A DNA stretch of 64,000 bases from Pedobacter helvus. GTDB lineage: Bacteria; Bacteroidota; Bacteroidia; Sphingobacteriales; Sphingobacteriaceae. Made by a program: the position numbers and the translations under genes. Below, in pieces: positions 1 through 64,000 of this stretch. The stretch spans positions 1,059,591 through 1,123,590 of the forward strand of contig NZ_SRMP01000001.1 in assembly GCF_005925325.1 (NCBI RefSeq). Reading direction: 5' to 3'. How positions within the stretch are numbered: position 1 is the first letter of the stretch; every line of letters starts with the position of its first letter. The notes under the pieces were generated by a model. That model worked only from the letters and a program-made list of their open reading frames with translations. It was not told the origin of the DNA and made no database searches.

Positions 1-295
1 CAACTCAAAAAACATAAAAATTTAAAAAGTTTACAAAAATTACAATTTAAAATACTGTAAAACAGAATTTTAATTATTTATAAAACTAAAAAAGTTTACA
101 AAAAATTATTTTTAAATGATAAAAAATCAATTTACACATCACACATCAGTTAATATTTTTATTAAGTTATCGCTTAGATATTGCTTCACAAAGCCAGCAA
201 TGAAGCAGTATTAGATTAAAGAAATGGATACGCATTAAGATGCTGAAATAAATTCAACGTGACGCATGACGTAGATTACCACTATATGAATATCC
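1..295. other. AT-rich non-coding region at left edge
   Basis: No credible gene is visible here. The stretch is extremely AT-rich and holds a near-exact direct repeat, AAAAAGTTTACAAAAATT, at 24-41 and again at 89-107 (one extra A). It could be an upstream regulatory region of a gene outside the window or the trailer of the tyrA-like gene, which ends at 296. No terminator hairpin is obvious. Confidence 0.5.
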
Positions 296-1552
296 TCAAT
301 CTATCAACTTAGAAATCATTTCTGTACTTAGCACTCTCGCTTTTTCCAGACGATCTTCGAAAAAGACTTTAGCTGCTTCAAAATGAGCCTTGTAACCTTT
401 CATATCTCCATAGCCAATAATAGACGCCCACTCATGTACTGCAGTATGAAATTCTAAGTCATCTTTTCTAATGCTTTTATCATAAAGCGCTGTTTGGATA
501 GTTTCTTCCAATAGCTCTTCATCCTTAAAAAGATATTCGGCTATACCTAAACGCAGCCGGAAAGGCGGTGTTTGACAAATCAAATTATCGTAAGGATTTA
601 CGCCCATTGCATGCCAAGCACAAACCATACTTAGGATACTTAGGTGAGAATTAGGTTTTTGAGCAGGTGACCGGTCTGACATACTAAAAATATCCATCAC
701 CTCACTTTTTAACAATAAAGGCTTATCATTCTTACTAAACACAAAATTTTTCGCTTCATAAACCTTACTCTTAAATACAGATTCGTTTTCAGCTATCATT
801 AAAGCAAAGAGTTCGCTCTCAATTTTAGCATATACTCTTACCTGCTTTTGCGCATAAGGATTTAAGATTGCCAGTCCAGCATAAATGTGAGATTTATAAC
901 TGAAGATGCGCAGCGTGGTTAATACTTTTACATTGTCAATTCCGCCAGCATAAACCGGGTTGTCCCAAGGATAAAAACCTGCATTTTTCCAGGCGGAGCC
1001 CATGCTTTCGAAACCCATGTGTGTTACGGCTTGCGTATCGGCCACAATACGATCATGTTCTTCGAAACTATCCATTTCAATAATATTTGAGCCAAGTACA
1101 TTATACACCTCTAAAGCTCGCTGATATACCTCATCTGTTGCCCTATGACGAATAACAACTAATGTTTGTCCTTTGGTATCGAAACCGGGACCATGCAATG
1201 AGTGAGCAGTTACAATATGTGCATTAGCCGGCAAATACTTTTCGAACGCTGCTATTTCCGGATGCTTAACAGAAGTTTGCCCAGCAACAATGGCTCCGTA
1301 CTTAGTTGACTTAGCAAATTGCGCCACTACCTCTCCTATTTTTTCAGCTTCTACACAGTAAATAATAAAATCTGATTTTCGAGAGACTTCATGACCATCT
1401 GAAAGAACCTTTATTCCTTCCGATGAAAGCTCCTTCCTCAATTCCGTTAACCGATTAAAAACATCGGTACCACATACCTGGTAACCTGCAGATGCGAAAG
1501 CAAGCGCATACAGTCTACCCATGTCGCCCAAACCTATTATACCAATACACAT
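296..1552 (-). CDS. tyrA: Prephenate/arogenate dehydrogenase family protein
   Basis: Probable NAD(P)-dependent prephenate (or arogenate) dehydrogenase of tyrosine biosynthesis, cytoplasmic. The 418-residue protein opens with a Rossmann fingerprint, GIIGLGDMG (residues 4-12). It has HSLHGP at 117-122 and a THMGF stretch at 177-181, in the place of the conserved active-site histidine region of this family. The long form resembles the fungal Tyr1 type more than the short bacterial TyrA. It is monocistronic here; the next gene diverges. A perfect TAnnTTTG box on the minus strand (1557-1564) sits only 4 bp upstream of the ATG, so a transcript from it would be almost leaderless; no TTTG -33 box accompanies it. 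The substrate (prephenate or arogenate) cannot be told from sequence. Confidence 0.78.
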   Translation of the reverse strand: MCIGIIGLGDMGRLYALAFASAGYQVCGTDVFNRLTELRKELSSEGIKVLSDGHEVSRKSDFIIYCVEAEKIGEVVAQFAKSTKYGAIVAGQTSVKHPEIAAFEKYLPANAHIVTAHSLHGPGFDTKGQTLVVIRHRATDEVYQRALEVYNVLGSNIIEMDSFEEHDRIVADTQAVTHMGFESMGSAWKNAGFYPWDNPVYAGGIDNVKVLTTLRIFSYKSHIYAGLAILNPYAQKQVRVYAKIESELFALMIAENESVFKSKVYEAKNFVFSKNDKPLLLKSEVMDIFSMSDRSPAQKPNSHLSILSMVCAWHAMGVNPYDNLICQTPPFRLRLGIAEYLFKDEELLEETIQTALYDKSIRKDDLEFHTAVHEWASIIGYGDMKGYKAHFEAAKVFFEDRLEKARVLSTEMISKLID

Positions 1553-1709
1553 TATGCAAATTTATTGTTGCATGACGATAAAAAAATGAGCTTAATCAAT
1601 TGATTTATTGATTAAACATATTAACTTGAGCAGAATTAACGAATTAACACAATACTTATCATCACAATAATTCTTTACTAATACTGTTTTAGTATAAATG
1701 ATTATAATC

Positions 1710-2384
1710 ATGAGGCAAACCTTACTCTCTTTTACTAGCATTTTATTTTTTAGTCTTTTCATTGGAAATTCTTACGCACAAACCCCTGCCCCTACTCAAA
1801 AACCGAGTACAGTTGCGACTAATACTGGCAGAACTTGGCAACGGGACACCGTAAAAAATACCGACCCGAGCTTGAATGGACAATATAAATTCATGCTGTC
1901 GCGAACACGAACCTCAGCAGACGGCTACAAAATGGTTGCTGGATATCGCTTAGATCAGTTATGGAAAAGCGTGAACGACACCCTTAAAAAAGAAAGAGCC
2001 GAGAAAAAAAGCATCCAACAGAAATTAACGGAACAAGAAAAGACAGTTAGCTACCTAAAAACTGAGATCTCCGGAAAAGATGCTTCTCTTACAGAAAACA
2101 CCAACAAAGTTAACGAAATTCGCTTTTTAGGAATTCCTTTCGAGAAAGGTACTTATAACATTATTGTCTGGAGTATTATTGGCGTGCTAGGGCTGGCATT
2201 AATTATTGTAATTGCCAGATCTGGCAAGAGCATTGCGGAGGCAAAACATCGCACTCAATTATACAACGAAGTTGCAGAAGAGTATCAAGCCTACAAATCT
2301 AAATCTGTAGAAAAAGAACGTAAACTAGCCAGAGAGTTACAAGACGAACGCAACAAGTTAGACGATCTTAATGGAAGACGTTAG
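1710..2384 (+). CDS. Exported coiled-coil protein with one internal membrane segment
   Basis: Function unknown. I prefer the ATG at 1710 over an in-frame ATG at 1698, because 1710 directly begins a normal signal peptide (MRQTLLSF... ending near SYAQ). The mature part has a Thr/Pro-rich linker, a charged coiled coil (roughly residues 85-130), a single hydrophobic span around residues 147-170 (IIVWSIIGVLGLALIIVI) and a second Lys/Glu-rich coiled coil to the C-terminus. From memory, Bacteroidota relatives of this layout are sometimes labelled tRNA (guanine-N1)-methyltransferase. Nothing here supports that: there is no knotted methyltransferase motif and the protein is membrane-bound. It converges on rpsJ across the terminator at 2458-2493. 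Confidence 0.8.
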   Translation: MRQTLLSFTSILFFSLFIGNSYAQTPAPTQKPSTVATNTGRTWQRDTVKNTDPSLNGQYKFMLSRTRTSADGYKMVAGYRLDQLWKSVNDTLKKERAEKKSIQQKLTEQEKTVSYLKTEISGKDASLTENTNKVNEIRFLGIPFEKGTYNIIVWSIIGVLGLALIIVIARSGKSIAEAKHRTQLYNEVAEEYQAYKSKSVEKERKLARELQDERNKLDDLNGRR

Positions 2385-2457
2385 TTTTAAATGAAAAGCC
2401 TATAACACTAAAGCTTACAATAGGCATCCCTTTTAAAACAATTTAAAGTCCAAGAAT

Positions 2458-2493
2458 AAAAAAGCTCCGAGAATAAATCCTCGGAGCTTTTTT
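2458..2493. terminator. Bidirectional intrinsic terminator between rpsJ and the coiled-coil gene
   Basis: A perfect 14-bp inverted repeat (2458-2471 pairs with 2480-2493) encloses an 8-nt loop. The GC-rich centre GCTCCGAG is flanked by A6 on one side and T6 on the other, so the hairpin has a U-tract in both directions. It lies between convergent genes, 18 bp beyond the rpsJ stop codon, and should end the str operon transcript as well as the plus-strand gene. Confidence 0.9.
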
Positions 2494-2511
2494 AATGCTG
2501 TATTAAAATCA

Positions 2512-2817
2512 TTAAACTTTGATTTCTACTTCAACACCTGAAGGTAATTCAAGCTTCATTAAAGCATCAACTGTTTTTGAGTTTGAGCTATAAATATCTA
2601 AAAGACGTTTATAAGCACACAATTGAAATTGCTCTCTAGCTTTTTTGTTTACGTGCGGTGAACGCAATACAGTGAAGATTTTTTTCTCTGTTGGCAACGG
2701 AATAGGTCCGCTAACTACTGCGCCTGTAGGCTTTACAGTTTTTACGATTTTCTCAGCAGATTTATCTACCAAGTTGTAATCGTAAGATTTTAATTTAATT
2801 CTAATTCTTTGGCTCAT
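2512..2817 (-). CDS. rpsJ: 30S ribosomal protein S10
   Basis: Ribosomal protein S10 of the 30S head, also the NusE partner in transcription antitermination. The 101-residue protein is full length. It shows the family signature: [11 protein letters not shown] at the N-terminus, the GPIPLPT loop, and the [12 protein letters not shown] segment. It is the last gene of the rpsL-rpsG-fusA-rpsJ set. A strong terminator follows at once and an unrelated plus-strand gene lies beyond, so the S10 operon genes that usually follow (rplC, rplD and so on) are not adjacent here. The gap to fusA contains an 18-bp hairpin. Confidence 0.98.
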
Positions 2818-2895
2818 TTTATTTATTTAATTATGACTTCCTGTTAGAGCTATTAACAACAGAAATCGGATTTACCTCTTAAGTAACAAGTATTT

Positions 2896-2940
2896 AGTAT
2901 CGAGTATCAAGATTCTATGCAGATCTTGATACTTGATACT
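2896..2940 (-). repeat. Palindromic element between fusA and rpsJ
   Basis: An 18-bp inverted repeat (2896-2913 and 2923-2940) with one mismatch and a 9-nt loop, built on the unit AGTATCAAGTATCAAGAT. It fills most of the 135-bp gap between fusA and rpsJ. The sequence looks like a REP-like interspersed palindrome. In the operon transcript it would form a stable hairpin without a U-tract, so it may affect mRNA processing or relative expression rather than end transcription. Confidence 0.7.
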
Positions 2941-2952
2941 TATATCTCAATA

Positions 2953-5073
2953 CTAATCTTCAGCTTTAACCTTACCTTTAGACTTAGCAACAACCTCGTC
3001 TTGTACGTTTCTAGGTGCAGCTTCGTAGTGATCAAACTCCATAGTTGAAGTTGCACGACCTGAAGTGATGGTACGTAATTGAGTTACATAACCGAACATT
3101 TCAGAAAGTGGCACGTGTGCTTTGATTACTTGAGCTCCGTTACGTGTATCCAAACCTTGCATTTGACCACGACGACGGTTCAAGTCACCCATTACATCAC
3201 CCATGTTTTCTTCAGGAGTTAAAACTTCAATCTTCATGATTGGCTCCATCAACACTGGTTTACACTTAGGCAATGCCTCACGATAAGCCATTTTAGCAGC
3301 TAATTCGAAAGATAAAGCATCAGAGTCAACCGCGTGGAAAGATCCATCAATTAAACGAACTTTCATACCTGATAATGGATAACCAGCTAATACACCATTG
3401 TTTAATGAAGCTTCGAAACCTTTTTGAACTGAAGGGATATACTCTTTTGGAATAGCACCACCCACAATCTCGTTAACGAATTGAAGTGCAGTTTTTGAAG
3501 TATCAAAATCCTCATCAATTGGAGAGATCACAACTTTGATATCAGCAAATTTACCACGACCACCCGATTGTTTTTTGTAAACCTCACGGTGTTCAGTAGA
3601 ACCGTTGATAGACTCTTTATAAGCTACTTGTGGAGCACCTTGGTTAACTTCTACTTTAAATTCGCGTTTCAAACGGTCAATCAAGATATCTAAGTGAAGC
3701 TCACCCATACCAGAAATTACTGTTTGACCAGTTTCTTGATCTGTTTTAACAACGAATGTAGGATCTTCCTCAGCTAATTTACCTAAAGCGATACCTAATT
3801 TATCAACGTCAGCTTGAGTTTTAGGCTCAATAGCTAAACCGATTACTGGCTCAGGGAAAGTCATCGATTCTAACACGATAGGGTGTTTTTCATCAGATAA
3901 AGTATCACCTGTTTTGATATCTTTAAAGCCTACTACAGCACCAATATCACCAGCTTCGATGAAAGGAATAGGGTTTTGCTTGTTAGCGTGCATTTGGAAG
4001 ATACGTGAAATACGCTCTTTGTTACCAGAACGAGTGTTCAATACGTAAGAACCTGCTTCTAATTTACCAGAGTAAGCACGGATAAAGCATAAACGACCTA
4101 CGAAAGGGTCAGTAGCAATTTTGAAACCTAGTGCAGCGAAAGGCTCGTTCACATCTGGTTTACGAGAAATTTCTGCACCTGTTTCTGGGTTAGTACCTTT
4201 TACAGCCTCTTGATCAAGAGGCGAAGGCAATAATTCCATTACTAAATCCAACATAGTTTGTACACCTTTGTTTTTGAAAGATGAACCACAAACCATAGGA
4301 ACGATAGAGTTATCTAATACAGCGGCACGTAAAGCATTTAAGATTTCACGCTCAGTTAATGAATTAGGATCTTCGAAGAATTTCTCCATCAAAGTCTCAT
4401 CATAACCAGCTACTGCTTCTAATAACTTCTCACGGTATTCTGCAACTTCGTCTAACATATCATCAGGAATTGGCACCTCTGTAAAGGTCATACCTTTATC
4501 AGCCTCATTCCAAACAATACCACGGTTGTTGATCAAATCAACCACACCTTTGAAAGAATCTTCAGCACCGATAGGCAATTGCAAAGCAACGGCATCAGAA
4601 CCTAACATATCTTTAACTTGCTTAACTACTTTTAAGAAGTCAGCACCAGAACGGTCCATTTTGTTAACGAAACCGATACGAGGCACTTTATAGTTATCAG
4701 CTAGTCTCCAGTTGGTTTCAGATTGAGGCTCAACACCATCAACAGCTGAAAACAAGAATACTAAACCATCAAGTACACGTAAAGAACGGTTTACCTCTAC
4801 GGTAAAATCCACGTGACCTGGGGTATCGATAACGTTTACTTGGTATTTGTTGTTACGGTAGTTCCAGAAAACGGTAGTAGCAGCAGACGTGATGGTTATC
4901 CCGCGTTCAGCTTCTTGTACCATCCAGTCCATTGTAGATGCACCTTCGTGTACCTCACCAATTTTGTGGTTTACACCAGCATAATAAAGGATACGCTCGG
5001 TAGTAGTTGTTTTACCAGCATCGATGTGGGCAGCGATACCAATATTTCTTGTAAATTTTAAATCTCTTGACAT
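2953..5073 (-). CDS. fusA: Elongation factor G
   Basis: Translational GTPase that drives tRNA-mRNA translocation and, with RRF, ribosome recycling. The 706 residues are full length. The G1 motif AHIDAGKT is at 15-22, the switch region RGIT at 57-60, DTPGH at 83-87 and NKMD at 137-140. The later domains carry [16 protein letters not shown] and the domain IV stretch GGRGKFAD. The C-terminus is acidic/lysine-rich. Its position inside the str operon marks it as the main EF-G; Bacteroidota often carry a second copy elsewhere. The gene lies between rpsG and rpsJ, with hairpin elements in both intergenic gaps. Confidence 0.98.
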
Positions 5074-5088
5074 CTTGTTTTGATATAT

Positions 5089-5150
5089 GATTACACCGAT
5101 TAAAAGATTTCACAGATATCAATCAGTGTAATCCAAAAATCAGTGTAATC
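5089..5150 (-). repeat. Palindromic GATTACAC element between rpsG and fusA
   Basis: GATTACACCGATT (5089-5101) pairs with AATCAGTGTAATC (5121-5133) with one mismatch, leaving a 19-nt loop. A second direct copy of the right arm follows at 5138-5150. It is a different element from the one between fusA and rpsJ, but occupies the equivalent place in the operon. It has no U-tract in the sense direction of the operon, so I do not call it a terminator. Confidence 0.7.
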
Positions 5151-5162
5151 AATTTATTTTTC

Positions 5163-5630
5163 TTAGAATCTGAAGTGAGAGAACGCTTTGTTAGCTTCAG
5201 CCATTTTGTGCGTATCCTCTTTTTTCTTAACTGCTGCACCTTCACCTTTAGCTGCTGCTACCATTTCGCCAGCTAATTTCTCTTTCATGGTTTTTTCACC
5301 ACGCTTACGCGAGTAGTTAATTAACCATTTCATACCTAAAGCAGTTTTACGCTCTGGACGTACTTCTGTAGGCACTTGGAAGTTTGCACCACCCACACGA
5401 CGAGATTTAACCTCTACAGCAGGGCTGATATTTGCTAATGCACGTTTGAAGATCTCTAATCCGTTCTCACCAGATTTTTTCTCAGCTAATTCTACAGCAT
5501 CGTAAAAAATTGCGTAAGCGATAGATTTTTTACCGTCAAACATCATGTTGTTTACAAATCTTGTAACCTGAACATCGTTGAATTTAGGATCAGGAAGAAT
5601 AATTCTTTTCTTTGGTTTCGACTTTCTCAT
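5163..5630 (-). CDS. rpsG: 30S ribosomal protein S7
   Basis: Primary 16S rRNA-binding protein that starts assembly of the 30S head and lies close to the E site. The 155-residue length is normal. Family landmarks are visible: [37 protein letters not shown], and [15 protein letters not shown] near the C-terminus. It starts 18 bp after the rpsL stop codon and is plainly cotranscribed with it. The short C-terminal tail ends HFRF. Confidence 0.98.
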
Positions 5631-5648
5631 TTCTTATTTCCTCCTAAA

Positions 5649-6062
5649 TTATTTCTTTTTACCTTTTGCTGGTGCTGCAGCTGCTTGTCCTGGTTTAGGA
5701 CGCTTAGTACCATATTTACTACGACGTTGGTTACGACCAGCTACACCTGATGTATCTAATGCACCACGGATGATGTGGTAACGTACACCTGGTAAATCTT
5801 TCACACGACCACCACGGATCAAAACGATTGAGTGCTCTTGTAAGTTGTGACCTTCTCCTGGAATGTAGGCATTCACCTCTTTACCATTGGTTAAACGTAC
5901 ACGGGCAACTTTACGCATTGCAGAGTTTGGTTTCTTAGGGGTAGTAGTGTATACACGCGTACACACGCCTCTTCGCTGTGGACAGCTGTCCAACGCTGGA
6001 GATTTACTCTTAAACTCCAGTGCTACTCTACCTTTTCTAACTAATTGTTGAATGGTTGGCAT
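5649..6062 (-). CDS. rpsL: 30S ribosomal protein S12
   Basis: Decoding-centre protein of the 30S subunit and first gene of the str operon. The conserved loop [11 protein letters not shown] is at residues 41-51 and [10 protein letters not shown] near 88-97. These are the two places where streptomycin-resistance changes occur in this family, and both read as wild type. The 137-residue protein is slightly long because of an Ala/Lys-rich C-terminal tail ([12 protein letters not shown]). A Bacteroidota-type promoter lies 78-108 bp upstream. Confidence 0.98.
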
Positions 6063-6139
6063 TTCTTGCTTTTTGTTTCAAATATTTATTTAATTTCCTT
6101 GCTGTTAGCAGTTTGCAACTAGCCTACATTAAGGGACTG

Positions 6140-6170
6140 CAAAAGTAGAACAATTTCTTTTAACTATCAA
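6140..6170 (-). promoter_or_regulatory. Promoter of the rpsL-rpsG-fusA-rpsJ operon
   Basis: On the minus strand a TTG (6168-6170, context CTTGA) is followed after 20 bp by TACTTTTG (6140-6147). This is an exact match to the Bacteroidota housekeeping consensus TTTG-N19/20-TAnnTTTG at the -7 box and nearly so at -33. The predicted transcript would start near 6133 and carry a leader of about 70 nt before the rpsL start codon. Confidence 0.75.
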
Positions 6171-6260
6171 GAGGTTACGTCAAATATTTTCACAGTTTAA
6201 AATAGTTTAACATAAAATTTGCGCAAGCTTAAAATGAGCGCCGTTTTTTTCTGAAAAGCA

Positions 6261-6364
6261 GGAACAGAATTTCTTCGGTTCCAACAGTCCCGCTTTCGCT
6301 CATAGTCCTCATTGCACTTTGCTGCGCTCGTTCCATTCGGGGCTAATCCGCTCAATCGGGTTTG
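6261..6364 (-). repeat. Interspersed structured element, copy 3 (TAGCCCCG...AGCGGGACT)
   Basis: Read on the minus strand, this segment runs CCCGATTGAGCGGAT, TTAGCCCCGAATGGAAC, a variable middle, then GAGCGAAAGCGGGACT (6286-6301), followed by the hairpin GGAAC...GTTCC (6261-6282). The conserved ends match the two larger copies at 32048-32285 and 38496-38749, while the middle is different. It lies in the 420-bp gap between rpsL and the gene at 6483, upstream of and divergent from the latter. No gene is seen in the rest of the gap apart from the str promoter. Confidence 0.65.
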
Positions 6365-6482
6365 GATAGCAAAGACAATACACCTCTCCTATCCCACTAC
6401 TTTAAAACCCTTATTACTATTTAGGGTTAACGTATATATTATAGGTTTCAACATCACCAAACAAAATCCTTAGCTTTATCTT

Positions 6483-7133
6483 ATGAAACGCATAGCTCTA
6501 CTTTTCGCCTTCATTTTGTTATTGGCCTGCAACAACACTTCCCAAAAAGCAAAAAACGACATTCCTTCGTCAACCGCAGCTTCCCTTGATACGACAAAAA
6601 TGGTCGGAGAAGAAAACTACGCTGGGGTTGATACTTGGCTAGATGATTTTAAAAATTTTAGGCAAGCAGTGTATTTAAAGGATATCAAAAAACTAAAAAC
6701 ATATTTTGATTTCCCTGTAAAAGATGATGGTGCCACCATTTGGCATTTGTGTAATTTAACCGAAGCGGAAATGCAGGCTAGAAAAAACAGAGTTGCAGAC
6801 CCAGAGCTATTTTACGAACAAGACCTAGAACAATATTATAGCAAAATTTTCAATGCTGATTTCGTTAAAACATTGCTGAAAGTTAAGTCAGCTAAATTAT
6901 ATGAAACACATAGCAATGAAACACCAGAGTTTAAAACGGCCGATCATATTTACAAACTAATTGCCGAATACAACCCCACCGACAAAGTGCTAAGTTTAAA
7001 TTTAGCTTATGCCAACAATGCCAAAGACGATGAAGGTAATCCGGTGAGCGAAGGTGAATACAATGTAATTTACAGTTTCAAGATTGTTGATGGTAAACGC
7101 CTAAAGTTTAGTAGAATTGACATTGCAGGTTAA
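6483..7133 (+). CDS. Hypothetical lipoprotein
   Basis: Function unknown. The 216-residue protein has a lipoprotein signal (lipobox LLAC, acylated Cys at about residue 16) followed by an Asn/Ser/Lys-rich linker. The mature part is a mixed alpha/beta domain with aromatic-rich segments (ATIWHLCNLTEAE, LFYEQDLEQYYSK) and resembles small ligand-binding or inhibitor-like periplasmic domains, without a family I can name. It is the first gene of the long plus-strand envelope island. A weak -7-like box (TAGCTTTA) lies about 10-20 bp before the start codon. Confidence 0.8.
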   Translation: MKRIALLFAFILLLACNNTSQKAKNDIPSSTAASLDTTKMVGEENYAGVDTWLDDFKNFRQAVYLKDIKKLKTYFDFPVKDDGATIWHLCNLTEAEMQARKNRVADPELFYEQDLEQYYSKIFNADFVKTLLKVKSAKLYETHSNETPEFKTADHIYKLIAEYNPTDKVLSLNLAYANNAKDDEGNPVSEGEYNVIYSFKIVDGKRLKFSRIDIAG

Positions 7134-7223
7134 AACAAAACGGTTTTTTGCAAATCTTTCTGTCATTCCCCTCAAATTAATACTAGGCCTTTAAAGCTTT
7201 TACACAAAAGCCAAAAATATCAA

Positions 7224-7292
7224 CGAATAATAAACCTGAATTAGCAAATAATAAGAGCCAATCTGTAATCAAATAGAAAACCTATAGTTTAG
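7224..7292 (+). promoter_or_regulatory. CGAAT tandem-site promoter, copy a
   Basis: CGAAT at 7224-7228 and CAAAT at 7245-7249 are 21 bp apart, each followed by AATAA. TAGTTTAG (7285-7292) lies 40 bp after the start of the second half-site. The eight other copies in the window have the same layout with 39 bp. The lipoprotein gene starts at 7314, giving a leader of about 15 nt. Confidence 0.6.
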
Positions 7293-7313
7293 CTTCAGAA
7301 AATTAATTAATGC

Positions 7314-8207
7314 ATGAAAAATAGCTATTCAACCCTGATACTTTCTCTAATCATATTAATCTTATCATCTTGCGGACCTACCATTTCTGGTAAGGATGAG
7401 CAATCTTTTAAAACTTCGAGAGCAAAAATGGAAGAGAAATTAAACAAAGCAGAAAAAGTAAATCTAGAAAAAGCACTGAGAGTTATTGCGTTGAAGGCGA
7501 TGAAAGAGAAATGGAATTTTCCTGAGAAATACGAAAGCAAATCATTTGATGAGATTTCGATGGAAATGATTGACGGCAAGAGCTACAGCGCAATCATCAG
7601 CTATGCTGAAGACTTTTTAACAACAGATAAAAAAGAGAAAATAGCTCAAAAAACCACAGAAATTGACAGCTTAGAAAAAAGCAAAGCCGATGTTGCCAAC
7701 ATAATTAAACAACTGGATGCATTTAAATTGACTAAAATTTCGATTAGCGAAGATGAAGGTTTCGATGAGACGCAGCCTTACCTAGACTTAGTTTTCACCA
7801 ATAAATCTGGGGAAGACCTGATTGGAGATTACATGTTTCACATTGAAATTTTTTCAAAAAAAACAGGTGAAAAAATAGCAGCGCAAGGGCAAGGTGGAGC
7901 TTTTAGCGATGATTACGCTATTAAACCAAATGAAACTTACGAACATCACCAACCTTTACTATCAGAAGCTAGAGCGCATTCTAACTTGTGGCAAACAGCG
8001 AAATATCCCATCACAGATTTTTCTCCATACGATTTAGTGATCAAAGCCTATGCAACCAAAATCACTACTAAAAAAGGGGGAACAATTGAAAGACCAAAGA
8101 CTGACATTGCTTATTTTGACAACAAGATTAAAACCTTAAAAAATGAAATTAAGGAACTTGAGAAGAGCAAAGGAACATTAGACGAATTGGAATTGACTGA
8201 TAAATAA
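7314..8207 (+). CDS. Lipoprotein resembling DUF6694 family
   Basis: Function unknown. Lipobox LSSC places the acylated Cys at about residue 20. The following segment (SGKDEQSFKTSRAKMEEKL ... EKALRVIALKAM) has the helical pattern of the DUF6694 lipoproteins as I remember them. The middle has a beta-rich section (ISEDEGFDETQPYLDLVFTN). The C-terminus is a Lys/Glu-rich coiled coil (NKIKTLKNEIKELEKSKG), and an earlier coiled coil lies around residues 105-130. It is preceded by a CGAAT tandem-site promoter and followed after 1 bp by the next lipoprotein gene, so the two are cotranscribed. Confidence 0.8.
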   Translation: MKNSYSTLILSLIILILSSCGPTISGKDEQSFKTSRAKMEEKLNKAEKVNLEKALRVIALKAMKEKWNFPEKYESKSFDEISMEMIDGKSYSAIISYAEDFLTTDKKEKIAQKTTEIDSLEKSKADVANIIKQLDAFKLTKISISEDEGFDETQPYLDLVFTNKSGEDLIGDYMFHIEIFSKKTGEKIAAQGQGGAFSDDYAIKPNETYEHHQPLLSEARAHSNLWQTAKYPITDFSPYDLVIKAYATKITTKKGGTIERPKTDIAYFDNKIKTLKNEIKELEKSKGTLDELELTDK

Positions 8208-8208
8208 C

Positions 8209-9030
8209 ATGCAAAAATTCGGGCGCCTTACATTCTCTATACTAGCTGCTTGCCTCTTGCTTTCATTGCAATCGTGCATCTCTCGGTTGAGAAGACCAGA
8301 GATATCGGGAGTTATTGTAGATTACGATAAAAACCCAATTGCTAACTGCAAAGTTGGCGAGGCCTTGACAGATCAAAACGGGAAGTTCACTTTACCAGAA
8401 ATGCGTTACAACGCCTTTTTGCCAACAGAGATTTTCGCCATGGAGGCACCACCTTTAATGGTCTTGGAGCCAATAGAAAAAGAAGGTTACGAAAAAGATG
8501 AAATTTCTATATTCCATAGTCGCGGGGGCGGGCAACCAAAAGGTGCAAAAAGCGTGATGGATACAATCTTCTTAAGAAAAATCAATCAGCAATTTGATAT
8601 ACCAGCTTTGCTAAAGAACAGTGAGTGGCAACTAGGCTACACCAAAAATGCGGATACGCTTTTGTTGGTTAAAAACGGCTTTAAAGAATGGTGCAAGACA
8701 GACAGATGCAATCCATTTTATAGTGAATACCAGGGATTAACCGATAATTACTATACAGGTGCAAAAAATCTTCCAGAAGGAATGATTAGGAGATTGATAG
8801 ATCTAAAATTCGGCAACGAAAAATCTGAAGTAAAAGTAAATAGGATCTGTCAATATACTAGCACGTTTGAAGGCCCAAATAAAGAACCTGATACTTTAAT
8901 AACCAAAGGAACTTGGCAAGCAACTAACCAAACCATACAATTGAACATCGCCAAAATCACTGAAATTTCCGGCAATTTTAAAATATCAGATGTGGATCTG
9001 TACCAAATGAAACTCACTAGACTGAAATAA
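8209..9030 (+). CDS. Lipoprotein with N-terminal carboxypeptidase-regulatory-like fold
   Basis: Probable lipoprotein (lipobox LQSC, Cys at about 23) of 273 residues. Residues about 34-70 (ISGVIVDYDKNPIANCKVG, then TDQNGKFTLPEM) have the pattern of a carboxypeptidase-regulatory-like beta sandwich, in which a short G(x)V.D..g.P loop precedes a T-D-x-x-G-x-F turn. The rest is unassigned and has several Cys residues (WCKTDRCNPF). It starts 1 bp after the previous stop codon. Its partner or ligand is unknown. Confidence 0.78.
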   Translation: MQKFGRLTFSILAACLLLSLQSCISRLRRPEISGVIVDYDKNPIANCKVGEALTDQNGKFTLPEMRYNAFLPTEIFAMEAPPLMVLEPIEKEGYEKDEISIFHSRGGGQPKGAKSVMDTIFLRKINQQFDIPALLKNSEWQLGYTKNADTLLLVKNGFKEWCKTDRCNPFYSEYQGLTDNYYTGAKNLPEGMIRRLIDLKFGNEKSEVKVNRICQYTSTFEGPNKEPDTLITKGTWQATNQTIQLNIAKITEISGNFKISDVDLYQMKLTRLK

Positions 9031-9047
9031 AAAAGCGAGATTGAAGA

Positions 9048-9515
9048 CTAATTACAATCCTTAAACTCAGCTCTCATTTCTCTTAACTTCACTACAATAT
9101 TTTTTAGTGCTTCGGGTGCGTTACCATACTCAAAAGTGACCTTTCTCAGCTTTCCTTCTAATTTTAATGTAACCCATTCAGATCCGCCATCAGCACAATC
9201 TGGACAGCCTACCACCTCTTTAAGCTTATTAAACTCATTGGTGTTAACCAACTTTTTCAAGGCAGCTACTTCATTCTCTGTAATGGCTTTTGTACACGTT
9301 TTAGTTTCAGGCTTATCACCGTTTTTACTTTTAGAAAAAGTGACCTGATCTGCACTTACAGAAATTCTACTTGAGCAATACCCTACACACATACCAAAAC
9401 TACTACCATAACCTATTTCTTCTAAGTTCTTCGCATCATTCTTTTTACAAGAATTAAGAACTAAAGCCGCAAAAAGCAAACAAAAAATTAATTGTAAAGG
9501 TCTCATAGCTTTCAT
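9048..9515 (-). CDS. Small cysteine-rich lipoprotein
   Basis: The only clear minus-strand gene between 6.5 and 59.3 kb. It has 155 residues, lipobox LNSC, and a KKNDAKN stretch after the Cys. That is the kind of charged start that favours surface export of Bacteroidota lipoproteins. The mature domain has six Cys (GMCVGYC, TKTC, GCPDC and near the C-terminal end DCN). It shows a beta-hairpin followed by a helix-rich half (TENEVAALKKLVNTNEFNKL), somewhat like DUF6438 proteins; this assignment is weak. It converges on the preceding gene with only 17 bp between stop codons and no terminator. Confidence 0.75.
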   Translation of the reverse strand: MKAMRPLQLIFCLLFAALVLNSCKKNDAKNLEEIGYGSSFGMCVGYCSSRISVSADQVTFSKSKNGDKPETKTCTKAITENEVAALKKLVNTNEFNKLKEVVGCPDCADGGSEWVTLKLEGKLRKVTFEYGNAPEALKNIVVKLREMRAEFKDCN

Positions 9516-9653
9516 TTATAGTCAAATACGTTGATAAATCTTTAAACGCTACAACCCGTGTAAATTTAAAAACACAGTCCAAAATTTGAAACCAACATTA
9601 TTACTTTTATTACCTTTAGCTAGTTAACTATATTTTACGCACCTCTACACTAA

Positions 9654-11063
9654 ATGAACAACCTCACCAAGCAAACAAAAATCATTGTTTATAACTATGT
9701 GCTCTGTGTTTTCCTTTCTATCGCTTTAATCGTAACATTAAATCATTATGGTTTAAAGGCCATAGATGGCATTAGAGCATTTACCTCTGGAGAATCTCTT
9801 TTTATGAAGGCTCAACAAGAAGCCTCAAGAAGCCTTACCAATTATGTTTTTACCGCTAAACCGCAGCACTACCAAAATTTCTTAAAGCAATTACAAGTTC
9901 CCATTAATGATAGCTTAGCTAGAAATTCGTTAAATAGAAATGCTAGCAACGAAGTGGTAAGAAAGCAATTGGCACTAGGCAGGAATGTACCTGAAGATTT
10001 GGACAACATCATTTGGGTTTACAAGAACTTTAAATCTTTAAGTCAGTTTAAAGATGCGATTAAAATATGGAAATCGGCAGATCTATTAGTTATGGATCTA
10101 GAGCAGCAGGGCATATACATACATCGAAGAATAACCAATCGTCAGTACCTATCCCCTACCGAAAAAGAAATGCTAGCCGATAAAATTGATCAAACTTGCA
10201 GGCTTATCACAATAAAAGGAGACGAATTTGACCAAGCTTTAACCAAAAGTAGCAAACTTGTAAATACAACGGTAATCACTATCAATACCGTAATTGCATT
10301 GATAATTTTTTCGTGTATTATTATCATTTCATTCAAATACATCAAGCGTTTATCTACACTACAGAAAAATACCTTGGCGCAAAATGAGGCGCTATTGAAA
10401 ATTAATGAAGAGCTAGACCTATTTACCCACAGTGTGTCTCATGATTTAAGAAGTCCTATCACCTCTTTAAAAGGCATTATCAGTTTGGCCGAAGATGAAA
10501 CCTCTGCAAATGAGCGCAAACAGTATTTTGGTTTAATGACGCAGATCTTATCTAGACAAGATGATTTCATTTTGAAAATTATTCAACTTTCAAAAAATAA
10601 GCGGATTGATATTCAAATGCAGGAAATCTACCTTCCTACATTTTTTGAAACCATTGCTCAAGATCTAAAATACGGGCTAGATATAAATGTCGAAATTAGA
10701 TATGATGTACAACCTATTACCATAAAAATAGATGCATTTAGATTGGATATCATCTCTCGAAACTTAATTTCCAATGCGTTGAAATATGCTGACCAAAGTA
10801 AACCTTCGCAATTTATTCAAATTTCTGCTTATCTGATTAGTGGATTTCTGCAACTCAACTTTGAAGATAACGGCCTAGGCATAGCCGAAGAACATGTAAA
10901 TAAGGTATTTGATATGTTTTATGTAACCGCACACCAAAATAAAGGGAGTGGTATAGGTTTATATTTGGTAAAAGAAATGGTCAACAAAATGGATGGACAA
11001 ATTAACGTAACATCTAGTGTGGGCAAAGGAAGTATTTTTGCAATAAAATTACCTATCGTGTAG
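9654..11063 (+). CDS. Membrane sensor histidine kinase
   Basis: Sensor kinase of 469 residues. Membrane helices lie at about 10-29 and 205-227 and enclose a helical extracytoplasmic sensor domain of about 175 residues. The catalytic part has the H-box HSVSHDLRSPIT (phospho-acceptor His263), N-box NLISNALKYAD (Asn374), G1 box FEDNGLGI (403-410), F-box VFDMFYVT and G2 box GSGIGLYLV (431-439). All key residues are present, so it should be active. No response regulator lies next to it, so it is an orphan in this window. It might feed the unknown activator of the CGAAT sites, but nothing in the sequence links them. Confidence 0.93.
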   Translation: MNNLTKQTKIIVYNYVLCVFLSIALIVTLNHYGLKAIDGIRAFTSGESLFMKAQQEASRSLTNYVFTAKPQHYQNFLKQLQVPINDSLARNSLNRNASNEVVRKQLALGRNVPEDLDNIIWVYKNFKSLSQFKDAIKIWKSADLLVMDLEQQGIYIHRRITNRQYLSPTEKEMLADKIDQTCRLITIKGDEFDQALTKSSKLVNTTVITINTVIALIIFSCIIIISFKYIKRLSTLQKNTLAQNEALLKINEELDLFTHSVSHDLRSPITSLKGIISLAEDETSANERKQYFGLMTQILSRQDDFILKIIQLSKNKRIDIQMQEIYLPTFFETIAQDLKYGLDINVEIRYDVQPITIKIDAFRLDIISRNLISNALKYADQSKPSQFIQISAYLISGFLQLNFEDNGLGIAEEHVNKVFDMFYVTAHQNKGSGIGLYLVKEMVNKMDGQINVTSSVGKGSIFAIKLPIV

Positions 11064-11222
11064 CAGCCGATTAACCTTTTCATTTCTCGTAATCTTTTTG
11101 ATTTTAGTGAAAGAAACCCACAACCGTAAGATATAATGGTATCGCATTTGCAGTATTAAAGCTTAGTTATTTGGTTTAAAACTTATAAAGGTTAAATGAC
11201 GAAAAACCCACAAAAACTATCA

Positions 11223-11873
11223 ATGGAAGACAATAAAATAGTACACAAAGTAGAAAAAGTTAAAGCAGGAGCGCTAGCCTTTATTGGTGCCGGTTTTTTT
11301 AGTCAGGGAATTATTTATTTTCAGGAACAATCCAATTACCATATTCCAAGAATTTTATATCCGTTTTACAAGTTATTTGGCCATATTGGTTTGGCAGTTG
11401 CCATGCTGGTTTTGGGTCTTGTTTTAATTTACTGGGGATATACCAGGTGGAAAAAACACGATGGAAAAATTGGCATTTTCGCTTTAATCGCTGTGATTTC
11501 TTTTGTTGCGTTTTTTGCCATTCTATCTTTAACCGGCACGAAGAAAACTACTACAGAAGAATTAATCCAAAAATCTGACGAAACCAGAGCAAAAGGCATC
11601 GAAAAAATGAAGGAAATGGACGAGCCAGATTTGAGCAGTGATGAAGTAAAGCAACACTTTGCGAATTTCTATTCGATTTTAAAACAGCGTGAGGATGCCA
11701 AGAAAAATGAAGACCAAGTTGCGCAGAAAAAGGTTGGGGATGCTTACAATGCCTGGACTGAAAAGTCGGCGTTACTGATACAAAAATTAGAAACACCTGA
11801 GCAGAAGCAACAGTTTGCTCTGTATGTAGGTAAGTTAACCCTAAAATGGCAGGAAGTTAAACCGGTTCGTTAG
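11223..11873 (+). CDS. Three-helix membrane protein of unknown function
   Basis: I prefer the ATG at 11223 (MEDNKIVHKV) over the in-frame ATG at 11196. It encodes 216 residues with hydrophobic spans around ALAFIGAGFFSQGIIYF, IGLAVAMLVLGLVLIYWGY and IFALIAVISFVAFFAILSL. These are followed by a soluble, charged, mostly helical tail of about 100 residues (SDETRAKGIEKMKEMDEPDL ...). No family is recognised. It stands alone between the histidine kinase and a lipoprotein gene 28 bp downstream. Confidence 0.75.
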   Translation: MEDNKIVHKVEKVKAGALAFIGAGFFSQGIIYFQEQSNYHIPRILYPFYKLFGHIGLAVAMLVLGLVLIYWGYTRWKKHDGKIGIFALIAVISFVAFFAILSLTGTKKTTTEELIQKSDETRAKGIEKMKEMDEPDLSSDEVKQHFANFYSILKQREDAKKNEDQVAQKKVGDAYNAWTEKSALLIQKLETPEQKQQFALYVGKLTLKWQEVKPVR

Positions 11874-11901
11874 TTATTATATGTTTTCAAATCTGCTACC
11901 T

Positions 11902-12720
11902 ATGAAACTATTAAAAATCTGCATTCTCCTCATCGCTTTAGCTACCAGTTGCGATGCAAAACCGAACCCATCAGCTTCGCTAAAAAAGCAAACAAAAAAC
12001 GTTGCTAATTACGATGCTTCTACCAAAACCATCCATGTTTTTGTAGCACTTTGTGACAATAAATATCAAGGCATTGTACCTGTCCCCAAAGCAATTGGCA
12101 ACGGGCAAGATCCTGCAAATAATTTATACTGGGGCTGCGCCTATGGTGTGAAAACTTATTTCAAGAAAAGTAAAGAGTGGAAATTATTGACAACGCAAAA
12201 GCTTGATAAAATTAGGATGGAACGCCTGGTTTTTAAGCACGTCAGCAAAAACTACTATCTCATTGCCGATGCTTATGATGGCCAGTACATCAAAAAAACC
12301 ACAACCGATTTCCTTTACAGTTCTGCCGGGCAATTGAAAGATACCATCCAAATTAACAAAACTACGATTGGCATTAACGGCAATGCTAAAATGGTAGCTT
12401 ACATTGGGCATGATGGTTTAATGGATTTTCAACTGAATGAAAGTTTTGCCAATGCTGATGACAAACAACGCGATGCAATTATTCTAGCCTGCATAAGCAA
12501 GAAATATTTTGCGCCACATTTACAACAAGCCAAAGCAAATCCAATTTTGTGGACTACCGGCTTAATGGCTCCCGAAGCTTATATTTTGCATGATGCTTTG
12601 AGCAGTTATGTTGCTGGCGGTACGGCAGAGCAAATTCGTAGCAAAGGCGCCCTAGCCTACACCAAATTTCAAAAATGTAGTTTAAAAGCATCAAGAAATT
12701 TGTTGGTTACAGGTTTCTAG
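11902..12720 (+). CDS. Conserved lipoprotein of unknown function (ALCDNKYQGIVPVP family)
   Basis: I chose the ATG at 11902 because it begins a clean lipoprotein signal (MKLLKICILL, lipobox ATSC); an in-frame ATG at 11881 adds seven residues. The 272-residue protein carries several blocks that I recall from a widely spread uncharacterised family: VFVALCDNKYQGIVPVP, ANNLYWGCAYGV, a GHDGLMDF box, CISKKYFAPHL, and WTTGLMAPEAYILHDAL near the C-terminus. The His and Asp in GHDGLMDF and the invariant-looking ALCDN suggest a catalytic or binding site, but no activity is known to me. Exported and membrane-anchored. Confidence 0.82.
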   Translation: MKLLKICILLIALATSCDAKPNPSASLKKQTKNVANYDASTKTIHVFVALCDNKYQGIVPVPKAIGNGQDPANNLYWGCAYGVKTYFKKSKEWKLLTTQKLDKIRMERLVFKHVSKNYYLIADAYDGQYIKKTTTDFLYSSAGQLKDTIQINKTTIGINGNAKMVAYIGHDGLMDFQLNESFANADDKQRDAIILACISKKYFAPHLQQAKANPILWTTGLMAPEAYILHDALSSYVAGGTAEQIRSKGALAYTKFQKCSLKASRNLLVTGF

Positions 12721-12755
12721 TACTTTTTAGAACGCAAATAATTGTTTTAACTACA

Positions 12756-12823
12756 CGGATTTAGAGTGGTAGCAAACGAATAATAAATCGGCCTAAAGCA
12801 CCACATCAAACTACTTATCTTTA
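12756..12823 (+). promoter_or_regulatory. CGAAT tandem-site promoter, copy b
   Basis: CGGAT (12756-12760) and CGAATAATAA (from 12777) are 21 bp apart. TATCTTTA (12816-12823) starts exactly 39 bp after the second half-site. There is no TTTG at the -33 position. The zinc-ribbon gene starts at 12841, so the leader would be about 12 nt. Confidence 0.65.
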
Positions 12824-12840
12824 ATAAAAAAAGATACAGC

Positions 12841-13182
12841 ATGATCATTTTCGGCACTCGTTCAAAAGTTTTAAGTGGCAGTACTGCTACCGCAGATTGC
12901 GACTATTGTTCATCTAAACAAACAGTTAGGTTAAGTTTTGCGTTACGCTATTTTCACATCTTCTGGATCCCCATGTTTCCGCTCAGCAAAACGGGTGTAA
13001 GCCAATGTAGCCATTGCAAACAAACGCTTTACGCCAACCAAATGCCAAATGCGTTAAAAATGGTTTACGAAGAAGAGAAGAAAAAAGTTAAAACTCCTTG
13101 GGGATATCGTTTTGGCCTTATTTTAATTGGATTGTTTTTCGCTTTCGTAATTGCCTCTATCGTGTTTGGTGGGGGTGAATAA
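12841..13182 (+). CDS. Zinc-ribbon domain membrane protein
   Basis: A 113-residue protein with two CxxC knuckles (CDYC at about 20-23 and CSHC at about 57-60) forming a likely Zn-ribbon, separated by an aromatic segment (FALRYFHIFWIPMFPLSKTG). A C-terminal membrane helix follows (FGLILIGLFFAFVIASIVFG). This matches the common zinc-ribbon domain-containing proteins whose FHIFWIP-like motif precedes a membrane anchor. The function is unknown. It heads a tight gene run (gaps of 10-25 bp) reaching to 16.5 kb and is driven by a CGAAT tandem-site promoter. Confidence 0.85.
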   Translation: MIIFGTRSKVLSGSTATADCDYCSSKQTVRLSFALRYFHIFWIPMFPLSKTGVSQCSHCKQTLYANQMPNALKMVYEEEKKKVKTPWGYRFGLILIGLFFAFVIASIVFGGGE

Positions 13183-13201
13183 AAAGTACCTCAACCAACC
13201 A

Positions 13202-13447
13202 ATGGTAAACGACATTTATGAGGTTAAATATGGCAACAGACAATACGTGCTGTATAAAGTAATTGCAGTAAACGGCAGTGATGTGGTTGTGGTAGAAAGT
13301 GTAGAAACGGGTCGCAAAGCCAGTGACGTGAGTAAAATAAAGAAAGATGGAGTTTACAAAACTTCTGAAATAACTTTTACCAAAGCACAATTAGAAGAAC
13401 TAGTTAAGGAAAGAAAATTACGCGATATAGAACGCCAACAGCAATAA
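13202..13447 (+). CDS. Small hypothetical protein (SH3-like?)
   Basis: 81 residues from the ATG at 13202; the open frame continues upstream into the previous gene but without a sensible start. The N-terminal half is beta-rich (DIYEVKYGNRQYVLYKVIAV, DVVVVES) and could be a small SH3-like barrel; the C-terminal half is a charged helix (QLEELVKERKLRDIERQQQ). There is no signal peptide, so it is probably cytoplasmic. It lies between the zinc-ribbon gene and a secreted WG-repeat-like protein in the same operon. Confidence 0.7.
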   Translation: MVNDIYEVKYGNRQYVLYKVIAVNGSDVVVVESVETGRKASDVSKIKKDGVYKTSEITFTKAQLEELVKERKLRDIERQQQ

Positions 13448-13457
13448 TCCATTTAAT

Positions 13458-14627
13458 ATGAAAAATACACGCTTCGCTTTAGTATTCTTGATGCTTTCTG
13501 CGGTTTTCAATTTCGCGGTAGCACAGCAGAAATACCATGTTTTTGAGCTAAACGACAAATATGGCATTACCGATACTTTAGGGAATGAAATCATTAAGCC
13601 GATTTACGGTTATAGAACCTTAATTCCGGCCAAAAACGAAATCTATTTGCAAGATTTTAGCGAAAGACCAGACATCATTTTTAATGTAAAAACTGGCGCA
13701 AAGCAAGCTTACGAAAGTGTTTACGATAGTAAAGTGTTTATTAAAGATGTTCCATATTCCATTGTGACCAGCAAAGGAAAGAAGTTTTTGTTAAGCGAAG
13801 AAACCGAAAAAACTATTTCTTTTAGCAGAGATTACGACGAGTTTTATCGTGCCGGAAAATATATCATTGCTCTATATTATGCACAAGACCCTGTTGTATC
13901 TGGAGGAAAGGATAAAAATGGGAAATTTTTACCGCCTAAAATTAGCGCAATAAGGAGGCATCATGCGGTGTTAAGTAACGATGAAACTTTAAAAACTATC
14001 GTAGATAAAGGTTTCGATAAATACATGCCTCTTTATAAAGCTCCGAAAGAAGAGAAAGATGATAGGGTTGTAAAGCTTGAAACAGTTACGCTTAAGCCCA
14101 GCAATCCAATTTTCGATTATATTATCCTAAGTCAAGGTAATAACCACAGGTTGTATAATGCTAAAATGGTTTTGGTAAAAGCTTTTGTTCTGGCAAAACC
14201 CGATGAAGAAAAGTTGTTTGATTATGCAGAGAAGCTATTAAAAGTTAAACTCAGTACCATGGCAAGTGAACAACATGGCATGGTTAGCGCTCCACCTATG
14301 ATGGCTTCACCAATGATGCCTTCGCCAAGTAGCGGACCGAGAAATTGGAGCCAAAAACCAGAAGAAAAAAAGCCATTTAAGCCTTTCTTTTATACCAAAA
14401 AGTTAGATGACGGTACTACTATCTTCGCTCTGCAAGAAACAGAAGAAATTAGCAAGCGCATTTTTGAAGCTAAAGCAAATATCAAAGTAGTACTGAACAC
14501 AGGAAATTGCTCCATCAGAATAAGCACCGACACAAAAGGATACAGTGGTTTCAGTTACAATCCAAAAACGGGAGAGATTTACCTGCCGAAAGCTTATTTA
14601 GCAGAATTAGGAATTAAGTTGATTTAA
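13458..14627 (+). CDS. Secreted protein with an N-terminal WG-like repeat
   Basis: 389 residues with a Sec signal peptide (cleavage near AVAQQ). Residues about 28-46 (ELNDKYGITDTLGNEIIKPIY) match the WG-repeat pattern (YGi.D..G.eii.P.Y). Further repeats are degenerate. A Met/Pro/Ser-rich linker (MASPMMPSPSSGPRNW) near residue 280-300 separates a C-terminal beta domain. Probably periplasmic or outer-membrane associated; no enzyme motif is visible. It lies in the operon starting at 12841. Confidence 0.78.
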   Translation: MKNTRFALVFLMLSAVFNFAVAQQKYHVFELNDKYGITDTLGNEIIKPIYGYRTLIPAKNEIYLQDFSERPDIIFNVKTGAKQAYESVYDSKVFIKDVPYSIVTSKGKKFLLSEETEKTISFSRDYDEFYRAGKYIIALYYAQDPVVSGGKDKNGKFLPPKISAIRRHHAVLSNDETLKTIVDKGFDKYMPLYKAPKEEKDDRVVKLETVTLKPSNPIFDYIILSQGNNHRLYNAKMVLVKAFVLAKPDEEKLFDYAEKLLKVKLSTMASEQHGMVSAPPMMASPMMPSPSSGPRNWSQKPEEKKPFKPFFYTKKLDDGTTIFALQETEEISKRIFEAKANIKVVLNTGNCSIRISTDTKGYSGFSYNPKTGEIYLPKAYLAELGIKLI

Positions 14628-14647
14628 AGTTTTTGAACTTCAAAATT

Positions 14648-15811
14648 ATGGAACAACCCTTGTTTGAATTAAGTAATGAACAGCGAAAATATTTAGGTCT
14701 CACACCAGTTGCCAAGCATTGGGAACGTGTGGCGTTATTTAACGGTTTTGTTTATTTTGATGGTGATATTATTCGTAAACAATTTAGTGTAAGTGACCAA
14801 AGCTATACTGAGCGAGATCTTGAAGAATTTACGGCAGAAAATAGGACCATTTTATTGCCTAAAACCGCTAAAGGAAAACCTAAAAAACTCAATTATACCG
14901 CATCGCAATCTTTTAAAGGCATTGGTGTTTATTTTTCTTTTTCAGAAAGCTTTTTAACCATTTCCAACTATACCACTCAGACTACCTTTTACAAAGAAAG
15001 TTATGAAAATAAAACGCTAGATTATTTAAAAACATGGTTGGATCGTTGGATTTCGGAAAGTACCGCAGAAGATTTACAAGAAATCGAAAGCTTTAAAAAT
15101 GCCGAAAGAGCTCATCAGAAATATAATGAGGGCGACTTTTTTGCTTTTAAAATTGGCAGAAGACAATGGGGTTTCGGAAGAATTTTATTGGATGTGCAAA
15201 AACAGATCAAAACCAATAAAATTGACAGATACGATCATCCGGGTTTAACCAACCTGATGGGGAAATGCCTGATTGTAAAAGTTTATCACCACATCAGTAA
15301 TCACCTAAATGTTGATTTAAACGAATTGGCTAAAACTTTGGCGCTACCTTCTCAGGCAATTATGGATAATCATTTTTATTATGGCGAAAATCCCATCATT
15401 GGAAACAAACCTTTAGCCATGGATGAACTCGACATGTTGATTTCTTATAGCCAAAGCATCAATAGTGCAAATTACAATAAGGTTTATTTGCAGTACGGGA
15501 TGATTTACAGGGAACTGGAGCTGTCAAAATTCAATAAATATTTAAAGTATGATGACGAGACACAATACTGTGGCTATGTAGAAAATCCGCATAGAAATGA
15601 AAGTTCTGGTTTTGGGCTTGATCTAAATTCGTTGGAGGAATGCATCGAAGCAAAATCAAACCTACCTTATTGGACCAGTGACAAATACTACGATACCAAG
15701 TTCGATTTGAGAAATCCAGCAAATGCCGAAATCAAAAGAGAAATTTTTAACGCTTTCGGTTTAGATGCCAACAAATCATACGAAGAGAATTTGAAAACTA
15801 CTTTGAAGTAG
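14648..15811 (+). CDS. Imm26-like domain protein, possible immunity protein
   Basis: 387 residues, no signal peptide, probably cytoplasmic. The ATG at 14648 (MEQPLFELSN) is the sensible start. Residues 159-182 (EGDFFAFKIGRRQWGFGRIL) carry the G-D-x-F-x-x-x-x-G ... x-G-x-G-R-I/V-L pattern of Imm26-type immunity domains. The N-terminal part is unassigned and the C-terminal third is helical. Imm26 proteins are predicted antidotes of polymorphic toxins; whether this one still neutralises a toxin is unknown and no toxin gene is adjacent. The operon context is otherwise exported proteins, which makes a cytoplasmic product unusual here. Confidence 0.72.
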   Translation: MEQPLFELSNEQRKYLGLTPVAKHWERVALFNGFVYFDGDIIRKQFSVSDQSYTERDLEEFTAENRTILLPKTAKGKPKKLNYTASQSFKGIGVYFSFSESFLTISNYTTQTTFYKESYENKTLDYLKTWLDRWISESTAEDLQEIESFKNAERAHQKYNEGDFFAFKIGRRQWGFGRILLDVQKQIKTNKIDRYDHPGLTNLMGKCLIVKVYHHISNHLNVDLNELAKTLALPSQAIMDNHFYYGENPIIGNKPLAMDELDMLISYSQSINSANYNKVYLQYGMIYRELELSKFNKYLKYDDETQYCGYVENPHRNESSGFGLDLNSLEECIEAKSNLPYWTSDKYYDTKFDLRNPANAEIKREIFNAFGLDANKSYEENLKTTLK

Positions 15812-15836
15812 AATTATAGAAAAAGAGAATGAGCGC

Positions 15837-16466
15837 ATGAAAAATATAATTAAATACATTCTGATAGCGATAACTACACTGAGCTTTGCTTGTAACAATA
15901 CCCAAAAAAATAGCGATGAAGCTGTTGAGGTGGGTAGTGACGATACCGCTGTGATGGCAAAAGTAGATGCGCCTGCCGTTGCTGATACAACGACCAAAAT
16001 ATCAGTAGGCGATCAGGAAGAAGCTCATATTAACTACGCTGATAGTATCGATTTTGAAAAGTATGAAGTTGGCCCGCAAAAAAGAGTAGCGAATGCGCCT
16101 ATAGACTGGACAAGCTACCCTGAAGCCAAAGATTTTAAAACTAGAATTACTGAAGCTTATAAAGATAACGAAGTGAATTTTGGTGGATATTATGTGACTT
16201 CAATATTTGGTTGTGGTGCCAGTTGCATTATGGGTTTTATGGTTGATGTGAGGGATGGAAAAATTTACGATTTGCCTTTAGGCGAAGAAAACTCCTGCCT
16301 TTTTGCAGAAGACAGAGCCTTATACAATTGGATGAGCCGTCTTTTTATTGCAGGTGTTTGCAAAGAAAACGTAGACGCCAAAAAGGTTTATTACAAAGCT
16401 TATTTGTGGCACGAGGATAAAAAGGAATTTGAAAAAGTAGACGAAAGTGCTTTTTTGAAGAAATAG
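15837..16466 (+). CDS. Lipoprotein with conserved FGGYY...GCGASC motif
   Basis: 209-residue lipoprotein (lipobox SFAC, Cys at about 19, then an Asn/Lys/Ser-rich linker). The core block NFGGYYVTSIFGCGASC followed by MVDVRDGKIYDLP matches a widespread, uncharacterised periplasmic family with an N(F)aG.Y....wGCG..C...vD.rtGkvy pattern; the two close Cys probably form a disulfide. The function of that family is not known to me. The gene lies 25 bp after the Imm26-like gene. Confidence 0.78.
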   Translation: MKNIIKYILIAITTLSFACNNTQKNSDEAVEVGSDDTAVMAKVDAPAVADTTTKISVGDQEEAHINYADSIDFEKYEVGPQKRVANAPIDWTSYPEAKDFKTRITEAYKDNEVNFGGYYVTSIFGCGASCIMGFMVDVRDGKIYDLPLGEENSCLFAEDRALYNWMSRLFIAGVCKENVDAKKVYYKAYLWHEDKKEFEKVDESAFLKK

Positions 16467-16521
16467 CTAAGGCAGTGGATCTTAAAACCTAAAACAATAG
16501 CACAAAAAGAAATTAATTAAA

Positions 16522-16569
16522 CCTGACAGTAGCGAGCATGAGTGTAGCGAATAAAGCGAATGGCAGGAC
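16522..16569 (+). repeat. Interspersed element CCYGACAG...GGCRGGAC, copy 1
   Basis: A 48-bp unit between the genes at 15837 and 16611, beginning CCTGACAGTAGCGAGCATGA and ending TGGCAGGAC. A second copy lies at 47718-47766. The terminal bases pair (CCTG with CAGG here, CCCG with CGGG in the other copy). That is a compensatory exchange, which suggests that the folded form is maintained. Confidence 0.7.
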
Positions 16570-16610
16570 GGCAGAAGCTATGAAATACTAACAAACATTT
16601 TCGAACAAAT

Positions 16611-17357
16611 ATGATCACTAAATATAAACTTACTGTTGTACTAATTTTTACATTATCCACCTTAGGTTTCGCACAAAACCGAAAGCCAGATTATGTGTTT
16701 AAACTTGGTACAATTAATTATTTCATGAACTTAAGCAAGGGAAATGCTAAAGCGCAAAATGATACACTTTTTTATAATTTGTACAGAAATGGCAGTACCA
16801 AAAGAATTGCCAAAGAGATTAAACATATCGTAAACAGAAACACTGGCGACACCTTACAAGCTGGTTACTACGTTGTTTTGGAAAAAACAATCTCATTTTT
16901 TCAGACATTCAAAGCTAAAAAAACAACCCAGAGGGTTTATACGCAAAACGTTAATGGTCTGTTATCAGTAAAATCGGGTGTTTTAACAATTGATCCTCCC
17001 AAGATGCCAATCCCACCTATGGCGCCTGCAGCAGATAATACTGGTTATCCTGAACAAGTAGATATACCTGCAGAATTTCCTGGGGGAATGGCAAGAGCAA
17101 GACAATTTATTGGCAACAACTTAGAATATCCGAAGAAAGCGATAGACGCCGAAATAGAAGGAACAGTACAAGCGAAATTTACCATTGAGTTAGATGGTTC
17201 GATTAGCAATATCGAGATTGTGAGAAGTTTAGGATATGGTTGTGATGAAGAGGTTATTCGCGTAATCAAACGAATGCCAAAATGGGCCCCTGCGAAACGT
17301 GACGGTAAAGCTGTAAAATCGTACATCACTATGCCTATTAGTTTTAACTTAAATTAA
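16611..17357 (+). CDS. Secreted TonB C-terminal domain protein
   Basis: 248 residues. An N-terminal signal segment (LTVVLIFTLSTLGFAQ) precedes a beta-rich region and a short Pro-rich stretch (PPKMPIPPMAPAA). A TonB C-terminal domain spans about 150-248: YPKKAIDAEIEGTVQAKFTI, DGSISNIEIVRSLG, DEEVIRVIKRMPKWAPAKRDG. These are typical of the Bacteroidota energy-transducer family. It differs from a true TonB in having a cleavable-looking signal instead of a clear cytoplasmic-membrane anchor, so it may be a periplasmic stand-alone TonB-C protein. No TonB-dependent receptor or ExbBD gene is nearby. Confidence 0.88.
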   Translation: MITKYKLTVVLIFTLSTLGFAQNRKPDYVFKLGTINYFMNLSKGNAKAQNDTLFYNLYRNGSTKRIAKEIKHIVNRNTGDTLQAGYYVVLEKTISFFQTFKAKKTTQRVYTQNVNGLLSVKSGVLTIDPPKMPIPPMAPAADNTGYPEQVDIPAEFPGGMARARQFIGNNLEYPKKAIDAEIEGTVQAKFTIELDGSISNIEIVRSLGYGCDEEVIRVIKRMPKWAPAKRDGKAVKSYITMPISFNLN

Positions 17358-17367
17358 TTCCTATAAG

Positions 17368-18081
17368 ATGGTCAAGTATTTCAGAGCTTTTTTATTCGCT
17401 TTTGCCGTAGCCATACTAATTTCTTCGTGTAAGGGGAAAGTTAAACCTATTGGCCAAGCCCCGCTGGATTTATTAGATATTGATTTTGGCACCAAAATGA
17501 GCACCTTATATCCTGATAAATACAAAAGCAAAAACTGGGATAATTACTACGATATTCCGGTTGGCGAAGACACCAGAATGATAGAAAGGGACACCACTTT
17601 TATCAATGAGTTTTCTGAAGACCAAAAAGCTGTGGGTATAGAGTATAGACAAAGAAGTTCATCCACTGGAGATACTTTAGCTATAGCTGTAGATCAAACT
17701 TTCAGTTCGCTTAGCATAGCCTTTTCCATTGATGATAAAATCAAAGCTATTGGTGCAGAAACAAGTGAGATTTCTAATCAACAAACCAAAAAATTTATCC
17801 AAACGCTAAGCAAAAAATATGGAGAAGCCAAAAAGTTAGAAGGCGAATTCATGAGCAAGTTTACCATTTACGAATGGGAAACTAAAGATAGGATTTTCCG
17901 TTACGCTACCATTTTCAACAATGAAAAAAACACCTTAAAATTAGAAGTCGATAAAAACCAAGGCAGCATTAAGCCAATGGAAAAAACGCCTCATCACGAT
18001 GGCTATTTTTTTGTCATCAACAAAGCATATCTAAAGGATATTGAAACTTTGCATACTGGTACGTTTGTATACATTAAATAA
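17368..18081 (+). CDS. Hypothetical lipoprotein
   Basis: 237-residue lipoprotein (lipobox ISSC, Cys at about 21) that starts 10 bp after the TonB-C gene. The body alternates beta strands and helices (SLSIAFSIDDKIKAIGAE, TKKFIQTLSKKYGEAKK). The helix segment ...LskKYGeakk recurs in the lipoprotein at 19258 (EKLTEKYGKPT), so the two probably share a domain. No family name is recognised. Confidence 0.8.
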   Translation: MVKYFRAFLFAFAVAILISSCKGKVKPIGQAPLDLLDIDFGTKMSTLYPDKYKSKNWDNYYDIPVGEDTRMIERDTTFINEFSEDQKAVGIEYRQRSSSTGDTLAIAVDQTFSSLSIAFSIDDKIKAIGAETSEISNQQTKKFIQTLSKKYGEAKKLEGEFMSKFTIYEWETKDRIFRYATIFNNEKNTLKLEVDKNQGSIKPMEKTPHHDGYFFVINKAYLKDIETLHTGTFVYIK

Positions 18082-18108
18082 ACTCAAACTATTAAAAAAA
18101 CAATTATT

Positions 18109-18636
18109 ATGGCTAATTTATCTTTCTTCTTTAGCAATAAAGAGCGTTTAAAATTTTTTCTCAAGTGCGTACTTATAGGAATGCCCTTACTATTCTTAGC
18201 AGGATGGGCAGTAAATACTTTCGAAGATAGCGAGGCTGAAAAAGGAACCGCAAATGACAAGGGCGGGATAAATTATTTCTATCGCGAAAGCTCAGGCATT
18301 AAAACATATCCAGAGCCTATAGGCAAATTGATCCCAATGTACCCAAATAGTCAATCTACTTATTTAAGCGTTTCTACAGACAAGAACAATGAATTAGAAG
18401 GAAACATCGTCGTTTTCACACCAGATGAGTTGAGTAAAGTAATCGCTTTTTATAAGCAAAAGGCGAAAGTTATAAACGAAAGTGCTGACCGTTTGGAATT
18501 AGAAAAGGATGGTCAAAATTTTGTAATTGGCAAAGAGAACGCTTATGATGATGATCCGATAAAAGGTGAAACTAAATTTGAGATCAGATTTAACACCAGA
18601 GCAACGGTGGAGAAATGGAAAAATTATAAACCTTAA
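18109..18636 (+). CDS. Single-pass membrane protein of unknown function
   Basis: 175 residues with one N-terminal membrane helix (FLKCVLIGMPLLFLAGWAVNTF) and a periplasmic domain. That domain has a motif (KLIPMYPNSQSTYL ... VVFTPDELSKVIAFYKQKAKV) resembling proteins in which a P-x-Y-P-x-S stretch is followed by a T-x-D-x-x-x-V-x-x-F-Y helix. The function is unknown. It is in line with neighbouring envelope genes, 27 bp after the previous stop. Confidence 0.78.
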   Translation: MANLSFFFSNKERLKFFLKCVLIGMPLLFLAGWAVNTFEDSEAEKGTANDKGGINYFYRESSGIKTYPEPIGKLIPMYPNSQSTYLSVSTDKNNELEGNIVVFTPDELSKVIAFYKQKAKVINESADRLELEKDGQNFVIGKENAYDDDPIKGETKFEIRFNTRATVEKWKNYKP

Positions 18637-18704
18637 AGGTAATAGAAATCAGCTAAATTTTAAATTATAAGCTTCCCCAAGGTCAAACATCTCATCAATA
18701 GTAA

Positions 18705-19250
18705 ATGAAAAAGGTATTTAAGATCATTGCAATATTGGTTGCAGTACTCATTGCACTCGTTATTTTGTTTTTTGGTTTCATTTGGGGAAGCATAGAATGG
18801 AACCGCTACAGCAAAAAGAAAGAAGCCATTCGCATGCAAAAAGAAGTTTGCGATACCATTAGGAACGTGCAGGGAAATTTTAAGATCAATGTAAACGGTT
18901 TTACGCCTAAAGAACTGAAGAAGATTAAATTTTACCTTAAGCGGGATAAATTAATTATTAGAGATACCACCATCAATTTCACAGCTGAAAATGATCGTGA
19001 AACCCAAACGGTTATCATGCCTTTTGAGACACTGGATATTCAGGATTGGATCATCGTAGTCATTAAGGATAGAACTTATTTGCTTTCGGGCTTTAGTTAC
19101 ACCGCAGGCTACAACTACGGTATGTTTGGCCCGGTTGGTCCTTGCGAATGCGGAGGCAGTAGTTACCAAAATGTAAATGGCAAACCTGGAGGCTCGGGCT
19201 GGCTGCTCAAAAAAGAGGGCTTGTTAAATTATCAGTTACCTCCAAAATAA
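18705..19250 (+). CDS. Single-pass membrane protein of unknown function
   Basis: 181 residues. An N-terminal membrane helix (IIAILVAVLIALVILFFGFIWG) is followed by a periplasmic beta domain with a Lys-rich section (GFTPKELKKIKFYLKRD). A Gly/Pro/Cys-rich tail (MFGPVGPCECGGSSY) has a CEC pair that could form a disulfide or bind a metal. No family is recognised. It starts 68 bp after the previous gene and 7 bp before the next. Confidence 0.76.
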   Translation: MKKVFKIIAILVAVLIALVILFFGFIWGSIEWNRYSKKKEAIRMQKEVCDTIRNVQGNFKINVNGFTPKELKKIKFYLKRDKLIIRDTTINFTAENDRETQTVIMPFETLDIQDWIIVVIKDRTYLLSGFSYTAGYNYGMFGPVGPCECGGSSYQNVNGKPGGSGWLLKKEGLLNYQLPPK

Positions 19251-19257
19251 ATACAAT

Positions 19258-20094
19258 ATGAAGAGAATTTGTTACCGTTTAGCTTTTTTAGTTTTAGCAG
19301 TTGTAGCATTTACCATGTGTACCAAAAAGACCACGCTTCTAGAAAGGCATAGTGCCTTTGATTTAGAAAAAGTTGACTTTAAGGAGAATGTAAATGAATT
19401 GTTTGCTAAAAACCTACTAGATGACAACGGCCAAAGTTATGATAGTGTAGATGTTACGATAATAAATAGCGATAAACAACGGTACAGAATTACAAATTCT
19501 CGTATTGAGTTGCTTGAGCTTAAAGTGCCGACGAAAGACCTTGGATTTTTATATAAATCGCCAACCTTAGATAGCGTTGCTAAATTTCAAGACACCTACT
19601 TTGAGCGGGTTTATTTGCTAACGGATAACAACAAAAAACCAATAGGTTATTACGCAGAGGCAGAACTTGGAAGTGCTGGAGAACGCAATTCGGCCATCGA
19701 AAAACTGACTGAAAAATACGGTAAACCAACACATGCATTCTTTCTGGCTCGAGAATTTAACCAATGTTCTTACGAATGGGTTTTAGCTGATAGAACCATT
19801 CAGGTGGAGACCTCCTTTGGTTTTAGCAGTGACATCAATACCAACGGCGGACGGTTTTATAAGATAGACCTGTTGATTTTGGAGAACAATGCAAAAAAGG
19901 CTGTACATGAAGCGCACATTTTCGAGTATCCAGAACAAATTGTGTACAAAGGTAAAACCTACAGTTACAAGGATATGCTTTTAGAAAAGACCGAAGTTTT
20001 TAGCGATGAGTTTGTGCTAAACTCTACCAAAGAATATTTGTTAAAAAACGAACATACGGATTATGATATTAGCCTATCTCCTAAGGACGAATAA
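19258..20094 (+). CDS. Hypothetical exported protein, possibly a lipoprotein
   Basis: 278 residues with an N-terminal hydrophobic signal ending VAFTMCTKK. The Cys is in lipobox position, but the residue before it (Met) is unusual, so lipidation is uncertain. The mature protein includes GYYAEAELGSAGERNSAIEKL followed by TEKYGKPTHAFFL and YEWVLADRTIQVETSFG. The same helix-turn-strand order occurs in the lipoprotein at 17368 (KKYGEAKK ... IYEWETKDRIFR), which points to paralogous domains. The function is unknown. Confidence 0.78.
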   Translation: MKRICYRLAFLVLAVVAFTMCTKKTTLLERHSAFDLEKVDFKENVNELFAKNLLDDNGQSYDSVDVTIINSDKQRYRITNSRIELLELKVPTKDLGFLYKSPTLDSVAKFQDTYFERVYLLTDNNKKPIGYYAEAELGSAGERNSAIEKLTEKYGKPTHAFFLAREFNQCSYEWVLADRTIQVETSFGFSSDINTNGGRFYKIDLLILENNAKKAVHEAHIFEYPEQIVYKGKTYSYKDMLLEKTEVFSDEFVLNSTKEYLLKNEHTDYDISLSPKDE

Positions 20095-20105
20095 TTTAAA
20101 AACCC

Positions 20106-20579
20106 ATGATAGTATCTGCGCAAACCTATAACATTATCCTCATCGCAATTGTCATATTGATTGCGATCAGACCTCTTTACACCCGTTTAATCAAAAAGCA
20201 AGGCAATAAACACGATTGGATGTTTGCGCTTTTATTTCTTTTGTTACCGATTAATTGGTACACACCTACGTTTATTACTGTTACTTCTTGTGGCAAGTTT
20301 ACCAAAGAAGTATTGCTATTTCCAGGCGAAAAAGATGGAGTGAGTTACAGCTATGGATGGAACAACTATATCATCAACAAATCGTTAAACACTGTGGCTT
20401 TTGAGTATATATTTTATGGCGATAACAAAAGGAAAGAAGACGAATTAGATAAAATCATTACACCAGGTAAAATCGAAAAAGTTAACGAGGTTACCATAGA
20501 TTTTGTGTTTGAGGAAGAAGCGAAAAGTGTTTCAACAAAATCGAGTGGCGCTACCAAAACTACGTTGTATTGTATGTGA
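20106..20579 (+). CDS. Small membrane protein
   Basis: 157 residues. Two membrane helices lie in the N-terminal third (YNIILIAIVILIAIRPLY and WMFALLFLLLPINWYTPTFI). A small extracytoplasmic beta domain follows, with a Cys at TSCGKFTKEV and another at the C-terminal end (TTLYCM). The open frame of the next gene overlaps its end, but the next likely start is at 20623. No family is recognised. Confidence 0.7.
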   Translation: MIVSAQTYNIILIAIVILIAIRPLYTRLIKKQGNKHDWMFALLFLLLPINWYTPTFITVTSCGKFTKEVLLFPGEKDGVSYSYGWNNYIINKSLNTVAFEYIFYGDNKRKEDELDKIITPGKIEKVNEVTIDFVFEEEAKSVSTKSSGATKTTLYCM

Positions 20580-20622
20580 TTTCTATAAGCTTGTTTCGGT
20601 CACAGTAAATAAAAGATGTCAC

Positions 20623-21102
20623 ATGACACCATTCCTACTCTTCATCGTTTTACCATTGCTACTGTTAACATGGCTGTTTATTCGAAGCAAAACCAGAAAA
20701 ACAAAATGGATTATAGGCGTGTTCGCTGTACTTTTTATCACCTTTTTAACAACCATCGTACTAGGTCTTTGGAGCATGGGCATTGAAGATTTATATGGAG
20801 ATAAACAAAATATTTTTTGGGAAGGAAGTGCTGGAGACACCATCAAATTAGTTGATAATCGTACCAAAAAAGTCTTGGCAACGGGTATCCTTAAAAAAAC
20901 GTGGCATCGAATAAATGTGCAAAGTGACGGTACTGAAATAGAATTATTGCAATGGCTTACTAATGAAACGAACGCTGAGTACGTAGAAACTCGTCAAGAG
21001 GTTAAAGACGATATCATCACGGTTACAGTTTTAAGTACAAGCGATAGGTCATTTGATAGCAGAATGAGGGCTAGAAAAAATCAAAAAATAAACAAACTTT
21101 AA
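20623..21102 (+). CDS. Small two-helix membrane protein
   Basis: 159 residues from the ATG at 20623, which directly begins a hydrophobic segment (MTPFLLFIVLPLLLLTWLFI). The open frame extends 120 bp upstream into the previous gene, but that part has no membrane or signal character and overlaps coding sequence. A second helix (WIIGVFAVLFITFLTTIVLG) follows, then a periplasmic domain (DTIKLVDNRTKKVLATGIL). The layout is like its neighbour at 20106. Its stop codon lies beside the first CGAAT half-site of the next promoter. Confidence 0.68.
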   Translation: MTPFLLFIVLPLLLLTWLFIRSKTRKTKWIIGVFAVLFITFLTTIVLGLWSMGIEDLYGDKQNIFWEGSAGDTIKLVDNRTKKVLATGILKKTWHRINVQSDGTEIELLQWLTNETNAEYVETRQEVKDDIITVTVLSTSDRSFDSRMRARKNQKINKL

Positions 21103-21170
21103 CGAATTGCAGTTTATCCTTAGCGAATTTTAAATTAAGTGTTGTATTAGAAAGGGTATTTATATTTTAG
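21103..21170 (+). promoter_or_regulatory. CGAAT tandem-site promoter, copy c
   Basis: CGAAT at 21103-21107 and 21124-21128 are exactly 21 bp apart. TATTTTAG (21163-21170) starts 39 bp after the second half-site. The first half-site follows directly after the stop codon of the preceding gene. Predicted leader about 25 nt to the ATG at 21203. Confidence 0.68.
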
Positions 21171-21202
21171 TATAACGAATTACAGCAATTTTAAATAAAT
21201 AG

Positions 21203-22003
21203 ATGGAACAATCTGATCATACTTCTCAACCAACCCAACCAGCACTTGAAAACAAGCCAGTAAAACGCAATAAAGCCAAAACCATTATTTGGGTTATTAT
21301 TGGCGTAATTGTGCTCGCCTGTATATTGGCTTTCACCTATTTTTATGGTGGATATAAAGCCCGTCAAGATTACAACGCTAATGGCGATGACGTAGCCTAC
21401 CCTGCAGACAGTGTATTTGTAGATGGTTGGGCTAGCCCAGAAGATTATGCCAACTGGAAAGATGCTACATTTACCATTCCGCAATATGATGATATACCTA
21501 CACCATTTAAAAGAGGAATTGTTAAAATTTTTATGGATAATGGCTATTTCAGTAAAGATAACAGCGATTTATATTTCTTCACCAAAATTAAAGATCGTGC
21601 TTACAGAGTAATCGCCTATGGCAATTTCACGGGTCAGGGAGAACGCGAAATGGCATTTTTGCTTGAAAACTCTGACTATCAAAGTAGTGCCATTTTTATC
21701 ATCCCTCAAAAAGGGAACATCCTGTATTGGAAAAAACTCCCTGGCGAATTGCCAACTATCAAAAGCTTTAAAAAAGGGGCTTTAATTTACATGGATAAAA
21801 TGGAACTGGTGCCGGCGCCAAACGACGGTATTATCAAACAAACCAAAAATTCGAAATATGTGCTGATCTATAACCATCAAACCAAAACTTTTGATGAGTA
21901 TTACCAGTATACTAACGATGATATTAAAAGTGCGCAAGAAGAACAAGAAATGGATGATGAACCTGAAGAGGTAGCAGATACAACCGTTGTAGAAGGAGGA
22001 TAA
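21203..22003 (+). CDS. Membrane-anchored periplasmic protein
   Basis: 266 residues: a short cytoplasmic Pro/Asn/Lys-rich start, one membrane helix (TIIWVIIGVIVLACILAFTYFYGG at about 29-52), then a long periplasmic domain. That domain has YGNFTGQGEREMAFLLEN, reminiscent of FG-GAP-like loops (x-G-D/N-F-x-G-x-G), and an acidic C-terminal tail (QEEQEMDDEPEEVADTT). It is the first gene after a CGAAT promoter and is coupled to the next gene 5 bp downstream. The function is unknown. Confidence 0.78.
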   Translation: MEQSDHTSQPTQPALENKPVKRNKAKTIIWVIIGVIVLACILAFTYFYGGYKARQDYNANGDDVAYPADSVFVDGWASPEDYANWKDATFTIPQYDDIPTPFKRGIVKIFMDNGYFSKDNSDLYFFTKIKDRAYRVIAYGNFTGQGEREMAFLLENSDYQSSAIFIIPQKGNILYWKKLPGELPTIKSFKKGALIYMDKMELVPAPNDGIIKQTKNSKYVLIYNHQTKTFDEYYQYTNDDIKSAQEEQEMDDEPEEVADTTVVEGG

Positions 22004-22008
22004 ATTGC

Positions 22009-22635
22009 ATGGGAAAAAAGCAAATCTTAATTCGGGTTTACCTATTCGTTTCAGCCTTAATTACGCTTGATGTAGTACTTTATTGTTTTTGGCAAATGAG
22101 TTTTACAGGCTATTGGAGCGATCGGGTTATCTTTTGGATTTGGCTTTTGCTTACTCCGGTAGTCACATTTAGTTTTTGGAAAAAGCTTTGGGCTAAAATA
22201 TATTTCGGGCTGTTAGTGGTGGGGTTAATTTTAAGTATTTTGCCAATGGCGATACCATTTTTTGGCATCCTTTTATCAGGTTCTGGTAGTGGCCGATTAA
22301 ACCATTTTAACCTCGAAAATAACATCCGCATACAAACTGTAGGTTATGGCGTAATGGGCAGGCCTCGTGTACAAATTGTAAAAGATGGTTTACTGTTTGA
22401 TAAAATTAAATTTGAAGATGGCGACGAGATCGGTGCAAACGATGTGATTTCAATAAAACCCGAAGATGCTAAAAACGGTGAGGAACAAGAGTTACCAGCA
22501 TTTGCAATTAGGGATGCGAAGAATATCAAACTGATAAAAGAGGCAGATACCTGCATTAGTGTGAAATGTTTCTTTGAAAAAGCTACAGTAGAAACCATCT
22601 ATCGATTTAAAGAAAAAAAATCTTTTAACTATTAA
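22009..22635 (+). CDS. Three-helix membrane protein
   Basis: 208 residues with three membrane helices in the first 90 residues (VYLFVSALITLDVVLYCFW, VIFWIWLLLTPVVTFSFW, IYFGLLVVGLILSILPMAIPFFGILL). A beta-rich extracytoplasmic domain follows, with acidic loops (IKFEDGDEIGANDVISI). It starts 5 bp after the previous stop, so it is cotranscribed with it. No family is recognised. Confidence 0.74.
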   Translation: MGKKQILIRVYLFVSALITLDVVLYCFWQMSFTGYWSDRVIFWIWLLLTPVVTFSFWKKLWAKIYFGLLVVGLILSILPMAIPFFGILLSGSGSGRLNHFNLENNIRIQTVGYGVMGRPRVQIVKDGLLFDKIKFEDGDEIGANDVISIKPEDAKNGEEQELPAFAIRDAKNIKLIKEADTCISVKCFFEKATVETIYRFKEKKSFNY

Positions 22636-23236
22636 TTTGTTTGAACCACAAAGACACTAAGAGCACAAAAATATTGGAGTTCATTAATTAAGTATTTGGA
22701 AGGAGCGGTGTAAAGGACGGCCTTTGAATATTTGGAGCAAAAGCAGGTAAATCTTTTGCATCAATTTTCGACAAGTATAAACAAGCAAGAAGGCAAAGCG
22801 GAGCACAAACTTTAATAAAAGTAATAACACTAAAGCTTCTGTATAAATAGCCTTACAAGCTAATGCTGGCCTGTAACAAAGCGGAAAGCTCCGGAGTAAA
22901 ATAAACAGCGAAGCTCTCTTGAAGACAAAAATCAATACAAACTACTGAAAAATTCTGTATAACGAAGCGTAAATATACCGTCACCCTGAATTTATTTCAG
23001 GGTCTACCATGATGGACATCTGCTATTAAATGAAACTAAAATCTAAATATGAAATGAGGACACGTACACCGAAGGTGATTTTTTTTATTCGGGTAGCGAT
23101 TAATGATTTGAGAATTAAAGATGATGCCTTTTACAAACGCAATAACAATGATTTAAAGCAGTAGCCATCAAAACAACTTCCATTGACCATCTTTATGGAA
23201 ACCTAAACCATGCATCATCATTAAAATAAAACTGAC
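22636..23236. other. 600-bp intergenic region with interspersed repeats and possible coding relic
   Basis: No intact gene is seen. AACCACAAAGACACTAAGAG (from about 22646) and the palindrome CCCTGAA-tttat-TTCAGGG (22984-23002) look like interspersed Bacteroidota repeat motifs. Between 22718 and 22817 one plus-strand frame reads TAFEYLEQKQVNLLHQFSTS before a stop, without a start codon, and may be a gene remnant. I see no tandem-site promoter here. Confidence 0.5.
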
Positions 23237-24190
23237 ATGAACAAATACCTACCTATTTTCATACTCTCATTTTTATCTTACTCATTAGCGCAAGCTCAAA
23301 GCTTCGATATTCGAAAACTTACATTAAAAAGCGATGTGATTTTGTTGTACGACCAAGACAGCATTGTCTACATTGATGATGTCATCAACGACCATACCAC
23401 TCAACATTATTACCAACTTAAATCCGTTAGTCAGGAAGTTAAAAATAACACGGGTTTTAAATTTAACAACATAAAACTACGCTATCTGGTAGAAAACGAA
23501 GACTACTTTAAAGTGTACGAAAAAGGAGATTGCATGGGCATTGGCAAGGTTGTCGACAATGTAAAAAGAAGATTTTACGGTATGTTGTTCCTACAAAAAA
23601 ACAACAAACAATACAACGTTATCGGCATTGTGCAAAATGATGATCCGCTATCGGTTTGGCAAGATGTTATTAAACAAGTAAAATCTGTAGCAACTCTCGA
23701 AAAAATTAAAAACCTGCAAGAGCGCTACACCAAATCCATCGATTGGTTTTTAGACAACAATACCCTACCCGATAAAAACTTTGTGAAGTATTATAAACAA
23801 AAAGGCATCCTTAAAACCGATACCGCCCAACTCACCGAACAGCAACTGGCTAGAGCAAGAGGCTTATTTTTTAACGGAAACGAAATTTTTTTAGATTTAA
23901 TTGCCAGTACAGACCAAACCGAAATCAGAAATTATTACCTACAGAAATTAAAAGATATTGTTTTTCAATCCGAGTATGAATTTGGCGATTGCTTACGCTT
24001 CAAAAGAATTGCCTGCATGTTAACCAACGATTTTAATGAGAATTACGATGATCTAAATCGGACGCTTTCGGATCTGTTGACCAAAGATGAGCTTCAGAAT
24101 TATGAGAAACGACCAATCATGAACCATCTCATCGACCTCATTGAAAAAAAGACTTATAAAATTGGTACGTTTTCTACCAGTAAACTATAA
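23237..24190 (+). CDS. Secreted protein of unknown function
   Basis: 317 residues with a Sec signal peptide (cleavage near AQAQS). The mature part begins with a beta domain (SDVILLYDQDSIVYIDDVIN). It continues with a largely helical region (KNLQERYTKSIDWFLDNN, EIRNYYLQKLKDIVFQSE, CKR-type Cys in RIACMLTND). No catalytic motif is recognised. It heads a five-gene run (23237-26609) with gaps of 10-23 bp. Confidence 0.78.
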   Translation: MNKYLPIFILSFLSYSLAQAQSFDIRKLTLKSDVILLYDQDSIVYIDDVINDHTTQHYYQLKSVSQEVKNNTGFKFNNIKLRYLVENEDYFKVYEKGDCMGIGKVVDNVKRRFYGMLFLQKNNKQYNVIGIVQNDDPLSVWQDVIKQVKSVATLEKIKNLQERYTKSIDWFLDNNTLPDKNFVKYYKQKGILKTDTAQLTEQQLARARGLFFNGNEIFLDLIASTDQTEIRNYYLQKLKDIVFQSEYEFGDCLRFKRIACMLTNDFNENYDDLNRTLSDLLTKDELQNYEKRPIMNHLIDLIEKKTYKIGTFSTSKL

Positions 24191-24200
24191 AACCAAAACG

Positions 24201-24941
24201 ATGAAAAACCTTCGATATATCTTATTCACTTTAACTACCTTGATGATATTTTTCGCTTGCCAAAATAAAAACGAGCAGAAGACCGAAGAAGTTCTCGATA
24301 CTATAGCCCATGCTAGTGAAACCGTTGCACAAACTGAAACAGTTGCACATTTTACAGAACCCGTCTTCCCAGCATCGGGAAAAAAAGCTAGCGATTTTGT
24401 GCCTGCAAACTACGAGATTGATATGGAAACAGAAGCGGATCTAAATCAGGACGGTTTAGGCGATGTAGCACTCGTGCTCATTAATATCAAAGATACTACT
24501 GCACTTAGGCCAACGCTGGTGCTCTTAAATCAGGGTAAAGGATACAAGCTTTACGCCAAATCTTTTAGTGCTGTGGAGCCAAAATATCGAGAAGATGGGT
24601 TTCAAATTTACGATTACGAAAACATTGTTATTGATAGCGGAAAATTGGTAATCAGCATGCAGGCAACTGGACCGTCCGGAACCATTGAAAGTACTTATGC
24701 ATTTATTGATGGCGATTTGGTATTAAGCAACATTAGCACGTTTAACATGGGCGCCGGTGGACAAACTGAAGTCAAATTTGATGTACTGAAAGGGATTTAC
24801 GAAAAAACCGACATCAACACCATGAAAGAAGATATGCCCAGCACCACTACTACCAAAAAATACAAAATACCAAAGGTGCTTTTTAAGGATAGTGATCCTG
24901 GCGAAATCATGATTAAGGCATATGAAAAGGTTGGGGATTAA
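24201..24941 (+). CDS. Lipoprotein with VCBS/FG-GAP-like loop (DLNQDGLGDVALVL)
   Basis: 246 residues from the ATG at 24201, which begins a lipoprotein signal (lipobox FFAC); the longer open frame overlaps the previous gene. After a Thr/Glu-rich linker comes KASDFVPANYEIDMETEADLNQDG (in pieces: ASDFVPANYEI, then DLNQDGLGDVALVL), a calcium-loop-like DxNxDGxxD signature. The damaged gene at 58595 has the same arrangement (KDLVPSGW ... DLNKDGLLDIVIL), so the two are paralogues. The rest is beta-rich. The function is unknown. Confidence 0.8.
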   Translation: MKNLRYILFTLTTLMIFFACQNKNEQKTEEVLDTIAHASETVAQTETVAHFTEPVFPASGKKASDFVPANYEIDMETEADLNQDGLGDVALVLINIKDTTALRPTLVLLNQGKGYKLYAKSFSAVEPKYREDGFQIYDYENIVIDSGKLVISMQATGPSGTIESTYAFIDGDLVLSNISTFNMGAGGQTEVKFDVLKGIYEKTDINTMKEDMPSTTTTKKYKIPKVLFKDSDPGEIMIKAYEKVGD

Positions 24942-24951
24942 ACATCATTTT

Positions 24952-25305
24952 ATGAAAGTCTTTTTATTTGGCCTTGCCACCCTACTATTTATGGCTTGTA
25001 AGCAACCGCAAAAACAGGCTGTTCCCAAACCGAATGAGAAGGAAATGATTACATATTTTACCTATGGCGAGCTACCTCCAGTTGGTTATATTTACTACGA
25101 CACGGTATTGGTGTTGGCAAAATATAGGCTAAATGTTAAAAACATGGGTGGTTGCGAACCCGATGGCATTGATTACAAGGATTTGGAACATCGTAATAAG
25201 CAAACTGCACAATACATGGCCAAGCAGTTTGGAAAAGATTGGGTAAAGGATTTCGAGAAGCAAACGAAATTGAAAATTATGCTTTCGCTTGATTTGGAAG
25301 ATTGA
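24952..25305 (+). CDS. Small lipoprotein
   Basis: 117 residues from the ATG at 24952 (lipobox FMAC, then KQPQKQ). The upstream extension of the frame overlaps the previous gene and is rejected. The mature protein has a short beta part (GYIYYDTVLVLAKYRL) and a C-terminal amphipathic helical part (AQYMAKQFGKDWVKDFEKQ). It is cotranscribed with its neighbours (10 and 15 bp gaps). No family is recognised. Confidence 0.75.
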   Translation: MKVFLFGLATLLFMACKQPQKQAVPKPNEKEMITYFTYGELPPVGYIYYDTVLVLAKYRLNVKNMGGCEPDGIDYKDLEHRNKQTAQYMAKQFGKDWVKDFEKQTKLKIMLSLDLED

Positions 25306-25320
25306 GTCATAGTAAATGAT

Positions 25321-26274
25321 ATGAAAAAATTCAGCCTCCCTTTACTTGTATTTGTTTTAAGCTTTGGATACAGTTACGCTCAAGAAAAGAAGAGCAATAC
25401 TTCACTACAAAATCAACCTACTTTGGAACAAAAAATAGACCCAATCTTTAAGCGACCGGAAGCTTTTGGCGTAATGGCCAGCACTGAAAAAGCTGGTATG
25501 ACCTATCAACTTATTTACAGAACTGGCACTGTAGAGTTGCTGATTAACGGCAATAAAACACAGACTGACACTATAATGGTTGGCAAATTTGTTACGTTAA
25601 GTACGGCCAATGGTGGCGCTATTTATGGTACCGGCGAGATGAAATGGATTGGGAGCGATATCTACTTCACGGTAAATGCTGGTCAGCAATTTGGCGGTAA
25701 AGTTGCTGGACTTTTTAAGTGGAATGATAAGACCAAAGCGGTAACCCAGTTTTTGTTTAAAGATGAACCATCTACAAAGAAAGTAAAGAAAAAACAGCTC
25801 TTAAAAACCAGGACAATTAAAACACTTCGCTTTACAGACCATCAATTGCTCCAACAATACCAATATCAATTGAGCCAATGGGACGATAAAAAAGCAACTG
25901 CCAATGATCGCAAAAGGCATCAGCAAGAGCTGGAAGAATACAATTTCTGGAAAGCACATTCACAAGAACCTTATTACTTATTCGAAGAAACACCAAAATA
26001 TGCTTTAGAGGCAAAAAATATATTTGCTGATGGTAATCGAGATATAGATACCGCATTGCTTCAAAACGCGGAGATCTACATGAATAAAGTTTTAAACCAA
26101 TTTGATCAACCTCCTAAGCATCAAGTGAAAGTTTTGGATTATTTCCTAGCCGATAGAACAGGTTTTAATGGCATTTACTTTCTTTATCAGGAGAAGGATA
26201 TAAATGAGGTTAAAATCATCAGGTACAACAATAGTAACTGTGCCTGGTTATTGAGTAATTATGTAGAACTATAG
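25321..26274 (+). CDS. Secreted protein of unknown function
   Basis: 317 residues with a signal peptide (cleavage near SYAQE). A beta-sandwich-like N-terminal half (GMTYQLIYRTGTVELLINGN, GTGEMKWIGSDIYFTVNAG) is joined through a very Lys-rich stretch (TKKVKKKQLLKTRTIK) to a helical C-terminal half (QYQYQLSQWDDKKATAND). No family or active site is visible. It belongs to the 23237-26609 operon. Confidence 0.76.
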   Translation: MKKFSLPLLVFVLSFGYSYAQEKKSNTSLQNQPTLEQKIDPIFKRPEAFGVMASTEKAGMTYQLIYRTGTVELLINGNKTQTDTIMVGKFVTLSTANGGAIYGTGEMKWIGSDIYFTVNAGQQFGGKVAGLFKWNDKTKAVTQFLFKDEPSTKKVKKKQLLKTRTIKTLRFTDHQLLQQYQYQLSQWDDKKATANDRKRHQQELEEYNFWKAHSQEPYYLFEETPKYALEAKNIFADGNRDIDTALLQNAEIYMNKVLNQFDQPPKHQVKVLDYFLADRTGFNGIYFLYQEKDINEVKIIRYNNSNCAWLLSNYVEL

Positions 26275-26297
26275 GCTGAAAAGTAAATGAATTAGCT

Positions 26298-26609
26298 ATG
26301 GAAAAATCGCTCGTAAAACACGTCATCATTAGAGTTATCGTAGGCTCGCTCTTCCTGTTTTTGCTTCATTTTGCTCAGATAGATTATGAAGTTGGAGAAA
26401 GCTTGGGCAAAATCGGCCTTAACGAAAGCGCAATTGCTTTTATAGGTGCCTTGGTTTTATTCGGCTGGATAATTTTTATGGCTGTAGAAGTTGTTAAATA
26501 TCTCAAAACCAAGCTCAAATGGTTTGCCATTGCTAACATTTTGATTATCGTTTTAACCATTGTCGGTTTCTTTTTTGTTCAGCTATTACTTGCCTTAGCA
26601 AGCTGTTAA
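26298..26609 (+). CDS. Small three-helix membrane protein
   Basis: 103 residues, almost entirely membrane-embedded: VIIRVIVGSLFLFLLHFA, AIAFIGALVLFGWIIFMAVEV and FAIANILIIVLTIVGFFFVQLLLALA. It ends in Cys. Last gene of the 23237-26609 run. The triple CGAAT element of the next transcription unit begins 16 bp after its stop codon. The function is unknown. Confidence 0.72.
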   Translation: MEKSLVKHVIIRVIVGSLFLFLLHFAQIDYEVGESLGKIGLNESAIAFIGALVLFGWIIFMAVEVVKYLKTKLKWFAIANILIIVLTIVGFFFVQLLLALASC

Positions 26610-26625
26610 CGGTTTAACTGCTAAA

Positions 26626-26714
26626 CGAATAATAGCCTCTTGTAATCGAATAATTTTTGAAACGTGGCGAATAACAAAACGTAAATTTCATCTGTAATTT
26701 AAACGCTAACTTAA
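26626..26714 (+). promoter_or_regulatory. CGAAT triple-site promoter, copy d
   Basis: Three CGAATAA units start at 26626, 26647 and 26668, each exactly 21 bp apart. TAACTTAA (26707-26714) lies 39 bp after the start of the third unit. The gene start follows at 26722, so the transcript would be nearly leaderless. This is the only copy in the window with three half-sites. Confidence 0.65.
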
Positions 26715-26721
26715 TGTTCAA

Positions 26722-28356
26722 ATGAAAAAACTCATCTTTCTGATTTTGACTTTAATTATCAATCAATCGCTAGAAGCTAGCGAATGTTATAACTATCATA
26801 CATCTACAACGCAAGCTATTATAAAAACTGAACGCGGTATTTTCTATCGGTTGATAGAGAAAGACCCGAATGGCATAAGTTACGTTCAACAAATCCTTAA
26901 ACCGATAAAGGGAATTGATCTGGCAACTTATAAATACGCTGGCGAAGATGAAGCTACCTTTATGTTTAGCGACAAAAATGGTTTTTATCAATTGCCAAAA
27001 AATGAACAATATGAAGATAAAGTGGCTATTTATTCTAAAGTTTTATCGGCCAATGCCGGACAAAAACACATCAATGGCCGTATATTTTTAATCGATAACA
27101 AATGGTTTTATTTTACGGGTTGGAAAGATAAGATTACCAAAATTGCCTTGAATGGACTGCCTGCCAACATCACTAATGTTAAATGCTATAACTCTGGTTT
27201 GTACGTTAAAAACGATCAACAAGTGTTTTCCATTAATGTAGATTTGTATAGTTCGAAAGCTACTATTGAAACCATCCCGAATTTGAACCCAGCACAGGTT
27301 GTTTATTATGCATGCAATCCTTTAGAAAATGAAGATTTTATTGCTGATGAAAAGCATATTTATTCGATAAGACGAGAAGGAAGTTTTGATGACCTTACAC
27401 CTCAGTTTTTGGCTTTGGGTATTAAAGGAAAATTCAACCAGTTAAAGGTGATAGATAATCCCACTACCATTTGGTGGAGCGATAAAGTTATCAAAAAACG
27501 CGAAGGCCATTCGGTGTCGGGCAGAAATCCATTAACTGGCGAAGACATCGATATTTATTTTAGCTATTCCAATGCTACACCACTTCAGCCAAAGTACGGA
27601 CGCATTGCCTATATACGTTTTCAAGGTAAAATTTATCCCATTTGGGATGATAATTTTAGCCAGCCGTATGAGCTAAAAACCGATGCTTCAAAATTAGAGG
27701 CTATTGAAGGTAAATTGCTTAAAGGTGATGACTTTTATTACTTCGAAGCAGACAACGATTATAAAATTATCAGCACCAAAATCCCTTCAAGTGCGAAGTT
27801 TTTCCCTGGTGTTTACAGCTACGGAAAATACCTTTCAAAAGCTTTGGTTGAAGATGACTACATCCATTTTATTGGCGACCGGTTTAACATCCACATGGAA
27901 AATAAGAAAAAGTTAAGTAGTAAAGTTGTTAAACAATTAGGCCTGTTTTATCTCTTTAATAACGCCCTGTTTGATGGCGAAAAAAGTTACCCGATTAAAG
28001 CGGATTACGAAACTTTGATTTCTTTAGGTTCGTTTGTAGAAATAATTAACGGTTGCGCTGGCGAAATGCCAAACACGCCTCAGGTTCAACTTAAGTATCA
28101 TCAGTTTTTTAAGGATAAAGATGCGGTGTATTACTTTAACGAAAAAACCAAGCAACTACAAATTATTCAAACGGCCGATCCAAGCAGTGCTGAGGTAGAT
28201 AATTACGATTATTTGCAAGAGCTGTACAAGATTAAAGATGTTAAGGGAACCATAAAAAAAAAGTCTGAAGCAAGCTTGAACTATTACTTAATTGGCGGAG
28301 CAGTTGTATTGGTTTTAGCATTAGGTATTTTTTATTTTAAGAGAAGAAAAGCATGA
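26722..28356 (+). CDS. DKNYY-like exported protein with C-terminal membrane anchor
   Basis: 544 residues. A signal peptide (KKLIFLILTLIINQSLEAS) leads into a long repetitive beta domain with dispersed D-K-N/D-x-x-Y units (FSDKNGFYQLP, DNKWFYFTG, KDKDAVYYFNEKT). This is the hallmark of DKNYY proteins. A single C-terminal membrane helix (YYLIGGAVVLVLALGIFYF) precedes RRKA, so the protein probably sits in the inner membrane with its bulk in the periplasm. The unusual end looks like a sorting or anchor module (hydrophobic stretch plus Arg/Lys tail) but lacks a PxxP-type signal before it. The function is unknown. Confidence 0.82.
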   Translation: MKKLIFLILTLIINQSLEASECYNYHTSTTQAIIKTERGIFYRLIEKDPNGISYVQQILKPIKGIDLATYKYAGEDEATFMFSDKNGFYQLPKNEQYEDKVAIYSKVLSANAGQKHINGRIFLIDNKWFYFTGWKDKITKIALNGLPANITNVKCYNSGLYVKNDQQVFSINVDLYSSKATIETIPNLNPAQVVYYACNPLENEDFIADEKHIYSIRREGSFDDLTPQFLALGIKGKFNQLKVIDNPTTIWWSDKVIKKREGHSVSGRNPLTGEDIDIYFSYSNATPLQPKYGRIAYIRFQGKIYPIWDDNFSQPYELKTDASKLEAIEGKLLKGDDFYYFEADNDYKIISTKIPSSAKFFPGVYSYGKYLSKALVEDDYIHFIGDRFNIHMENKKKLSSKVVKQLGLFYLFNNALFDGEKSYPIKADYETLISLGSFVEIINGCAGEMPNTPQVQLKYHQFFKDKDAVYYFNEKTKQLQIIQTADPSSAEVDNYDYLQELYKIKDVKGTIKKKSEASLNYYLIGGAVVLVLALGIFYFKRRKA

Positions 28357-28730
28357 GGGTAATCGGAATGTTTTGGACAAGGATTTAACGGAGAGGTATC
28401 AAAAAAATAATGAACGTTGTAGGAAGCGTTTAGCATGGTGCTTTGATTAAAGTAACGACGTTGCTAAGAACGAGGATTGGCATAGCAGATATTTTGAGTG
28501 AAAAACGTTGAAACCACTTGCACTATCATTCAAGTAGCACTGCTAAAATAATTTTCAGCCTTGATGGTGGATAGAGCGAAGCAAGGCCTTAAATTATTTT
28601 GATAAGTGGTTTGACGAATTTTCGCCAAAATAGATGCAAGCCTTGACTTTTGCTCCACTTTTTGTCAAGAAAAAGTGGAAAAGCCTGCCCGGCTAGGGCA
28701 TATAAAATTTATGATTGCCAGAATGAATGT
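28357..28730. repeat. Intergenic region with nested inverted repeats
   Basis: No gene is seen. Three nested stems occur: AAACCACTT (28511-28519) with AAGTGGTTT (28604-28612), AAAATAATTT (28545-28554) with AAATTATTTT (28591-28600), and GCCTTG (28558-28563) with CAAGGC (28582-28587). A separate hairpin follows, CCACTTTTT (28655-28663) with AAAAAGTGG (28670-28678) and a 6-nt loop. Together they could fold as a structured transcript of about 170 nt or act as a cruciform/REP-like element. Confidence 0.6.
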
Positions 28731-29210
28731 ATGAAACCTAATAAACCCATTTTAATTGCCGGCTTAGTCATTTTCGCAATCAGCGTTTGTATCATCTTTC
28801 CGTACGAAAGTAACAAATCTAATTACATCGACGATCTGAAATTTACGTTCCTAACACTCGCACTTTCCATGTTTATCCTCATGTACAGCTTAATGGGCAA
28901 ACATTTTTTTAAAGGACTGCTTTTCCTTTTGTTCAGTGCCGTATTCAGTTTTGCCTGCTGGTCGCTGTTTATGTACAACGATTTTTGGGGCATTATTCCA
29001 GCCTTGTATGCTGGTATTCCGGCAGGTATAGTTGCAGGATTAGTATTTTTAATTTTCAATTATCAATTTATCAAAGATGAAAACAAGGTTAGTCGTTTGA
29101 TAAAGCGATGCGTTTTGTACAGTGTAATCCTGCTTGTTTCATCTGTTTTATTTGCCAAAGGTGGCGACTGGATTTTTGAGCTTACAGAATATTTAAAGAA
29201 TATAACGTAG
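28731..29210 (+). CDS. Four-helix membrane protein
   Basis: 159 residues from the ATG at 28731; the frame opens further upstream inside the hairpin region, but that part has no coding character. The four hydrophobic spans are ILIAGLVIFAISVCIIF, FTFLTLALSMFILMYSL, FKGLLFLLFSAVFSFACWSLF and a Gly/Ala-rich segment (GIPAGIVAGLVFLIF), with one more near VILLVSSVLFAKG. The Gly/Pro-rich helix resembles one in the membrane protein at 30044. The function is unknown. Confidence 0.74.
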   Translation: MKPNKPILIAGLVIFAISVCIIFPYESNKSNYIDDLKFTFLTLALSMFILMYSLMGKHFFKGLLFLLFSAVFSFACWSLFMYNDFWGIIPALYAGIPAGIVAGLVFLIFNYQFIKDENKVSRLIKRCVLYSVILLVSSVLFAKGGDWIFELTEYLKNIT

Positions 29211-29236
29211 ATCTCTACCAATAACCAAACTAACCT

Positions 29237-30034
29237 ATGAAAAAAACAATCCTGCTACTCTCCATTCCTTTAGCCCTAACTGGGATATTTTTATTGTACA
29301 ACAGTTACATTCCAATCGTCTACCACAATGAGTGTAACGACCCACATTTGTATCGCTATCAATTTGGTATTTACAAAATAGATACTTTGGGCAAAAACGA
29401 GGTAAATTTTAAGCAAATTGGGAATGTGGCAGATTATTTTGGTCTCGATAAATCAGCTTGTTTAGACGGCGTTTACAAGTACGAACAAGCTTTGCGTAAA
29501 AAAGAAATCGATAGTGTAAACAAAAGCCTAAACTGGCAACTGGTTAAGCATAATCTATACAAAAATAAAAATGGCGAACTTGGTTTTAGGGAAATCATCA
29601 GCTTGGGCGAAGGCACTGCCCCAGTTGCGACCTACATTACCAAATTCGGCTTTAATGAAGGAAACCCCTTAAACAAAACCATAGATACAGCCACCTTTAC
29701 CGACCTGGGAAGTCGTTACTATAAAGACAAAAATTACATTTACCAACACTACACCATGGCATACGGCGGGAGTTTTTACGTTAATACCGATGTTGATTAC
29801 AAAACTTTCCAGGTAATTGGCGATGTGTACGCAAAGGATAAAAACCACATTTATGAAGAACGGACAGGGATCATGGAAAATGCCGACTATAAAACTTTTA
29901 AAACGGCTGTAGGTATTGGCCCCTATGCGAAAGATAAAAATGGGTACTATTCTTGGGGTGAAAAAATAGATACCTTAAACCAGGATATTCCCGAAGAAAA
30001 AGAGGCCATTAAAAAGCTGATGAAACTTCGCTAA
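29237..30034 (+). CDS. DKNYY family protein
   Basis: 265 residues. The N-terminal hydrophobic segment (ILLLSIPLALTGIFLLYNSY) acts as a signal or anchor. The C-terminal half carries three regular KDKN units (YYKDKNYIYQ at 162-171, YAKDKNHIYE at 198-207, YAKDKNGYYS at 230-239), separated by the linking D-y-x-T-F strands (DYKTFQVIGD, DYKTFKTAVG). This is a clear DKNYY repeat protein. The family is common in Bacteroidota and in toxin-immunity neighbourhoods, but its biochemical role is unknown. It is cotranscribed with membrane-protein genes on both sides. Confidence 0.88.
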   Translation: MKKTILLLSIPLALTGIFLLYNSYIPIVYHNECNDPHLYRYQFGIYKIDTLGKNEVNFKQIGNVADYFGLDKSACLDGVYKYEQALRKKEIDSVNKSLNWQLVKHNLYKNKNGELGFREIISLGEGTAPVATYITKFGFNEGNPLNKTIDTATFTDLGSRYYKDKNYIYQHYTMAYGGSFYVNTDVDYKTFQVIGDVYAKDKNHIYEERTGIMENADYKTFKTAVGIGPYAKDKNGYYSWGEKIDTLNQDIPEEKEAIKKLMKLR

Positions 30035-30043
30035 ACTAAAAAA

Positions 30044-30472
30044 ATGCTCAACAGAATTAAGAAACTTATTTTTACTGCCATTACCATCGAAATTGTAGGT
30101 GCATTTCTGCTCGCATCTTTTTTTTACACAGTGTTTTTTGGTTTGAAAGAAACTGTAGCAATTCTCCAATGGCTATGTTTTCCATTATTAATAGCTTGTG
30201 CCATCACTTATGCCTTTGGCTGGTTCATCTGCAATCGCTTTTCAGCCCGCTATCACTTTAAAAAATGGCAGGGTGTGGTCATCATGTTCGCCTTGCTTTT
30301 AGTCGGTATTTTTGGTGGCATGCTTACACTTTCTATTTCGGCAAACAACGATATTAATGAAATTACAGACGTTTTTCCAGTAGTTTTAGTGTTTCTGGCT
30401 TTTGGTGGTTTGCCCACCTTAATTTTAGGTTTGTGGTTGGGCAACCGTTTAAGCAAACTCAATCCTTCCTGA
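30044..30472 (+). CDS. Four-helix membrane protein
   Basis: 142 residues, almost wholly membrane-embedded: FTAITIEIVGAFLLASFFYTVFFG, LCFPLLIACAITYAFGWF, VVIMFALLLVGIFGGML and VFLAFGGLPTLILGLWLG. It starts 9 bp after the DKNYY gene and ends 2 bp before the GIDE-like gene, so the three form one operon. It may be a paralogue of the membrane protein at 28731. The function is unknown. Confidence 0.74.
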   Translation: MLNRIKKLIFTAITIEIVGAFLLASFFYTVFFGLKETVAILQWLCFPLLIACAITYAFGWFICNRFSARYHFKKWQGVVIMFALLLVGIFGGMLTLSISANNDINEITDVFPVVLVFLAFGGLPTLILGLWLGNRLSKLNPS

Positions 30473-30474
30473 TC

Positions 30475-31467
30475 ATGAAGACACTCTATTTGATCATATT
30501 CGGCATATCAGCTTTGCTTTTTGTGGCTTTATTTTTTAGTCACTTAATGATTGCCATTGTACCCATTATTGGCGCAATTGTAGTTTGGTTGGTCAGCAAA
30601 ACTTCCATCAAATTAATTAAAACCAAATTTACACTCATCCATTTGCTTAACGAGGGTTTGGTTAAAATACAAGGTACCATTACAGCACCAAAAACCTTCA
30701 CCACGCCTTATTTTAAGCAAGAATGTATTGGTTATTACTACAAAAAAGCAGACCTAACTTACGATAGCGAGAGTGGTAGCGAGTACGAAAAAGACGCAAC
30801 TATCGAAGAAGAATTTCAAGATTTTTACCTCACAGATGCTACCGGAAAAATTAAGGTAATTGCGCCTCGGTTTAACCTCGCCTTTTTACCAGTTAAGACA
30901 GATACCGTTCACAGCATTAAATATGCGGTAGATGATGTTCGACATAGCGAAAGAATACTTAAAAATGGCGATAAGATTTCGGTAATGGGCTACGCTAAGA
31001 GAAATGCAGGTTACAGTTTCGAAATTATTGAACAGCCCAACAATCCGATAGTGATCAGTAATGCTGATTTTGAAAGCAAAAGCCGAAAATCTTTCCAGGT
31101 CTTCAAATTTATATTGCCTTACCTCATATTAATGTACCTCTCGGTCAACTATTTCGTGTTTTTTGCACCTCTCCATCATTGGAAACAAAATGATGCGCTC
31201 ATCGTTTTTGGCTTCTTCGGCGTGCCCATCTTAGGAATTATTTCAGCTATAATCGGCAAAAAAGAAACTGGTTGTCTTTACGTATTTTTCTCTGTTTTAG
31301 GCGGAACGCTTCTGCTCACTTCGCTATTAACTTTCCCTTTGTTGTGCTTGCTCTTGATAAGCAAAACAGCCTTTTACACAATTGTTTGCGTGTGGCTCTC
31401 CGTTTTTGTATGTACATTGCTGGGCTTAGGTATTAACTACAAAAAATTGGCAGATCTTAACGAATAA
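30475..31467 (+). CDS. Membrane protein with GIDE-type (MULAN/MAPL-like) domain
   Basis: 330 residues from the ATG at 30475. A membrane helical hairpin at the start (YLIIFGISALLFVALFFSHLMIAIVPIIGAIVVW) is followed by a beta-rich domain. Its order matches the bacterial relatives of the GIDE/BAM domain of mitochondrial E3 ligases: VKIQGTITAP, then CIGYYYKK, then DFYLTDATGKIKV, then KNGDKISVMGYAKRN. There is no RING finger, so ubiquitin ligase activity is not expected. Three or more C-terminal membrane helices follow. The end of the gene (NYKKLADLNE) overlaps the first CGAAT half-site of the next promoter. A degenerate copy of this 3' end lies at about 38329-38362. Confidence 0.8.
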   Translation: MKTLYLIIFGISALLFVALFFSHLMIAIVPIIGAIVVWLVSKTSIKLIKTKFTLIHLLNEGLVKIQGTITAPKTFTTPYFKQECIGYYYKKADLTYDSESGSEYEKDATIEEEFQDFYLTDATGKIKVIAPRFNLAFLPVKTDTVHSIKYAVDDVRHSERILKNGDKISVMGYAKRNAGYSFEIIEQPNNPIVISNADFESKSRKSFQVFKFILPYLILMYLSVNYFVFFAPLHHWKQNDALIVFGFFGVPILGIISAIIGKKETGCLYVFFSVLGGTLLLTSLLTFPLLCLLLISKTAFYTIVCVWLSVFVCTLLGLGINYKKLADLNE

Positions 31468-31528
31468 TAAGCCAGCCCTAGCGAATTCTAATTACTACAA
31501 ATACCTTAAGAATTTATTTTTAAATTTA
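31461..31528 (+). promoter_or_regulatory. CGAAT tandem-site promoter, copy e
   Basis: CGAATAATAA at 31461 and CGAATTCTAA at 31482 are 21 bp apart. TAAATTTA (31521-31528) starts 39 bp after the second. The first half-site lies inside the last codons of the preceding gene. The ATG of the next gene is at 31544, giving a leader of about 10 nt. Confidence 0.72.
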
Positions 31529-31543
31529 ATTAAACATCTATCT

Positions 31544-31993
31544 ATGGAAAACAAATTTTACAAACAACAAGGCGATGAGTATATCGCAAAGAAAGACCGT
31601 TTAGTTCCAATAATTGGATTGCTAATTTTCGTGGGCATTGCTGTCTATTTCTTTATCGATGGCGCCAAGCACGATGGTGTTCCTTATTGGGTATTTCCAC
31701 TCTTTCCAATTGCATTGGTCCTGTATCAAATCGGGCTATCGGCGAAGCTAAATCTTTCTACTAAAATGGCTACAGAAAGTTGGTTCGGCATTAAGCTTAA
31801 AGAATATCATTTTAACTCCGTTTCAAGGTTTATCGTGGTTAAAAAAACAGTAAACCTAATTAGTGCAGGCTATGGTGCATCAATCGCTTTCAAAACTGCA
31901 GGCAAAGAGGAAAAGGAAATTGCTTTTGCCCACTTTAAGAAGAAAGAAATTGCCGAAGAATTTTTAGCAGAGACACAACGGTTAATGAAATAG
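31544..31993 (+). CDS. Two-helix membrane protein
   Basis: 149 residues. Two membrane helices (VPIIGLLIFVGIAVYFFIDG and YWVFPLFPIALVLYQIGL) are followed by a small cytoplasmic beta-helix domain (FGIKLKEYHFNSVSRFIVVKK, FAHFKKKEIAEEFLAETQRL). The order of strands and the last helix resembles a short PH-like domain; this is a guess. It has its own CGAAT promoter. The promoter and first codons have a decayed duplicate at 38355-38460, where the gene body is missing. Confidence 0.78.
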   Translation: MENKFYKQQGDEYIAKKDRLVPIIGLLIFVGIAVYFFIDGAKHDGVPYWVFPLFPIALVLYQIGLSAKLNLSTKMATESWFGIKLKEYHFNSVSRFIVVKKTVNLISAGYGASIAFKTAGKEEKEIAFAHFKKKEIAEEFLAETQRLMK

Positions 31994-32047
31994 AAATATT
32001 TGAAGTGAGGAAATGATGAGGAAAACTTTGTCAGTGTTTTTTGGCAA

Positions 32048-32285
32048 TTGTAGCCCCGCTTTTTGTTACCCCCGATAAAAATCGGGATCCACGTCAATCG
32101 GGTTTAGCACACCAAGCCAGTAGTGCTTTTGAGGGGTTTGCTTTGCACCGCCTTAAGTTCTATAGCCCCGATTGAAGCGGAAATCGCTTTACCAAGTCCC
32201 CGCCGTGGCGGGGATTTAGGGTAAAGGGATAAGAGCGGAAAGCGGGACGAACATTAAAAAGGGAAACAGCAACTGCGCTTCAAAT
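32048..32285 (+). repeat. Large interspersed structured element, copy 1
   Basis: About 238 bp. Blocks shared with 38496-38749 are TTGTAGCCCCGCTTTTTGTTA, CACCAAGCC.GTAG, TTGAGGGGTTT, GCACCGCCTTAAGTT, TATAGCCCCGATTGAAGCGG, GAGCGGAAAGCGGGACGAAC and GCGCTTCAAAT. Two places vary and hold hairpin tips: CCCGAT-aaaa-ATCGGG near 32071-32086 and TCCCCGCCGTGGCGGGGA near 32197-32214. The element fills the 374-bp gap between the genes at 31544 and 32368; no gene is seen there. Confidence 0.75.
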
Positions 32286-32367
32286 CATAGATGTAATAAA
32301 CTTCCACACTACAAAGCGATTAATGCCTCGGAAAGGGCAATCATTATACAAAAAAATCAGCATAGAT

Positions 32368-33000
32368 ATGACAACCAAGACATTCAAAGAAGATTTTCGA
32401 AAGAGAACAAAGGGTATCGACAACATAATGATTGAAGCAATGTTCAGTGACTATGTTTTGTATAAAAATGGGAAGCGAATTGGTGTACTTTTCGATAACA
32501 AACTGCTGTTGATTTCTACCGAAAACCTGAAAAAATTATTGCCCGATGCACCTGAAGAAACTTCTTTTGATTGGGGTTACTACAAATTAACCCACATCGA
32601 AGATTTGGAAAATGTAGCGCTTTTGGAACAGACCATAAACACCACTTACAATGATTTGTATTTTGAGCAAGAGTTAGTGGCAGACCTATCTGCTATGATG
32701 GAAAGCTACGCCAGTTATCCCGATATTACAGCAAAAATATACAACCATCATATTACCTTTCTGCGATTTTGCTACGAAAAGAAATTGCTTAAAAAACAGC
32801 CAATCGATCAGCTGGGGCGCATCGTCCGGATGCATTATACCAACAGTGATTTAACTGAAGACGGAATAAAAACATTTGAACAATTGTATGAAAAATGGCT
32901 TAATTATAACGATAAAAATGATGATAAAACAGATACAAGGGCGGTAGATACAAAAACGCTGGAAAAGTATTACACCAAAATTCTTGCAGAGCAAGCATAG
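32368..33000 (+). CDS. Protein with N-terminal TfoX-like domain
   Basis: 210 residues from the ATG at 32368. Residues about 5-85 follow the TfoX N-terminal pattern: MFSDYVLYKNGKRIGVLFDNKLLLI, then SFDWGYYKL, then a helix with LENVALLEQTI. The C-terminal half is helical (DLSAMMESYASYPDITAKIYN, LRFCYEKKLLKKQPIDQL) and unassigned. No signal peptide, probably cytoplasmic. TfoX-N domains also occur outside competence. Here the neighbours are immunity-type genes (Imm17 directly downstream), so a role in that setting is more likely than competence; this is inference. Confidence 0.7.
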   Translation: MTTKTFKEDFRKRTKGIDNIMIEAMFSDYVLYKNGKRIGVLFDNKLLLISTENLKKLLPDAPEETSFDWGYYKLTHIEDLENVALLEQTINTTYNDLYFEQELVADLSAMMESYASYPDITAKIYNHHITFLRFCYEKKLLKKQPIDQLGRIVRMHYTNSDLTEDGIKTFEQLYEKWLNYNDKNDDKTDTRAVDTKTLEKYYTKILAEQA

Positions 33001-33007
33001 CATAGCG

Positions 33008-33259
33008 ATGGATTATTTAGAACAGGCACAACAGTACATCTCTGATCAAAAGCACGGTTTCGAATATTTTGCACTGGTGTTGGGAATTTTCTTTGCTTGG
33101 TCGGCAATTGGTAACTGGAACTGGTTTTACGACCCGCCCTATAACTCGGTAAAAAATCCTATCGGTTATTGGTTAGGGCGCAAAGCATTTAGGGTAACCA
33201 TTTTTATTTTCGGCATTTTTTTAATAGCCGGTGCGGTTTGGCTTTTAATGGGTGAGTAA
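33008..33259 (+). CDS. Immunity protein 17 family membrane protein
   Basis: 83 residues from the ATG at 33008. Two membrane helices (FEYFALVLGIFFAWSAIGNW and VTIFIFGIFLIAGAVWLLMG) flank a short loop, WNWFYDPPYNSVKNPIGYWLGRKAFR. A helix start, a W-x-W...DPP loop, a LGRKxxR segment and a second helix match Imm17 as I recall it. Imm17 proteins are predicted immunity proteins for toxins delivered between bacteria. It starts 7 bp after the TfoX-like gene. No toxin gene follows; instead there is a 475-bp stretch of gene remnants. Confidence 0.78.
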   Translation: MDYLEQAQQYISDQKHGFEYFALVLGIFFAWSAIGNWNWFYDPPYNSVKNPIGYWLGRKAFRVTIFIFGIFLIAGAVWLLMGE

Positions 33260-33291
33260 ATAATAGGGATAAATAAGAGCTCACGAAATGA

Positions 33292-33453
33292 CATATCAAA
33301 AGAAAATTATACGGGCTTGGCGAGAAGAAAACTACGGCTTTTCTGAACTATGTCTACAAAGGTAGTACGCCAATTGACTTTTCTACACCTAATTGGCAAT
33401 ACGATGCGGAGCAAGTAAGTGAATTTATAAAGAAGAACAGAAACAGAAAATAA
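33292..33453 (+). pseudogene. Gene remnant (C-terminal fragment)
   Basis: A 53-codon open frame without a start codon follows a TGA and reads, in part, KKTTAFLNYVYKGSTPIDF and QYDAEQVSEFIKKNRN before a TAA. Its composition is clearly protein-like, but no family could be named. It is read as the surviving 3' end of a lost gene. Confidence 0.45.
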
Positions 33454-33522
33454 GACTACCGCCTGCCAAAGTTTGCCTTGCGAAGCTCCGAGACGTAATA
33501 TATTAACAAAACGCCCATCAAA

Positions 33523-33627
33523 ATGAATAAAGAAGAATTAAAGAAACAATTTCTGCTAAAAAGGTTGGAAGACCCCAATGTAGAAGAGTGGAAAAAAAAG
33601 GACATCAGAGGATTGCAAAATATTTGA
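33523..33627 (+). pseudogene. Short ORF, probable truncated gene start
   Basis: 34 codons from an ATG (MNKEELKKQFLLKRLEDPNV ... ) to TGA. The charged helical sequence looks like the N-terminus of a larger protein cut short. Directly downstream, at 33651-33689, lies a 39-bp copy (two mismatches) of the promoter-proximal and start region of the SUKH gene (34420-34458), which runs into a stop after eleven codons (MTDKNLQKLIP). Confidence 0.4.
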
Positions 33628-33650
33628 ATTTTGATTGACCGTTTTTTTTA

Positions 33651-33689
33651 ACAAAACGCTTATGACAGACAAGAACTTACAAAAATTAA
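33651..33689 (+). repeat. Duplicate of the 5' end of the SUKH gene
   Basis: ACAAAACGCTTATGACAGAC and the following AAGAACTTACAAAAATTAA match 34420-34458 with two mismatches. That region includes the start codon and first nine codons of the SUKH protein gene. After this point the sequences diverge. It marks a past partial duplication or recombination between related immunity genes. Confidence 0.8.
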
Positions 33690-33743
33690 TACCCTAATCA
33701 ATCAAAATCCAGAATTCATAAATCTATCAGAATATTGACCGTT

Positions 33744-34202
33744 ATGACAGAACTCACTAGCGATATTGAGCAAGAATTATTGAAAGCTATGGACGATTAC
33801 AAAGCCATTGCTCAATTACTTATTGATAAGCTGATTACAGAAACAGACCAACCGGAAAAAGCAGAAATTCAGGCAGGACGTTATTTTGAAATTCAGAATG
33901 CAGATCTGTTAAATGGACAAGAAAATCTTTCAGACAATTGGTGGTTTGATGTTCACGGCGAACATTGTCTGTTTAGAAATTTGATAACAGGACAAACTCT
34001 TGAGGTTTCACTTGGAAATAAAGAAAGTATAGCCAATCTCGATCCTTATTTCTTCTATAATTTTTTGGAAACAACGGAAAACTTCAGACATCTGACAAAA
34101 TATTTCAAAAATCCATTTAACGACACTTTGAACTTGTTTAAGAAATTGGAAAAGAAACAAAAAATGGTAAATATTTATGGTGTGAATTTTAGAAAACTAT
34201 AG
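33744..34202 (+). CDS. DUF6896-like protein, possible immunity protein
   Basis: 152 residues from the ATG at 33744. No signal peptide. After an N-terminal helix (DIEQELLKAMDDYKAIAQLL), the core WWFDVHGEHCLFRNLITGQT ... LDPYFFYNFLETTENF follows the pattern I associate with DUF6896 (an HG-x-x-C-x-F stretch, a T-G-Q, then L-D-P-x-F-F...F-x-x-T-T). DUF6896 proteins often sit in polyimmunity loci. The assignment is moderate. It lies between two partial copies of the SUKH gene start. Confidence 0.7.
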   Translation: MTELTSDIEQELLKAMDDYKAIAQLLIDKLITETDQPEKAEIQAGRYFEIQNADLLNGQENLSDNWWFDVHGEHCLFRNLITGQTLEVSLGNKESIANLDPYFFYNFLETTENFRHLTKYFKNPFNDTLNLFKKLEKKQKMVNIYGVNFRKL

Positions 34203-34430
34203 AGAATAGCTAAGCTCCGAGATGCTGGCGCAATGCTTTTCCCAAAACAACAACACTAAAAATTTAGAACTGATACCTGAAATGCGGAAAAACGTAGAAG
34301 GAATTGCAAAATGGCGAATGAGTATTTTAGACCTGTGCGCCAGATAAAACCGAATGCCTAACAAATTTTTACGTAAGGTTGGCCAACGTGCAAAATTTGA
34401 ATACCCATTTTTTAATTGAACAAAATGTTT

Positions 34431-35474
34431 ATGACAGACAAGAACTTACAAAAATTAAGACAGCAAATAGTTGACGAAACCGATGGGCTTAAATTTTCCA
34501 AACTGATAGAGAAGCTATTGAAGAAATATGCATCAACTGACAGAGAATATGTTTTGGAAATCCTGACAGATTATGCCAGGAATGGACAAATTTTGCATTG
34601 GCGAAATTTTCTGCTGAATGATATTATAGAACTTGTAAACGAAGGAGAAGCTAACTACGTTGAATTTTTCGAGTGGTGCGTCACGCAACCTGAATTAACC
34701 TATTGGGGAATTGATGGGCTATTAAAAACCAACGGAAGAAAATCATTTTCGGCACTCATTGAAATTCTAAAAAACGAAAGTCTTAAAACTTCAATCCGTG
34801 CAAAAGCAATCAAAAGTATTTCGGTATTTAGCAAACAGCCGTTTGACCGGGAATTACCTAAAGACCCGGGACATTGGAAAGTAGAAGATTTAAGAATAGA
34901 GGAAATAGAAACCTGGCAGAAAAATGGTTTTCAAGATGGTGAAGGTTATACCCAACCGAAAACTCATATTTCGTTAGAAAATCCAAAAACAGAACTGGAA
35001 AAAATTGCTTCAAAACTTAATAAAAAACTCGAAGCACAAAGAACTAAAAATCAAGATTTATCAAACCCGGCCAACTGGTTGACTATTGCAGACGAAACCG
35101 ACATTTTGAACATAGAGAAAAGATGGAAATTGCCGGAGAATTATTTAACGTTTCTGAAAAACTACTCGCCTTTGAAAGTATTTATTAACAGCAGAAAATA
35201 TTTTCAGGGTTTGCATTTATATGGCGCTTCTGACTTGATAAAGAGACAGGAAGGATATTCATTTAATCCGGTAACTAACAAAACGATTGACGAATGGCCA
35301 GAGAATTTTGTTGTCATTGCTGATGCAGGAGCTGACCCATATTGCATAGACATCAGTCAAATAAAAGATAAAGATGCACCCATTTATACAAGCACCCACG
35401 GAAATGGCGAATGGAAATTTGAGTTATATGCAGACAGCTTTTTAACTTTTTTAAAGGAAATTGCTCGAAGATAA
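34431..35474 (+). CDS. SMI1/KNR4 (SUKH) domain protein with long helical N-terminus
   Basis: 347 residues from the ATG at 34431; an ATG at 34425 is also possible. Residues 1-205 are helical and HEAT-like in spacing (YVLEILTDYARNGQILHWRN, FSALIEILKNESLKTSIRAK). Residues 221-343 are a typical SUKH domain: DILNIEKRWKLPENYLTFLKNY, LHLYGASDLI, WPENFVVIADAGADPYCIDI, then THGNGEWKFELYADSFLTFL. SUKH proteins are broad immunity proteins of bacterial toxin systems. It is probably cytoplasmic. A fragment of its 5' end is duplicated at 33651-33689. The fusion with a long helical domain is longer than a usual stand-alone SUKH protein. Confidence 0.9.
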   Translation: MTDKNLQKLRQQIVDETDGLKFSKLIEKLLKKYASTDREYVLEILTDYARNGQILHWRNFLLNDIIELVNEGEANYVEFFEWCVTQPELTYWGIDGLLKTNGRKSFSALIEILKNESLKTSIRAKAIKSISVFSKQPFDRELPKDPGHWKVEDLRIEEIETWQKNGFQDGEGYTQPKTHISLENPKTELEKIASKLNKKLEAQRTKNQDLSNPANWLTIADETDILNIEKRWKLPENYLTFLKNYSPLKVFINSRKYFQGLHLYGASDLIKRQEGYSFNPVTNKTIDEWPENFVVIADAGADPYCIDISQIKDKDAPIYTSTHGNGEWKFELYADSFLTFLKEIARR

Positions 35475-35850
35475 TAAGTGATTTGAACAAATGGTTTTAC
35501 GATTTTGACGTGAATTAGGCGGACGAATTTAGAAATTACTAAAAAAGAATAGTTCTTAAGAGCAGTTCAAATGCAAAATTGAAAGATTGATTTTTTCCTT
35601 AATTTTCTTTATAAAAACTGCCATCAGTAATTGGTAACCGATACCTCTTTCTATCAAAAAAAAATCGGCAAAATAAAGCGAATAATAAATAAGCACCTGC
35701 GAATTGTGAATGAAAGCTTTTTATGCTCCGCTTATTTGTATTTTAGATTGGAGAGATTAAAAAACACACAAATAACCTAACAAATTTTGCGCTAAAACCA
35801 TCTACCTATGGCAAGGTTCGAAACTTTGGTGGTAATTATAACACAACATT
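35475..35850. other. 376-bp intergenic region holding a CGAAT promoter
   Basis: Apart from the tandem-site promoter at 35679-35746, I see no gene. A 34-codon ATG frame at 35807 overlaps the start of the next gene and has a composition (MARFETLVVIITQHYGH) that gives no support for translation. The leader from the promoter to the ATG at 35851 would be about 95 nt, longer than at the other copies. Confidence 0.5.
35679..35746 (+). promoter_or_regulatory. CGAAT tandem-site promoter, copy f
   Basis: CGAATAATAA at 35679 and CGAATTGTGA at 35700 are 21 bp apart. TATTTTAG (35739-35746) starts 39 bp after the second half-site, with the same box sequence as copy c. It precedes the BON-Imm1 gene at 35851, which places an immunity-type gene under the shared control. 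Confidence 0.7.
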
Positions 35851-36501
35851 ATGGACACAACAAAATTCGATCATTTACCCGCCGAGCTGAAAGAGAAGAT
35901 TATCCAATCTAGGCGAGCTTTTTTAAAAGCACAAGAAATTAGCGACAAGATTTCGGACGCCTTTAATATTTGTAACCTAAGCGTTTCTGCAACTGCCGAA
36001 AGTATCATTTCAATAAGTGGAATTGTTGACGACAAAAACGAAAAAGATGCTATCCACAATTTTGCACTACAACTGGAAAACGTTTCAAGTGTTAGCAATG
36101 GCATTGATGTATTGGCTAATTCTACCCTATTGACTTTAACTGCCAACGGGGATGAATTTTCCGTTACTACGCTGGCCGAATTGCAAATTGTACTAGCCCA
36201 TTACCAAGAAAAATCATTTGTAGATTATAGTTTTAGCGGACACGGTGAAACCACAGTTTTATTATTAAGAAATTCAACACATTCATTCGCAATCTATCTC
36301 AAATATGAAGGCGATGCAGGTTTTACTACGTACAACGCTAAAGGTACGAGTACGGAAATAGAAAATTTTATGTTGACAAATGGTCAAAAAGATGAATATC
36401 CTACCTCACTCTTGGTTGACAATAAAGATGGTTTAGAAATCCTGAAGTTTTACTTATTAACAGGAGAAATGTATCCAGGTATTGAATGGCGAGAAGAATA
36501 A
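35851..36501 (+). CDS. BON domain - Imm1 fusion protein
   Basis: 216 residues, no signal peptide. Residues about 31-87 (ISDKISDAFNI, SVSATAESIISISGIVDDKN, FALQLENVSSVSNGIDVL) follow the alpha-beta-beta-alpha-beta layout of a BON domain. Residues about 105-215 match Imm1-type immunity proteins: TLAELQIVLAHYQE, then HSFAIYLKYEGDAGFTTY, then the C-terminal signature LEILKFYLLTGEMYPGIEW. BON domains usually bind phospholipid or other envelope surfaces, so the fusion may bring an Imm1 antidote to a membrane. The BON call is weaker than the Imm1 call. It has its own CGAAT promoter. Confidence 0.75.
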   Translation: MDTTKFDHLPAELKEKIIQSRRAFLKAQEISDKISDAFNICNLSVSATAESIISISGIVDDKNEKDAIHNFALQLENVSSVSNGIDVLANSTLLTLTANGDEFSVTTLAELQIVLAHYQEKSFVDYSFSGHGETTVLLLRNSTHSFAIYLKYEGDAGFTTYNAKGTSTEIENFMLTNGQKDEYPTSLLVDNKDGLEILKFYLLTGEMYPGIEWREE

Positions 36502-36602
36502 CTATCGCTAACAAGGTTAGCTAAGCTGATTGCGATATTCTTTTTACAGAATAAGTCTCTCACAGCTCACCAAACCGTCACTCTACAAATGAAAAACAAA
36601 GA

Positions 36603-37199
36603 ATGAAAACATTAACTGAAATTATAGCAAATTATAGAGATACTCAGGATGAAAACTTATTAGAAGGCTTTAAGTTTAAACATAATGGGGAAACGGAATA
36701 TGGCAAAATCTTCGACCTTAATTATTGGCACAGAAAAGATTTGGTTTTTACGCTGTACGAAAATTATTCGCTGGCAGATAAACCTTTAATCAAATGGCTT
36801 TTAAACGAAGAGTTTAAAGGCTATGATGCAGAGGCAGATTTGCCAGTTTACCTAACCGATCTTTGTGCTTTTATGCTGTACAAGCTAATGGAAATGGAAG
36901 ACGTTTATGATTTATTTAGAGTAAAGTTTGGCGCAGGCACAGATAATCAATTTTTTGTGGATATAGAATTGGTATTGGGAATTGACAGTGAACAAACTAA
37001 ACAATTTCTATTAAACAATCCTAAAAACAAGCGACTAAACAAACAGATTATAAAGACCATAAATTGGTACGAAAGCCAACCAGAACATAAACTAAAGGAC
37101 AGAGAAACATATATAAATCATTTTGAGAGTAAAAAAATCAGATGGATAAAAAATGATATGGAAGATACAGAGAGCTATAGTAGAAACCAATTGATGTAA
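36603..37199 (+). CDS. Hypothetical protein in immunity-gene cluster
   Basis: 198 residues, no signal peptide, acidic N-terminal half and basic C-terminal half. Aromatic- and Leu-rich helices dominate (LYENYSLADKPLIKWLLNEE, CAFMLYKLMEMEDVYDLF). The end (DRETYINHFESKKIRWIKND) is strongly basic. No family is recognised; size and setting resemble other immunity proteins, which is inference only. It starts 101 bp after the BON-Imm1 gene. Confidence 0.72.
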   Translation: MKTLTEIIANYRDTQDENLLEGFKFKHNGETEYGKIFDLNYWHRKDLVFTLYENYSLADKPLIKWLLNEEFKGYDAEADLPVYLTDLCAFMLYKLMEMEDVYDLFRVKFGAGTDNQFFVDIELVLGIDSEQTKQFLLNNPKNKRLNKQIIKTINWYESQPEHKLKDRETYINHFESKKIRWIKNDMEDTESYSRNQLM

Positions 37200-37300
37200 A
37201 GCTATACACACCGAAGGTCCTCAGCTTTTGAAAGTGCCAGTTACAAATTATAAAATTTCCATCGCTGTACCGATCTTCCATCATCTAAACCTAAAGAGAA

Positions 37301-37756
37301 ATGAAAACATTTAAAATTACCTTTTACATTCTCCTATGCTTACTGTCGGTAAATTCATCTTTTGGGCAAACATTAGAATTAGCCGACTTAAGAAAAGCGT
37401 ACAATGCTCAAAAACCAACTGAGCATAAACAGCTAATATCAAAGGGTTTTAAACTACTAAGTGATACGATTTCAACAAACCAAAAGAAATTTAAATACCA
37501 ATCAGCTAAAAAAGAAATCATTGAATTGGTATTCACAGAAGATGGAGAAGGTAGTGAATATCTAAGTATAACTTATTATTTACCATCAGAACTGGCGTAT
37601 AAGAAATTTCTCTCCACGCTAACAGGGTATAAATTCAAGTATAGCAAACGAAATCAACGTTATCAACTACCAATAAGCTCCTATTCTGGCGAAAATGTTT
37701 ACCCCAAAGGGTTAACGCTGTATAACGGAATGAAATATTATGCTTTAGAATGTTAG
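37301..37756 (+). CDS. Small secreted protein
   Basis: 151 residues with a signal peptide (cleavage near SFGQT). The mature domain has a helix (ELADLRKAYNAQ), then beta strands with many Lys/Tyr (KKFKYQSAKKEIIELVFTED, YLSITYYLPSELAYKKFLS, YKFKYSKRNQRYQLP). The function is unknown. A coding relic in another frame begins at its 3' end. Confidence 0.74.
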   Translation: MKTFKITFYILLCLLSVNSSFGQTLELADLRKAYNAQKPTEHKQLISKGFKLLSDTISTNQKKFKYQSAKKEIIELVFTEDGEGSEYLSITYYLPSELAYKKFLSTLTGYKFKYSKRNQRYQLPISSYSGENVYPKGLTLYNGMKYYALEC

Positions 37757-37766
37757 TCACATAGAT

Positions 37767-37871
37767 AAAGCATTAACGGGACCAAGACCTGGATCTGTAA
37801 ATGAGATTAAACCACCACCGATAAATGACAGCATAATTGAACCGAAGGAGGTAAATATAAAAGAGAATTGA
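37767..37871 (+). pseudogene. C-terminal gene relic coupled to a MORN-type gene start
   Basis: An open frame without a start codon reads KALTGPRPGSVNEIKPPP and ends in TGA at 37869-37871. The A of that stop is the A of the next ATG (TGATG). This is the normal arrangement for translational coupling and suggests that a larger gene was once followed directly by the YwqK-like gene. The Pro-rich tail cannot be assigned to a family; a lost effector is possible but unproven. Confidence 0.4.
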
Positions 37872-38068
37872 TGAAAATATTGATAACCGTAACGCTATTT
37901 CTGATACAGATTTTTGCTTTTGGGCAAACTGAACAAAAGAACTAAGATAACAATGGTAAGTTAAGAGAAATTGGTTTCTATGATACAAATAATCTCAAAA
38001 CTGACGAATGGAAGTTCTATTATGAAAATGAACAATTGGAGCAAATTTGGAAGTATATCAACAGTTGA
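37871..38068 (+). pseudogene. MORN/YwqK-type gene interrupted by an in-frame stop
   Basis: The frame starts with a signal peptide (MKILITVTLFLIQIFAFGQ), meets TAA at 37943, and continues in the same frame with GKLREIGFYDTNNLKTDEW and KFYYENEQLEQIWKYINS before TGA. The second part is a MORN-like repeat as in YwqK-family antitoxins (GeW.fYYEngqL). One nonsense change and loss of the 3' repeats explain the present form. A 37-codon frame at 38070-38183 (MFFRQIIEFYETKHKEEYDE...) may be the end of a further lost gene. Confidence 0.6.
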
Positions 38069-38328
38069 AATGTTTTTCAGACAAATCATCGAATTTTATG
38101 AAACCAAACACAAAGAAGAATATGATGAATACTTTGAAGTTGAAGAAATTGAAAATTATCCTAAAAAAATCATCTCAGAATAACTCGAAAAAGCATTATT
38201 GCTATTCTAATCTGGCTTAAGTATTCGCGTTTTCAGCGGTCGCTTAAATCCAACATGAGCCGAAGACTTTGTCTGGAAACAAAGCAATAACTACCTATCA
38301 CCACAATTAAATATAATTGCACATTATC

Positions 38329-38362
38329 AACTACAAAAAACTGGCAGATCTCTACGAATAAT
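38329..38362 (+). pseudogene. Remnant of a GIDE-protein gene 3' end
   Basis: CTACAAAAAACTGGCAGATC and the bases that follow match the end of the gene at 30475-31467 with about 31 of 34 positions identical. They encode INYKKLADLYE followed by a stop, against INYKKLADLNE in the intact gene. Upstream similarity stops at once. It continues directly into promoter copy g, just as the intact gene end runs into promoter copy e. Confidence 0.65.
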
Positions 38363-38422
38363 AAAGTATATCCAGCGAATTTTAATCACAACATATACGG
38401 CTAAAATTTAGATGTAAATTTA
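38355..38422 (+). promoter_or_regulatory. CGAAT tandem-site promoter, copy g (orphan)
   Basis: CGAATAATAA at 38355 and CGAATTTTAA at 38376 are 21 bp apart. TAAATTTA (38415-38422) starts 39 bp after the second. Downstream, ATCTACCTCTGAAAAATAAA aligns with the start region of the gene at 31544 (ATCTATCTATGGAAAACAAA), but the ATG is CTG and the gene body is gone. Transcription would run through the structured element into the WG-repeat lipoprotein gene at 38782. Confidence 0.65.
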
Positions 38423-38495
38423 AATACATCTACCTCTGAAAAATAAATTAGTTGTGTTTGAAAATCAGAAAAACAATGGCAATACTTATCGAAAA

Positions 38496-38749
38496 TTGTA
38501 GCCCCGCTTTTTGTTATAAGCTTGTTTGTCTTCGACTATGCTCAGACTGACACAAGCTTGCCACGCCAATCGCCTGCCTGCCGGTAGGCAGGGGTTTAGG
38601 GCACCAAGCCGGTAGCAATTTGAGGGGTTTAACTAGCACCGCCTTAAGTTTATAGCCCCGATTGAAGCGGAAATACCCCGATTTCATCGGGGATGAGAGC
38701 GGAAAGCGGGACGAACGTTAAAAAAAGCACTAGGCATTGCGCTTCAAAT
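38496..38749 (+). repeat. Large interspersed structured element, copy 2
   Basis: About 254 bp with the same conserved blocks as copy 1 (32048-32285). The variable tips differ. The first holds an AAGCTTG/CAAGCTT stem around a CTTCGACTATGCTCAGACTGA motif and then the palindrome CCTGCCTGCCGGTAGGCAGG. The second holds CCCCGATTTCATCGGGG. Both inserts look like REP-type palindromes placed into a constant scaffold. The rest of the 1,025-bp gap 37757-38781 consists of the relics and promoter listed separately. Confidence 0.75.
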
Positions 38750-38781
38750 GATTATTATTTTTTAGCCATTTAACCAAAAAT

Positions 38782-40749
38782 ATGAAATTTAAATACCTTT
38801 TTATTTTGCTTCTTATAGGCTCATTTTTACAGGCTTGCAGTCAGAAAAATGAACCACAAACGGTAGAAGCTAAAAAATACATAGCCACCTTACAAGCGAT
38901 GAAATATGATGAGTTGAAAAGCGAATTGAAAAAAGATACAGCGCTACTCAATAAGCTCATCAAAACATCGACTTTTACTTTGCAACTGACCTCACATTTT
39001 TCTTCGGGCGAGAAAAGTGCGGTAGAAAAATCGGTGCCAGAATTTGATATCAACCACAACCAAGCTAAAATCACAGAGCTTTTTAATGACTATTGTAAGC
39101 ATCTATCGTTTGAGCAGAATTTTAGCGATAATGCTAACAGCGAAAATTTTAGCCTTTACGGACAAGGTTTATTTAGATACGAAAGCAGGTTTTATTTAAC
39201 CGACGACGACCACATTATTAAGGAAAAAGACAGCTTGTTTAAACCTTACATCCCGAGTGTGATTACTAACGAAAAGGCTTACTTTTTTAGGGGCAAAAAA
39301 ATAGCAAAAGCTGATATCGGGATGAAGAGAATTGATAGCATTGAGGCTGATTTGAGTTTGAAACTGCCGACTGATTTTGAGAAACTCTCCATCGAAAAAT
39401 CTGATAAAACTGTTGAGTATAAAGATGATAAGATTGAAATAGAAAGCATAAAAGAAAACTTGGCTCAGCTAAAAGTACCAATTGCTTTATATAGCGAAAT
39501 TATTGGTTATCAAGCTACAAATGGTAAAAATTTGAGAATGAATACCAGTGCGTTAAGTAGTACGCCAATGTTATCAATCGACAAAAAGGTACAGGAAAGT
39601 TTAAAGGAATTGCTTGCGATTTTTACCGAGGTGCTGAAAGAAAATGATGAGAAAAATGCCAAAGGAAAACTCAATAAGATTAACCAAAATCATTTGGATG
39701 CCAAAGTAAATATGACAGAATTTGATGCTTCGCTTGATAAACTCTCTAAAGATAAAGCTAAAGTTGAAGAGTTGGGCGATGTTGGTTTGTACAATGAAAT
39801 TGCCAATGCAAGCAAAAAAGTACTCGGTGTGCGAACACAATTTGTGCTGGTAGAATTTCCTGACGACATTAAAAATATTGATGTTTTTGTAGCGACAAAA
39901 TCTACCTTATTGCAAAACAAAAAGATGGTAAAATATGGCAATCATTATTTAAACCCCAAATATTTTGATGAAAGCAAACCGAACATCGTTTTTTATAGTC
40001 ATGAAAATGGACGGAAATTTGGCATAAGCAACCGAGATGGCGAAACGATTATTAAACCAACTTTTGGCGAATTGAGACAGCTTGCTAACGAATATTTTAT
40101 GGGTGACGAGAAGTTGTATTGGTTAAACGTTGCTGATAAAAAGATGGTTGCCTTGCCACAGTACAAAAATTTTGTACAAAGTTTAAAACCTGGTTACGAT
40201 GTTTTTGAGAAAACCGTTGGCGAAGATGATAAGTATGGCGTGGTGCTTAACCGCGATAAAACAATTCTGCCTTTTGCGTATTATCAGATTGAAAAACATG
40301 ACAATTTTATTATTGCCAGCAAAACACACAACCTTGATGAGCTTTATGATTTAAACTTTAAAAAGTTACCGAATAAAGGCATTCAAAATATTCGTACGGT
40401 AGATAACTTTATTGCTTCTGATATTAAATTTCCGGCAATTTTTGTAGGCGAAGATATCAATAAGAAAAAAGCCCTGGTTGATAAAAATTTGAACTTGCTA
40501 ACTAGCTTTAAATACGAATTTATCAGTCCGTTTTTTAGTGTAAACAACTACTACATCGCCGGGGTTAGAACCGCCGATGGAAGCAATTACTGGTATGGGA
40601 TTATTGATACAAATGGCAAAGAGGTAGTGCCGTTTATCTTTTGCAACATCAGCGAAGAGTTTGATAAAAACGGTAAGTTGAAATTCTGTTTAAAAGACAA
40701 AAAAGAAGCAATGGATTTTAAAGCTTTTCTGCAGAAGTATAAAAAATAG
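38782..40749 (+). CDS. WG-repeat lipoprotein
   Basis: 655-residue lipoprotein (lipobox LQAC, Cys at about 19). The N-terminal 380 residues are mostly helical with charged segments. The C-terminal third carries WG-like repeats: KFGISNRDGETIIKPTFGEL, then KYGVVLNRDKTILPFAYYQI, then WYGIIDTNGKEVVPFIFCNI. WG repeats are beta-rich surface modules, frequent in Bacteroidota, without known enzyme activity. It is preceded by structured element copy 2 and the orphan CGAAT promoter g. Confidence 0.84.
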   Translation: MKFKYLFILLLIGSFLQACSQKNEPQTVEAKKYIATLQAMKYDELKSELKKDTALLNKLIKTSTFTLQLTSHFSSGEKSAVEKSVPEFDINHNQAKITELFNDYCKHLSFEQNFSDNANSENFSLYGQGLFRYESRFYLTDDDHIIKEKDSLFKPYIPSVITNEKAYFFRGKKIAKADIGMKRIDSIEADLSLKLPTDFEKLSIEKSDKTVEYKDDKIEIESIKENLAQLKVPIALYSEIIGYQATNGKNLRMNTSALSSTPMLSIDKKVQESLKELLAIFTEVLKENDEKNAKGKLNKINQNHLDAKVNMTEFDASLDKLSKDKAKVEELGDVGLYNEIANASKKVLGVRTQFVLVEFPDDIKNIDVFVATKSTLLQNKKMVKYGNHYLNPKYFDESKPNIVFYSHENGRKFGISNRDGETIIKPTFGELRQLANEYFMGDEKLYWLNVADKKMVALPQYKNFVQSLKPGYDVFEKTVGEDDKYGVVLNRDKTILPFAYYQIEKHDNFIIASKTHNLDELYDLNFKKLPNKGIQNIRTVDNFIASDIKFPAIFVGEDINKKKALVDKNLNLLTSFKYEFISPFFSVNNYYIAGVRTADGSNYWYGIIDTNGKEVVPFIFCNISEEFDKNGKLKFCLKDKKEAMDFKAFLQKYKK

Positions 40750-40792
40750 TCGGCTTTTGTTTGTTTAAAGCTGGCACAAAATAGTTTAGGTT

Positions 40793-42580
40793 ATGAAGAA
40801 ACTTATTTTCCTTGCACTCTTATTTTTAGAAAAATCGGTATCAGCTCAAAATACAATGACATTAAGTGGATTTTTTCAAGAAAACTATCGAACCGTTAAG
40901 TTGGGCAAAGAGGTAGAAAGATTGCTTTTCATCAAAATGAAAGGCCATTTCCAATTACCTCCTTATGATTATGGATATTTCCTAAATCTTACAAAAGAGG
41001 ATGCACTTAAAACTGGGTTTAATGACATTGTTGTGCTCCCACTAAACGAAGGTTTTTCTCAGAGCGATAAAGATAAAGTTACCTTAGAATTGGTGCCCTT
41101 GAGTGTAAACGAACCCACTATCTTTTATACCAAACAAAACAATGTTGATAAAGGGATCAGCTACAATAAAAGGATTTTTGCTAACCCAACGTTAAAGGAT
41201 ACGGTAAGTTGGGATGAAATTACCAATTCGGATTTCCATTACACCAAACAGTGGATAGATAACCTGGATAACGAAAAGGAAGTAACACTTAAAAGCTATA
41301 TAATTTACCATACTGATAAAGGCAGTGGCAGTCATGTGCAGTTTTCGAAAATAAAAATGAAAGAACTGGCGCAAGAACGCCTGCACCGTGTTTCGATTTT
41401 ATTTGACATTGTAGAAGATGAAATTTGGACCAAAAAGCAATGGCAAGATTGGTTTGAGAAAACAATTAACTATCAGGAACCTACTTTAAAAGACTGTAAC
41501 GCTGGCAATTACAGCATTAGCAATATTTATAAGTATGATGATGGTAATACCATGCTTTTCGACACCGATACTATTACCAACAAAGTTTTTGCTATTCAAT
41601 CCTTACCTTATAATGTAGATCAGTTTAAAGATCGACAAATGGTAATCATCGATAGTTTAAAATATCACAAATACGATTATTATCGCGACGACCAAAAGCA
41701 AACCCACAATGTTAGGGCGTTTGAAAGTATAAATAACAGCCTTTATTTTGTAGATTTCTATGGCAATTGGAGTGCTTACGAATATGATTTAGCCAGTGAT
41801 CAGTATAATTTTAAGGAAAAAAAGCAAATTGTTCTGCCCGAAATTACAGGCAAAAGAATTGATTATTATGTAAGCCATTTACAAACCAACGAGAACCTGA
41901 TGTTCGCCATCATTGGTAATGAAAAGTCGAAAGAATTCCAAGTGGCTACATTAAAAACACAAACCGGCGAAACCCTAAAAGTGAAATCTTTAAAAGATTT
42001 ACTGGCGTCTACAGGCGTGAATTTTACGAAGACCTTAGAAATCGTTCATTTAAAATATGGCTTAAAAAGCAGTGTCGATTTTGTTTTCGGCATTAAACAA
42101 GGCGATGATTATTTTCTGGTAAAAACCAATAGCGATTTAACTGAGACAAAACTGATTAAAGCAACGAAAGAAATAAGTGGCGCAACGATATTTGTTAAAG
42201 ATAAAACCATCGATGTGCTTAAATCAGATCGATCGGTGTTGTATAAAATGTCTTTTGATGCAGATTTAAAAACGATGGTAAGCAACCAGCACCAAGTGTT
42301 TGAAGATTGGTATTACGATGAAGACGGAATTGTTGTTTACGATGGCTTGAATTATAAACTGTTCGCACCATATAGCTTATCTCAATACTCAGGTATTAAT
42401 TTGCTTACTTTAAATGAGAAATTGGAAACAATAAAAACGCAATGCGTTTATCAGTTTCTACCTTTAGAAGAACCCGAATATAACAACATGATCCATTTGC
42501 AATATGCAACCAAACAAAATGAAGATTGGTTGTTGTTATTTCGCCATGAAAGTACTTTGAGGTATGCAAAAGTGAGGTAG
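40793..42580 (+). CDS. Large secreted protein of unknown function
   Basis: 595 residues with a signal peptide (cleavage near VSAQN). The body is beta-rich and repetitive, with a propeller-like spacing of strand groups (DDGNTMLFDTDTITNKVFAIQ, NNSLYFVDFYGNWSAYEYDL, EDGIVVYDGLNYKLFAPY). A helical segment lies near 190-230 (EIWTKKQWQDWFEKTINY). No catalytic motif is recognised. A TTTG-N18-TAGTTTAG promoter (40760-40789) lies just upstream, so it probably has its own transcript. Confidence 0.77.
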   Translation: MKKLIFLALLFLEKSVSAQNTMTLSGFFQENYRTVKLGKEVERLLFIKMKGHFQLPPYDYGYFLNLTKEDALKTGFNDIVVLPLNEGFSQSDKDKVTLELVPLSVNEPTIFYTKQNNVDKGISYNKRIFANPTLKDTVSWDEITNSDFHYTKQWIDNLDNEKEVTLKSYIIYHTDKGSGSHVQFSKIKMKELAQERLHRVSILFDIVEDEIWTKKQWQDWFEKTINYQEPTLKDCNAGNYSISNIYKYDDGNTMLFDTDTITNKVFAIQSLPYNVDQFKDRQMVIIDSLKYHKYDYYRDDQKQTHNVRAFESINNSLYFVDFYGNWSAYEYDLASDQYNFKEKKQIVLPEITGKRIDYYVSHLQTNENLMFAIIGNEKSKEFQVATLKTQTGETLKVKSLKDLLASTGVNFTKTLEIVHLKYGLKSSVDFVFGIKQGDDYFLVKTNSDLTETKLIKATKEISGATIFVKDKTIDVLKSDRSVLYKMSFDADLKTMVSNQHQVFEDWYYDEDGIVVYDGLNYKLFAPYSLSQYSGINLLTLNEKLETIKTQCVYQFLPLEEPEYNNMIHLQYATKQNEDWLLLFRHESTLRYAKVR

Positions 42581-42664
42581 ATTAAGCTTAATTTAACTTG
42601 GCCTTTAGGCACTAGAAGAAAAATAAAGCTATCCAAATTATATAGAAATATTATACGGCTCCTT

Positions 42665-43167
42665 ATGAATAACTACCCAAAAGAATCGACGACTTTCAAA
42701 ACAAACTAGCCAGTCTGGCAGGGATAGAGAACGTATGCAGCGGCATAGACCATTTAGAAACAGTAAAAGATACCGATTTGGGCTTTCTAGAATTATCGCA
42801 TCTGCCTATTGCAACCCTTTTAAGAACTAGCGGAGGTCTGCCAGATGAGGTAATGCTCCAATTTGAATTTACCATAGATAAATCTCCAGAAAGCATTAAC
42901 ACCATGGAGTTCCTATCGTGGTTTGTTCGTGATCAGGCAAAAAGTGGAAGGAAAATTCAACTTCGAACTTTTGCATTGCCTCCACAAGGTCCTTTCGGAG
43001 TTCAATTAGGTACCACCCTAAAATTCCACATCGATTATTTTTTAATAGAACCATCAGGAAACTTGCAGTTCATTTTAGATAAGGTATCAGAACTATTGCA
43101 ATCCTTGGATTACAGCATTAATATTTATCAAATCCCAAAAAAATTAAACCATTTAACGGATAAATGA
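42665..43167 (+). pseudogene. Hypothetical gene with a one-base frameshift
   Basis: The ATG at 42665 begins MNNYPK and meets a stop after 14 codons. From 42682 onward the next frame continues RIDDFQNKLASLAG ... to 43167 (about 160 codons) without its own ATG. Adding one A to the A4 run at 42679-42682 joins them as MNNYPKRIDDFQNKL. The downstream protein (HLPIATLLRTSGGLPDEVML, FLSWFVRDQAKSGRKIQLRT, TLKFHIDYFLIEPSG) is soluble and unassigned, of immunity-protein size. It is either a real frameshift or a base-calling error. Confidence 0.6.
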
Positions 43168-43476
43168 CAAACAAATTTGCCTATCAGCTCACCCTTAAAA
43201 TCACACTAGTTTAACCTGGTCCATTTTGCAATATGTCAACAGAAGACGTCAAAATTGATCGTTGCTGCTTCGCTTTATAGTTAAGTTAAAGCATGTAAAG
43301 TTGGAGCAAAGGAGCGCAGTTACCCCATACATTATAGTCGAAAAACCTTCAAATCCCTACGAATGATAATTTATACCCAGCGAATTATAATTAGCTCAAT
43401 TTTCTATAAATTTTAGAGGTAGATTTAAGTATCAAAAAGGTAACATCTTTTTGCATAGTAAAAATAACGAGGACTA
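43168..43476. other. 309-bp intergenic region holding a CGAAT promoter
   Basis: No gene is seen. The tandem-site promoter occupies 43360-43427. The bases just before it read, in one frame, KPSNPYE followed by a stop. This echoes the NE/YE-stop ends found directly at promoters e and g, and may be another trace of the same module. Confidence 0.5.
43360..43427 (+). promoter_or_regulatory. CGAAT tandem-site promoter, copy h
   Basis: CGAATGATAA at 43360 and CGAATTATAA at 43381 are 21 bp apart. TAGATTTA (43420-43427) starts 39 bp after the second. It precedes the lipoprotein gene at 43477, the head of a long tightly packed run of envelope genes (43477-47694 with gaps of 1-11 bp). Confidence 0.72.
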
Positions 43477-44355
43477 ATGAAAGGGATATTGTCAAAGTTT
43501 GCTGTTTTTAAACTTACCAATGTTGGCAGATTTGCGTATACCTTTGTTTTGATCCTTAGTTTTTCTTCTTGCGGAGATCATATCCAACGAGAAAAGGATA
43601 AGTATCCCAACATTCCTGAGTTTCCAAAATTCGGCGAAAATAAACTGATGCTGAAGGAGCTTGAGGTAGCTACTGTAGAATATAAAAATCATCAGTCGGC
43701 TGAGGTTGATGGACATGATTTAGTAATTCACACGGAGGATTATTTTTATTACCTCGAGACAAATCAGTCGTTGTTTGTGCTCACAGGATATCGTGAAGCA
43801 GTTGAACCTGGCAACGAGTTTCCGGCTAAAAACTTTGTGCAATTAATCAGAGTAAATGCAGGAAAAGTGGAAAAATTAAACTGGTCGGAAGTTGCAAAGG
43901 CTGAACTAAGGCCATTGAATAATGATCAATATATCAGTATTGGAAGTAAGACTTTTGATATTCAATCGCCTCGGTTGACTTTTAGCGATGCTAAACCATT
44001 TGAAAACGATAGCACTGATTTTAGTTCCTGGAATTTTGCTAGTCGTTCAGGTGGCGATTACTATAAAATTTTCGACAACACTTTTGTAAAAGAATTTGAT
44101 CGAGTGACCATCGGCTCTGCCAGCCGTTTATCCGGCGGTTTAAATAACGGACTTAACTATACTTATGATCCTATTCCTTTGGTTTATTATGAGTTTAATT
44201 TGGATGGTAAAACTGGCAAAACGAAAATCAATTTTGATGAACAAGAGCCTCCGTTATTAATAAAAATAGCAAACAAGGTCTATTGCGTCACTTACAGCAG
44301 TGAGTTAAAGTTTAAATACGAAGTTAAACACTATCACATTGGCCTTTTAGAATAA
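43477..44355 (+). CDS. Lipoprotein with DKYPxxPxFPK motif
   Basis: 292 residues with an extended N-terminus before a lipoprotein signal (FAYTFVLILSFSSCGDH). Soon after the Cys comes KDKYPNIPEFPKFG, closely similar to SDKYPDVPYFPKIS in the membrane protein at 50602, so the two are related. The rest is beta-rich (AEVDGHDLVIHTEDYFYYLE, YISIGSKTFDIQSPRLTF). No family is recognised. It is the first gene of the run behind promoter h and is followed after 5 bp by the next gene. Confidence 0.8.
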   Translation: MKGILSKFAVFKLTNVGRFAYTFVLILSFSSCGDHIQREKDKYPNIPEFPKFGENKLMLKELEVATVEYKNHQSAEVDGHDLVIHTEDYFYYLETNQSLFVLTGYREAVEPGNEFPAKNFVQLIRVNAGKVEKLNWSEVAKAELRPLNNDQYISIGSKTFDIQSPRLTFSDAKPFENDSTDFSSWNFASRSGGDYYKIFDNTFVKEFDRVTIGSASRLSGGLNNGLNYTYDPIPLVYYEFNLDGKTGKTKINFDEQEPPLLIKIANKVYCVTYSSELKFKYEVKHYHIGLLE

Positions 44356-44360
44356 TCATC

Positions 44361-44963
44361 ATGAAAAAATTAATATTACTTGCAACTATATTGGGTTTAC
44401 ACTTATCTGCTTTCGCACAAGATATGCTGATAAAAGACATCGATTTTGATGGAAGAAAGGACAGTATTTACATCGATCAAAAAGAATGGAAAATTGTATG
44501 TCGTTTATCTACCCAGAACTTTAGAAAGATAAAAAGTAAAAAAATAGAAACTTCAGGAGATAATACCTATTTGAAACCTAAAAAAAATGGTTTCGAAATT
44601 GCAGTCAACTGGATGCGTGCTGGTTATGCCTGTCAGTTTCGATATGAGAAAAACGAAAAACGTATTCGGTTAATTGGTATTTCGGAGTACGCTTTCGGCA
44701 ACGCCGCTAACGACGGCAGTGGTGAGGCCAGTGTGAATTTACTTACGGGCGACTACATTGGCAATTGGCATTACTTCGATCATTTGGCTAATAATGAAAA
44801 GGGCGAGTTGGTAAAAATTCCAACCATTAAGGCGAAAATGCCAATCAAAAAAATCTATTTAGAGGATTTTGATGAAAGTCAATATTATGCCGTTTCTGAG
44901 AAATTTGGTCCATTGGTAGAGAAGCGAAAAAACGCAGAAAAAGCTAGAAGAAGTAAACGTTAA
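44361..44963 (+). CDS. Secreted protein with FG-GAP-like start
   Basis: 200 residues with a signal peptide (cleavage near AFAQD). The mature protein opens with IKDIDFDGRKDSIYI, an FG-GAP/VCBS-type D-x-D-x-D-G-x-x-D loop that could bind calcium. A basic middle part, a Gly/Asn-rich turn (GNAANDGSGEASVNLLTGDY) and a Lys/Arg-rich C-terminus (EKRKNAEKARRSKR) follow. The function is unknown. Confidence 0.77.
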   Translation: MKKLILLATILGLHLSAFAQDMLIKDIDFDGRKDSIYIDQKEWKIVCRLSTQNFRKIKSKKIETSGDNTYLKPKKNGFEIAVNWMRAGYACQFRYEKNEKRIRLIGISEYAFGNAANDGSGEASVNLLTGDYIGNWHYFDHLANNEKGELVKIPTIKAKMPIKKIYLEDFDESQYYAVSEKFGPLVEKRKNAEKARRSKR

Positions 44964-44964
44964 A

Positions 44965-45933
44965 ATGATGAAAACAATTATCGCTTTATTTTTCTTTTTA
45001 GTTCCGGCCAGCACCTGTTTTGCACAAAAGTGGATTAATGTTGACCTGGAGGAAACCGAGTACGTTTACGCCACTCGTAAAACCTGTTTAAAGAAAACTG
45101 GCGAACCTCTAAACGGCAATTATGCCATTAAATTTAATCGTTACCAAACCAATTACGAAATTTTTATTGATGGTTTAACAAACGGAGAGTTTAGGGTTTT
45201 TAGGCACAAAAAGTTGGCAGAAAAAGGCGCTTACCAAAATAATTTACGTGTAGGCGAATGGCTTTATTACAATGAAGATGGCACCATTAGACAACGAAGA
45301 TGGTATGAAAATGGTTTGCAGGAAGGTATAGAAACCGAATATGATAACGGACAGGTGGTAAAGACTTCAAGCTATAGCAAAAACCACCTTGAAGGTTGGC
45401 AAAAAGTTTATTCGTACACCAAACCTCAGGAACTGAAAGAGAAAGCATTTTTTGAGAAGGATCAAAAAACGATAAGCATCAGATATAAGAAAATAGATCG
45501 TTTAAATTTTACCATTAGCGATAGCTTATTTTATGATGTTAATAGAAAATTGATCTTCAAAAAATCATTTGTTAACGATACACTTTTATTGCAGTTTAAG
45601 ATTAGTTACGGTGTTGTTGTCCAAGATCCTTACGACATTAAGAACACAAAAATTGAAGTTTATCATGGAAATAAATTAAACATCGCCTATCTATTTCCAG
45701 AGCTTGATAAATATGAAACAGAAATGAGAATGCGTGAGTTGCTGGATTACGAATTTGCTTATTATACAGATGTTAAAAAGCCACGATTGCTTGTAAGCGA
45801 TTTAACCAGAAGTCACTTTTATACCACTACTTTTTACAGGCTATATCCAGCGGATAACCTGCAATCGGTAATTTACTATAAAGGCGAAGACGATATTTTG
45901 CCGGGTTGGTATTATAGAGATGTAAATAGATAA
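44965..45933 (+). CDS. Secreted MORN-repeat protein, YwqK-antitoxin-like
   Basis: 322 residues. Adjacent ATG codons at 44965 and 44968 are equivalent. After a signal peptide (FFFLVPASTCFAQ) come MORN-type units: NGEFRVFRHKKLAEKGAYQN, NLRVGEWLYYNEDGTIRQRR, NGLQEGIETEYDNGQVVKT and HLEGWQKVYSYTK. This repeat order is that of the YwqK-family antitoxin proteins. Here the protein is exported, as is common in Bacteroidota. The C-terminal 150 residues are unassigned. It starts 1 bp after the preceding stop, so translation is probably coupled. Confidence 0.84.
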   Translation: MMKTIIALFFFLVPASTCFAQKWINVDLEETEYVYATRKTCLKKTGEPLNGNYAIKFNRYQTNYEIFIDGLTNGEFRVFRHKKLAEKGAYQNNLRVGEWLYYNEDGTIRQRRWYENGLQEGIETEYDNGQVVKTSSYSKNHLEGWQKVYSYTKPQELKEKAFFEKDQKTISIRYKKIDRLNFTISDSLFYDVNRKLIFKKSFVNDTLLLQFKISYGVVVQDPYDIKNTKIEVYHGNKLNIAYLFPELDKYETEMRMRELLDYEFAYYTDVKKPRLLVSDLTRSHFYTTTFYRLYPADNLQSVIYYKGEDDILPGWYYRDVNR

Positions 45934-45944
45934 AATAATAAACC

Positions 45945-46289
45945 ATGTTGATACCTCTTCCAATCATTCTGTTTGTTGTTTTACTGATATTTTCTATCAA
46001 AAACGCAAAACAAAAAGTAAATGTAAACAAGCATGTTTTAATTAGATTGCTTGTATTGGCGCTCTCTATTGGCTTGATATACTTGTTGTGCTACATTTCT
46101 AGCGGTAGAAAAGGCATACTTGGTGCGTTGTATTTGGGTGCCTATTTTACAGGAGCCTGGATTTTGTATATACTGGTTGAAGCCATTAGTTTCTTTGTAA
46201 TCAAACGCAACCAATTGGCAAACACCAACCTAATCATACTGGCGATTATTGCATTTATTGTAGCCATGGTGGCTGTTCAATTATCTTAA
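45945..46289 (+). CDS. Small membrane protein
   Basis: 114 residues with four hydrophobic spans: IPLPIILFVVLLIFSI, LIRLLVLALSIGLIYLLCYI, LGAYFTGAWILYILVEAISFFVI and LIILAIIAFIVAMVAVQL. It lies 11 bp after the MORN gene and 4 bp before the next gene, hence in the same operon. It may form the membrane partner of its exported neighbours; the function is unknown. Confidence 0.74.
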   Translation: MLIPLPIILFVVLLIFSIKNAKQKVNVNKHVLIRLLVLALSIGLIYLLCYISSGRKGILGALYLGAYFTGAWILYILVEAISFFVIKRNQLANTNLIILAIIAFIVAMVAVQLS

Positions 46290-46293
46290 TTTA

Positions 46294-47694
46294 ATGATGA
46301 TGAAAAAAATTCTTTCTACCCTTTTTATAATTATCGCACTGGCACCGTCAAAGTCTTGGGCTCAGGAAATTAAGTTTCCAGAAAGTTTCCGTTCAGATCC
46401 TACATTATTTAAAGGAATGAAGCTTGCCGAAATTCCTAAAGACATCCAAACCAAAAATGGTATTAAAAAGAACCCAACTATAATTATTGATGTTGCTAAA
46501 ACTAAAGGTGCATTGATAAGTGGTGGTTTAAAAGGTGTAAAATCTATTTACATGGAAATTTGGGCAAACCCAGCAAATAAAAAACTGAATTATGGTTATG
46601 AAGTGGCAAAATTTGCATCGGTAGTAGATTTAGATCATGTTAAACCTCAATTAAAACCATGGGCTTACGGTGCAATTTTAACCGTTCAAAAGTATCTGAT
46701 TATCGTAAAGTGCGTTGGGTCAGAAAATTCAGATGAATATGTGGATAGGATGGTATCTTATTTCCAGCAAAAACTTGGTGCTAAGCTCATTCAAGATAGA
46801 TTGAAAGAAGCTAAGGTTGCTGTTACAGAGAATTATGTAAGCAACTTGCCAGCGCCACTTCCGCCAGCCCCAAAAGGCACTTCAATTGCTATAGAGCTGA
46901 AGGATTTAGAGCGGAGAATTGCTACTACAAACGGTCTAGCCTACATTCGTAACCAAAAAAGCCAAAAACTCGGACCAGGAAATTATCGGGCTACAAGCAC
47001 CTCTCCAGTATACGAAACTTTGGAGTTCGCTGTTGATCAAGACAGCTTGCTTGATGGAGATTTCCGTTATCATTATGCGGAAGATTACAGCAAATCGCCT
47101 TCTAAAGAAAGTAAATTAACTTATGATCACGGGGTTTTAACCTCAGAGATTATGTATGCCAACGGCCATTTGCTGATTGCTAAAGATTACTCGGTTGACG
47201 TAGTTAAAGAGGGAGAAGACTACTTAATCACTGTGAAAACATCAATAAAAAAAACTGAAAAGGGAGATAAGGAAGTGGTTACTGTTTTTCGAAATCGCAA
47301 ACCAATCTCAAAAATTACGACCAGAGCCGGCGTATCTGTCATTCGAAAAGATTTTGAAAAAGATTATTTAGATGAGTTTAACAGCAAGGGGCAATTGGTA
47401 AGAATAGAGAAGCCTGGTCTTATAGAAAAATACAATAGTGCCGGAGAAGTCATTTATAAAGAAGAATGGTCCGTTGGTAACCATACGGTTTACAAAAACG
47501 GGAAACTCATTAAAAAAGAAATCCGTGTGAAAGATAAAGAGCAATATTTGGTAACCGAATATGATGAGAGTGGAAAAGTAACTAGTGAACGATTGAAGGG
47601 TATTGAAAGTAACCCAGTAATTGCCGATCCTGATGAATACGAAGATGAATTAACCGAAGCACTGTTTAATTATTACAAGAAGAAAGTGAAATAA
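46294..47694 (+). CDS. Secreted protein with weak YwqK-like C-terminal repeats
   Basis: 466 residues; three consecutive ATG codons (46294, 46297, 46300) give equivalent starts. Signal peptide cleavage is near SWAQE. The N-terminal half is an alpha/beta domain (FKGMKLAEIPKDIQTKNG, KGVKSIYMEIWANPANKKL), then a Pro-rich linker (LPAPLPPAPKG). The C-terminal half is strand-rich with MORN-like phrases (DEFNSKGQLVRIEK, EKYNSAGEVIYKEEW, YDESGKVTSERL). Last gene of the compact 43477-47694 run. Confidence 0.78.
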   Translation: MMMKKILSTLFIIIALAPSKSWAQEIKFPESFRSDPTLFKGMKLAEIPKDIQTKNGIKKNPTIIIDVAKTKGALISGGLKGVKSIYMEIWANPANKKLNYGYEVAKFASVVDLDHVKPQLKPWAYGAILTVQKYLIIVKCVGSENSDEYVDRMVSYFQQKLGAKLIQDRLKEAKVAVTENYVSNLPAPLPPAPKGTSIAIELKDLERRIATTNGLAYIRNQKSQKLGPGNYRATSTSPVYETLEFAVDQDSLLDGDFRYHYAEDYSKSPSKESKLTYDHGVLTSEIMYANGHLLIAKDYSVDVVKEGEDYLITVKTSIKKTEKGDKEVVTVFRNRKPISKITTRAGVSVIRKDFEKDYLDEFNSKGQLVRIEKPGLIEKYNSAGEVIYKEEWSVGNHTVYKNGKLIKKEIRVKDKEQYLVTEYDESGKVTSERLKGIESNPVIADPDEYEDELTEALFNYYKKKVK

Positions 47695-47717
47695 ATGCAT
47701 CAATCGTAAAACCTAAA

Positions 47718-47766
47718 CCCGACAGTAGCGAACACGAGTGTAGCGAAGTAAAGAGGATGGCGGGAC
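47718..47766 (+). repeat. Interspersed element CCYGACAG...GGCRGGAC, copy 2
   Basis: A 49-bp unit beginning CCCGACAGTAGCGAACACGA and ending GGCGGGAC, highly similar to 16522-16569. The terminal stem changed from CCTG/CAGG to CCCG/CGGG. It lies in the 120-bp gap between the genes at 46294 and 47815 and is followed by TTTCGGAGCC. Confidence 0.72.
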
Positions 47767-47814
47767 TTTCGGAGCCTAAGAACACCGAAACTTGCTTTTC
47801 AAAAAATTAAAAGG

Positions 47815-48894
47815 ATGAAGAAAATGGTAATTTATATCGCAATAATTTTAATAGCATGTGTTGCATTGCAAACCTGTTCTGTGATTAATTTATCGCCGAG
47901 TTTGTTATTCAATAGCGCCAAGTATAAAAAGTTTCCGGAGTTACAAGAAAGTTTAAAATGGGATAACTTTTTGATGATTAGGGCTACTCAAAATAATAAC
48001 GATGGCATTAGGTACTATCCTGAAAAGAACTTTTTCTTGATAGCTAGCACTCCTATTTTTATCAAAGTAGATAGCGCAGGCAACAAAGCTTTTGAATTGA
48101 AAAACGATAAAGATTTGAAGTTTTTAGATGCCATCAATTGTTATGTAATTACAGCAAATGGCATTTATGATTTATCTGCAGAAAAACCTGTCGAACAACC
48201 TTTTTCGGAGATTATAAATGCAGAAAGTAATCTTTCAAACAAAGCATGGGTAGAAGATTTTTTCGGTAAGTTTTACAACTCAGCCGATGTTGTATTGTTC
48301 AGTTTGTATCCCGGCTTGGTCAATAGAGAAGCAGTGTATTTTCGACAAAATGGTAAGTGGATCAAACTTTATACGCCTAAATCTTCGTCGTTTGTTTATG
48401 CTGATGGCTCAACAATAAAATGCAAAATAAACAGGGAGCAAGTTTTGGCCAAATTGCAAGTTGAGCATTTTTTAAAGGATGTAAAAAATGCAACCTATTC
48501 GAACGAGTTGAGGTTTACTGATGCCTACATTACACCTTATAATTCGGACAATTCATTTTTCCCAGACCAAAAATTGGAATATGTAAGCAAAGCGAAATTA
48601 AAAACATTGGCTTTTACGAAAGAAACCTACACTACCGAAGGTTATTTTAATCCGGGTATTCCCAACCAGTTTTATGGCATGGTCTATTATAATTTAGAGA
48701 TTGATAATACAGTTTTGAATTTTAAAACTGTGGCGAGCAAGGCTTCTTTTGGAGGCCAGATAGAAACATATTTGCATTTATTTGAATTACCAGCTAAATA
48801 TGCTACTAAAAGCAACGTACGCTTTTTAACCTACGATTATAGCACCAATTTCCACGAAAACAAGAAAAAGGGTGTGTACATTATAAAGAATTAA
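47815..48894 (+). CDS. Probable lipoprotein of unknown function
   Basis: 359 residues. The N-terminal hydrophobic segment ends ALQTCSVI, an acceptable lipobox. The body is beta-rich with repeated short strand pairs (NFFLIASTPIFIKVDSAGNK, DAINCYVITANGIYDLS, NREAVYFRQNGKWIKLYTPK), reminiscent of WG- or propeller-type repeats but without clear motifs. It starts a second compact run (47815-51595). Confidence 0.76.
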   Translation: MKKMVIYIAIILIACVALQTCSVINLSPSLLFNSAKYKKFPELQESLKWDNFLMIRATQNNNDGIRYYPEKNFFLIASTPIFIKVDSAGNKAFELKNDKDLKFLDAINCYVITANGIYDLSAEKPVEQPFSEIINAESNLSNKAWVEDFFGKFYNSADVVLFSLYPGLVNREAVYFRQNGKWIKLYTPKSSSFVYADGSTIKCKINREQVLAKLQVEHFLKDVKNATYSNELRFTDAYITPYNSDNSFFPDQKLEYVSKAKLKTLAFTKETYTTEGYFNPGIPNQFYGMVYYNLEIDNTVLNFKTVASKASFGGQIETYLHLFELPAKYATKSNVRFLTYDYSTNFHENKKKGVYIIKN

Positions 48895-48907
48895 CAAAAT
48901 CAGTTTT

Positions 48908-49426
48908 ATGCAAAAAATACTAACCATTATCCTCGCTTTTGTAAGCATTAATGCATTTGCTCAAAAACCACCTCCGCCAAAAGCGGTTAAAATTGCGGGC
49001 ACTTCTGATATTCTAAAGACAGATAAACACCAAGCCGATTTTTCTATTAAGAAGACAAAATTTAACGTTTATCTCGGCTATCAAAAACCAGAGCCAATGA
49101 TAAGACAAGAGAAAGGCGATACTTTGCAAGTTTATAAAATTACTAGAGATAAGCTAAAGGTTAGCGACCTAGAGATTGTGAAATATGCTACCAGAAAGGG
49201 CAAAATTGTTGGCGAAGGAAAATATAAACTAGCAAATGATACACTTACCGTAACGCAGAATTCGTACGATTATATCGGCGCTTACACAATCACCACCAAA
49301 TACATTACCGATAAGTGGGGTTTGAAAAAGGTAAGTGATGACATGAAAGGAATTAAATTAGAGAACTTAACTGATAGACATTTGAAGCCTGCTGAAATGA
49401 AAGTTCCGGTGGAGCCTAGAAATTAA
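48908..49426 (+). CDS. Secreted protein of unknown function
   Basis: 172 residues with a signal peptide (cleavage near AFAQK) and a Pro/Lys-rich start (KPPPPKAVKIAG). The mature domain is beta-rich (VGEGKYKLANDTLTVTQNSY) and looks like a small barrel. No family is recognised. It is cotranscribed with the genes on both sides (13 and 5 bp gaps). Confidence 0.75.
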   Translation: MQKILTIILAFVSINAFAQKPPPPKAVKIAGTSDILKTDKHQADFSIKKTKFNVYLGYQKPEPMIRQEKGDTLQVYKITRDKLKVSDLEIVKYATRKGKIVGEGKYKLANDTLTVTQNSYDYIGAYTITTKYITDKWGLKKVSDDMKGIKLENLTDRHLKPAEMKVPVEPRN

Positions 49427-49431
49427 AAACC

Positions 49432-50574
49432 ATGAAAAATTTATTATTACTAGCCATTTTCCCTGTAGTTATTTCTTGCAAAAGTCAAGAAAAGATAGAT
49501 TTAGCGACCCTGAATTTGAACGAGCCGATTGAAAAAATCAGCAGTTTTGATGATAATTTAATGATTGGCATAGAAACCGTAGAGTATCCGTTTAGTTTAT
49601 TGCTGGAAGTTGAAAAATCAAAGAAATATAGTTTCGATGGTATTGATTTAGAAGGCCAGCGGGTGATCTTTCAAATTGATGCGGAGAAATTGAAAACCGA
49701 TAGCATCACTCGTTTTGGGGGCGGACATATCGATATCAAACCAGCTAAAAATAGCAACGAGCTAAATGAAGTTTTAAAAAGTTACGGTGCACAAAATAAA
49801 ATCTACGGTGTAAGAATTGAGTTGAAAACGCCAGAACTGCAAGCCAATATTTTGAAAAAATTGGAAGCCAAATATGGCAAGGGAACTAAAAATCCAAATA
49901 CCGATAACGGCTTGTATTGGAATGTGAAGGCGCAGAACAAGTTTATTTTCTACGCTCCAGATTATCGCAGGTTAATTATCCTCAACAATACCGATCTGTC
50001 TAAAACTTGCTATTGGGATATCATGAATGGCTCAATTGATTTTGGCGGATGTGATAACGAAAAATACATGGCAAGCCTGATGAAAAATGCAACCAAGCCA
50101 GAAGATGTGAAAGAGAAACCCGCAATTAAAATTGATAAAGATTGGAACATTAACGGGTTAATTGTTGGCAAAACTACGGAAGAAGAGTTTACCAAATCGG
50201 CCACCAACAAACGTTTTGAACGGATGACAGAATTTGACGGCGCAACTGGAAAAACCTCAGAAATCTTTTATCAAAACAACTACCACGATTTCTATTTTTA
50301 CTTCTCTGCAAGCAAAAACAATCCTGATAATTTAAAGGAAAATCTAATTAACGGTTACGCCATCAACGATTTTAGAAAGGTTGATATTTCTTTTGAAAAT
50401 GGCTTGAAACCAGGTTTAAAATTTGAGGATGTAGTTAAATTATTTGATAAAGCATCGATTATAGACTATGACCAATTGAAATTTGCCAACTACATCGAAA
50501 TTAAAAAACCTCCTTACAAAGTAACCTTGAATTTTAACGATAAAATGTTGTTTTCTGGCATGTTTGTGAAGTAG
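49432..50574 (+). CDS. Lipoprotein of unknown function
   Basis: 380 residues, lipobox VISC (Cys at about 16). The protein seems to hold two related alpha/beta halves. The segment with ILKKLEAKYGKGTKNPNT is like the KYGxxxK helix of the lipoproteins at 17368 and 19258. Strand pairs flank WNVKAQNKFIFYAPDYRRLI and FRKVDISFENGLKPGLKF. The function is unknown. Confidence 0.78.
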   Translation: MKNLLLLAIFPVVISCKSQEKIDLATLNLNEPIEKISSFDDNLMIGIETVEYPFSLLLEVEKSKKYSFDGIDLEGQRVIFQIDAEKLKTDSITRFGGGHIDIKPAKNSNELNEVLKSYGAQNKIYGVRIELKTPELQANILKKLEAKYGKGTKNPNTDNGLYWNVKAQNKFIFYAPDYRRLIILNNTDLSKTCYWDIMNGSIDFGGCDNEKYMASLMKNATKPEDVKEKPAIKIDKDWNINGLIVGKTTEEEFTKSATNKRFERMTEFDGATGKTSEIFYQNNYHDFYFYFSASKNNPDNLKENLINGYAINDFRKVDISFENGLKPGLKFEDVVKLFDKASIIDYDQLKFANYIEIKKPPYKVTLNFNDKMLFSGMFVK

Positions 50575-50601
50575 GGATTGAACTGATGAAAAGCTGATTT
50601 T

Positions 50602-51048
50602 ATGAAAAAAGCAATAATAATTACGGTTTCTATCCTCGCTTTTGTAGCCTTGTTATTTTGGTTGTTAATCACAAGTAATGGCTTCGAAATCCCTAAATCG
50701 GATAAGTATCCTGATGTTCCCTATTTTCCCAAAATATCAGACAGCATTAACTTTAAAAACGAAGTAATAGACACCATGCACGTCATAGATTATTACACCA
50801 CGGCTAAAAACATTTTTGTGCGCTATAGCCGTACGCAAGATATTTATGACACCACTTACATTGCCGTAGTTAACCCTTCATTCAAAAACTTAGCTTTTAA
50901 AGTATTGGATAGACATGATCGTTTTGAAATTGATACCGTTAACCAATTGCTATTTATTTTTAAACAAGATACGCTTGGAAATTACATAAGCAATGAAAGC
51001 ATCGATTTGAAAAATGGCTACGCAAAACCCTATCAAACCATTAGATGA
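50602..51048 (+). CDS. Membrane-anchored protein with DKYPxxPxFPK motif
   Basis: 148 residues: one N-terminal membrane helix (IIITVSILAFVALLFWLLI), then SDKYPDVPYFPKIS, the motif shared with the lipoprotein at 43477, then a beta-rich domain (NIFVRYSRTQDIYDTTYIAV, FEIDTVNQLLFIFKQDTLG). Its end overlaps the next open frame by 35 bp. The function is unknown. Confidence 0.73.
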   Translation: MKKAIIITVSILAFVALLFWLLITSNGFEIPKSDKYPDVPYFPKISDSINFKNEVIDTMHVIDYYTTAKNIFVRYSRTQDIYDTTYIAVVNPSFKNLAFKVLDRHDRFEIDTVNQLLFIFKQDTLGNYISNESIDLKNGYAKPYQTIR

Positions 51049-51595
51049 AAATGATTTTCAAAAGCTCAAAAATCAACTCACGTTAGTTAAACATGCCACC
51101 AATGCTAGTCATGATACCGACTTGCTTATTTTCGAAAATGAGCAAAACGATTTCTTTTTGATGAAGGGCGACGAAGCCAATAGAACAGCAAAAACATTGT
51201 TGGTAACGGAGGATAAAAACTTTAGTTCTCCCTTTGGGATAAAAATTGGTGGAGATCCAGAAATCAAACATCAGAACATTAATTTGTTCGACAAAGTGGT
51301 TACTGGAAATAGGCCGAAAAGTTTGTTTAGCATTCCAACCCCATCATCGAACGGAAATCCTAACGAAGATAGAATGACTAAAAATGCTGGTTATTTAGCA
51401 AACAAAGGCTGGTTTGATAAAGACAGGATTTACTATTTTAAAATGAAGCTAAAAACCAGCGAGGTAAAATTTAAAACGAATATTTACTACCTATCGGACG
51501 TATTTTTTGATCAGTTGAACACACCCAAATTAGACCAAGATACCTTGTTTTATTTCTCGCAAAACAAGGTTTATAAATTTTTTAAGGTGAAGTAA
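51014..51595 (+). CDS. Hypothetical protein overlapping the preceding gene
   Basis: 193 residues in a frame that overlaps the previous coding sequence by 35 bp. The ATG at 51014 (MATQNPIKPLDENDFQKL) is the only good start for the N-terminal helix. No signal peptide. The middle (FFLMKGDEANRTAKTLLVTE, SSPFGIKIGGDPEI) and the strand-rich end (NIYYLSDVFFDQLNTPK, DTLFYFSQNKVYKFFKV) are unassigned. An exported neighbour upstream and a membrane protein downstream make a cytoplasmic product noteworthy. A frameshift fusion with the preceding gene is possible but has no positive support. Confidence 0.62.
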   Translation: MATQNPIKPLDENDFQKLKNQLTLVKHATNASHDTDLLIFENEQNDFFLMKGDEANRTAKTLLVTEDKNFSSPFGIKIGGDPEIKHQNINLFDKVVTGNRPKSLFSIPTPSSNGNPNEDRMTKNAGYLANKGWFDKDRIYYFKMKLKTSEVKFKTNIYYLSDVFFDQLNTPKLDQDTLFYFSQNKVYKFFKVK

Positions 51596-51608
51596 AATAA
51601 TGAACCAC

Positions 51609-52151
51609 ATGAAAAAATATTTGATCGGATTATTAGTCCTCTGCTCGCTAAGCACTTTTGCTGGCGGATTATCTGCCTGGCAAGAAGACACGCCTTACGG
51701 TCATCAAATAGATCATGATGGCTCTGCTGGCGGTTGGGTTTGTCTATCCATGGATACCACTTCGGTTTGTTTCCAGCAGTTTTATTTTTACAAAGGGCAC
51801 ACTATTGCGCACAGCGATAGCCTTTATTTCATTATTGATGAGCGAAAAGAAACCGTACAGGAATTCAATAATAAAGCAAAATGGCAATTGGCGGTCGATC
51901 AGCAGAACTTAAAACCAATTTTTAAGAGGGAATATAACTCCGATTACAGCTCCATTTTTGGTGATGGCATTTTGTTTTTCATCGTATTTTTTCCAGTGCC
52001 ATTGCTCATGCCCATCCTTTGGCTTTGTTGCCTCGTCAGTTTGGCTTTTCCTTGGCAATGGGCGAAAGGTTTTCGCAAGCATTACGCCTGGATTTACCCC
52101 AGCATTATCCTCGTCATGATCCTTTATAGTATCTTTCCGCAAAGTATTTAG
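51609..52151 (+). CDS. Membrane protein with extracytoplasmic N-terminal domain
   Basis: 180 residues from the ATG at 51609 (MKKYLIGLLVLCSLSTFAGG, a signal peptide); an ATG at 51600 adds three residues. The exported domain of about 95 residues (SAWQEDTPYGHQIDHDGSAGG ... ) is followed by two membrane helices (ILFFIVFFPVPLLMPILWLCCLVSLAF and YAWIYPSIILVMILYSIF). No family is recognised. Confidence 0.7.
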   Translation: MKKYLIGLLVLCSLSTFAGGLSAWQEDTPYGHQIDHDGSAGGWVCLSMDTTSVCFQQFYFYKGHTIAHSDSLYFIIDERKETVQEFNNKAKWQLAVDQQNLKPIFKREYNSDYSSIFGDGILFFIVFFPVPLLMPILWLCCLVSLAFPWQWAKGFRKHYAWIYPSIILVMILYSIFPQSI

Positions 52152-52246
52152 CTATGAAAAAACTCGTTTACATTAGCAAGGAGTTGAATATGTTGTTGTA
52201 TGGTTTCGATCGTAGATAAAATTGATTAGAATTTAAAAAAGATTAA

Positions 52247-52828
52247 ATGAAAAAAGTAATTGAATTATGTATGATTATTTCGGCTGTTTTTATACTAAAC
52301 AGTTGTGAAAACCCACTAACTACAGGGCAAAAATTGCAACAGCATAATGCGAATTATGTATGGAAGGCTCTTTATAAAAACAGAGATTTTGATGGCAAAA
52401 GGATTGCTTTGGAAGGTTATATTAGCTTAGCAAATTGGCGAGGAAAAGGCGATGAAAATTATTGTGAGCTTGTAGATGAAACCGGTACACATTTGATGTG
52501 GATTACACTCGAAACAAAATCTAAAAACTCAATAAAAATTGCGAAGACCGGAAAAACTGAAGAAGCAAACAACATCCATTATCTTGAATTTGACGAAGCT
52601 AACTCAGCTATACTTGACAATGAAGGAAAACCGTTACCAATTGCTAATAAAGTAAGACTATCATTTGACATTAATTATGTAAAGCATAAAGATACTGAAG
52701 TATACCCTGAGCAGGTAGTAACAGCCGGCGATTTAGGTAAAAAAAACACCCTTATGGGTAATACAGCCAAAATTGGAGAGAAATTTTACTTATTTAACAT
52801 TAACAACATACGGATAGATAAATTGTAA
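52247..52828 (+). CDS. Small lipoprotein, OB-fold-like
   Basis: 193-residue lipoprotein (lipobox LNSC). The body has a sequence typical of small OB-fold periplasmic proteins: a helix (GQKLQQHNANYVWKALYKN), then FDGKRIALEGYISLANW, ENYCELVDETGTHLMWI, and a late strand KVRLSFDINYV. OB-fold is a pattern-based guess. It stands in a looser part of the array (95 and 141 bp gaps). Confidence 0.74.
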   Translation: MKKVIELCMIISAVFILNSCENPLTTGQKLQQHNANYVWKALYKNRDFDGKRIALEGYISLANWRGKGDENYCELVDETGTHLMWITLETKSKNSIKIAKTGKTEEANNIHYLEFDEANSAILDNEGKPLPIANKVRLSFDINYVKHKDTEVYPEQVVTAGDLGKKNTLMGNTAKIGEKFYLFNINNIRIDKL

Positions 52829-52969
52829 ACATCAATTGGAGTTGACGACAACTATTCGAGGACTTTGCTGGTAAAAATTGAAAATTTCTCAAATTAAGTA
52901 CCAACCGCTTTAAAAAATAAAAAAATAGGATCAGTAGGATCGATATAACAATGATTTTAATCCCTACTT

Positions 52970-54217
52970 ATGAAACAAAAACTTCTTTTTATATTATTTT
53001 TCTACTCACTAACAATTTTTGCCCAAACCAAACAGGCCAATAATTGTCCTTGCACAATACAATCTACTATTAGCGAGTGGAAACCTGATTTTAAAAAAGG
53101 ATTTGACGTAAAAAGCATCTTTAACAATTTTGCTTATACCGTAAACGGGATTTACATTGCCGAAGACCGAGATACAGTCTACCAAATCAAAATTATTGTA
53201 GACCCAAAATCGTATGGCACTTTTGTTTACTATCAGCACCTTAGTTTTAGTAAAGCAAGGCTGATTAATAAACAGGTTACCCTTTGCGAAACCACAACAA
53301 ACGTACATGATGGCGGTTGGATTGGCAACAATATTTTCGAGCCTAAAAATGCAATCAATAAACGATTTGTGGCTTCTGATTTTTTTGTAGGCGAGAATTA
53401 TTTGCGTATCGATAAATCGCATTTTTTCAGTCTATACAAGTGTGATAAAAAAAGTGAATTCGGTATTCACGATGCAAATAGACAACGTTATTATCGCAAA
53501 GCATATTGGGAAATTGAGGGTGACTATCCCGAAATTTCTATAAGGAGTTTTACCCAGGTAGATGTTAAAAAATATGACAAGCAACAGCTGGCAGAAATGC
53601 GAAATACAGTTTATGCCCGCTACAATTACGCCTTTAAGGAAAGTGGAAAATGGTATCAGCATTTCAATAAAAAACCAGATTACCGTTGGAACCATTTCAA
53701 AGATGTAACACCTTTTATTACTACTGTAGAGAAAGAAAACATCAAATACATCACTGCTTTTGAAGGGCCAGATTATTACGATGATCAGTTTAATAACGAC
53801 TTCTTGGATTTTTGGCAGAAGTTAAAAACCGCCTTGCAACAAACAGATAAGGAAAAGCTGTATGCACTGGTTCAATTTCCGTTGAACGTAAACGGCGAGC
53901 ACGATGGAATGCCCGAGCTAAAAGTAAGCAAACAACAATTTGACAAGATTTGGCCTTTGCTTTTACAACAAGAAAATTATGACATGAACGATGCTGGCAA
54001 ACTGGTTTCATGGTATTCGAAAAGTGCGTTTAGCAAAGCTGATCCCTTTGCAGAGCAGATGATCCACACCAAATCGAACAACATTGCTAATCTAGGTTTC
54101 GATAATATCAATGGCGTTTGGAAAATTAGCAGCGCCTATGCCGACACAGAATTATACCCGAAAATACAAAATCTGTTAACGGCTGATAAAGCTAAATCGC
54201 AACCTAAGAAAAACTAA
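52970..54217 (+). CDS. Secreted protein with YARHG domain
   Basis: 415 residues with a signal peptide (cleavage near FAQTK). The N-terminal 190 residues are beta-rich with CPC near the mature start. Residues about 203-262 form a YARHG-type domain: KQQLAEMRNTVYARYNYAF followed by W-Y and TTVEKENIKYI, matching the ...LRlmRNeIYARhGy.F...WY..... pattern with YARYN in place of YARHG. The C-terminal part (FLDFWQKLKTALQQTDKEKL ... ) is helical, like DUF4348-type tails. YARHG is an extracellular domain of unknown biochemical role. It is followed after 5 bp by a lipoprotein gene. Confidence 0.82.
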   Translation: MKQKLLFILFFYSLTIFAQTKQANNCPCTIQSTISEWKPDFKKGFDVKSIFNNFAYTVNGIYIAEDRDTVYQIKIIVDPKSYGTFVYYQHLSFSKARLINKQVTLCETTTNVHDGGWIGNNIFEPKNAINKRFVASDFFVGENYLRIDKSHFFSLYKCDKKSEFGIHDANRQRYYRKAYWEIEGDYPEISIRSFTQVDVKKYDKQQLAEMRNTVYARYNYAFKESGKWYQHFNKKPDYRWNHFKDVTPFITTVEKENIKYITAFEGPDYYDDQFNNDFLDFWQKLKTALQQTDKEKLYALVQFPLNVNGEHDGMPELKVSKQQFDKIWPLLLQQENYDMNDAGKLVSWYSKSAFSKADPFAEQMIHTKSNNIANLGFDNINGVWKISSAYADTELYPKIQNLLTADKAKSQPKKN

Positions 54218-54222
54218 TAAAG

Positions 54223-55278
54223 ATGAAAAAGTTAACAGGCAAATGGTTCTCCCTATTTAATTTGTGTGCAACGCTGTTTTTATCGGCTTGTAAAGGCGAT
54301 GGCATTATCGAACGTAACGAAGAGCCCTTATCATCAGCCTATACCGGGTTCCAAGAGTTGAATGAAAATTATCGCTCTGCAGATTTTGAAGTAAAATTAG
54401 TTGCGGAAACAAACAGTTACCCACATCCAATCCGTGTTTATCCATCCATCAACAACCAATATATTATTGAAGCTGATGCAAAAACAAGCGATGAAACCAG
54501 AGGCGATTATAATTTTTATAAGATTAATAGCGATGGCAACCTAACGGATAGCTTGTTTGTGCCTAACAAAGGATACTGGGCAGAGTTTATTGATGATTTT
54601 ATGGTTTTCACTAGTTACGACGAGGCATATTACACCACTTGGCCTTTAAACGGAGATACTACAAAACAAGATTTTAAAGTGCTAAATGCCGATTTTAGTT
54701 GGAGCGATATCAAAGTTAAACAGCAAATTGAAGATGCCAAAGCAAATGCAAAGTATTGGTTTTTTAAAGATGAAAGAGACAACGGAAACAATTACATGAA
54801 ACTTCATTTTTACCAAAACCAACAATGGCAAATTTTATGGCAAAAAGTTAATGGTTACCAAACTACACCCGATAATGAAAGTGCAGGTAGGTATTGTGTA
54901 GAAGTAATGCGTACTGGCGAAACCGATCCTTATTTAGCCAAAAATATCACTTATTTACATCAACATCGGTTAGAAAAAATTAAATACAGTCACAATATTG
55001 GTGGCGGAAGTCCAGGGTTTGATGTAACCAACTGGCGAGGAAAAGTATTTTTTAAAACGAAAATAAACGGCAAGGATTTTCAGTTTTTCCAGCCTAACAT
55101 CGCTGTAGAAAATGAACAGTTCGATGGAAATATCAACCGTTTTTATAGTATCTCAGCGCCTAACAGTTCGGCCAATATTTTTACGCCACTATTTTATAAC
55201 ACAACCAACAGTTATGCATTTTACACTTCAGATCGCAACAAACTCTACCTCATCCGTGATAAGAAAGCATCTAAATAA
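54223..55278 (+). CDS. Lipoprotein of unknown function
   Basis: 351-residue lipoprotein (lipobox LSAC, Cys at about 23). Beta-rich throughout with many aromatic residues (GDYNFYKINSDGNLTDSLFV, YMKLHFYQNQQWQILWQKVN). A Gly-rich turn (HNIGGGSPGFDVTNW) precedes a last strand group (SYAFYTSDRNKLYLIRDKK), which resembles the end of the protein at 51014. No family is recognised. Confidence 0.78.
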   Translation: MKKLTGKWFSLFNLCATLFLSACKGDGIIERNEEPLSSAYTGFQELNENYRSADFEVKLVAETNSYPHPIRVYPSINNQYIIEADAKTSDETRGDYNFYKINSDGNLTDSLFVPNKGYWAEFIDDFMVFTSYDEAYYTTWPLNGDTTKQDFKVLNADFSWSDIKVKQQIEDAKANAKYWFFKDERDNGNNYMKLHFYQNQQWQILWQKVNGYQTTPDNESAGRYCVEVMRTGETDPYLAKNITYLHQHRLEKIKYSHNIGGGSPGFDVTNWRGKVFFKTKINGKDFQFFQPNIAVENEQFDGNINRFYSISAPNSSANIFTPLFYNTTNSYAFYTSDRNKLYLIRDKKASK

Positions 55279-55306
55279 TTGAATATCTACACCTAATTCA
55301 TTTACC

Positions 55307-56668
55307 ATGAAAAAACTTTTTTTATTCTTCTTTTTAAGCGCACAAATTGCCTTTGCACAAAACAACGGCAGTTTAGACTTAAAAAAAATTGAAGCTCAAG
55401 TATCAAAAGCTTCGAAAACGAGTAAGCATGCAAGTTTACTAAAAACCTTTGTTGCCGATTTTAAAACTGGCTCAAGCGTATCTTCCAGAGATTTAATTTA
55501 TGATTACGTGGGGATTGGAATTGTCATCAACCCAAAAAATAACGATGCCAAGTTGTTGCCTGCAAAATATACACTCGACCTTAAAACACGCCTCTCAGGC
55601 ATTGGAGTGGTAGGTTTGGATAAGCCTCAATTAAGCGATGAACAGTCGAAATTTCTGTCTGTCTACACAAAAAATCCTGCAGAAATTAAGGATGATGATT
55701 ATTACATGGTGTTCAAATATCATACGTTCGACAATGAAGGAAAGTTGGAATATGCCAACAGCGCATCTTTAAACGATCAAAAATACACCACCTATTTTAC
55801 CAAAAAAGATAACTGGCTATACGCCATTGGCATCAGCAAAACCACCGACGATTTTATCCTTTATAAATTCAATACGCAAGTAATGCCAAAAGACGATTAC
55901 ATGCTCATCCAAATGGAAAAAGATAGAAAGGTGAAGTGGGCAAAGGAAAGCAAATTACGTGATGCTTTTCCGATGTATCATGATGTTAGGATTGATGATA
56001 TTCGCGTTGCCTTAGCTTATTTGTCAAGAGAAGAACCTTATAAAAGCGATCAAACTTTTATGAGTTATGTAAGTAATATGAGGCAAAAATTAGATAGGGA
56101 AACGATTAGAAGTTTCACCAAAGAACTCGATTATTTTTTAGACCTAAAGATTAACGAAAAGGATTGGAAATATAAAAGTGATGAGGTTTTAAATCTGAAA
56201 CATACTTCTGCACACGCCCTTGCCGACATTTATTTTGGCGTAGAAAGTTATAAACTGGCGGAGAAGTTCTTTTTAAGATCGCTTTTAGATTTTAGAATTC
56301 TATCTGCCGGTGGAAGCAATATACAAAAAGATGCCAACAGAATTAGTTATGATTTGAGTAAAGTTTATGAAAAACAAGGGAAGAAAGACGAAGCAATTGG
56401 GTACTTAATTCCGTTGTTAAATGGAAATGGAAGCATCAGCTCAGCTACCACATTGCTGAATACCTATATCCAACAATATAAAATAGACAAAAAAAGCCTG
56501 AAGAAACAGCTAGATGCATCATTTGATACTTTAGGAGACTTACGAGGCGACGGGATTTATACCTTCATGTTTAATGGAAAAACTGTTTTTCTCTTTAGCG
56601 TTTTCAACAAAACCAAAAGCAGTTTTGCCGAAGAGGTAAAGGAAACAGATTTTTATAAATCACTATAA
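55307..56668 (+). CDS. Secreted protein with TPR-like C-terminal region
   Basis: 453 residues with a signal peptide (cleavage near AFAQN). The N-terminal half is mixed alpha/beta. The C-terminal half is helical with TPR-like helix pairs (HTSAHALADIYFGVESYKLA, SYDLSKVYEKQGKKDEAIGY) that probably form a protein-protein interaction surface. It ends with a short strand pair (GIYTFMFNGKTVFLFSVF). The function is unknown. Confidence 0.77.
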   Translation: MKKLFLFFFLSAQIAFAQNNGSLDLKKIEAQVSKASKTSKHASLLKTFVADFKTGSSVSSRDLIYDYVGIGIVINPKNNDAKLLPAKYTLDLKTRLSGIGVVGLDKPQLSDEQSKFLSVYTKNPAEIKDDDYYMVFKYHTFDNEGKLEYANSASLNDQKYTTYFTKKDNWLYAIGISKTTDDFILYKFNTQVMPKDDYMLIQMEKDRKVKWAKESKLRDAFPMYHDVRIDDIRVALAYLSREEPYKSDQTFMSYVSNMRQKLDRETIRSFTKELDYFLDLKINEKDWKYKSDEVLNLKHTSAHALADIYFGVESYKLAEKFFLRSLLDFRILSAGGSNIQKDANRISYDLSKVYEKQGKKDEAIGYLIPLLNGNGSISSATTLLNTYIQQYKIDKKSLKKQLDASFDTLGDLRGDGIYTFMFNGKTVFLFSVFNKTKSSFAEEVKETDFYKSL

Positions 56669-56707
56669 AACAAACTAATTACTCAGGCTGTCACGCTAAA
56701 GATAAAT

Positions 56708-57367
56708 ATGAAAAGGTTAAAGAAGTTCATAATAACAACAATCATTTTAGGTTTAATAACGATGGCTATTATTTGGGTGACCAACAGCAACGTTACAGCT
56801 AAAACAGAAAAAGTAATTTTTACAGCACTTAAAGATGTACCGAAAACTAAAGTTGCGATAATTTTTGGAGCAGGTATCAACGGCGATCAACCCAGTAGGT
56901 ATTTAAGAGATAGATTAGATGCCGGAATTTCGTTGTACAAAAACAACAAAGTGGATAAAATATTGCTATCTGGCGATAATGGCAGAGACGAACACGACGA
57001 ACTTACCGTGATGAAGTTATACTGCCAGAAAAAAGGTGTAGATACCACCAAAATCTACATCGATTATGCTGGATTTGATAGTTACTCGACCATGTATCGT
57101 GCAAAACATATCTTTAAAGTTGATACGGCAATTTTGGTTACGCAGAAATATCACCTCAACAGATGCGTTTACCTAGGCGATAAACTGGGTGTTAAATCGT
57201 TCGGTTATAGTGCAAACAAAGGCGTTTATCCAGGCTATAAATACTATGCATCTAGAGAAAAACTATCGGTTACCAAAGCCGTTTTAGATATAATCAGAAA
57301 TAGAAAACCGAAGTATCTAGGAGAAACGGTTGATATCAATGGACAATCCAATTATACTAAAGAATAA
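56708..57367 (+). CDS. SanA/YdcF family (DUF218) protein
   Basis: 219 residues: an N-terminal membrane anchor (FIITTIILGLITMAIIWVT) and a DUF218 domain (about 48-190). Family signatures are VAIIFGAGI, RYLRDRLDAGISLY, KILLSGDNGRDEHDELTVMK, DYAGFDSYSTMYRAK, and VTQKYHLNRCVYLGDKLG. The closest known relative by pattern is SanA, an envelope protein of enterobacteria that affects vancomycin exclusion. It is a single-pass membrane protein acting in the periplasm, probably in cell-envelope maintenance. The next gene starts 3 bp downstream. Confidence 0.9.
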   Translation: MKRLKKFIITTIILGLITMAIIWVTNSNVTAKTEKVIFTALKDVPKTKVAIIFGAGINGDQPSRYLRDRLDAGISLYKNNKVDKILLSGDNGRDEHDELTVMKLYCQKKGVDTTKIYIDYAGFDSYSTMYRAKHIFKVDTAILVTQKYHLNRCVYLGDKLGVKSFGYSANKGVYPGYKYYASREKLSVTKAVLDIIRNRKPKYLGETVDINGQSNYTKE

Positions 57368-57370
57368 ATT

Positions 57371-58165
57371 ATGAGATATCTATTTTTATTTGCTTTGCTA
57401 GTGGTTTTAGGTTGTAATCCTATTCCTAAAAAAGACAAACACCCAGATGTAGCACAACTAACCGATTTGCTAAAAGACGAAAGCAAGTTCAGAAAAGTTA
57501 CCGATATGGAGGGATTAAGTAGTCTTGTTTTTTTAAATGACAATAGCATACTTTTAAAGCCCGATAACAGCAACTCGCCCGTAAAGATTATTGACGTAGA
57601 TAAGAATATTTTGTTTGAGAATGTGTATGACTGGAAACAGCCATTTTATATCGATAAACAAGGAAATCTATACTTAAACGGAAAAAAATTTTTCTACCCC
57701 GAATATAAAAAACAAGAAGTTTTTAAAGCTTTGGTTGTTGCAGATAGCTTGAGCAAAAAGTCGGAAGAATTTAAAGATATGAGTGATAGTTTGGCACTTA
57801 AAGAACTCAAAAATTACGAAACTACCCTATTAAAACCTTATGGATTAAAGCCTTGCGCTCAAACCATTGTTAATACACAAAATTGCAATGTTTTTAAAGT
57901 GATCAACCAAACTTTGGTAGTGAGACAGACTGAGCTTTTCAAAAGCGAACTCGACGTACCAAAAACCGAAATCCCCAAATTTGATGACGATGTATTGATC
58001 GGTTGGCGCAACGGACGTTTGCCTAGTCCAGATTATTTGGCCTACTACGAACTCAAAAATCTACGCTTTAAATGCGATGACTTGGTCAATCCATCAACAG
58101 TAACCTTAAAAGGCAAACCCTACTTATTTGCACCAGGCTTAGGTTTGTATCAAGTTTTATTTTAA
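57371..58165 (+). CDS. Lipoprotein of unknown function
   Basis: 264-residue lipoprotein (lipobox VLGC, Cys at about 15) followed by KKDKHPDV, a weaker version of the DKYPxxP motif in the genes at 43477 and 50602. Beta-rich with repeated Asp/Asn turns (FLNDNSILLKPDNSNSPVKI, YIDKQGNLYLNGKKFFYPEY) and a Cys pair (KPCAQTIVNTQNCNVF). The function is unknown. Last intact gene of the long array. Confidence 0.77.
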   Translation: MRYLFLFALLVVLGCNPIPKKDKHPDVAQLTDLLKDESKFRKVTDMEGLSSLVFLNDNSILLKPDNSNSPVKIIDVDKNILFENVYDWKQPFYIDKQGNLYLNGKKFFYPEYKKQEVFKALVVADSLSKKSEEFKDMSDSLALKELKNYETTLLKPYGLKPCAQTIVNTQNCNVFKVINQTLVVRQTELFKSELDVPKTEIPKFDDDVLIGWRNGRLPSPDYLAYYELKNLRFKCDDLVNPSTVTLKGKPYLFAPGLGLYQVLF

Positions 58166-58181
58166 TACAGTCGATGAAAAT

Positions 58182-58249
58182 CGAATAATAACCAGATGGT
58201 ATCGAATTTACATTGAAAATGCACACTCGTTAATTCTCTTATAAATGAT
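58182..58249 (+). promoter_or_regulatory. CGAAT tandem-site promoter, copy i
   Basis: CGAATAATAA at 58182 and CGAATTTACA at 58203 are 21 bp apart. TAAATGAT (58242-58249) starts 39 bp after the second; its 3' half departs from TTTA, so this is a weaker copy. The next gene starts at 58317. Confidence 0.55.
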
Positions 58250-58316
58250 GACGTGAAATTAGGTAATATCGTTTAAGAATTAATAATCAAACAATTACTA
58301 TTAAAGAAAAATCGAA

Positions 58317-58520
58317 ATGACTGTAACTTACATGATGTTGGTTTTCACCACAATTTACCTAGCAAGCACCTATTTTTATTACAGATATACTGTTAAAAAA
58401 GGCAAAGAATTCAGATACAAACCCCTATTCTTACTAGTAATAGGAATATTGTTTTTATTATCTCTTTACGGTAGTATAACAGGTCAACCATTTAATACCA
58501 TTGTTCCATTTATTGGTTAA
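58317..58520 (+). CDS. Small two-helix membrane protein
   Basis: 67 residues with two membrane helices (YMMLVFTTIYLASTYFYYRY and FLLVIGILFLLSLYGSITG) joined by a basic loop (KKGKEFRYK). No family is recognised. It lies behind promoter i and ahead of the damaged gene at 58595. Confidence 0.65.
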   Translation: MTVTYMMLVFTTIYLASTYFYYRYTVKKGKEFRYKPLFLLVIGILFLLSLYGSITGQPFNTIVPFIG

Positions 58521-58594
58521 AACTGCTGTAGCAATCATTAATTTGAGAGCTATTTTTAGTGAGCTTATAAAGGGCTCCAACTAATTAACGCGAC

Positions 58595-59304
58595 ATGATC
58601 AAATCTATCCTAACTTTTATATTAGCTCATGCAGCTTGGTATGGCTTTGCACAAGGTGATATAAACTAAAAGTTGGACAAACTGTTGCAAGCGAGAAAGA
58701 TTTAGTTCCGTCTGGTTGGAAATTGCTGACTAAAAACAAAAGCGATTTAAATAAGGACGGTTTACTAGATATTGTGATCCTCATTGAAGAGATTGGCCTC
58801 AAAAACCAGCATGAAACGAATGCCACTAACTTAAAATCCAGCGAAAGGCATTTATTAGTAGCCTTTAAGAGACCTGACGGATCATACAAATGGGCGGCTA
58901 AGAACACATCAATCATACCACCTAAAGATGATCCTAAAAGACCATGTTTGCTAGACCCTTTTGGCGAGAATAGCGGTATTTCAACAGAGAATAGCTTAAT
59001 AAAAATCCACCTGCAACAATTTTATAGCTGTGGTGCTTGGGAAATCTATGATTTCGATTACATCTTTCGTTACCAAAACCAAAAGTTCGAATTGATCGGT
59101 TACAACGAGTCGAGCTTACATCGTTCTACGGGAGAAGAAATTAGTACAACGGTAAATTTTTCTACTGCTAAAATGACCCGAACTACTGGTTCTAATGCTT
59201 TTAAAAAAGGAGCTAAACCTAAAACCGTTTGGCAAAATATCAAACCGAAACAACGCTTAGAATTAAACAGTATCAAAGAAGAAGATTTGAGAGCATTTGA
59301 TTAG
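58595..59304 (+). pseudogene. Exported VCBS/FG-GAP-like protein gene with a one-base frameshift
   Basis: The ATG at 58595 begins a signal peptide (MIKSILTFILAHAAWYGFAQ) but stops at 58667. The next frame, open from 58660, continues KLKVGQTVASEKDLVPSGWK and DLNKDGLLDIVILIEE to 59304. Adding one A to the run at 58663-58665 joins the two as GDIKLKVG. The body is a paralogue of the lipoprotein at 24201 (DFVP ... DLNQDGLGDVALVL). It is either a true inactivation or a sequencing error. Its stop codon lies 1 bp from the stop of the convergent minus-strand gene. Confidence 0.65.
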
Positions 59305-59305
59305 C

Positions 59306-59488
59306 TTATTTTTTCACTGTAATTACCCTTCCTGTAACCAAAGTAAATTCGTAGATACGATATAAGCCATCGTCAGTCATCGCAATACTCTCTACCAAGC
59401 CCGTTTTACTAAAAGTATCGGTTACCATATCCCCTTCTTTAATTTCGTTTAGCACATCTAAAGGAGTTTCTTCGTTTAATCTAATCAT
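59306..59488 (-). CDS. Small hypothetical protein
   Basis: 60 residues. It starts 2 bp after the stop codon of the PagL-like gene, so it is probably translated from the same transcript. The sequence GDMVTDTFSKTGLVESIAMT followed by YEFTLVTGRVITVKK looks like a small beta barrel (SH3/KOW-like). The function is unknown. Confidence 0.6.
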   Translation of the reverse strand: MIRLNEETPLDVLNEIKEGDMVTDTFSKTGLVESIAMTDDGLYRIYEFTLVTGRVITVKK

Positions 59489-59490
59489 CT

Positions 59491-60606
59491 TTACCTAGTT
59501 AACAACATACCAAAACCAACATAATCGGCTTCTGTTTGGTGAATATATATTTTCGACTGTAAAGCTAACCAATTATTCAACTTGTACTTACCCCCTGCTG
59601 TCCAATACATTTTCACAGGCAGCAAACTATTGTAGTGAATATAATACCCGTACTTGGCCATAAAAGCGAAATTACCAAGCCATAAATCTGGCCCAATAGC
59701 CGCACCTACACGCCATCTATCAAATGAAGAAGCCTTAGACTGATAAGTCTCTAAGTTTCTGTTAGGATCATAAACCGTGTGATAATAAACAGCATCTACC
59801 CCCGCACCTAAAGATAGATAAGACTTCAAACGATAGTTGTATCCACCATACAAGCCAGTTCGCCACAAGCCGTCCCTACTTTGATAAACCCCTCTTCTAC
59901 CTACGTTTATACCAAAATCGAAGCTGTGCTTGCTGTAAGTTTCTTTCTCAAAAGAAGTTTTCGCTACTTCTACATCATCATTTATCGCCCGGGCTACACT
60001 GAGCCCAACACTTACTACGTTTAGGCCATTATTCGGTACGCGTGTTCCACCATTTGAATAGTGAAGTACATCTAAGTTTGCTGCTACCCAAGTCTTTTGA
60101 TTTATTGGTACATTGAGTTTCAAGCCCGCCTTAAGGCCGAAGTTAAGTTTGCTCCCCACCACTGGATTTTCGTTGCTATACCATGACTCACCAGCATACA
60201 GCACACCAAAACCAGGAGTAAACGCTAATTCAACCTTGTTAAAATTCACCAAAGGGAAAGTCAAACCGCCCAACAACCCGTAGCTGTCTCCAAATTCCCC
60301 TTTCATTGGATCAGCCACACGAGTGATGTCGTTCATTCGTTTATAGTTGAAGATCACATCAATACTTTTGATCCCTAAATCGCTCGACCACTTTCTGGCC
60401 TGTCTATTCACATTATAATGAAAGATCAGTTCACCTCCATAAGCATCACCTTGCAACTTATTCTGATTGGCACTAAAACTACTGATCGCCTTTTGCAGAT
60501 TGAATTCTAAAGTATGCGAATTTTGCTGCGCATTAACAGCAAATGCAGCAACCATTATCCCTAAAAACAGGACTAATTGATGAGTGGTTTTAGATAGATT
60601 AGACAT
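59491..60606 (-). CDS. Acyloxyacyl hydrolase / PagL-like lipid A deacylase
   Basis: 371 residues with a signal peptide (cleavage near VNAQQ) and a beta-barrel pattern of alternating strands, ending in an outer-membrane-type aromatic strand (ADYVGFGMLLTR). LDVLHYSNGGTRVPNNGLNV contains the H-x-S pair of the PagL/lipid A 3-O-deacylase family and its usual NxGxN extension. Predicted to remove an acyl chain from lipid A in the outer membrane. It is longer than PagL because of a second barrel-like half. A TATTTTTG -7 box on the minus strand (60629-60636) lies upstream, without a clear -33 box. Confidence 0.82.
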   Translation of the reverse strand: MSNLSKTTHQLVLFLGIMVAAFAVNAQQNSHTLEFNLQKAISSFSANQNKLQGDAYGGELIFHYNVNRQARKWSSDLGIKSIDVIFNYKRMNDITRVADPMKGEFGDSYGLLGGLTFPLVNFNKVELAFTPGFGVLYAGESWYSNENPVVGSKLNFGLKAGLKLNVPINQKTWVAANLDVLHYSNGGTRVPNNGLNVVSVGLSVARAINDDVEVAKTSFEKETYSKHSFDFGINVGRRGVYQSRDGLWRTGLYGGYNYRLKSYLSLGAGVDAVYYHTVYDPNRNLETYQSKASSFDRWRVGAAIGPDLWLGNFAFMAKYGYYIHYNSLLPVKMYWTAGGKYKLNNWLALQSKIYIHQTEADYVGFGMLLTR

Positions 60607-60640
60607 TTATTCAAATGGATTAGATAGCCAAAAATATAAA

Positions 60641-61375
60641 TTATTTACGCATTGTCCATTTTAAACCGTTGAGAAGTTGCTTTAGAAAAAGTGGGTTTGA
60701 GTAAGCCTCAGGCGTATGCCCTAAACCTGTGTAAAAAACCCTGCCACCTTCAAATTTGTGATACCATACAATGGGATGTTCATTGTTCATTGTACCGCCT
60801 TGATATGAAGTTTCGTCAACTTTCACCAAGACAGTAACGTCTTTATTAAAAGTCTTGAAGTTATACCATTCGTCTGTATGCAACCAATTTTCGGGCATGC
60901 CTTTCATGAGTTTATCCTTCGGTCTAAGGGAAATCAGTTTAGCTTGTTGCACTTTAGGATGGTTGGTAAAAAATGCACCGATCATCCTGCCGTACCACTC
61001 CCATTCGAAACAAAAATCTGTTGCAGCATGAATGCCTAACAATCCGCCACCATTATTGATATATGATTTTAAGGCTTGTTTTTGTTCATCGCTAAAAACA
61101 TTAGAACCTGTCGGATTTAAGAAGACCAAGGTCTTGTATTTGTTTAGATTTTCTTGTGTAAAAGCAGCAGCATTTTCAGAAGTATCTACTTCAAAATTAT
61201 TTTCTGCCGCTAATTTTTTAATAGCTATAATACCTTCCTTAATAGATTTATGCCGGAAACTCGTAGTTAGCGAAAAGATCAAAATCCTATCCGCCTTTTT
61301 GCTTTCTTGCGCTGAAACTTCAACATTTAAAAACAAGGCAAATCCAATAAAAACGGCTAGTGCAAATCTCATCAT
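60641..61375 (-). CDS. ThuA domain protein
   Basis: 244 residues with a signal peptide (cleavage near VSAQE). The ThuA/trehalose-utilisation fold follows in order: ILIFSLTTSFRHKSIKEGI, YKTLVFLNPTGSNVFSDEQ, YINNGGGLLGIHAATDF, WYGRMIGAFFTNHP, and near the end VWYHKFEGGRVFYTGLGHTP. All family landmarks are present. ThuA-like proteins are glutamine-amidotransferase-like domains linked with sugar metabolism; the exact reaction is unsettled. Exported, probably periplasmic. The next gene upstream starts 226 bp further on and lies on the same strand. Confidence 0.9.
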   Translation of the reverse strand: MMRFALAVFIGFALFLNVEVSAQESKKADRILIFSLTTSFRHKSIKEGIIAIKKLAAENNFEVDTSENAAAFTQENLNKYKTLVFLNPTGSNVFSDEQKQALKSYINNGGGLLGIHAATDFCFEWEWYGRMIGAFFTNHPKVQQAKLISLRPKDKLMKGMPENWLHTDEWYNFKTFNKDVTVLVKVDETSYQGGTMNNEHPIVWYHKFEGGRVFYTGLGHTPEAYSNPLFLKQLLNGLKWTMRK

Positions 61376-61376
61376 A

Positions 61377-61601
61377 TTATTTTGAAAAAGTATCTAGATA
61401 TAATTGTTCTACCTGCTTCCTAGCCCATTCTTCCTTGCGTAAAAACTTCAAGCTAGATTTAACACTCGGATCTTTTACAAAACAGTTGAAACGAAGCAGA
61501 TACCCCAATTCCGCCCACCCGTAATGATTACTAAGTGCTGTTACTATGTATTCCAATGTCTTACCATGCAATGGATTATTCTTTTGCGCTGTGATGGCCA
61601 T
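61377..61601 (-). CDS. VF530 family (DUF2132) protein
   Basis: 74 residues from the ATG at 61601 ([20 protein letters not shown]). The frame extends 18 codons upstream as a false hydrophobic leader, which I reject because family members are about 75 residues and begin near this position. Conserved blocks are [46 protein letters not shown] and VEQLYL. VF530-type proteins have been described as DNA-binding. The gene lies 1 bp upstream of the ThuA gene's stop-proximal start region and is probably cotranscribed. Confidence 0.85.
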
Positions 61602-61698
61602 ACACAAAGGTAACAGGATTAGTATAAAAGTAAAATACCGACGATCGCATAACAATGTCGGTATTTTTCATAGGTATTAATTTTCTTAAGGATTTAAA

Positions 61699-62349
61699 TC
61701 ATGATGCCAACGCCCTTATCTCTCTAGCACCTAATGCTTGTCTTTCGCAATCCGTCACCAATGTGTTAATCATAGCCAATCCTACTTCTGAAGTGGTATT
61801 AATTTTATTAGGCATCAAAAATTTCAAAAGCGGGTAAGCTAATGCAAGTAACCGCTGTGAAAAATTGATATTCTTTTGGCTGGTTAATGGCGCAACTAAA
61901 TTCGTTCTGAAGAAAAATAATCTCCTAAAGATAAGTTTGCTCAAAGCTGCTTCTATCATACAGGTAATTTTCGCATCTTCGCTTATTTTGCCTTCGCCTT
62001 TGCTTCTAGATAAGAAACAAAATACAATGTTAGGATTAAGAACTAACATCTGCGTGGCAAAGCCCAATGCAGTATCCATAGCAAACTGCGAATAACTCTC
62101 GTCATCAATTTCTGCGGGCACTACTCTTGAACAATAAAAACAGGCATGATAACCAATCAATAAATGTTCATGGGCGTCTAAATCTAAAAGATCAGGAACA
62201 ACTAATTCAGTCAACTTAGTGTGTTTAATTCCGCTAGACCATCGCCCTATCAACAGAACTTCGCCGATATCCTCACTTTCGAGGCACTTTAGCAAAACTC
62301 CATGTCCAACAAGGCCATTTGCTCCGGTAATCATAACTTTTAATTTCAT
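61699..62349 (-). CDS. NAD(P)-binding Rossmann protein (atypical SDR, HTATIP2/TIP30-like)
   Basis: 216 residues from the ATG at 62349 (MKLKVMITGANGLVGHGVLL). A longer frame to 62580 is only a shadow of the OmpA gene. The N-terminal TGANGLVG motif (TGxxGxxG) is the dinucleotide-binding turn of atypical short-chain dehydrogenases. Further blocks are EVLLIGRWSS, CFYCSRVVPAEIDDESYSQF (a YCxxxxP... region), and CFLSRSKGEGKISEDAK followed by a helix with KLIFRRLFFFR. The classical YxxxK pair is not intact, which is common in TIP30-like members. The substrate is unknown. Confidence 0.8.
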   Translation of the reverse strand: MKLKVMITGANGLVGHGVLLKCLESEDIGEVLLIGRWSSGIKHTKLTELVVPDLLDLDAHEHLLIGYHACFYCSRVVPAEIDDESYSQFAMDTALGFATQMLVLNPNIVFCFLSRSKGEGKISEDAKITCMIEAALSKLIFRRLFFFRTNLVAPLTSQKNINFSQRLLALAYPLLKFLMPNKINTTSEVGLAMINTLVTDCERQALGAREIRALAS

Positions 62350-62390
62350 AGGTAGTGTAAATAAAAGTTTAATATTTTTTAATTTCTTTT

Positions 62391-64000
62391 CTATTGTTTC
62401 ACGATCCTGAACTCGGTCCTCCTGTTGAGCTGGTGGTCTGCCTCGCTGCACTTCACGCCGTTGGTACATCTGTTCACCGGAACGCTCTCCCCATAGCCCC
62501 TGGCCGTGATCCTGCTCTTCTCTATCCCCCTGTCTATGATGTACTGTACCGCCGAGTTGGCCCTGCGCTGCGACAGCCACTGGTTGTACTGGTCGTTGCC
62601 CCTGCTGTCGGTGTGCGAGCCCAGCTCGATCCAGATCGTTGGGTTTTCTTTCATGATCGCTACCAGTTTGTCCAGCTCTACAGCGGCATCCTTCCTGATG
62701 TTCGACTTGTCGAAGTCGTAGTAGATGTTCTCGATACGGATCGGTCTGTCGATCACGATCGGTGTCAGGTACAGTGACTGTTCAATTGGCGCAGCGCTCT
62801 TCAATCCCTTTGTGGTAATGCTCGCCCTATCGCTCCTGAAGTTCGTCCTTTCGGCAAGCAGCTGGTAATCGGAGTTCTCATCCAGGTCGAACCTGAACCT
62901 GCCTTCCCCGTCGGTCTGCACCATCACCGGGGTCCCATCAGCCCTGCCCAGGGTAACCACCGCGTCCGGCAGCGGCATATTGGTCTCCCTGTTGAACACC
63001 CTGCCCTGTACCAGCAGCTTCAGCCTCTCCCGCTCGATGAAGCTGTAGATGTCGTCCTGCCCAAGGCCCCCGTCCCTGTTGGAGGCGAAATAGCCCTCCA
63101 GCCTGCCCGTAGGGCGGAACGCGAAGTCGTCCTGCGGCGAGTTGATCGGATAGCCCAGGTTCTCGATGCCCGAAGGCCCGCCTCTGCCCATCTTTGCCCT
63201 GTGGATGTCCAGGCCGCCCATGCCGATACCGCTATCGGTAGAGAAGTAAAGGTAGCCATCATGAACCACCGGCGAACGCTCGTTGCCCGCAGAGTTCACC
63301 GCCGAAAGGTTAGTTGCCTCTCCCCATTTGCCATCACCTGTACGTTCACAGAAATAAATATCCGTACCGCCCTTTCCACCCGGCTTGTTGGAAACGAAGA
63401 ACAGCGTCTTCCCATCCGAACTCAAAAAGGGATCGCCCACCGACCATTCCTGTACGCTGTTGTAGCGGAAGGCCTCCGGTTCCGACCAGGTATCTCCTTC
63501 CCTGCGGCTGCTATATATCTCGATGTTGATCGTGCTCGGTGCGCCCTTGACCCTATCCATATTCTTTGGGATACGTGTCAGGGTAAAGTACATCTCCCTT
63601 TCATCGGCACTGAACGTTGGCGAGCCCACGTGGTAGTCCGAGCCGGTCCTCATCGCAAAGGGTACGATACCGCCGCCCTCACCCTGCCGCTGGTAGATCC
63701 GCAGGTAGCCGTTGCCGCTCCAGCCGTAGGTATCCCTGTCGGGCATCCTGCTGCCGTCGAACTTCAGGAACGGCCTTGACCCACCGGCCTTGCCCGCTCC
63801 CCCAGCGGTCCTGTCGGAGGTGAAAAGCAGCCCACTGCCATAGGGTACCGGGGCCCAGTCGGACTGCGCACTGTTCAGCGCTTTCTCGTTCGTTATGCTT
63901 ACCGTTTTGGGGCTGCGCATCCACTTCACCGCGGAATCGCAGGAGTTTTTCCAGTTGGCTATCTGCGTCAATTGCTCTGGGCCTGCATCTTTCAACGACT
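62391..64000 (-). CDS. PD40 - OmpA family protein (PorE-like), 5' end outside the window
   Basis: At least 535 residues; the N-terminus is cut by the window edge. Order: PD40/WD40-like beta-propeller units (SPTFSADEREMYFTLTR, DPFLSSDGKTLFFVSNKPGG, GGLDIHRAKMG, GYFASNRDGGLGQDDIYSF), then a carboxypeptidase-regulatory-like domain (VFNRETNMPLPDAVVTLG). Next come NIYYDFDKSNIRKDAAVELD and the OmpA peptidoglycan-binding motif (ELGSHTDSRGNDQYNQWLSQ, RRANSAVQYIIDRGI). This is the architecture of PorE (PG1058) of the type IX secretion system and of SprF/PorP-linked OmpA proteins. It anchors outer-membrane machinery to peptidoglycan. The gene is strikingly GC-rich (about 68% in 63061-63120) against about 32% in a typical island line (40441-40500). 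Confidence 0.88.
   Translation of the reverse strand, partial: SLKDAGPEQLTQIANWKNSCDSAVKWMRSPKTVSITNEKALNSAQSDWAPVPYGSGLLFTSDRTAGGAGKAGGSRPFLKFDGSRMPDRDTYGWSGNGYLRIYQRQGEGGGIVPFAMRTGSDYHVGSPTFSADEREMYFTLTRIPKNMDRVKGAPSTINIEIYSSRREGDTWSEPEAFRYNSVQEWSVGDPFLSSDGKTLFFVSNKPGGKGGTDIYFCERTGDGKWGEATNLSAVNSAGNERSPVVHDGYLYFSTDSGIGMGGLDIHRAKMGRGGPSGIENLGYPINSPQDDFAFRPTGRLEGYFASNRDGGLGQDDIYSFIERERLKLLVQGRVFNRETNMPLPDAVVTLGRADGTPVMVQTDGEGRFRFDLDENSDYQLLAERTNFRSDRASITTKGLKSAAPIEQSLYLTPIVIDRPIRIENIYYDFDKSNIRKDAAVELDKLVAIMKENPTIWIELGSHTDSRGNDQYNQWLSQRRANSAVQYIIDRGIEKSRITARGYGESVPVNRCTNGVKCSEADHQLNRRTEFRIVKQ

Follow-up and report, generated by a model that had tools for sequence, protein, structure and literature searches.

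In the portions of two reports available (PMC11347149, PMC6193735), operators of LytTR-type regulators are said to consist of 9-bp repeats with 10-13 bp between them, the LytTR operator of B. thetaiotaomicron of 11-bp repeats with an 11-bp gap ahead of a -7 box, and those of RcoM1 and CoxC of three repeats. In the LRS-like operons of Bacteroides thetaiotaomicron and B. ovatus, 11-bp repeats separated by 11 bp stand 11 bp ahead of a pair of elements that ends in TATCTTTG (PMC6193735, in the available part). Heterogeneous polyimmunity loci of Bacteroidetes are tandem arrays of unlike immunity genes, according to the accessible sections of PMC3482391.

The 64-kb stretch of DNA analysed here (the window) resembles the LytTR-family examples in these partly available sources (PMC6193735, PMC11347149) in that direct repeats, arranged in tandem with a period of about two helix turns, immediately precede predicted promoters, three repeats being present at one of them (26626). 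It differs from known LytTR operators in its half-site, CGAATnnTAA, in a -7 box without a recognisable -33 element, and in the presence of several copies over one island. The LRS-like operons also belong to Bacteroidota and also have direct repeats, but their repeat word is another one and their regulator, as far as the available text of PMC6193735 describes it, is paired with a membrane protein, whereas a histidine kinase is the partner here. The putative regulon, like polyimmunity loci, includes members of the SUKH, Imm26 and ankyrin families; unlike the loci covered by the accessible sections of PMC3482391, most scanned genes here have no immunity family, many are predicted to be exported, and there are several promoters. 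Judged from sequence, the regulon would be of the LytTR type, with CGAATnnTAA as its operator word.

Tandem sites and predicted promoters in the window

The pattern CGAAT-N16-CGAAT was found nine times in the window, always on the forward strand, compared with 0.13 matches expected and at most one in any of 100 shuffles. These exact matches comprise seven of the nine places reported in the original prediction, an overlapping match at 26647, which gives the 26626 promoter three half-sites 21 bp apart, and a match at 40068. The last lies inside a gene and was missing from the original list. Pairs of the relaxed word C[GA]AAT number 10 at N16 on the forward strand, with no more than 2 at every other gap from 10 to 26; on the reverse strand there are 2 at N16 and no more than 2 at other gaps. 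All nine reported places are on a single strand and precede transcription units. Thus, the predicted recurrence of one layout before nine units, with half-sites 21 bp apart, was borne out, but the exact CGAAT pair is present at only seven. Sites 7224 and 12756 are each one letter off, the former with CAAAT as its second half and the latter with CGGAT as its first. Read as CGAATnnTA with a period of 21, the half-site corresponds to 9 bp plus 12, within the LytTR form of direct repeats of about 9 bp with 10-13 bp between them.

The features are as follows, ranks being those of a matrix built from other genomes (see below).

Operator-promoter 1, 7224..7292, forward strand: CGAAT-N16-CAAAT; imperfect box TAGTTTAG at 7285-7292; rank 2 of 127,926. 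First gene 7314-8207: 297-aa lipoprotein-like protein, DUF6694.
Operator-promoter 2, 12756..12823, forward strand: CGGAT-N16-CGAAT; box TATCTTTA at 12816-12823; rank 12. First gene 12841-13182: zinc-ribbon-like, under the Pfam cut-off.
Operator-promoter 3, 21103..21170, forward strand: CGAAT-N16-CGAAT; box TATTTTAG at 21163-21170; rank 9. First gene 21203-22003.
Operator-promoter 4, 26626..26714, forward strand: half-sites at 26626, 26647 and 26668; box TAACTTAA at 26707-26714; ranks 10 and 7. First gene 26722-28356: 544 aa.
Operator-promoter 5, 31461..31528, forward strand: CGAAT-N16-CGAAT; box TAAATTTA at 31521-31528; rank 3. First gene 31544-31993.
Operator-promoter 6, 35679..35746, forward strand: CGAAT-N16-CGAAT; box TATTTTAG at 35739-35746; rank 4. 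First gene 35851-36501.
Operator-promoter 7, 38355..38422, forward strand: CGAAT-N16-CGAAT; box TAAATTTA at 38415-38422; rank 5. Long leader containing a Flavo-1 RNA match; first gene 38782-40749, a WG-repeat lipoprotein.
Operator-promoter 8, 43360..43427, forward strand: CGAAT-N16-CGAAT; box TAGATTTA at 43420-43427; rank 1. First gene 43477-44355.
Operator 9, 58182..58207, forward strand: CGAAT-N16-CGAAT; TATAAATG at 58240; rank 11; a weak member, under the cut-off with a second matrix. First gene 58317-58520: 67-aa membrane protein.
Eight-ORF segment, 31544..37756, forward strand: SUKH, DUF6896, weak BON/Imm1 and others, between the near-duplicate promoters 5 and 7.

At seven of the nine sites the -7 box begins 39 bp after the start of the last half-site, and four of these boxes (12756, 31461, 38355, 43360) match TAnnTTT[AG] in full. 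Site 7224 has its imperfect box at +40 (here and at 35679 a later box tied in the scan, and the box nearest 39 was taken), and 58182 has only a 4/6-letter match at +37 and no clear -7 box, so that the earlier statement of eight boxes at 39 bp and one at 40 was overstated. As predicted, TTG was not found 19-20 bp before the box at any of the nine sites; between 17 and 23 bp it occurs at one (21103, 18 bp). With a chance expectation of about 0.14 per site, the absence of a -33 element would be expected of random sequence as well. An activator bound at the repeats may substitute for the -33 contact, activation being assumed from the geometry.

A genome-wide count, proposed with the original prediction as a check, gave 22 exact matches to the bare pattern and 24 to a reversed control; the bare pattern is therefore not enriched in the genome as a whole, but it is clustered, with 9 of the 22 matches in the window, which makes up 1.4% of the genome. 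More than nine units probably belong to the regulon; additional sites are present outside the window at G000:C1:151131, 154553, 157814(-), 232252 and 526150(-).

Association with LytTR systems across genomes

A regulator with receiver and LytTR domains (G000:C1:148404-149162; PF00072 and PF04397, over cut-off) is paired with a LytS-type kinase (G000:C1:149162-151114; PF06580 and PF02518, over cut-off), so that G000:C1:148404-151114 has the composition of a LytTR two-component system. This candidate system is about 0.9 Mb from the window, neither inside nor near it. The kinase has an N-terminal lipobox and a long portion ahead of its membrane helix; TPR_12 is over cut-off in the G014 orthologue, and the Pfam scan gave no TPR match in the G000 kinase.

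Phased repeats (C[GA][GA]AT pairs at 21 or 42 bp, at most 260 bp past the kinase stop codon) follow the kinase gene at 11 of 20 Pedobacter orthologue loci compared with 2 of 10 paralogue loci, a contrast that is weak by itself (p 0.07). Exactly 21 bp was the spacing at 10 of the 20 orthologue loci, the next being 42 bp (5) and 24 bp (4). Among 80 Bacteroidota kinase loci, in which the 20 Pedobacter loci largely recur, N16 repeats are present at 32 (Pedobacter 11/21, Sphingobacterium 2/28, others 19/31), versus 3 in a control stretch (Fisher p 8e-9, loci treated as independent) and at most 8 for any other gap. By the criteria used, no repeats follow the kinase gene at 9 of the 20 orthologue loci in Pedobacter and at 48 of the 80 in the wider set, including 26 of 28 in Sphingobacterium. 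A first matrix, made from 19 half-sites 3' of the kinase gene at 9 loci of other genomes, places the reported window sites at ranks 1-5, 7 and 9-12 among 127,926 positions; the lower-ranked of them score 8-15 bits, a range also attained at other spacings, the best being 16.7 at 24 bp.

The full promoter pattern has 42 matches in 119 genomes compared with 17 for a reversed control. At least two full promoters were found in 8 of the 119, and all 8 have a kinase orthologue, against 20 of 119 overall (p 1.6e-7, ignoring relatedness); the counts for G000 and G078 each include one promoter of a related LytTR system, and without these two genomes the association is 6/6 (p 6e-6, again ignoring relatedness). 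Among the 20 kinase-positive genomes, 12 have at most one full promoter. A profile of 33 hand-picked sites from other genomes gave, at E<=0.01, 53 matches in 11 of the 20 kinase-positive genomes, up to 32 of them training sites, and 2 matches, in 2 genomes, among 20 chosen kinase-negative ones.

The 544-aa target gene occurs in 7 of 20 kinase-positive and 3 of 99 kinase-negative genomes, and in three other genomes (L148, L149, L150) its orthologue has three upstream repeats in the same 21-bp phase. Of five other genomes with orthologues of the 12841 gene (56-81% identity), four have phased repeats ahead of that gene, at 42 bp in L120 and 21 bp in L121, L122 and L124; L123 has two CGAAT at a different spacing. 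A protein similar to the 67-aa membrane protein comes after a site in L061, L104, L105 and L113. A shared operator and the LytTR class of its reader, the latter proposed originally from repeat geometry, are both supported, because 21-bp phased repeats lie 3' of the kinase gene in many species, at the kinase promoter of a related system, and upstream of the orthologues of window genes in other species.

Candidate readers of the sites

From the sequence comparisons it is quite likely that the nine sites are operator-promoters of one LytTR regulon whose likeliest reader is the G000:C1:148404-149162 regulator. The related LytTR system (regulator G000:C1:737774-738538, kinase 738531-740453) could instead be the main reader, or both systems could act with overlapping specificity. 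Its kinase promoter, CGAAT-N16-CGAAT-N34/35-TATATTTA, has essentially the window geometry, and in four genomes the full pattern is present at this kinase gene. The two regulators share 34% identity over 251 residues, and all 8 site-rich genomes also carry a weaker kinase match of the related kind. The G005 island, which has sites and target genes without a close kinase orthologue, adjoins a related LytTR system. However, C[AG][AG]ATnnTAA is matched by 12 of 19 window half-sites and, by eye, by none of 8 related-system half-sites (G000, G078, G117, G121), and at least two full promoters were found in none of the 50 genomes whose kinase matches are all of the weaker sort (E<=1e-40); a main or joint role for this system is considered unlikely.

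Direct repeats are used by other regulator families too, and the association with LytTR systems might be mere neighbourhood. The repeats, however, occur with LytTR systems from two clades, lying 3' of the kinase gene in one clade and 5' of it in the other, and the association spans several Bacteroidota genera, which makes a reader of another class very unlikely. Descent alone, with promoters duplicated within the island and no common regulator, would account for the approximately 100 bp that promoters 31461, 38355 and 43360 have in common (38355 and 43360 are 76% and 63% identical to 31461; 31431-31532 and 38325-38426 are 76% identical). Yet the remaining copies are alike in little beyond half-sites and phase, unlike first genes bear the site, and half-sites and phase are kept in other species, so this explanation is scarcely credible.

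Gene content and possible role of the island

Most window genes match no immunity family (in a Pfam scan leaving out small ORFs 50602, 51600, 52247 and 58317). Among the families originally named for the controlled genes, DKNYY exceeds its Pfam cut-off, but the zinc ribbon (27.2 vs 28.9), BON (26.4 vs 27) and Imm1 (18.0 vs 22.4) fall under theirs. Imm26 and SUKH, non-adjacent, are the only immunity families over cut-off in the window; in L059 a SUKH gene lies within a site-led run, where an LRR match is sub-threshold. The nine sites probably control, through activation by the regulator, a mosaic island with many predicted exported proteins. Most products of the target operons are predicted to be exported or to lie in the membrane, and some belong to toxin-immunity families, so that the regulon probably provides inducible envelope defence or immunity. 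An envelope signal would lead, via the kinase, to phosphorylation of the regulator, which would bind two or three half-sites (CGAATnnTAA) spaced by 21 bp along one helix face and, just upstream of a -7 box promoter without a recognisable -33 element, recruit RNA polymerase.

More tentatively, this widespread Bacteroidota LytTR system may have come to act, in some Pedobacter lineages, as the master switch for an expanding mosaic island of envelope-defence genes, the operator-promoter copies serving as docking points such that cassettes entering between duplicated promoters are born into the regulon; we regard this as possible but doubtful. If it is true, the SUKH-containing segment between the 31.4 and 38.3 kb promoters would be a recent gain. 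No homologues of this segment were found in the matching P. xixiisoli island, nor of the 31544..37756 ORFs in the compared stretches from G078 or seven other genomes.

A literature search found LytTR and Pedobacter together in no paper, and LytTR beside Sphingobacterium only as a single mention in a partly available source. For some 55 genes, most of them without annotation, the present comparison would supply a candidate regulator and an operator with predictive value, so that an uncharacterised island becomes a regulon open to testing; it would also supply a putative operator word for a LytTR clade of Pedobacter, Flavobacterium, Chitinophaga, Parapedobacter and others.

The island and its phased repeats

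The island spans about 7 to 59 kb of the window and holds about 55 genes, almost all on the + strand, flanked by rpsL/rpsG/fusA and a PagL-like gene. In a Pfam scan that covered 60 proteins and left out a few small ORFs, matches above cut-off were scarce in the island:

Above-cut-off Pfam matches, by gene position
7314: DUF6694
9654-11063 (+): HisKA kinase
14633: Imm26
16611: TonB_C
29237: DKNYY
30433: GIDE
33735: DUF6896
34416: SUKH
38782: WG repeat
52970: YARHG
56708: DUF218

No response regulator was recognised adjoining the HisKA-type histidine kinase (9654-11063, +). By a crude rule, a hydrophobic or lipoprotein N-terminus is found in 41 of 54 island ORFs, compared with 21 of 63 ORFs elsewhere in the genome.

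The original prediction of nine phased CGAAT promoters (7224 to 58182) held at every place, with corrections to the -7 box, or to the letters or number of half-sites, of some copies. Exact CGAAT-N16-CGAAT occurs nine times in the window (0.13 expected), and the + strand has 10 pairs at a 16-base gap versus at most two at every other gap from 10 to 26. Across the whole genome, the bare pattern shows no enrichment (22 matches versus 24 for the reversed control). One exact match lies within the WG-repeat gene (40068-40093, +), possibly by chance. The last half-site starts 39 bp 5' of the -7 box in seven of the nine promoters and no -33 element is recognisable; therefore, direct activation is likely. 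A phosphorylated regulator would occupy two or three half-sites along a single face of the helix. LytTR operators are described as direct repeats, separated by 10-13 bp, that immediately precede promoters (PMC6193735, PMC11347149); the window sites, which lie before predicted promoters, agree with this.

Candidate LytTR regulators

There are 17 LytTR matches in the genome. The profile of the nine window promoters also matched C1:151127, directly 3' of the genes of a LytTR regulator and kinase:

C1:148404-149162: LytTR response regulator, domains confirmed
C1:149162-151114: its kinase partner, domains confirmed
C1:154553 and C1:157814 (-): further sites nearby

The orthologous pair of genome G014 has one CGAAT word 5' of the regulator gene and two, at 20-bp spacing, 3' of the kinase gene. 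Kinase orthologues (E <= 6.7e-125; next-best match 2.7e-59) are present in 20 of 119 Pedobacter genomes, with phased repeats 3' of the kinase gene at 11 of 20 orthologue and 2 of 10 paralogue loci (p 0.07 alone). Among the best 80 of 92 loci from named genomes, which include most of those 20, C[GA][GA]AT-N16-C[GA][GA]AT occurs between -30 and +300 of the kinase stop in 32; a control stretch gives 3 of 80, and no other gap exceeds 8 of 80. The positive loci comprise 11 of 21 from Pedobacter, 2 of 28 from Sphingobacterium and 19 of 31 others.

A matrix of 19 half-sites 3' of the kinase gene, from nine loci in genomes other than that of P. helvus, gave the reported sites ranks 1-5, 7 and 9-12 among 127,926 positions in the window. 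At spacing 21, five positions scored at least 24.6; the five lower reported sites are not separable from background by this matrix alone, because the remaining spacings within 15-27 reach 16.7. A second matrix, from 24 chosen sites in other genomes, recovered eight of the nine promoters above cut-off (58182 was absent) plus an overlapping neighbour at 43339, and had no match in ten random windows.

Full promoters (phased pair and -7 box) number 42 in the 119 genomes, versus 17 for the control. At least two are present in eight genomes, all eight kinase-positive, a count that takes no account of relatedness; by identity of the kinase to the query they form two groups distant from each other, one at 60-100% and the other at 40-42%. 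One match in P. helvus and one in G078, a probable P. xixiisoli genome, are the promoter of a related LytTR system itself; with both genomes left out, six of six are kinase-positive.

Orthologues of window genes were picked regardless of sites. Phased repeats lie upstream of zinc-ribbon orthologues of at least 56% identity in four of five other genomes, one of which (G005) has no kinase orthologue; none of 22 more distant loci scores (L144 was left unaligned). Among 12 loci of a 544-aa protein, three in-phase repeats are kept in P. helvus and three other genomes and repeats are present at L158, a short fragment match; there are none at L153-L157, nor directly upstream in L151 and L152 (genomes G041 and G089), the G089 gene probably sitting within a site-led run. 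In G007, which lacks the kinase orthologue, a strong site (L067, 9929; G007:C1) lies 5' of a relative of 44361-44963.

In the related LytTR system (C1:737774-740453), the kinase gene is immediately preceded by CGAAT-N16-CGAAT with a TATATTTA box. The full pattern occupies the same place in G078, G117 and G121, and repeats at this kinase are 42 bp apart in G005 and 21 bp in G020, these six genomes having been chosen for nearby sites or cluster. Thus, two LytTR clades are associated with one core word, which supports the predicted LytTR class of reader; which of the two runs the island is subject to some doubt.

Island history and possible role

The island sits at the corresponding place in G078, where much of the gene order is shared. 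Eight ORFs (31544 to 37756) lack homologues in the stretches fetched from G078 and from seven other genomes, and are flanked by promoters (31461, 38355) 76% identical over 102 bp, each with a Flavo-1 RNA match some distance 3', around which blocks are duplicated:

32160-32253 (+): Flavo-1 RNA (RF01705), 46.4 bits
38650-38717 (+): Flavo-1 RNA (RF01705), 45.1 bits, in the leader that separates promoter 38355 from its gene

Because this unmatched segment lies between near-duplicate promoters, each followed by Flavo-1, cassette gain is suggested in this single case. Also absent from G078, among others, are 14633, 23237, 29237, 40793, 43477 and 44965-48894. A 51-base repeat (88% identical) at the SUKH gene start (34411-34461) and upstream of that gene (33642-33692) may be left over from a gene copy.

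Elsewhere in P. helvus, sites at 8151 and 8172 (-) of L035 (C1:518000-536500) head a series of ankyrin-repeat and lipoprotein-like genes, and sites in G021 (L062) are likewise followed by a first gene that, by eye, resembles the one heading this series. Three phased CGAAT words (L069, 5786-5807; G005:C34) precede genes that resemble a peptide-modifying cluster and include a likely C39-type transporter. VipB/TssC was not found in 40 genomes. Immunity-type families comprise SUKH and Imm26 in the window, SUKH in the L059 site-led run and ankyrin repeats in that of L035. Together with the many products predicted to be exported, these families suggest, as the weakest step of the argument, that the island may serve in envelope defence against competitors.
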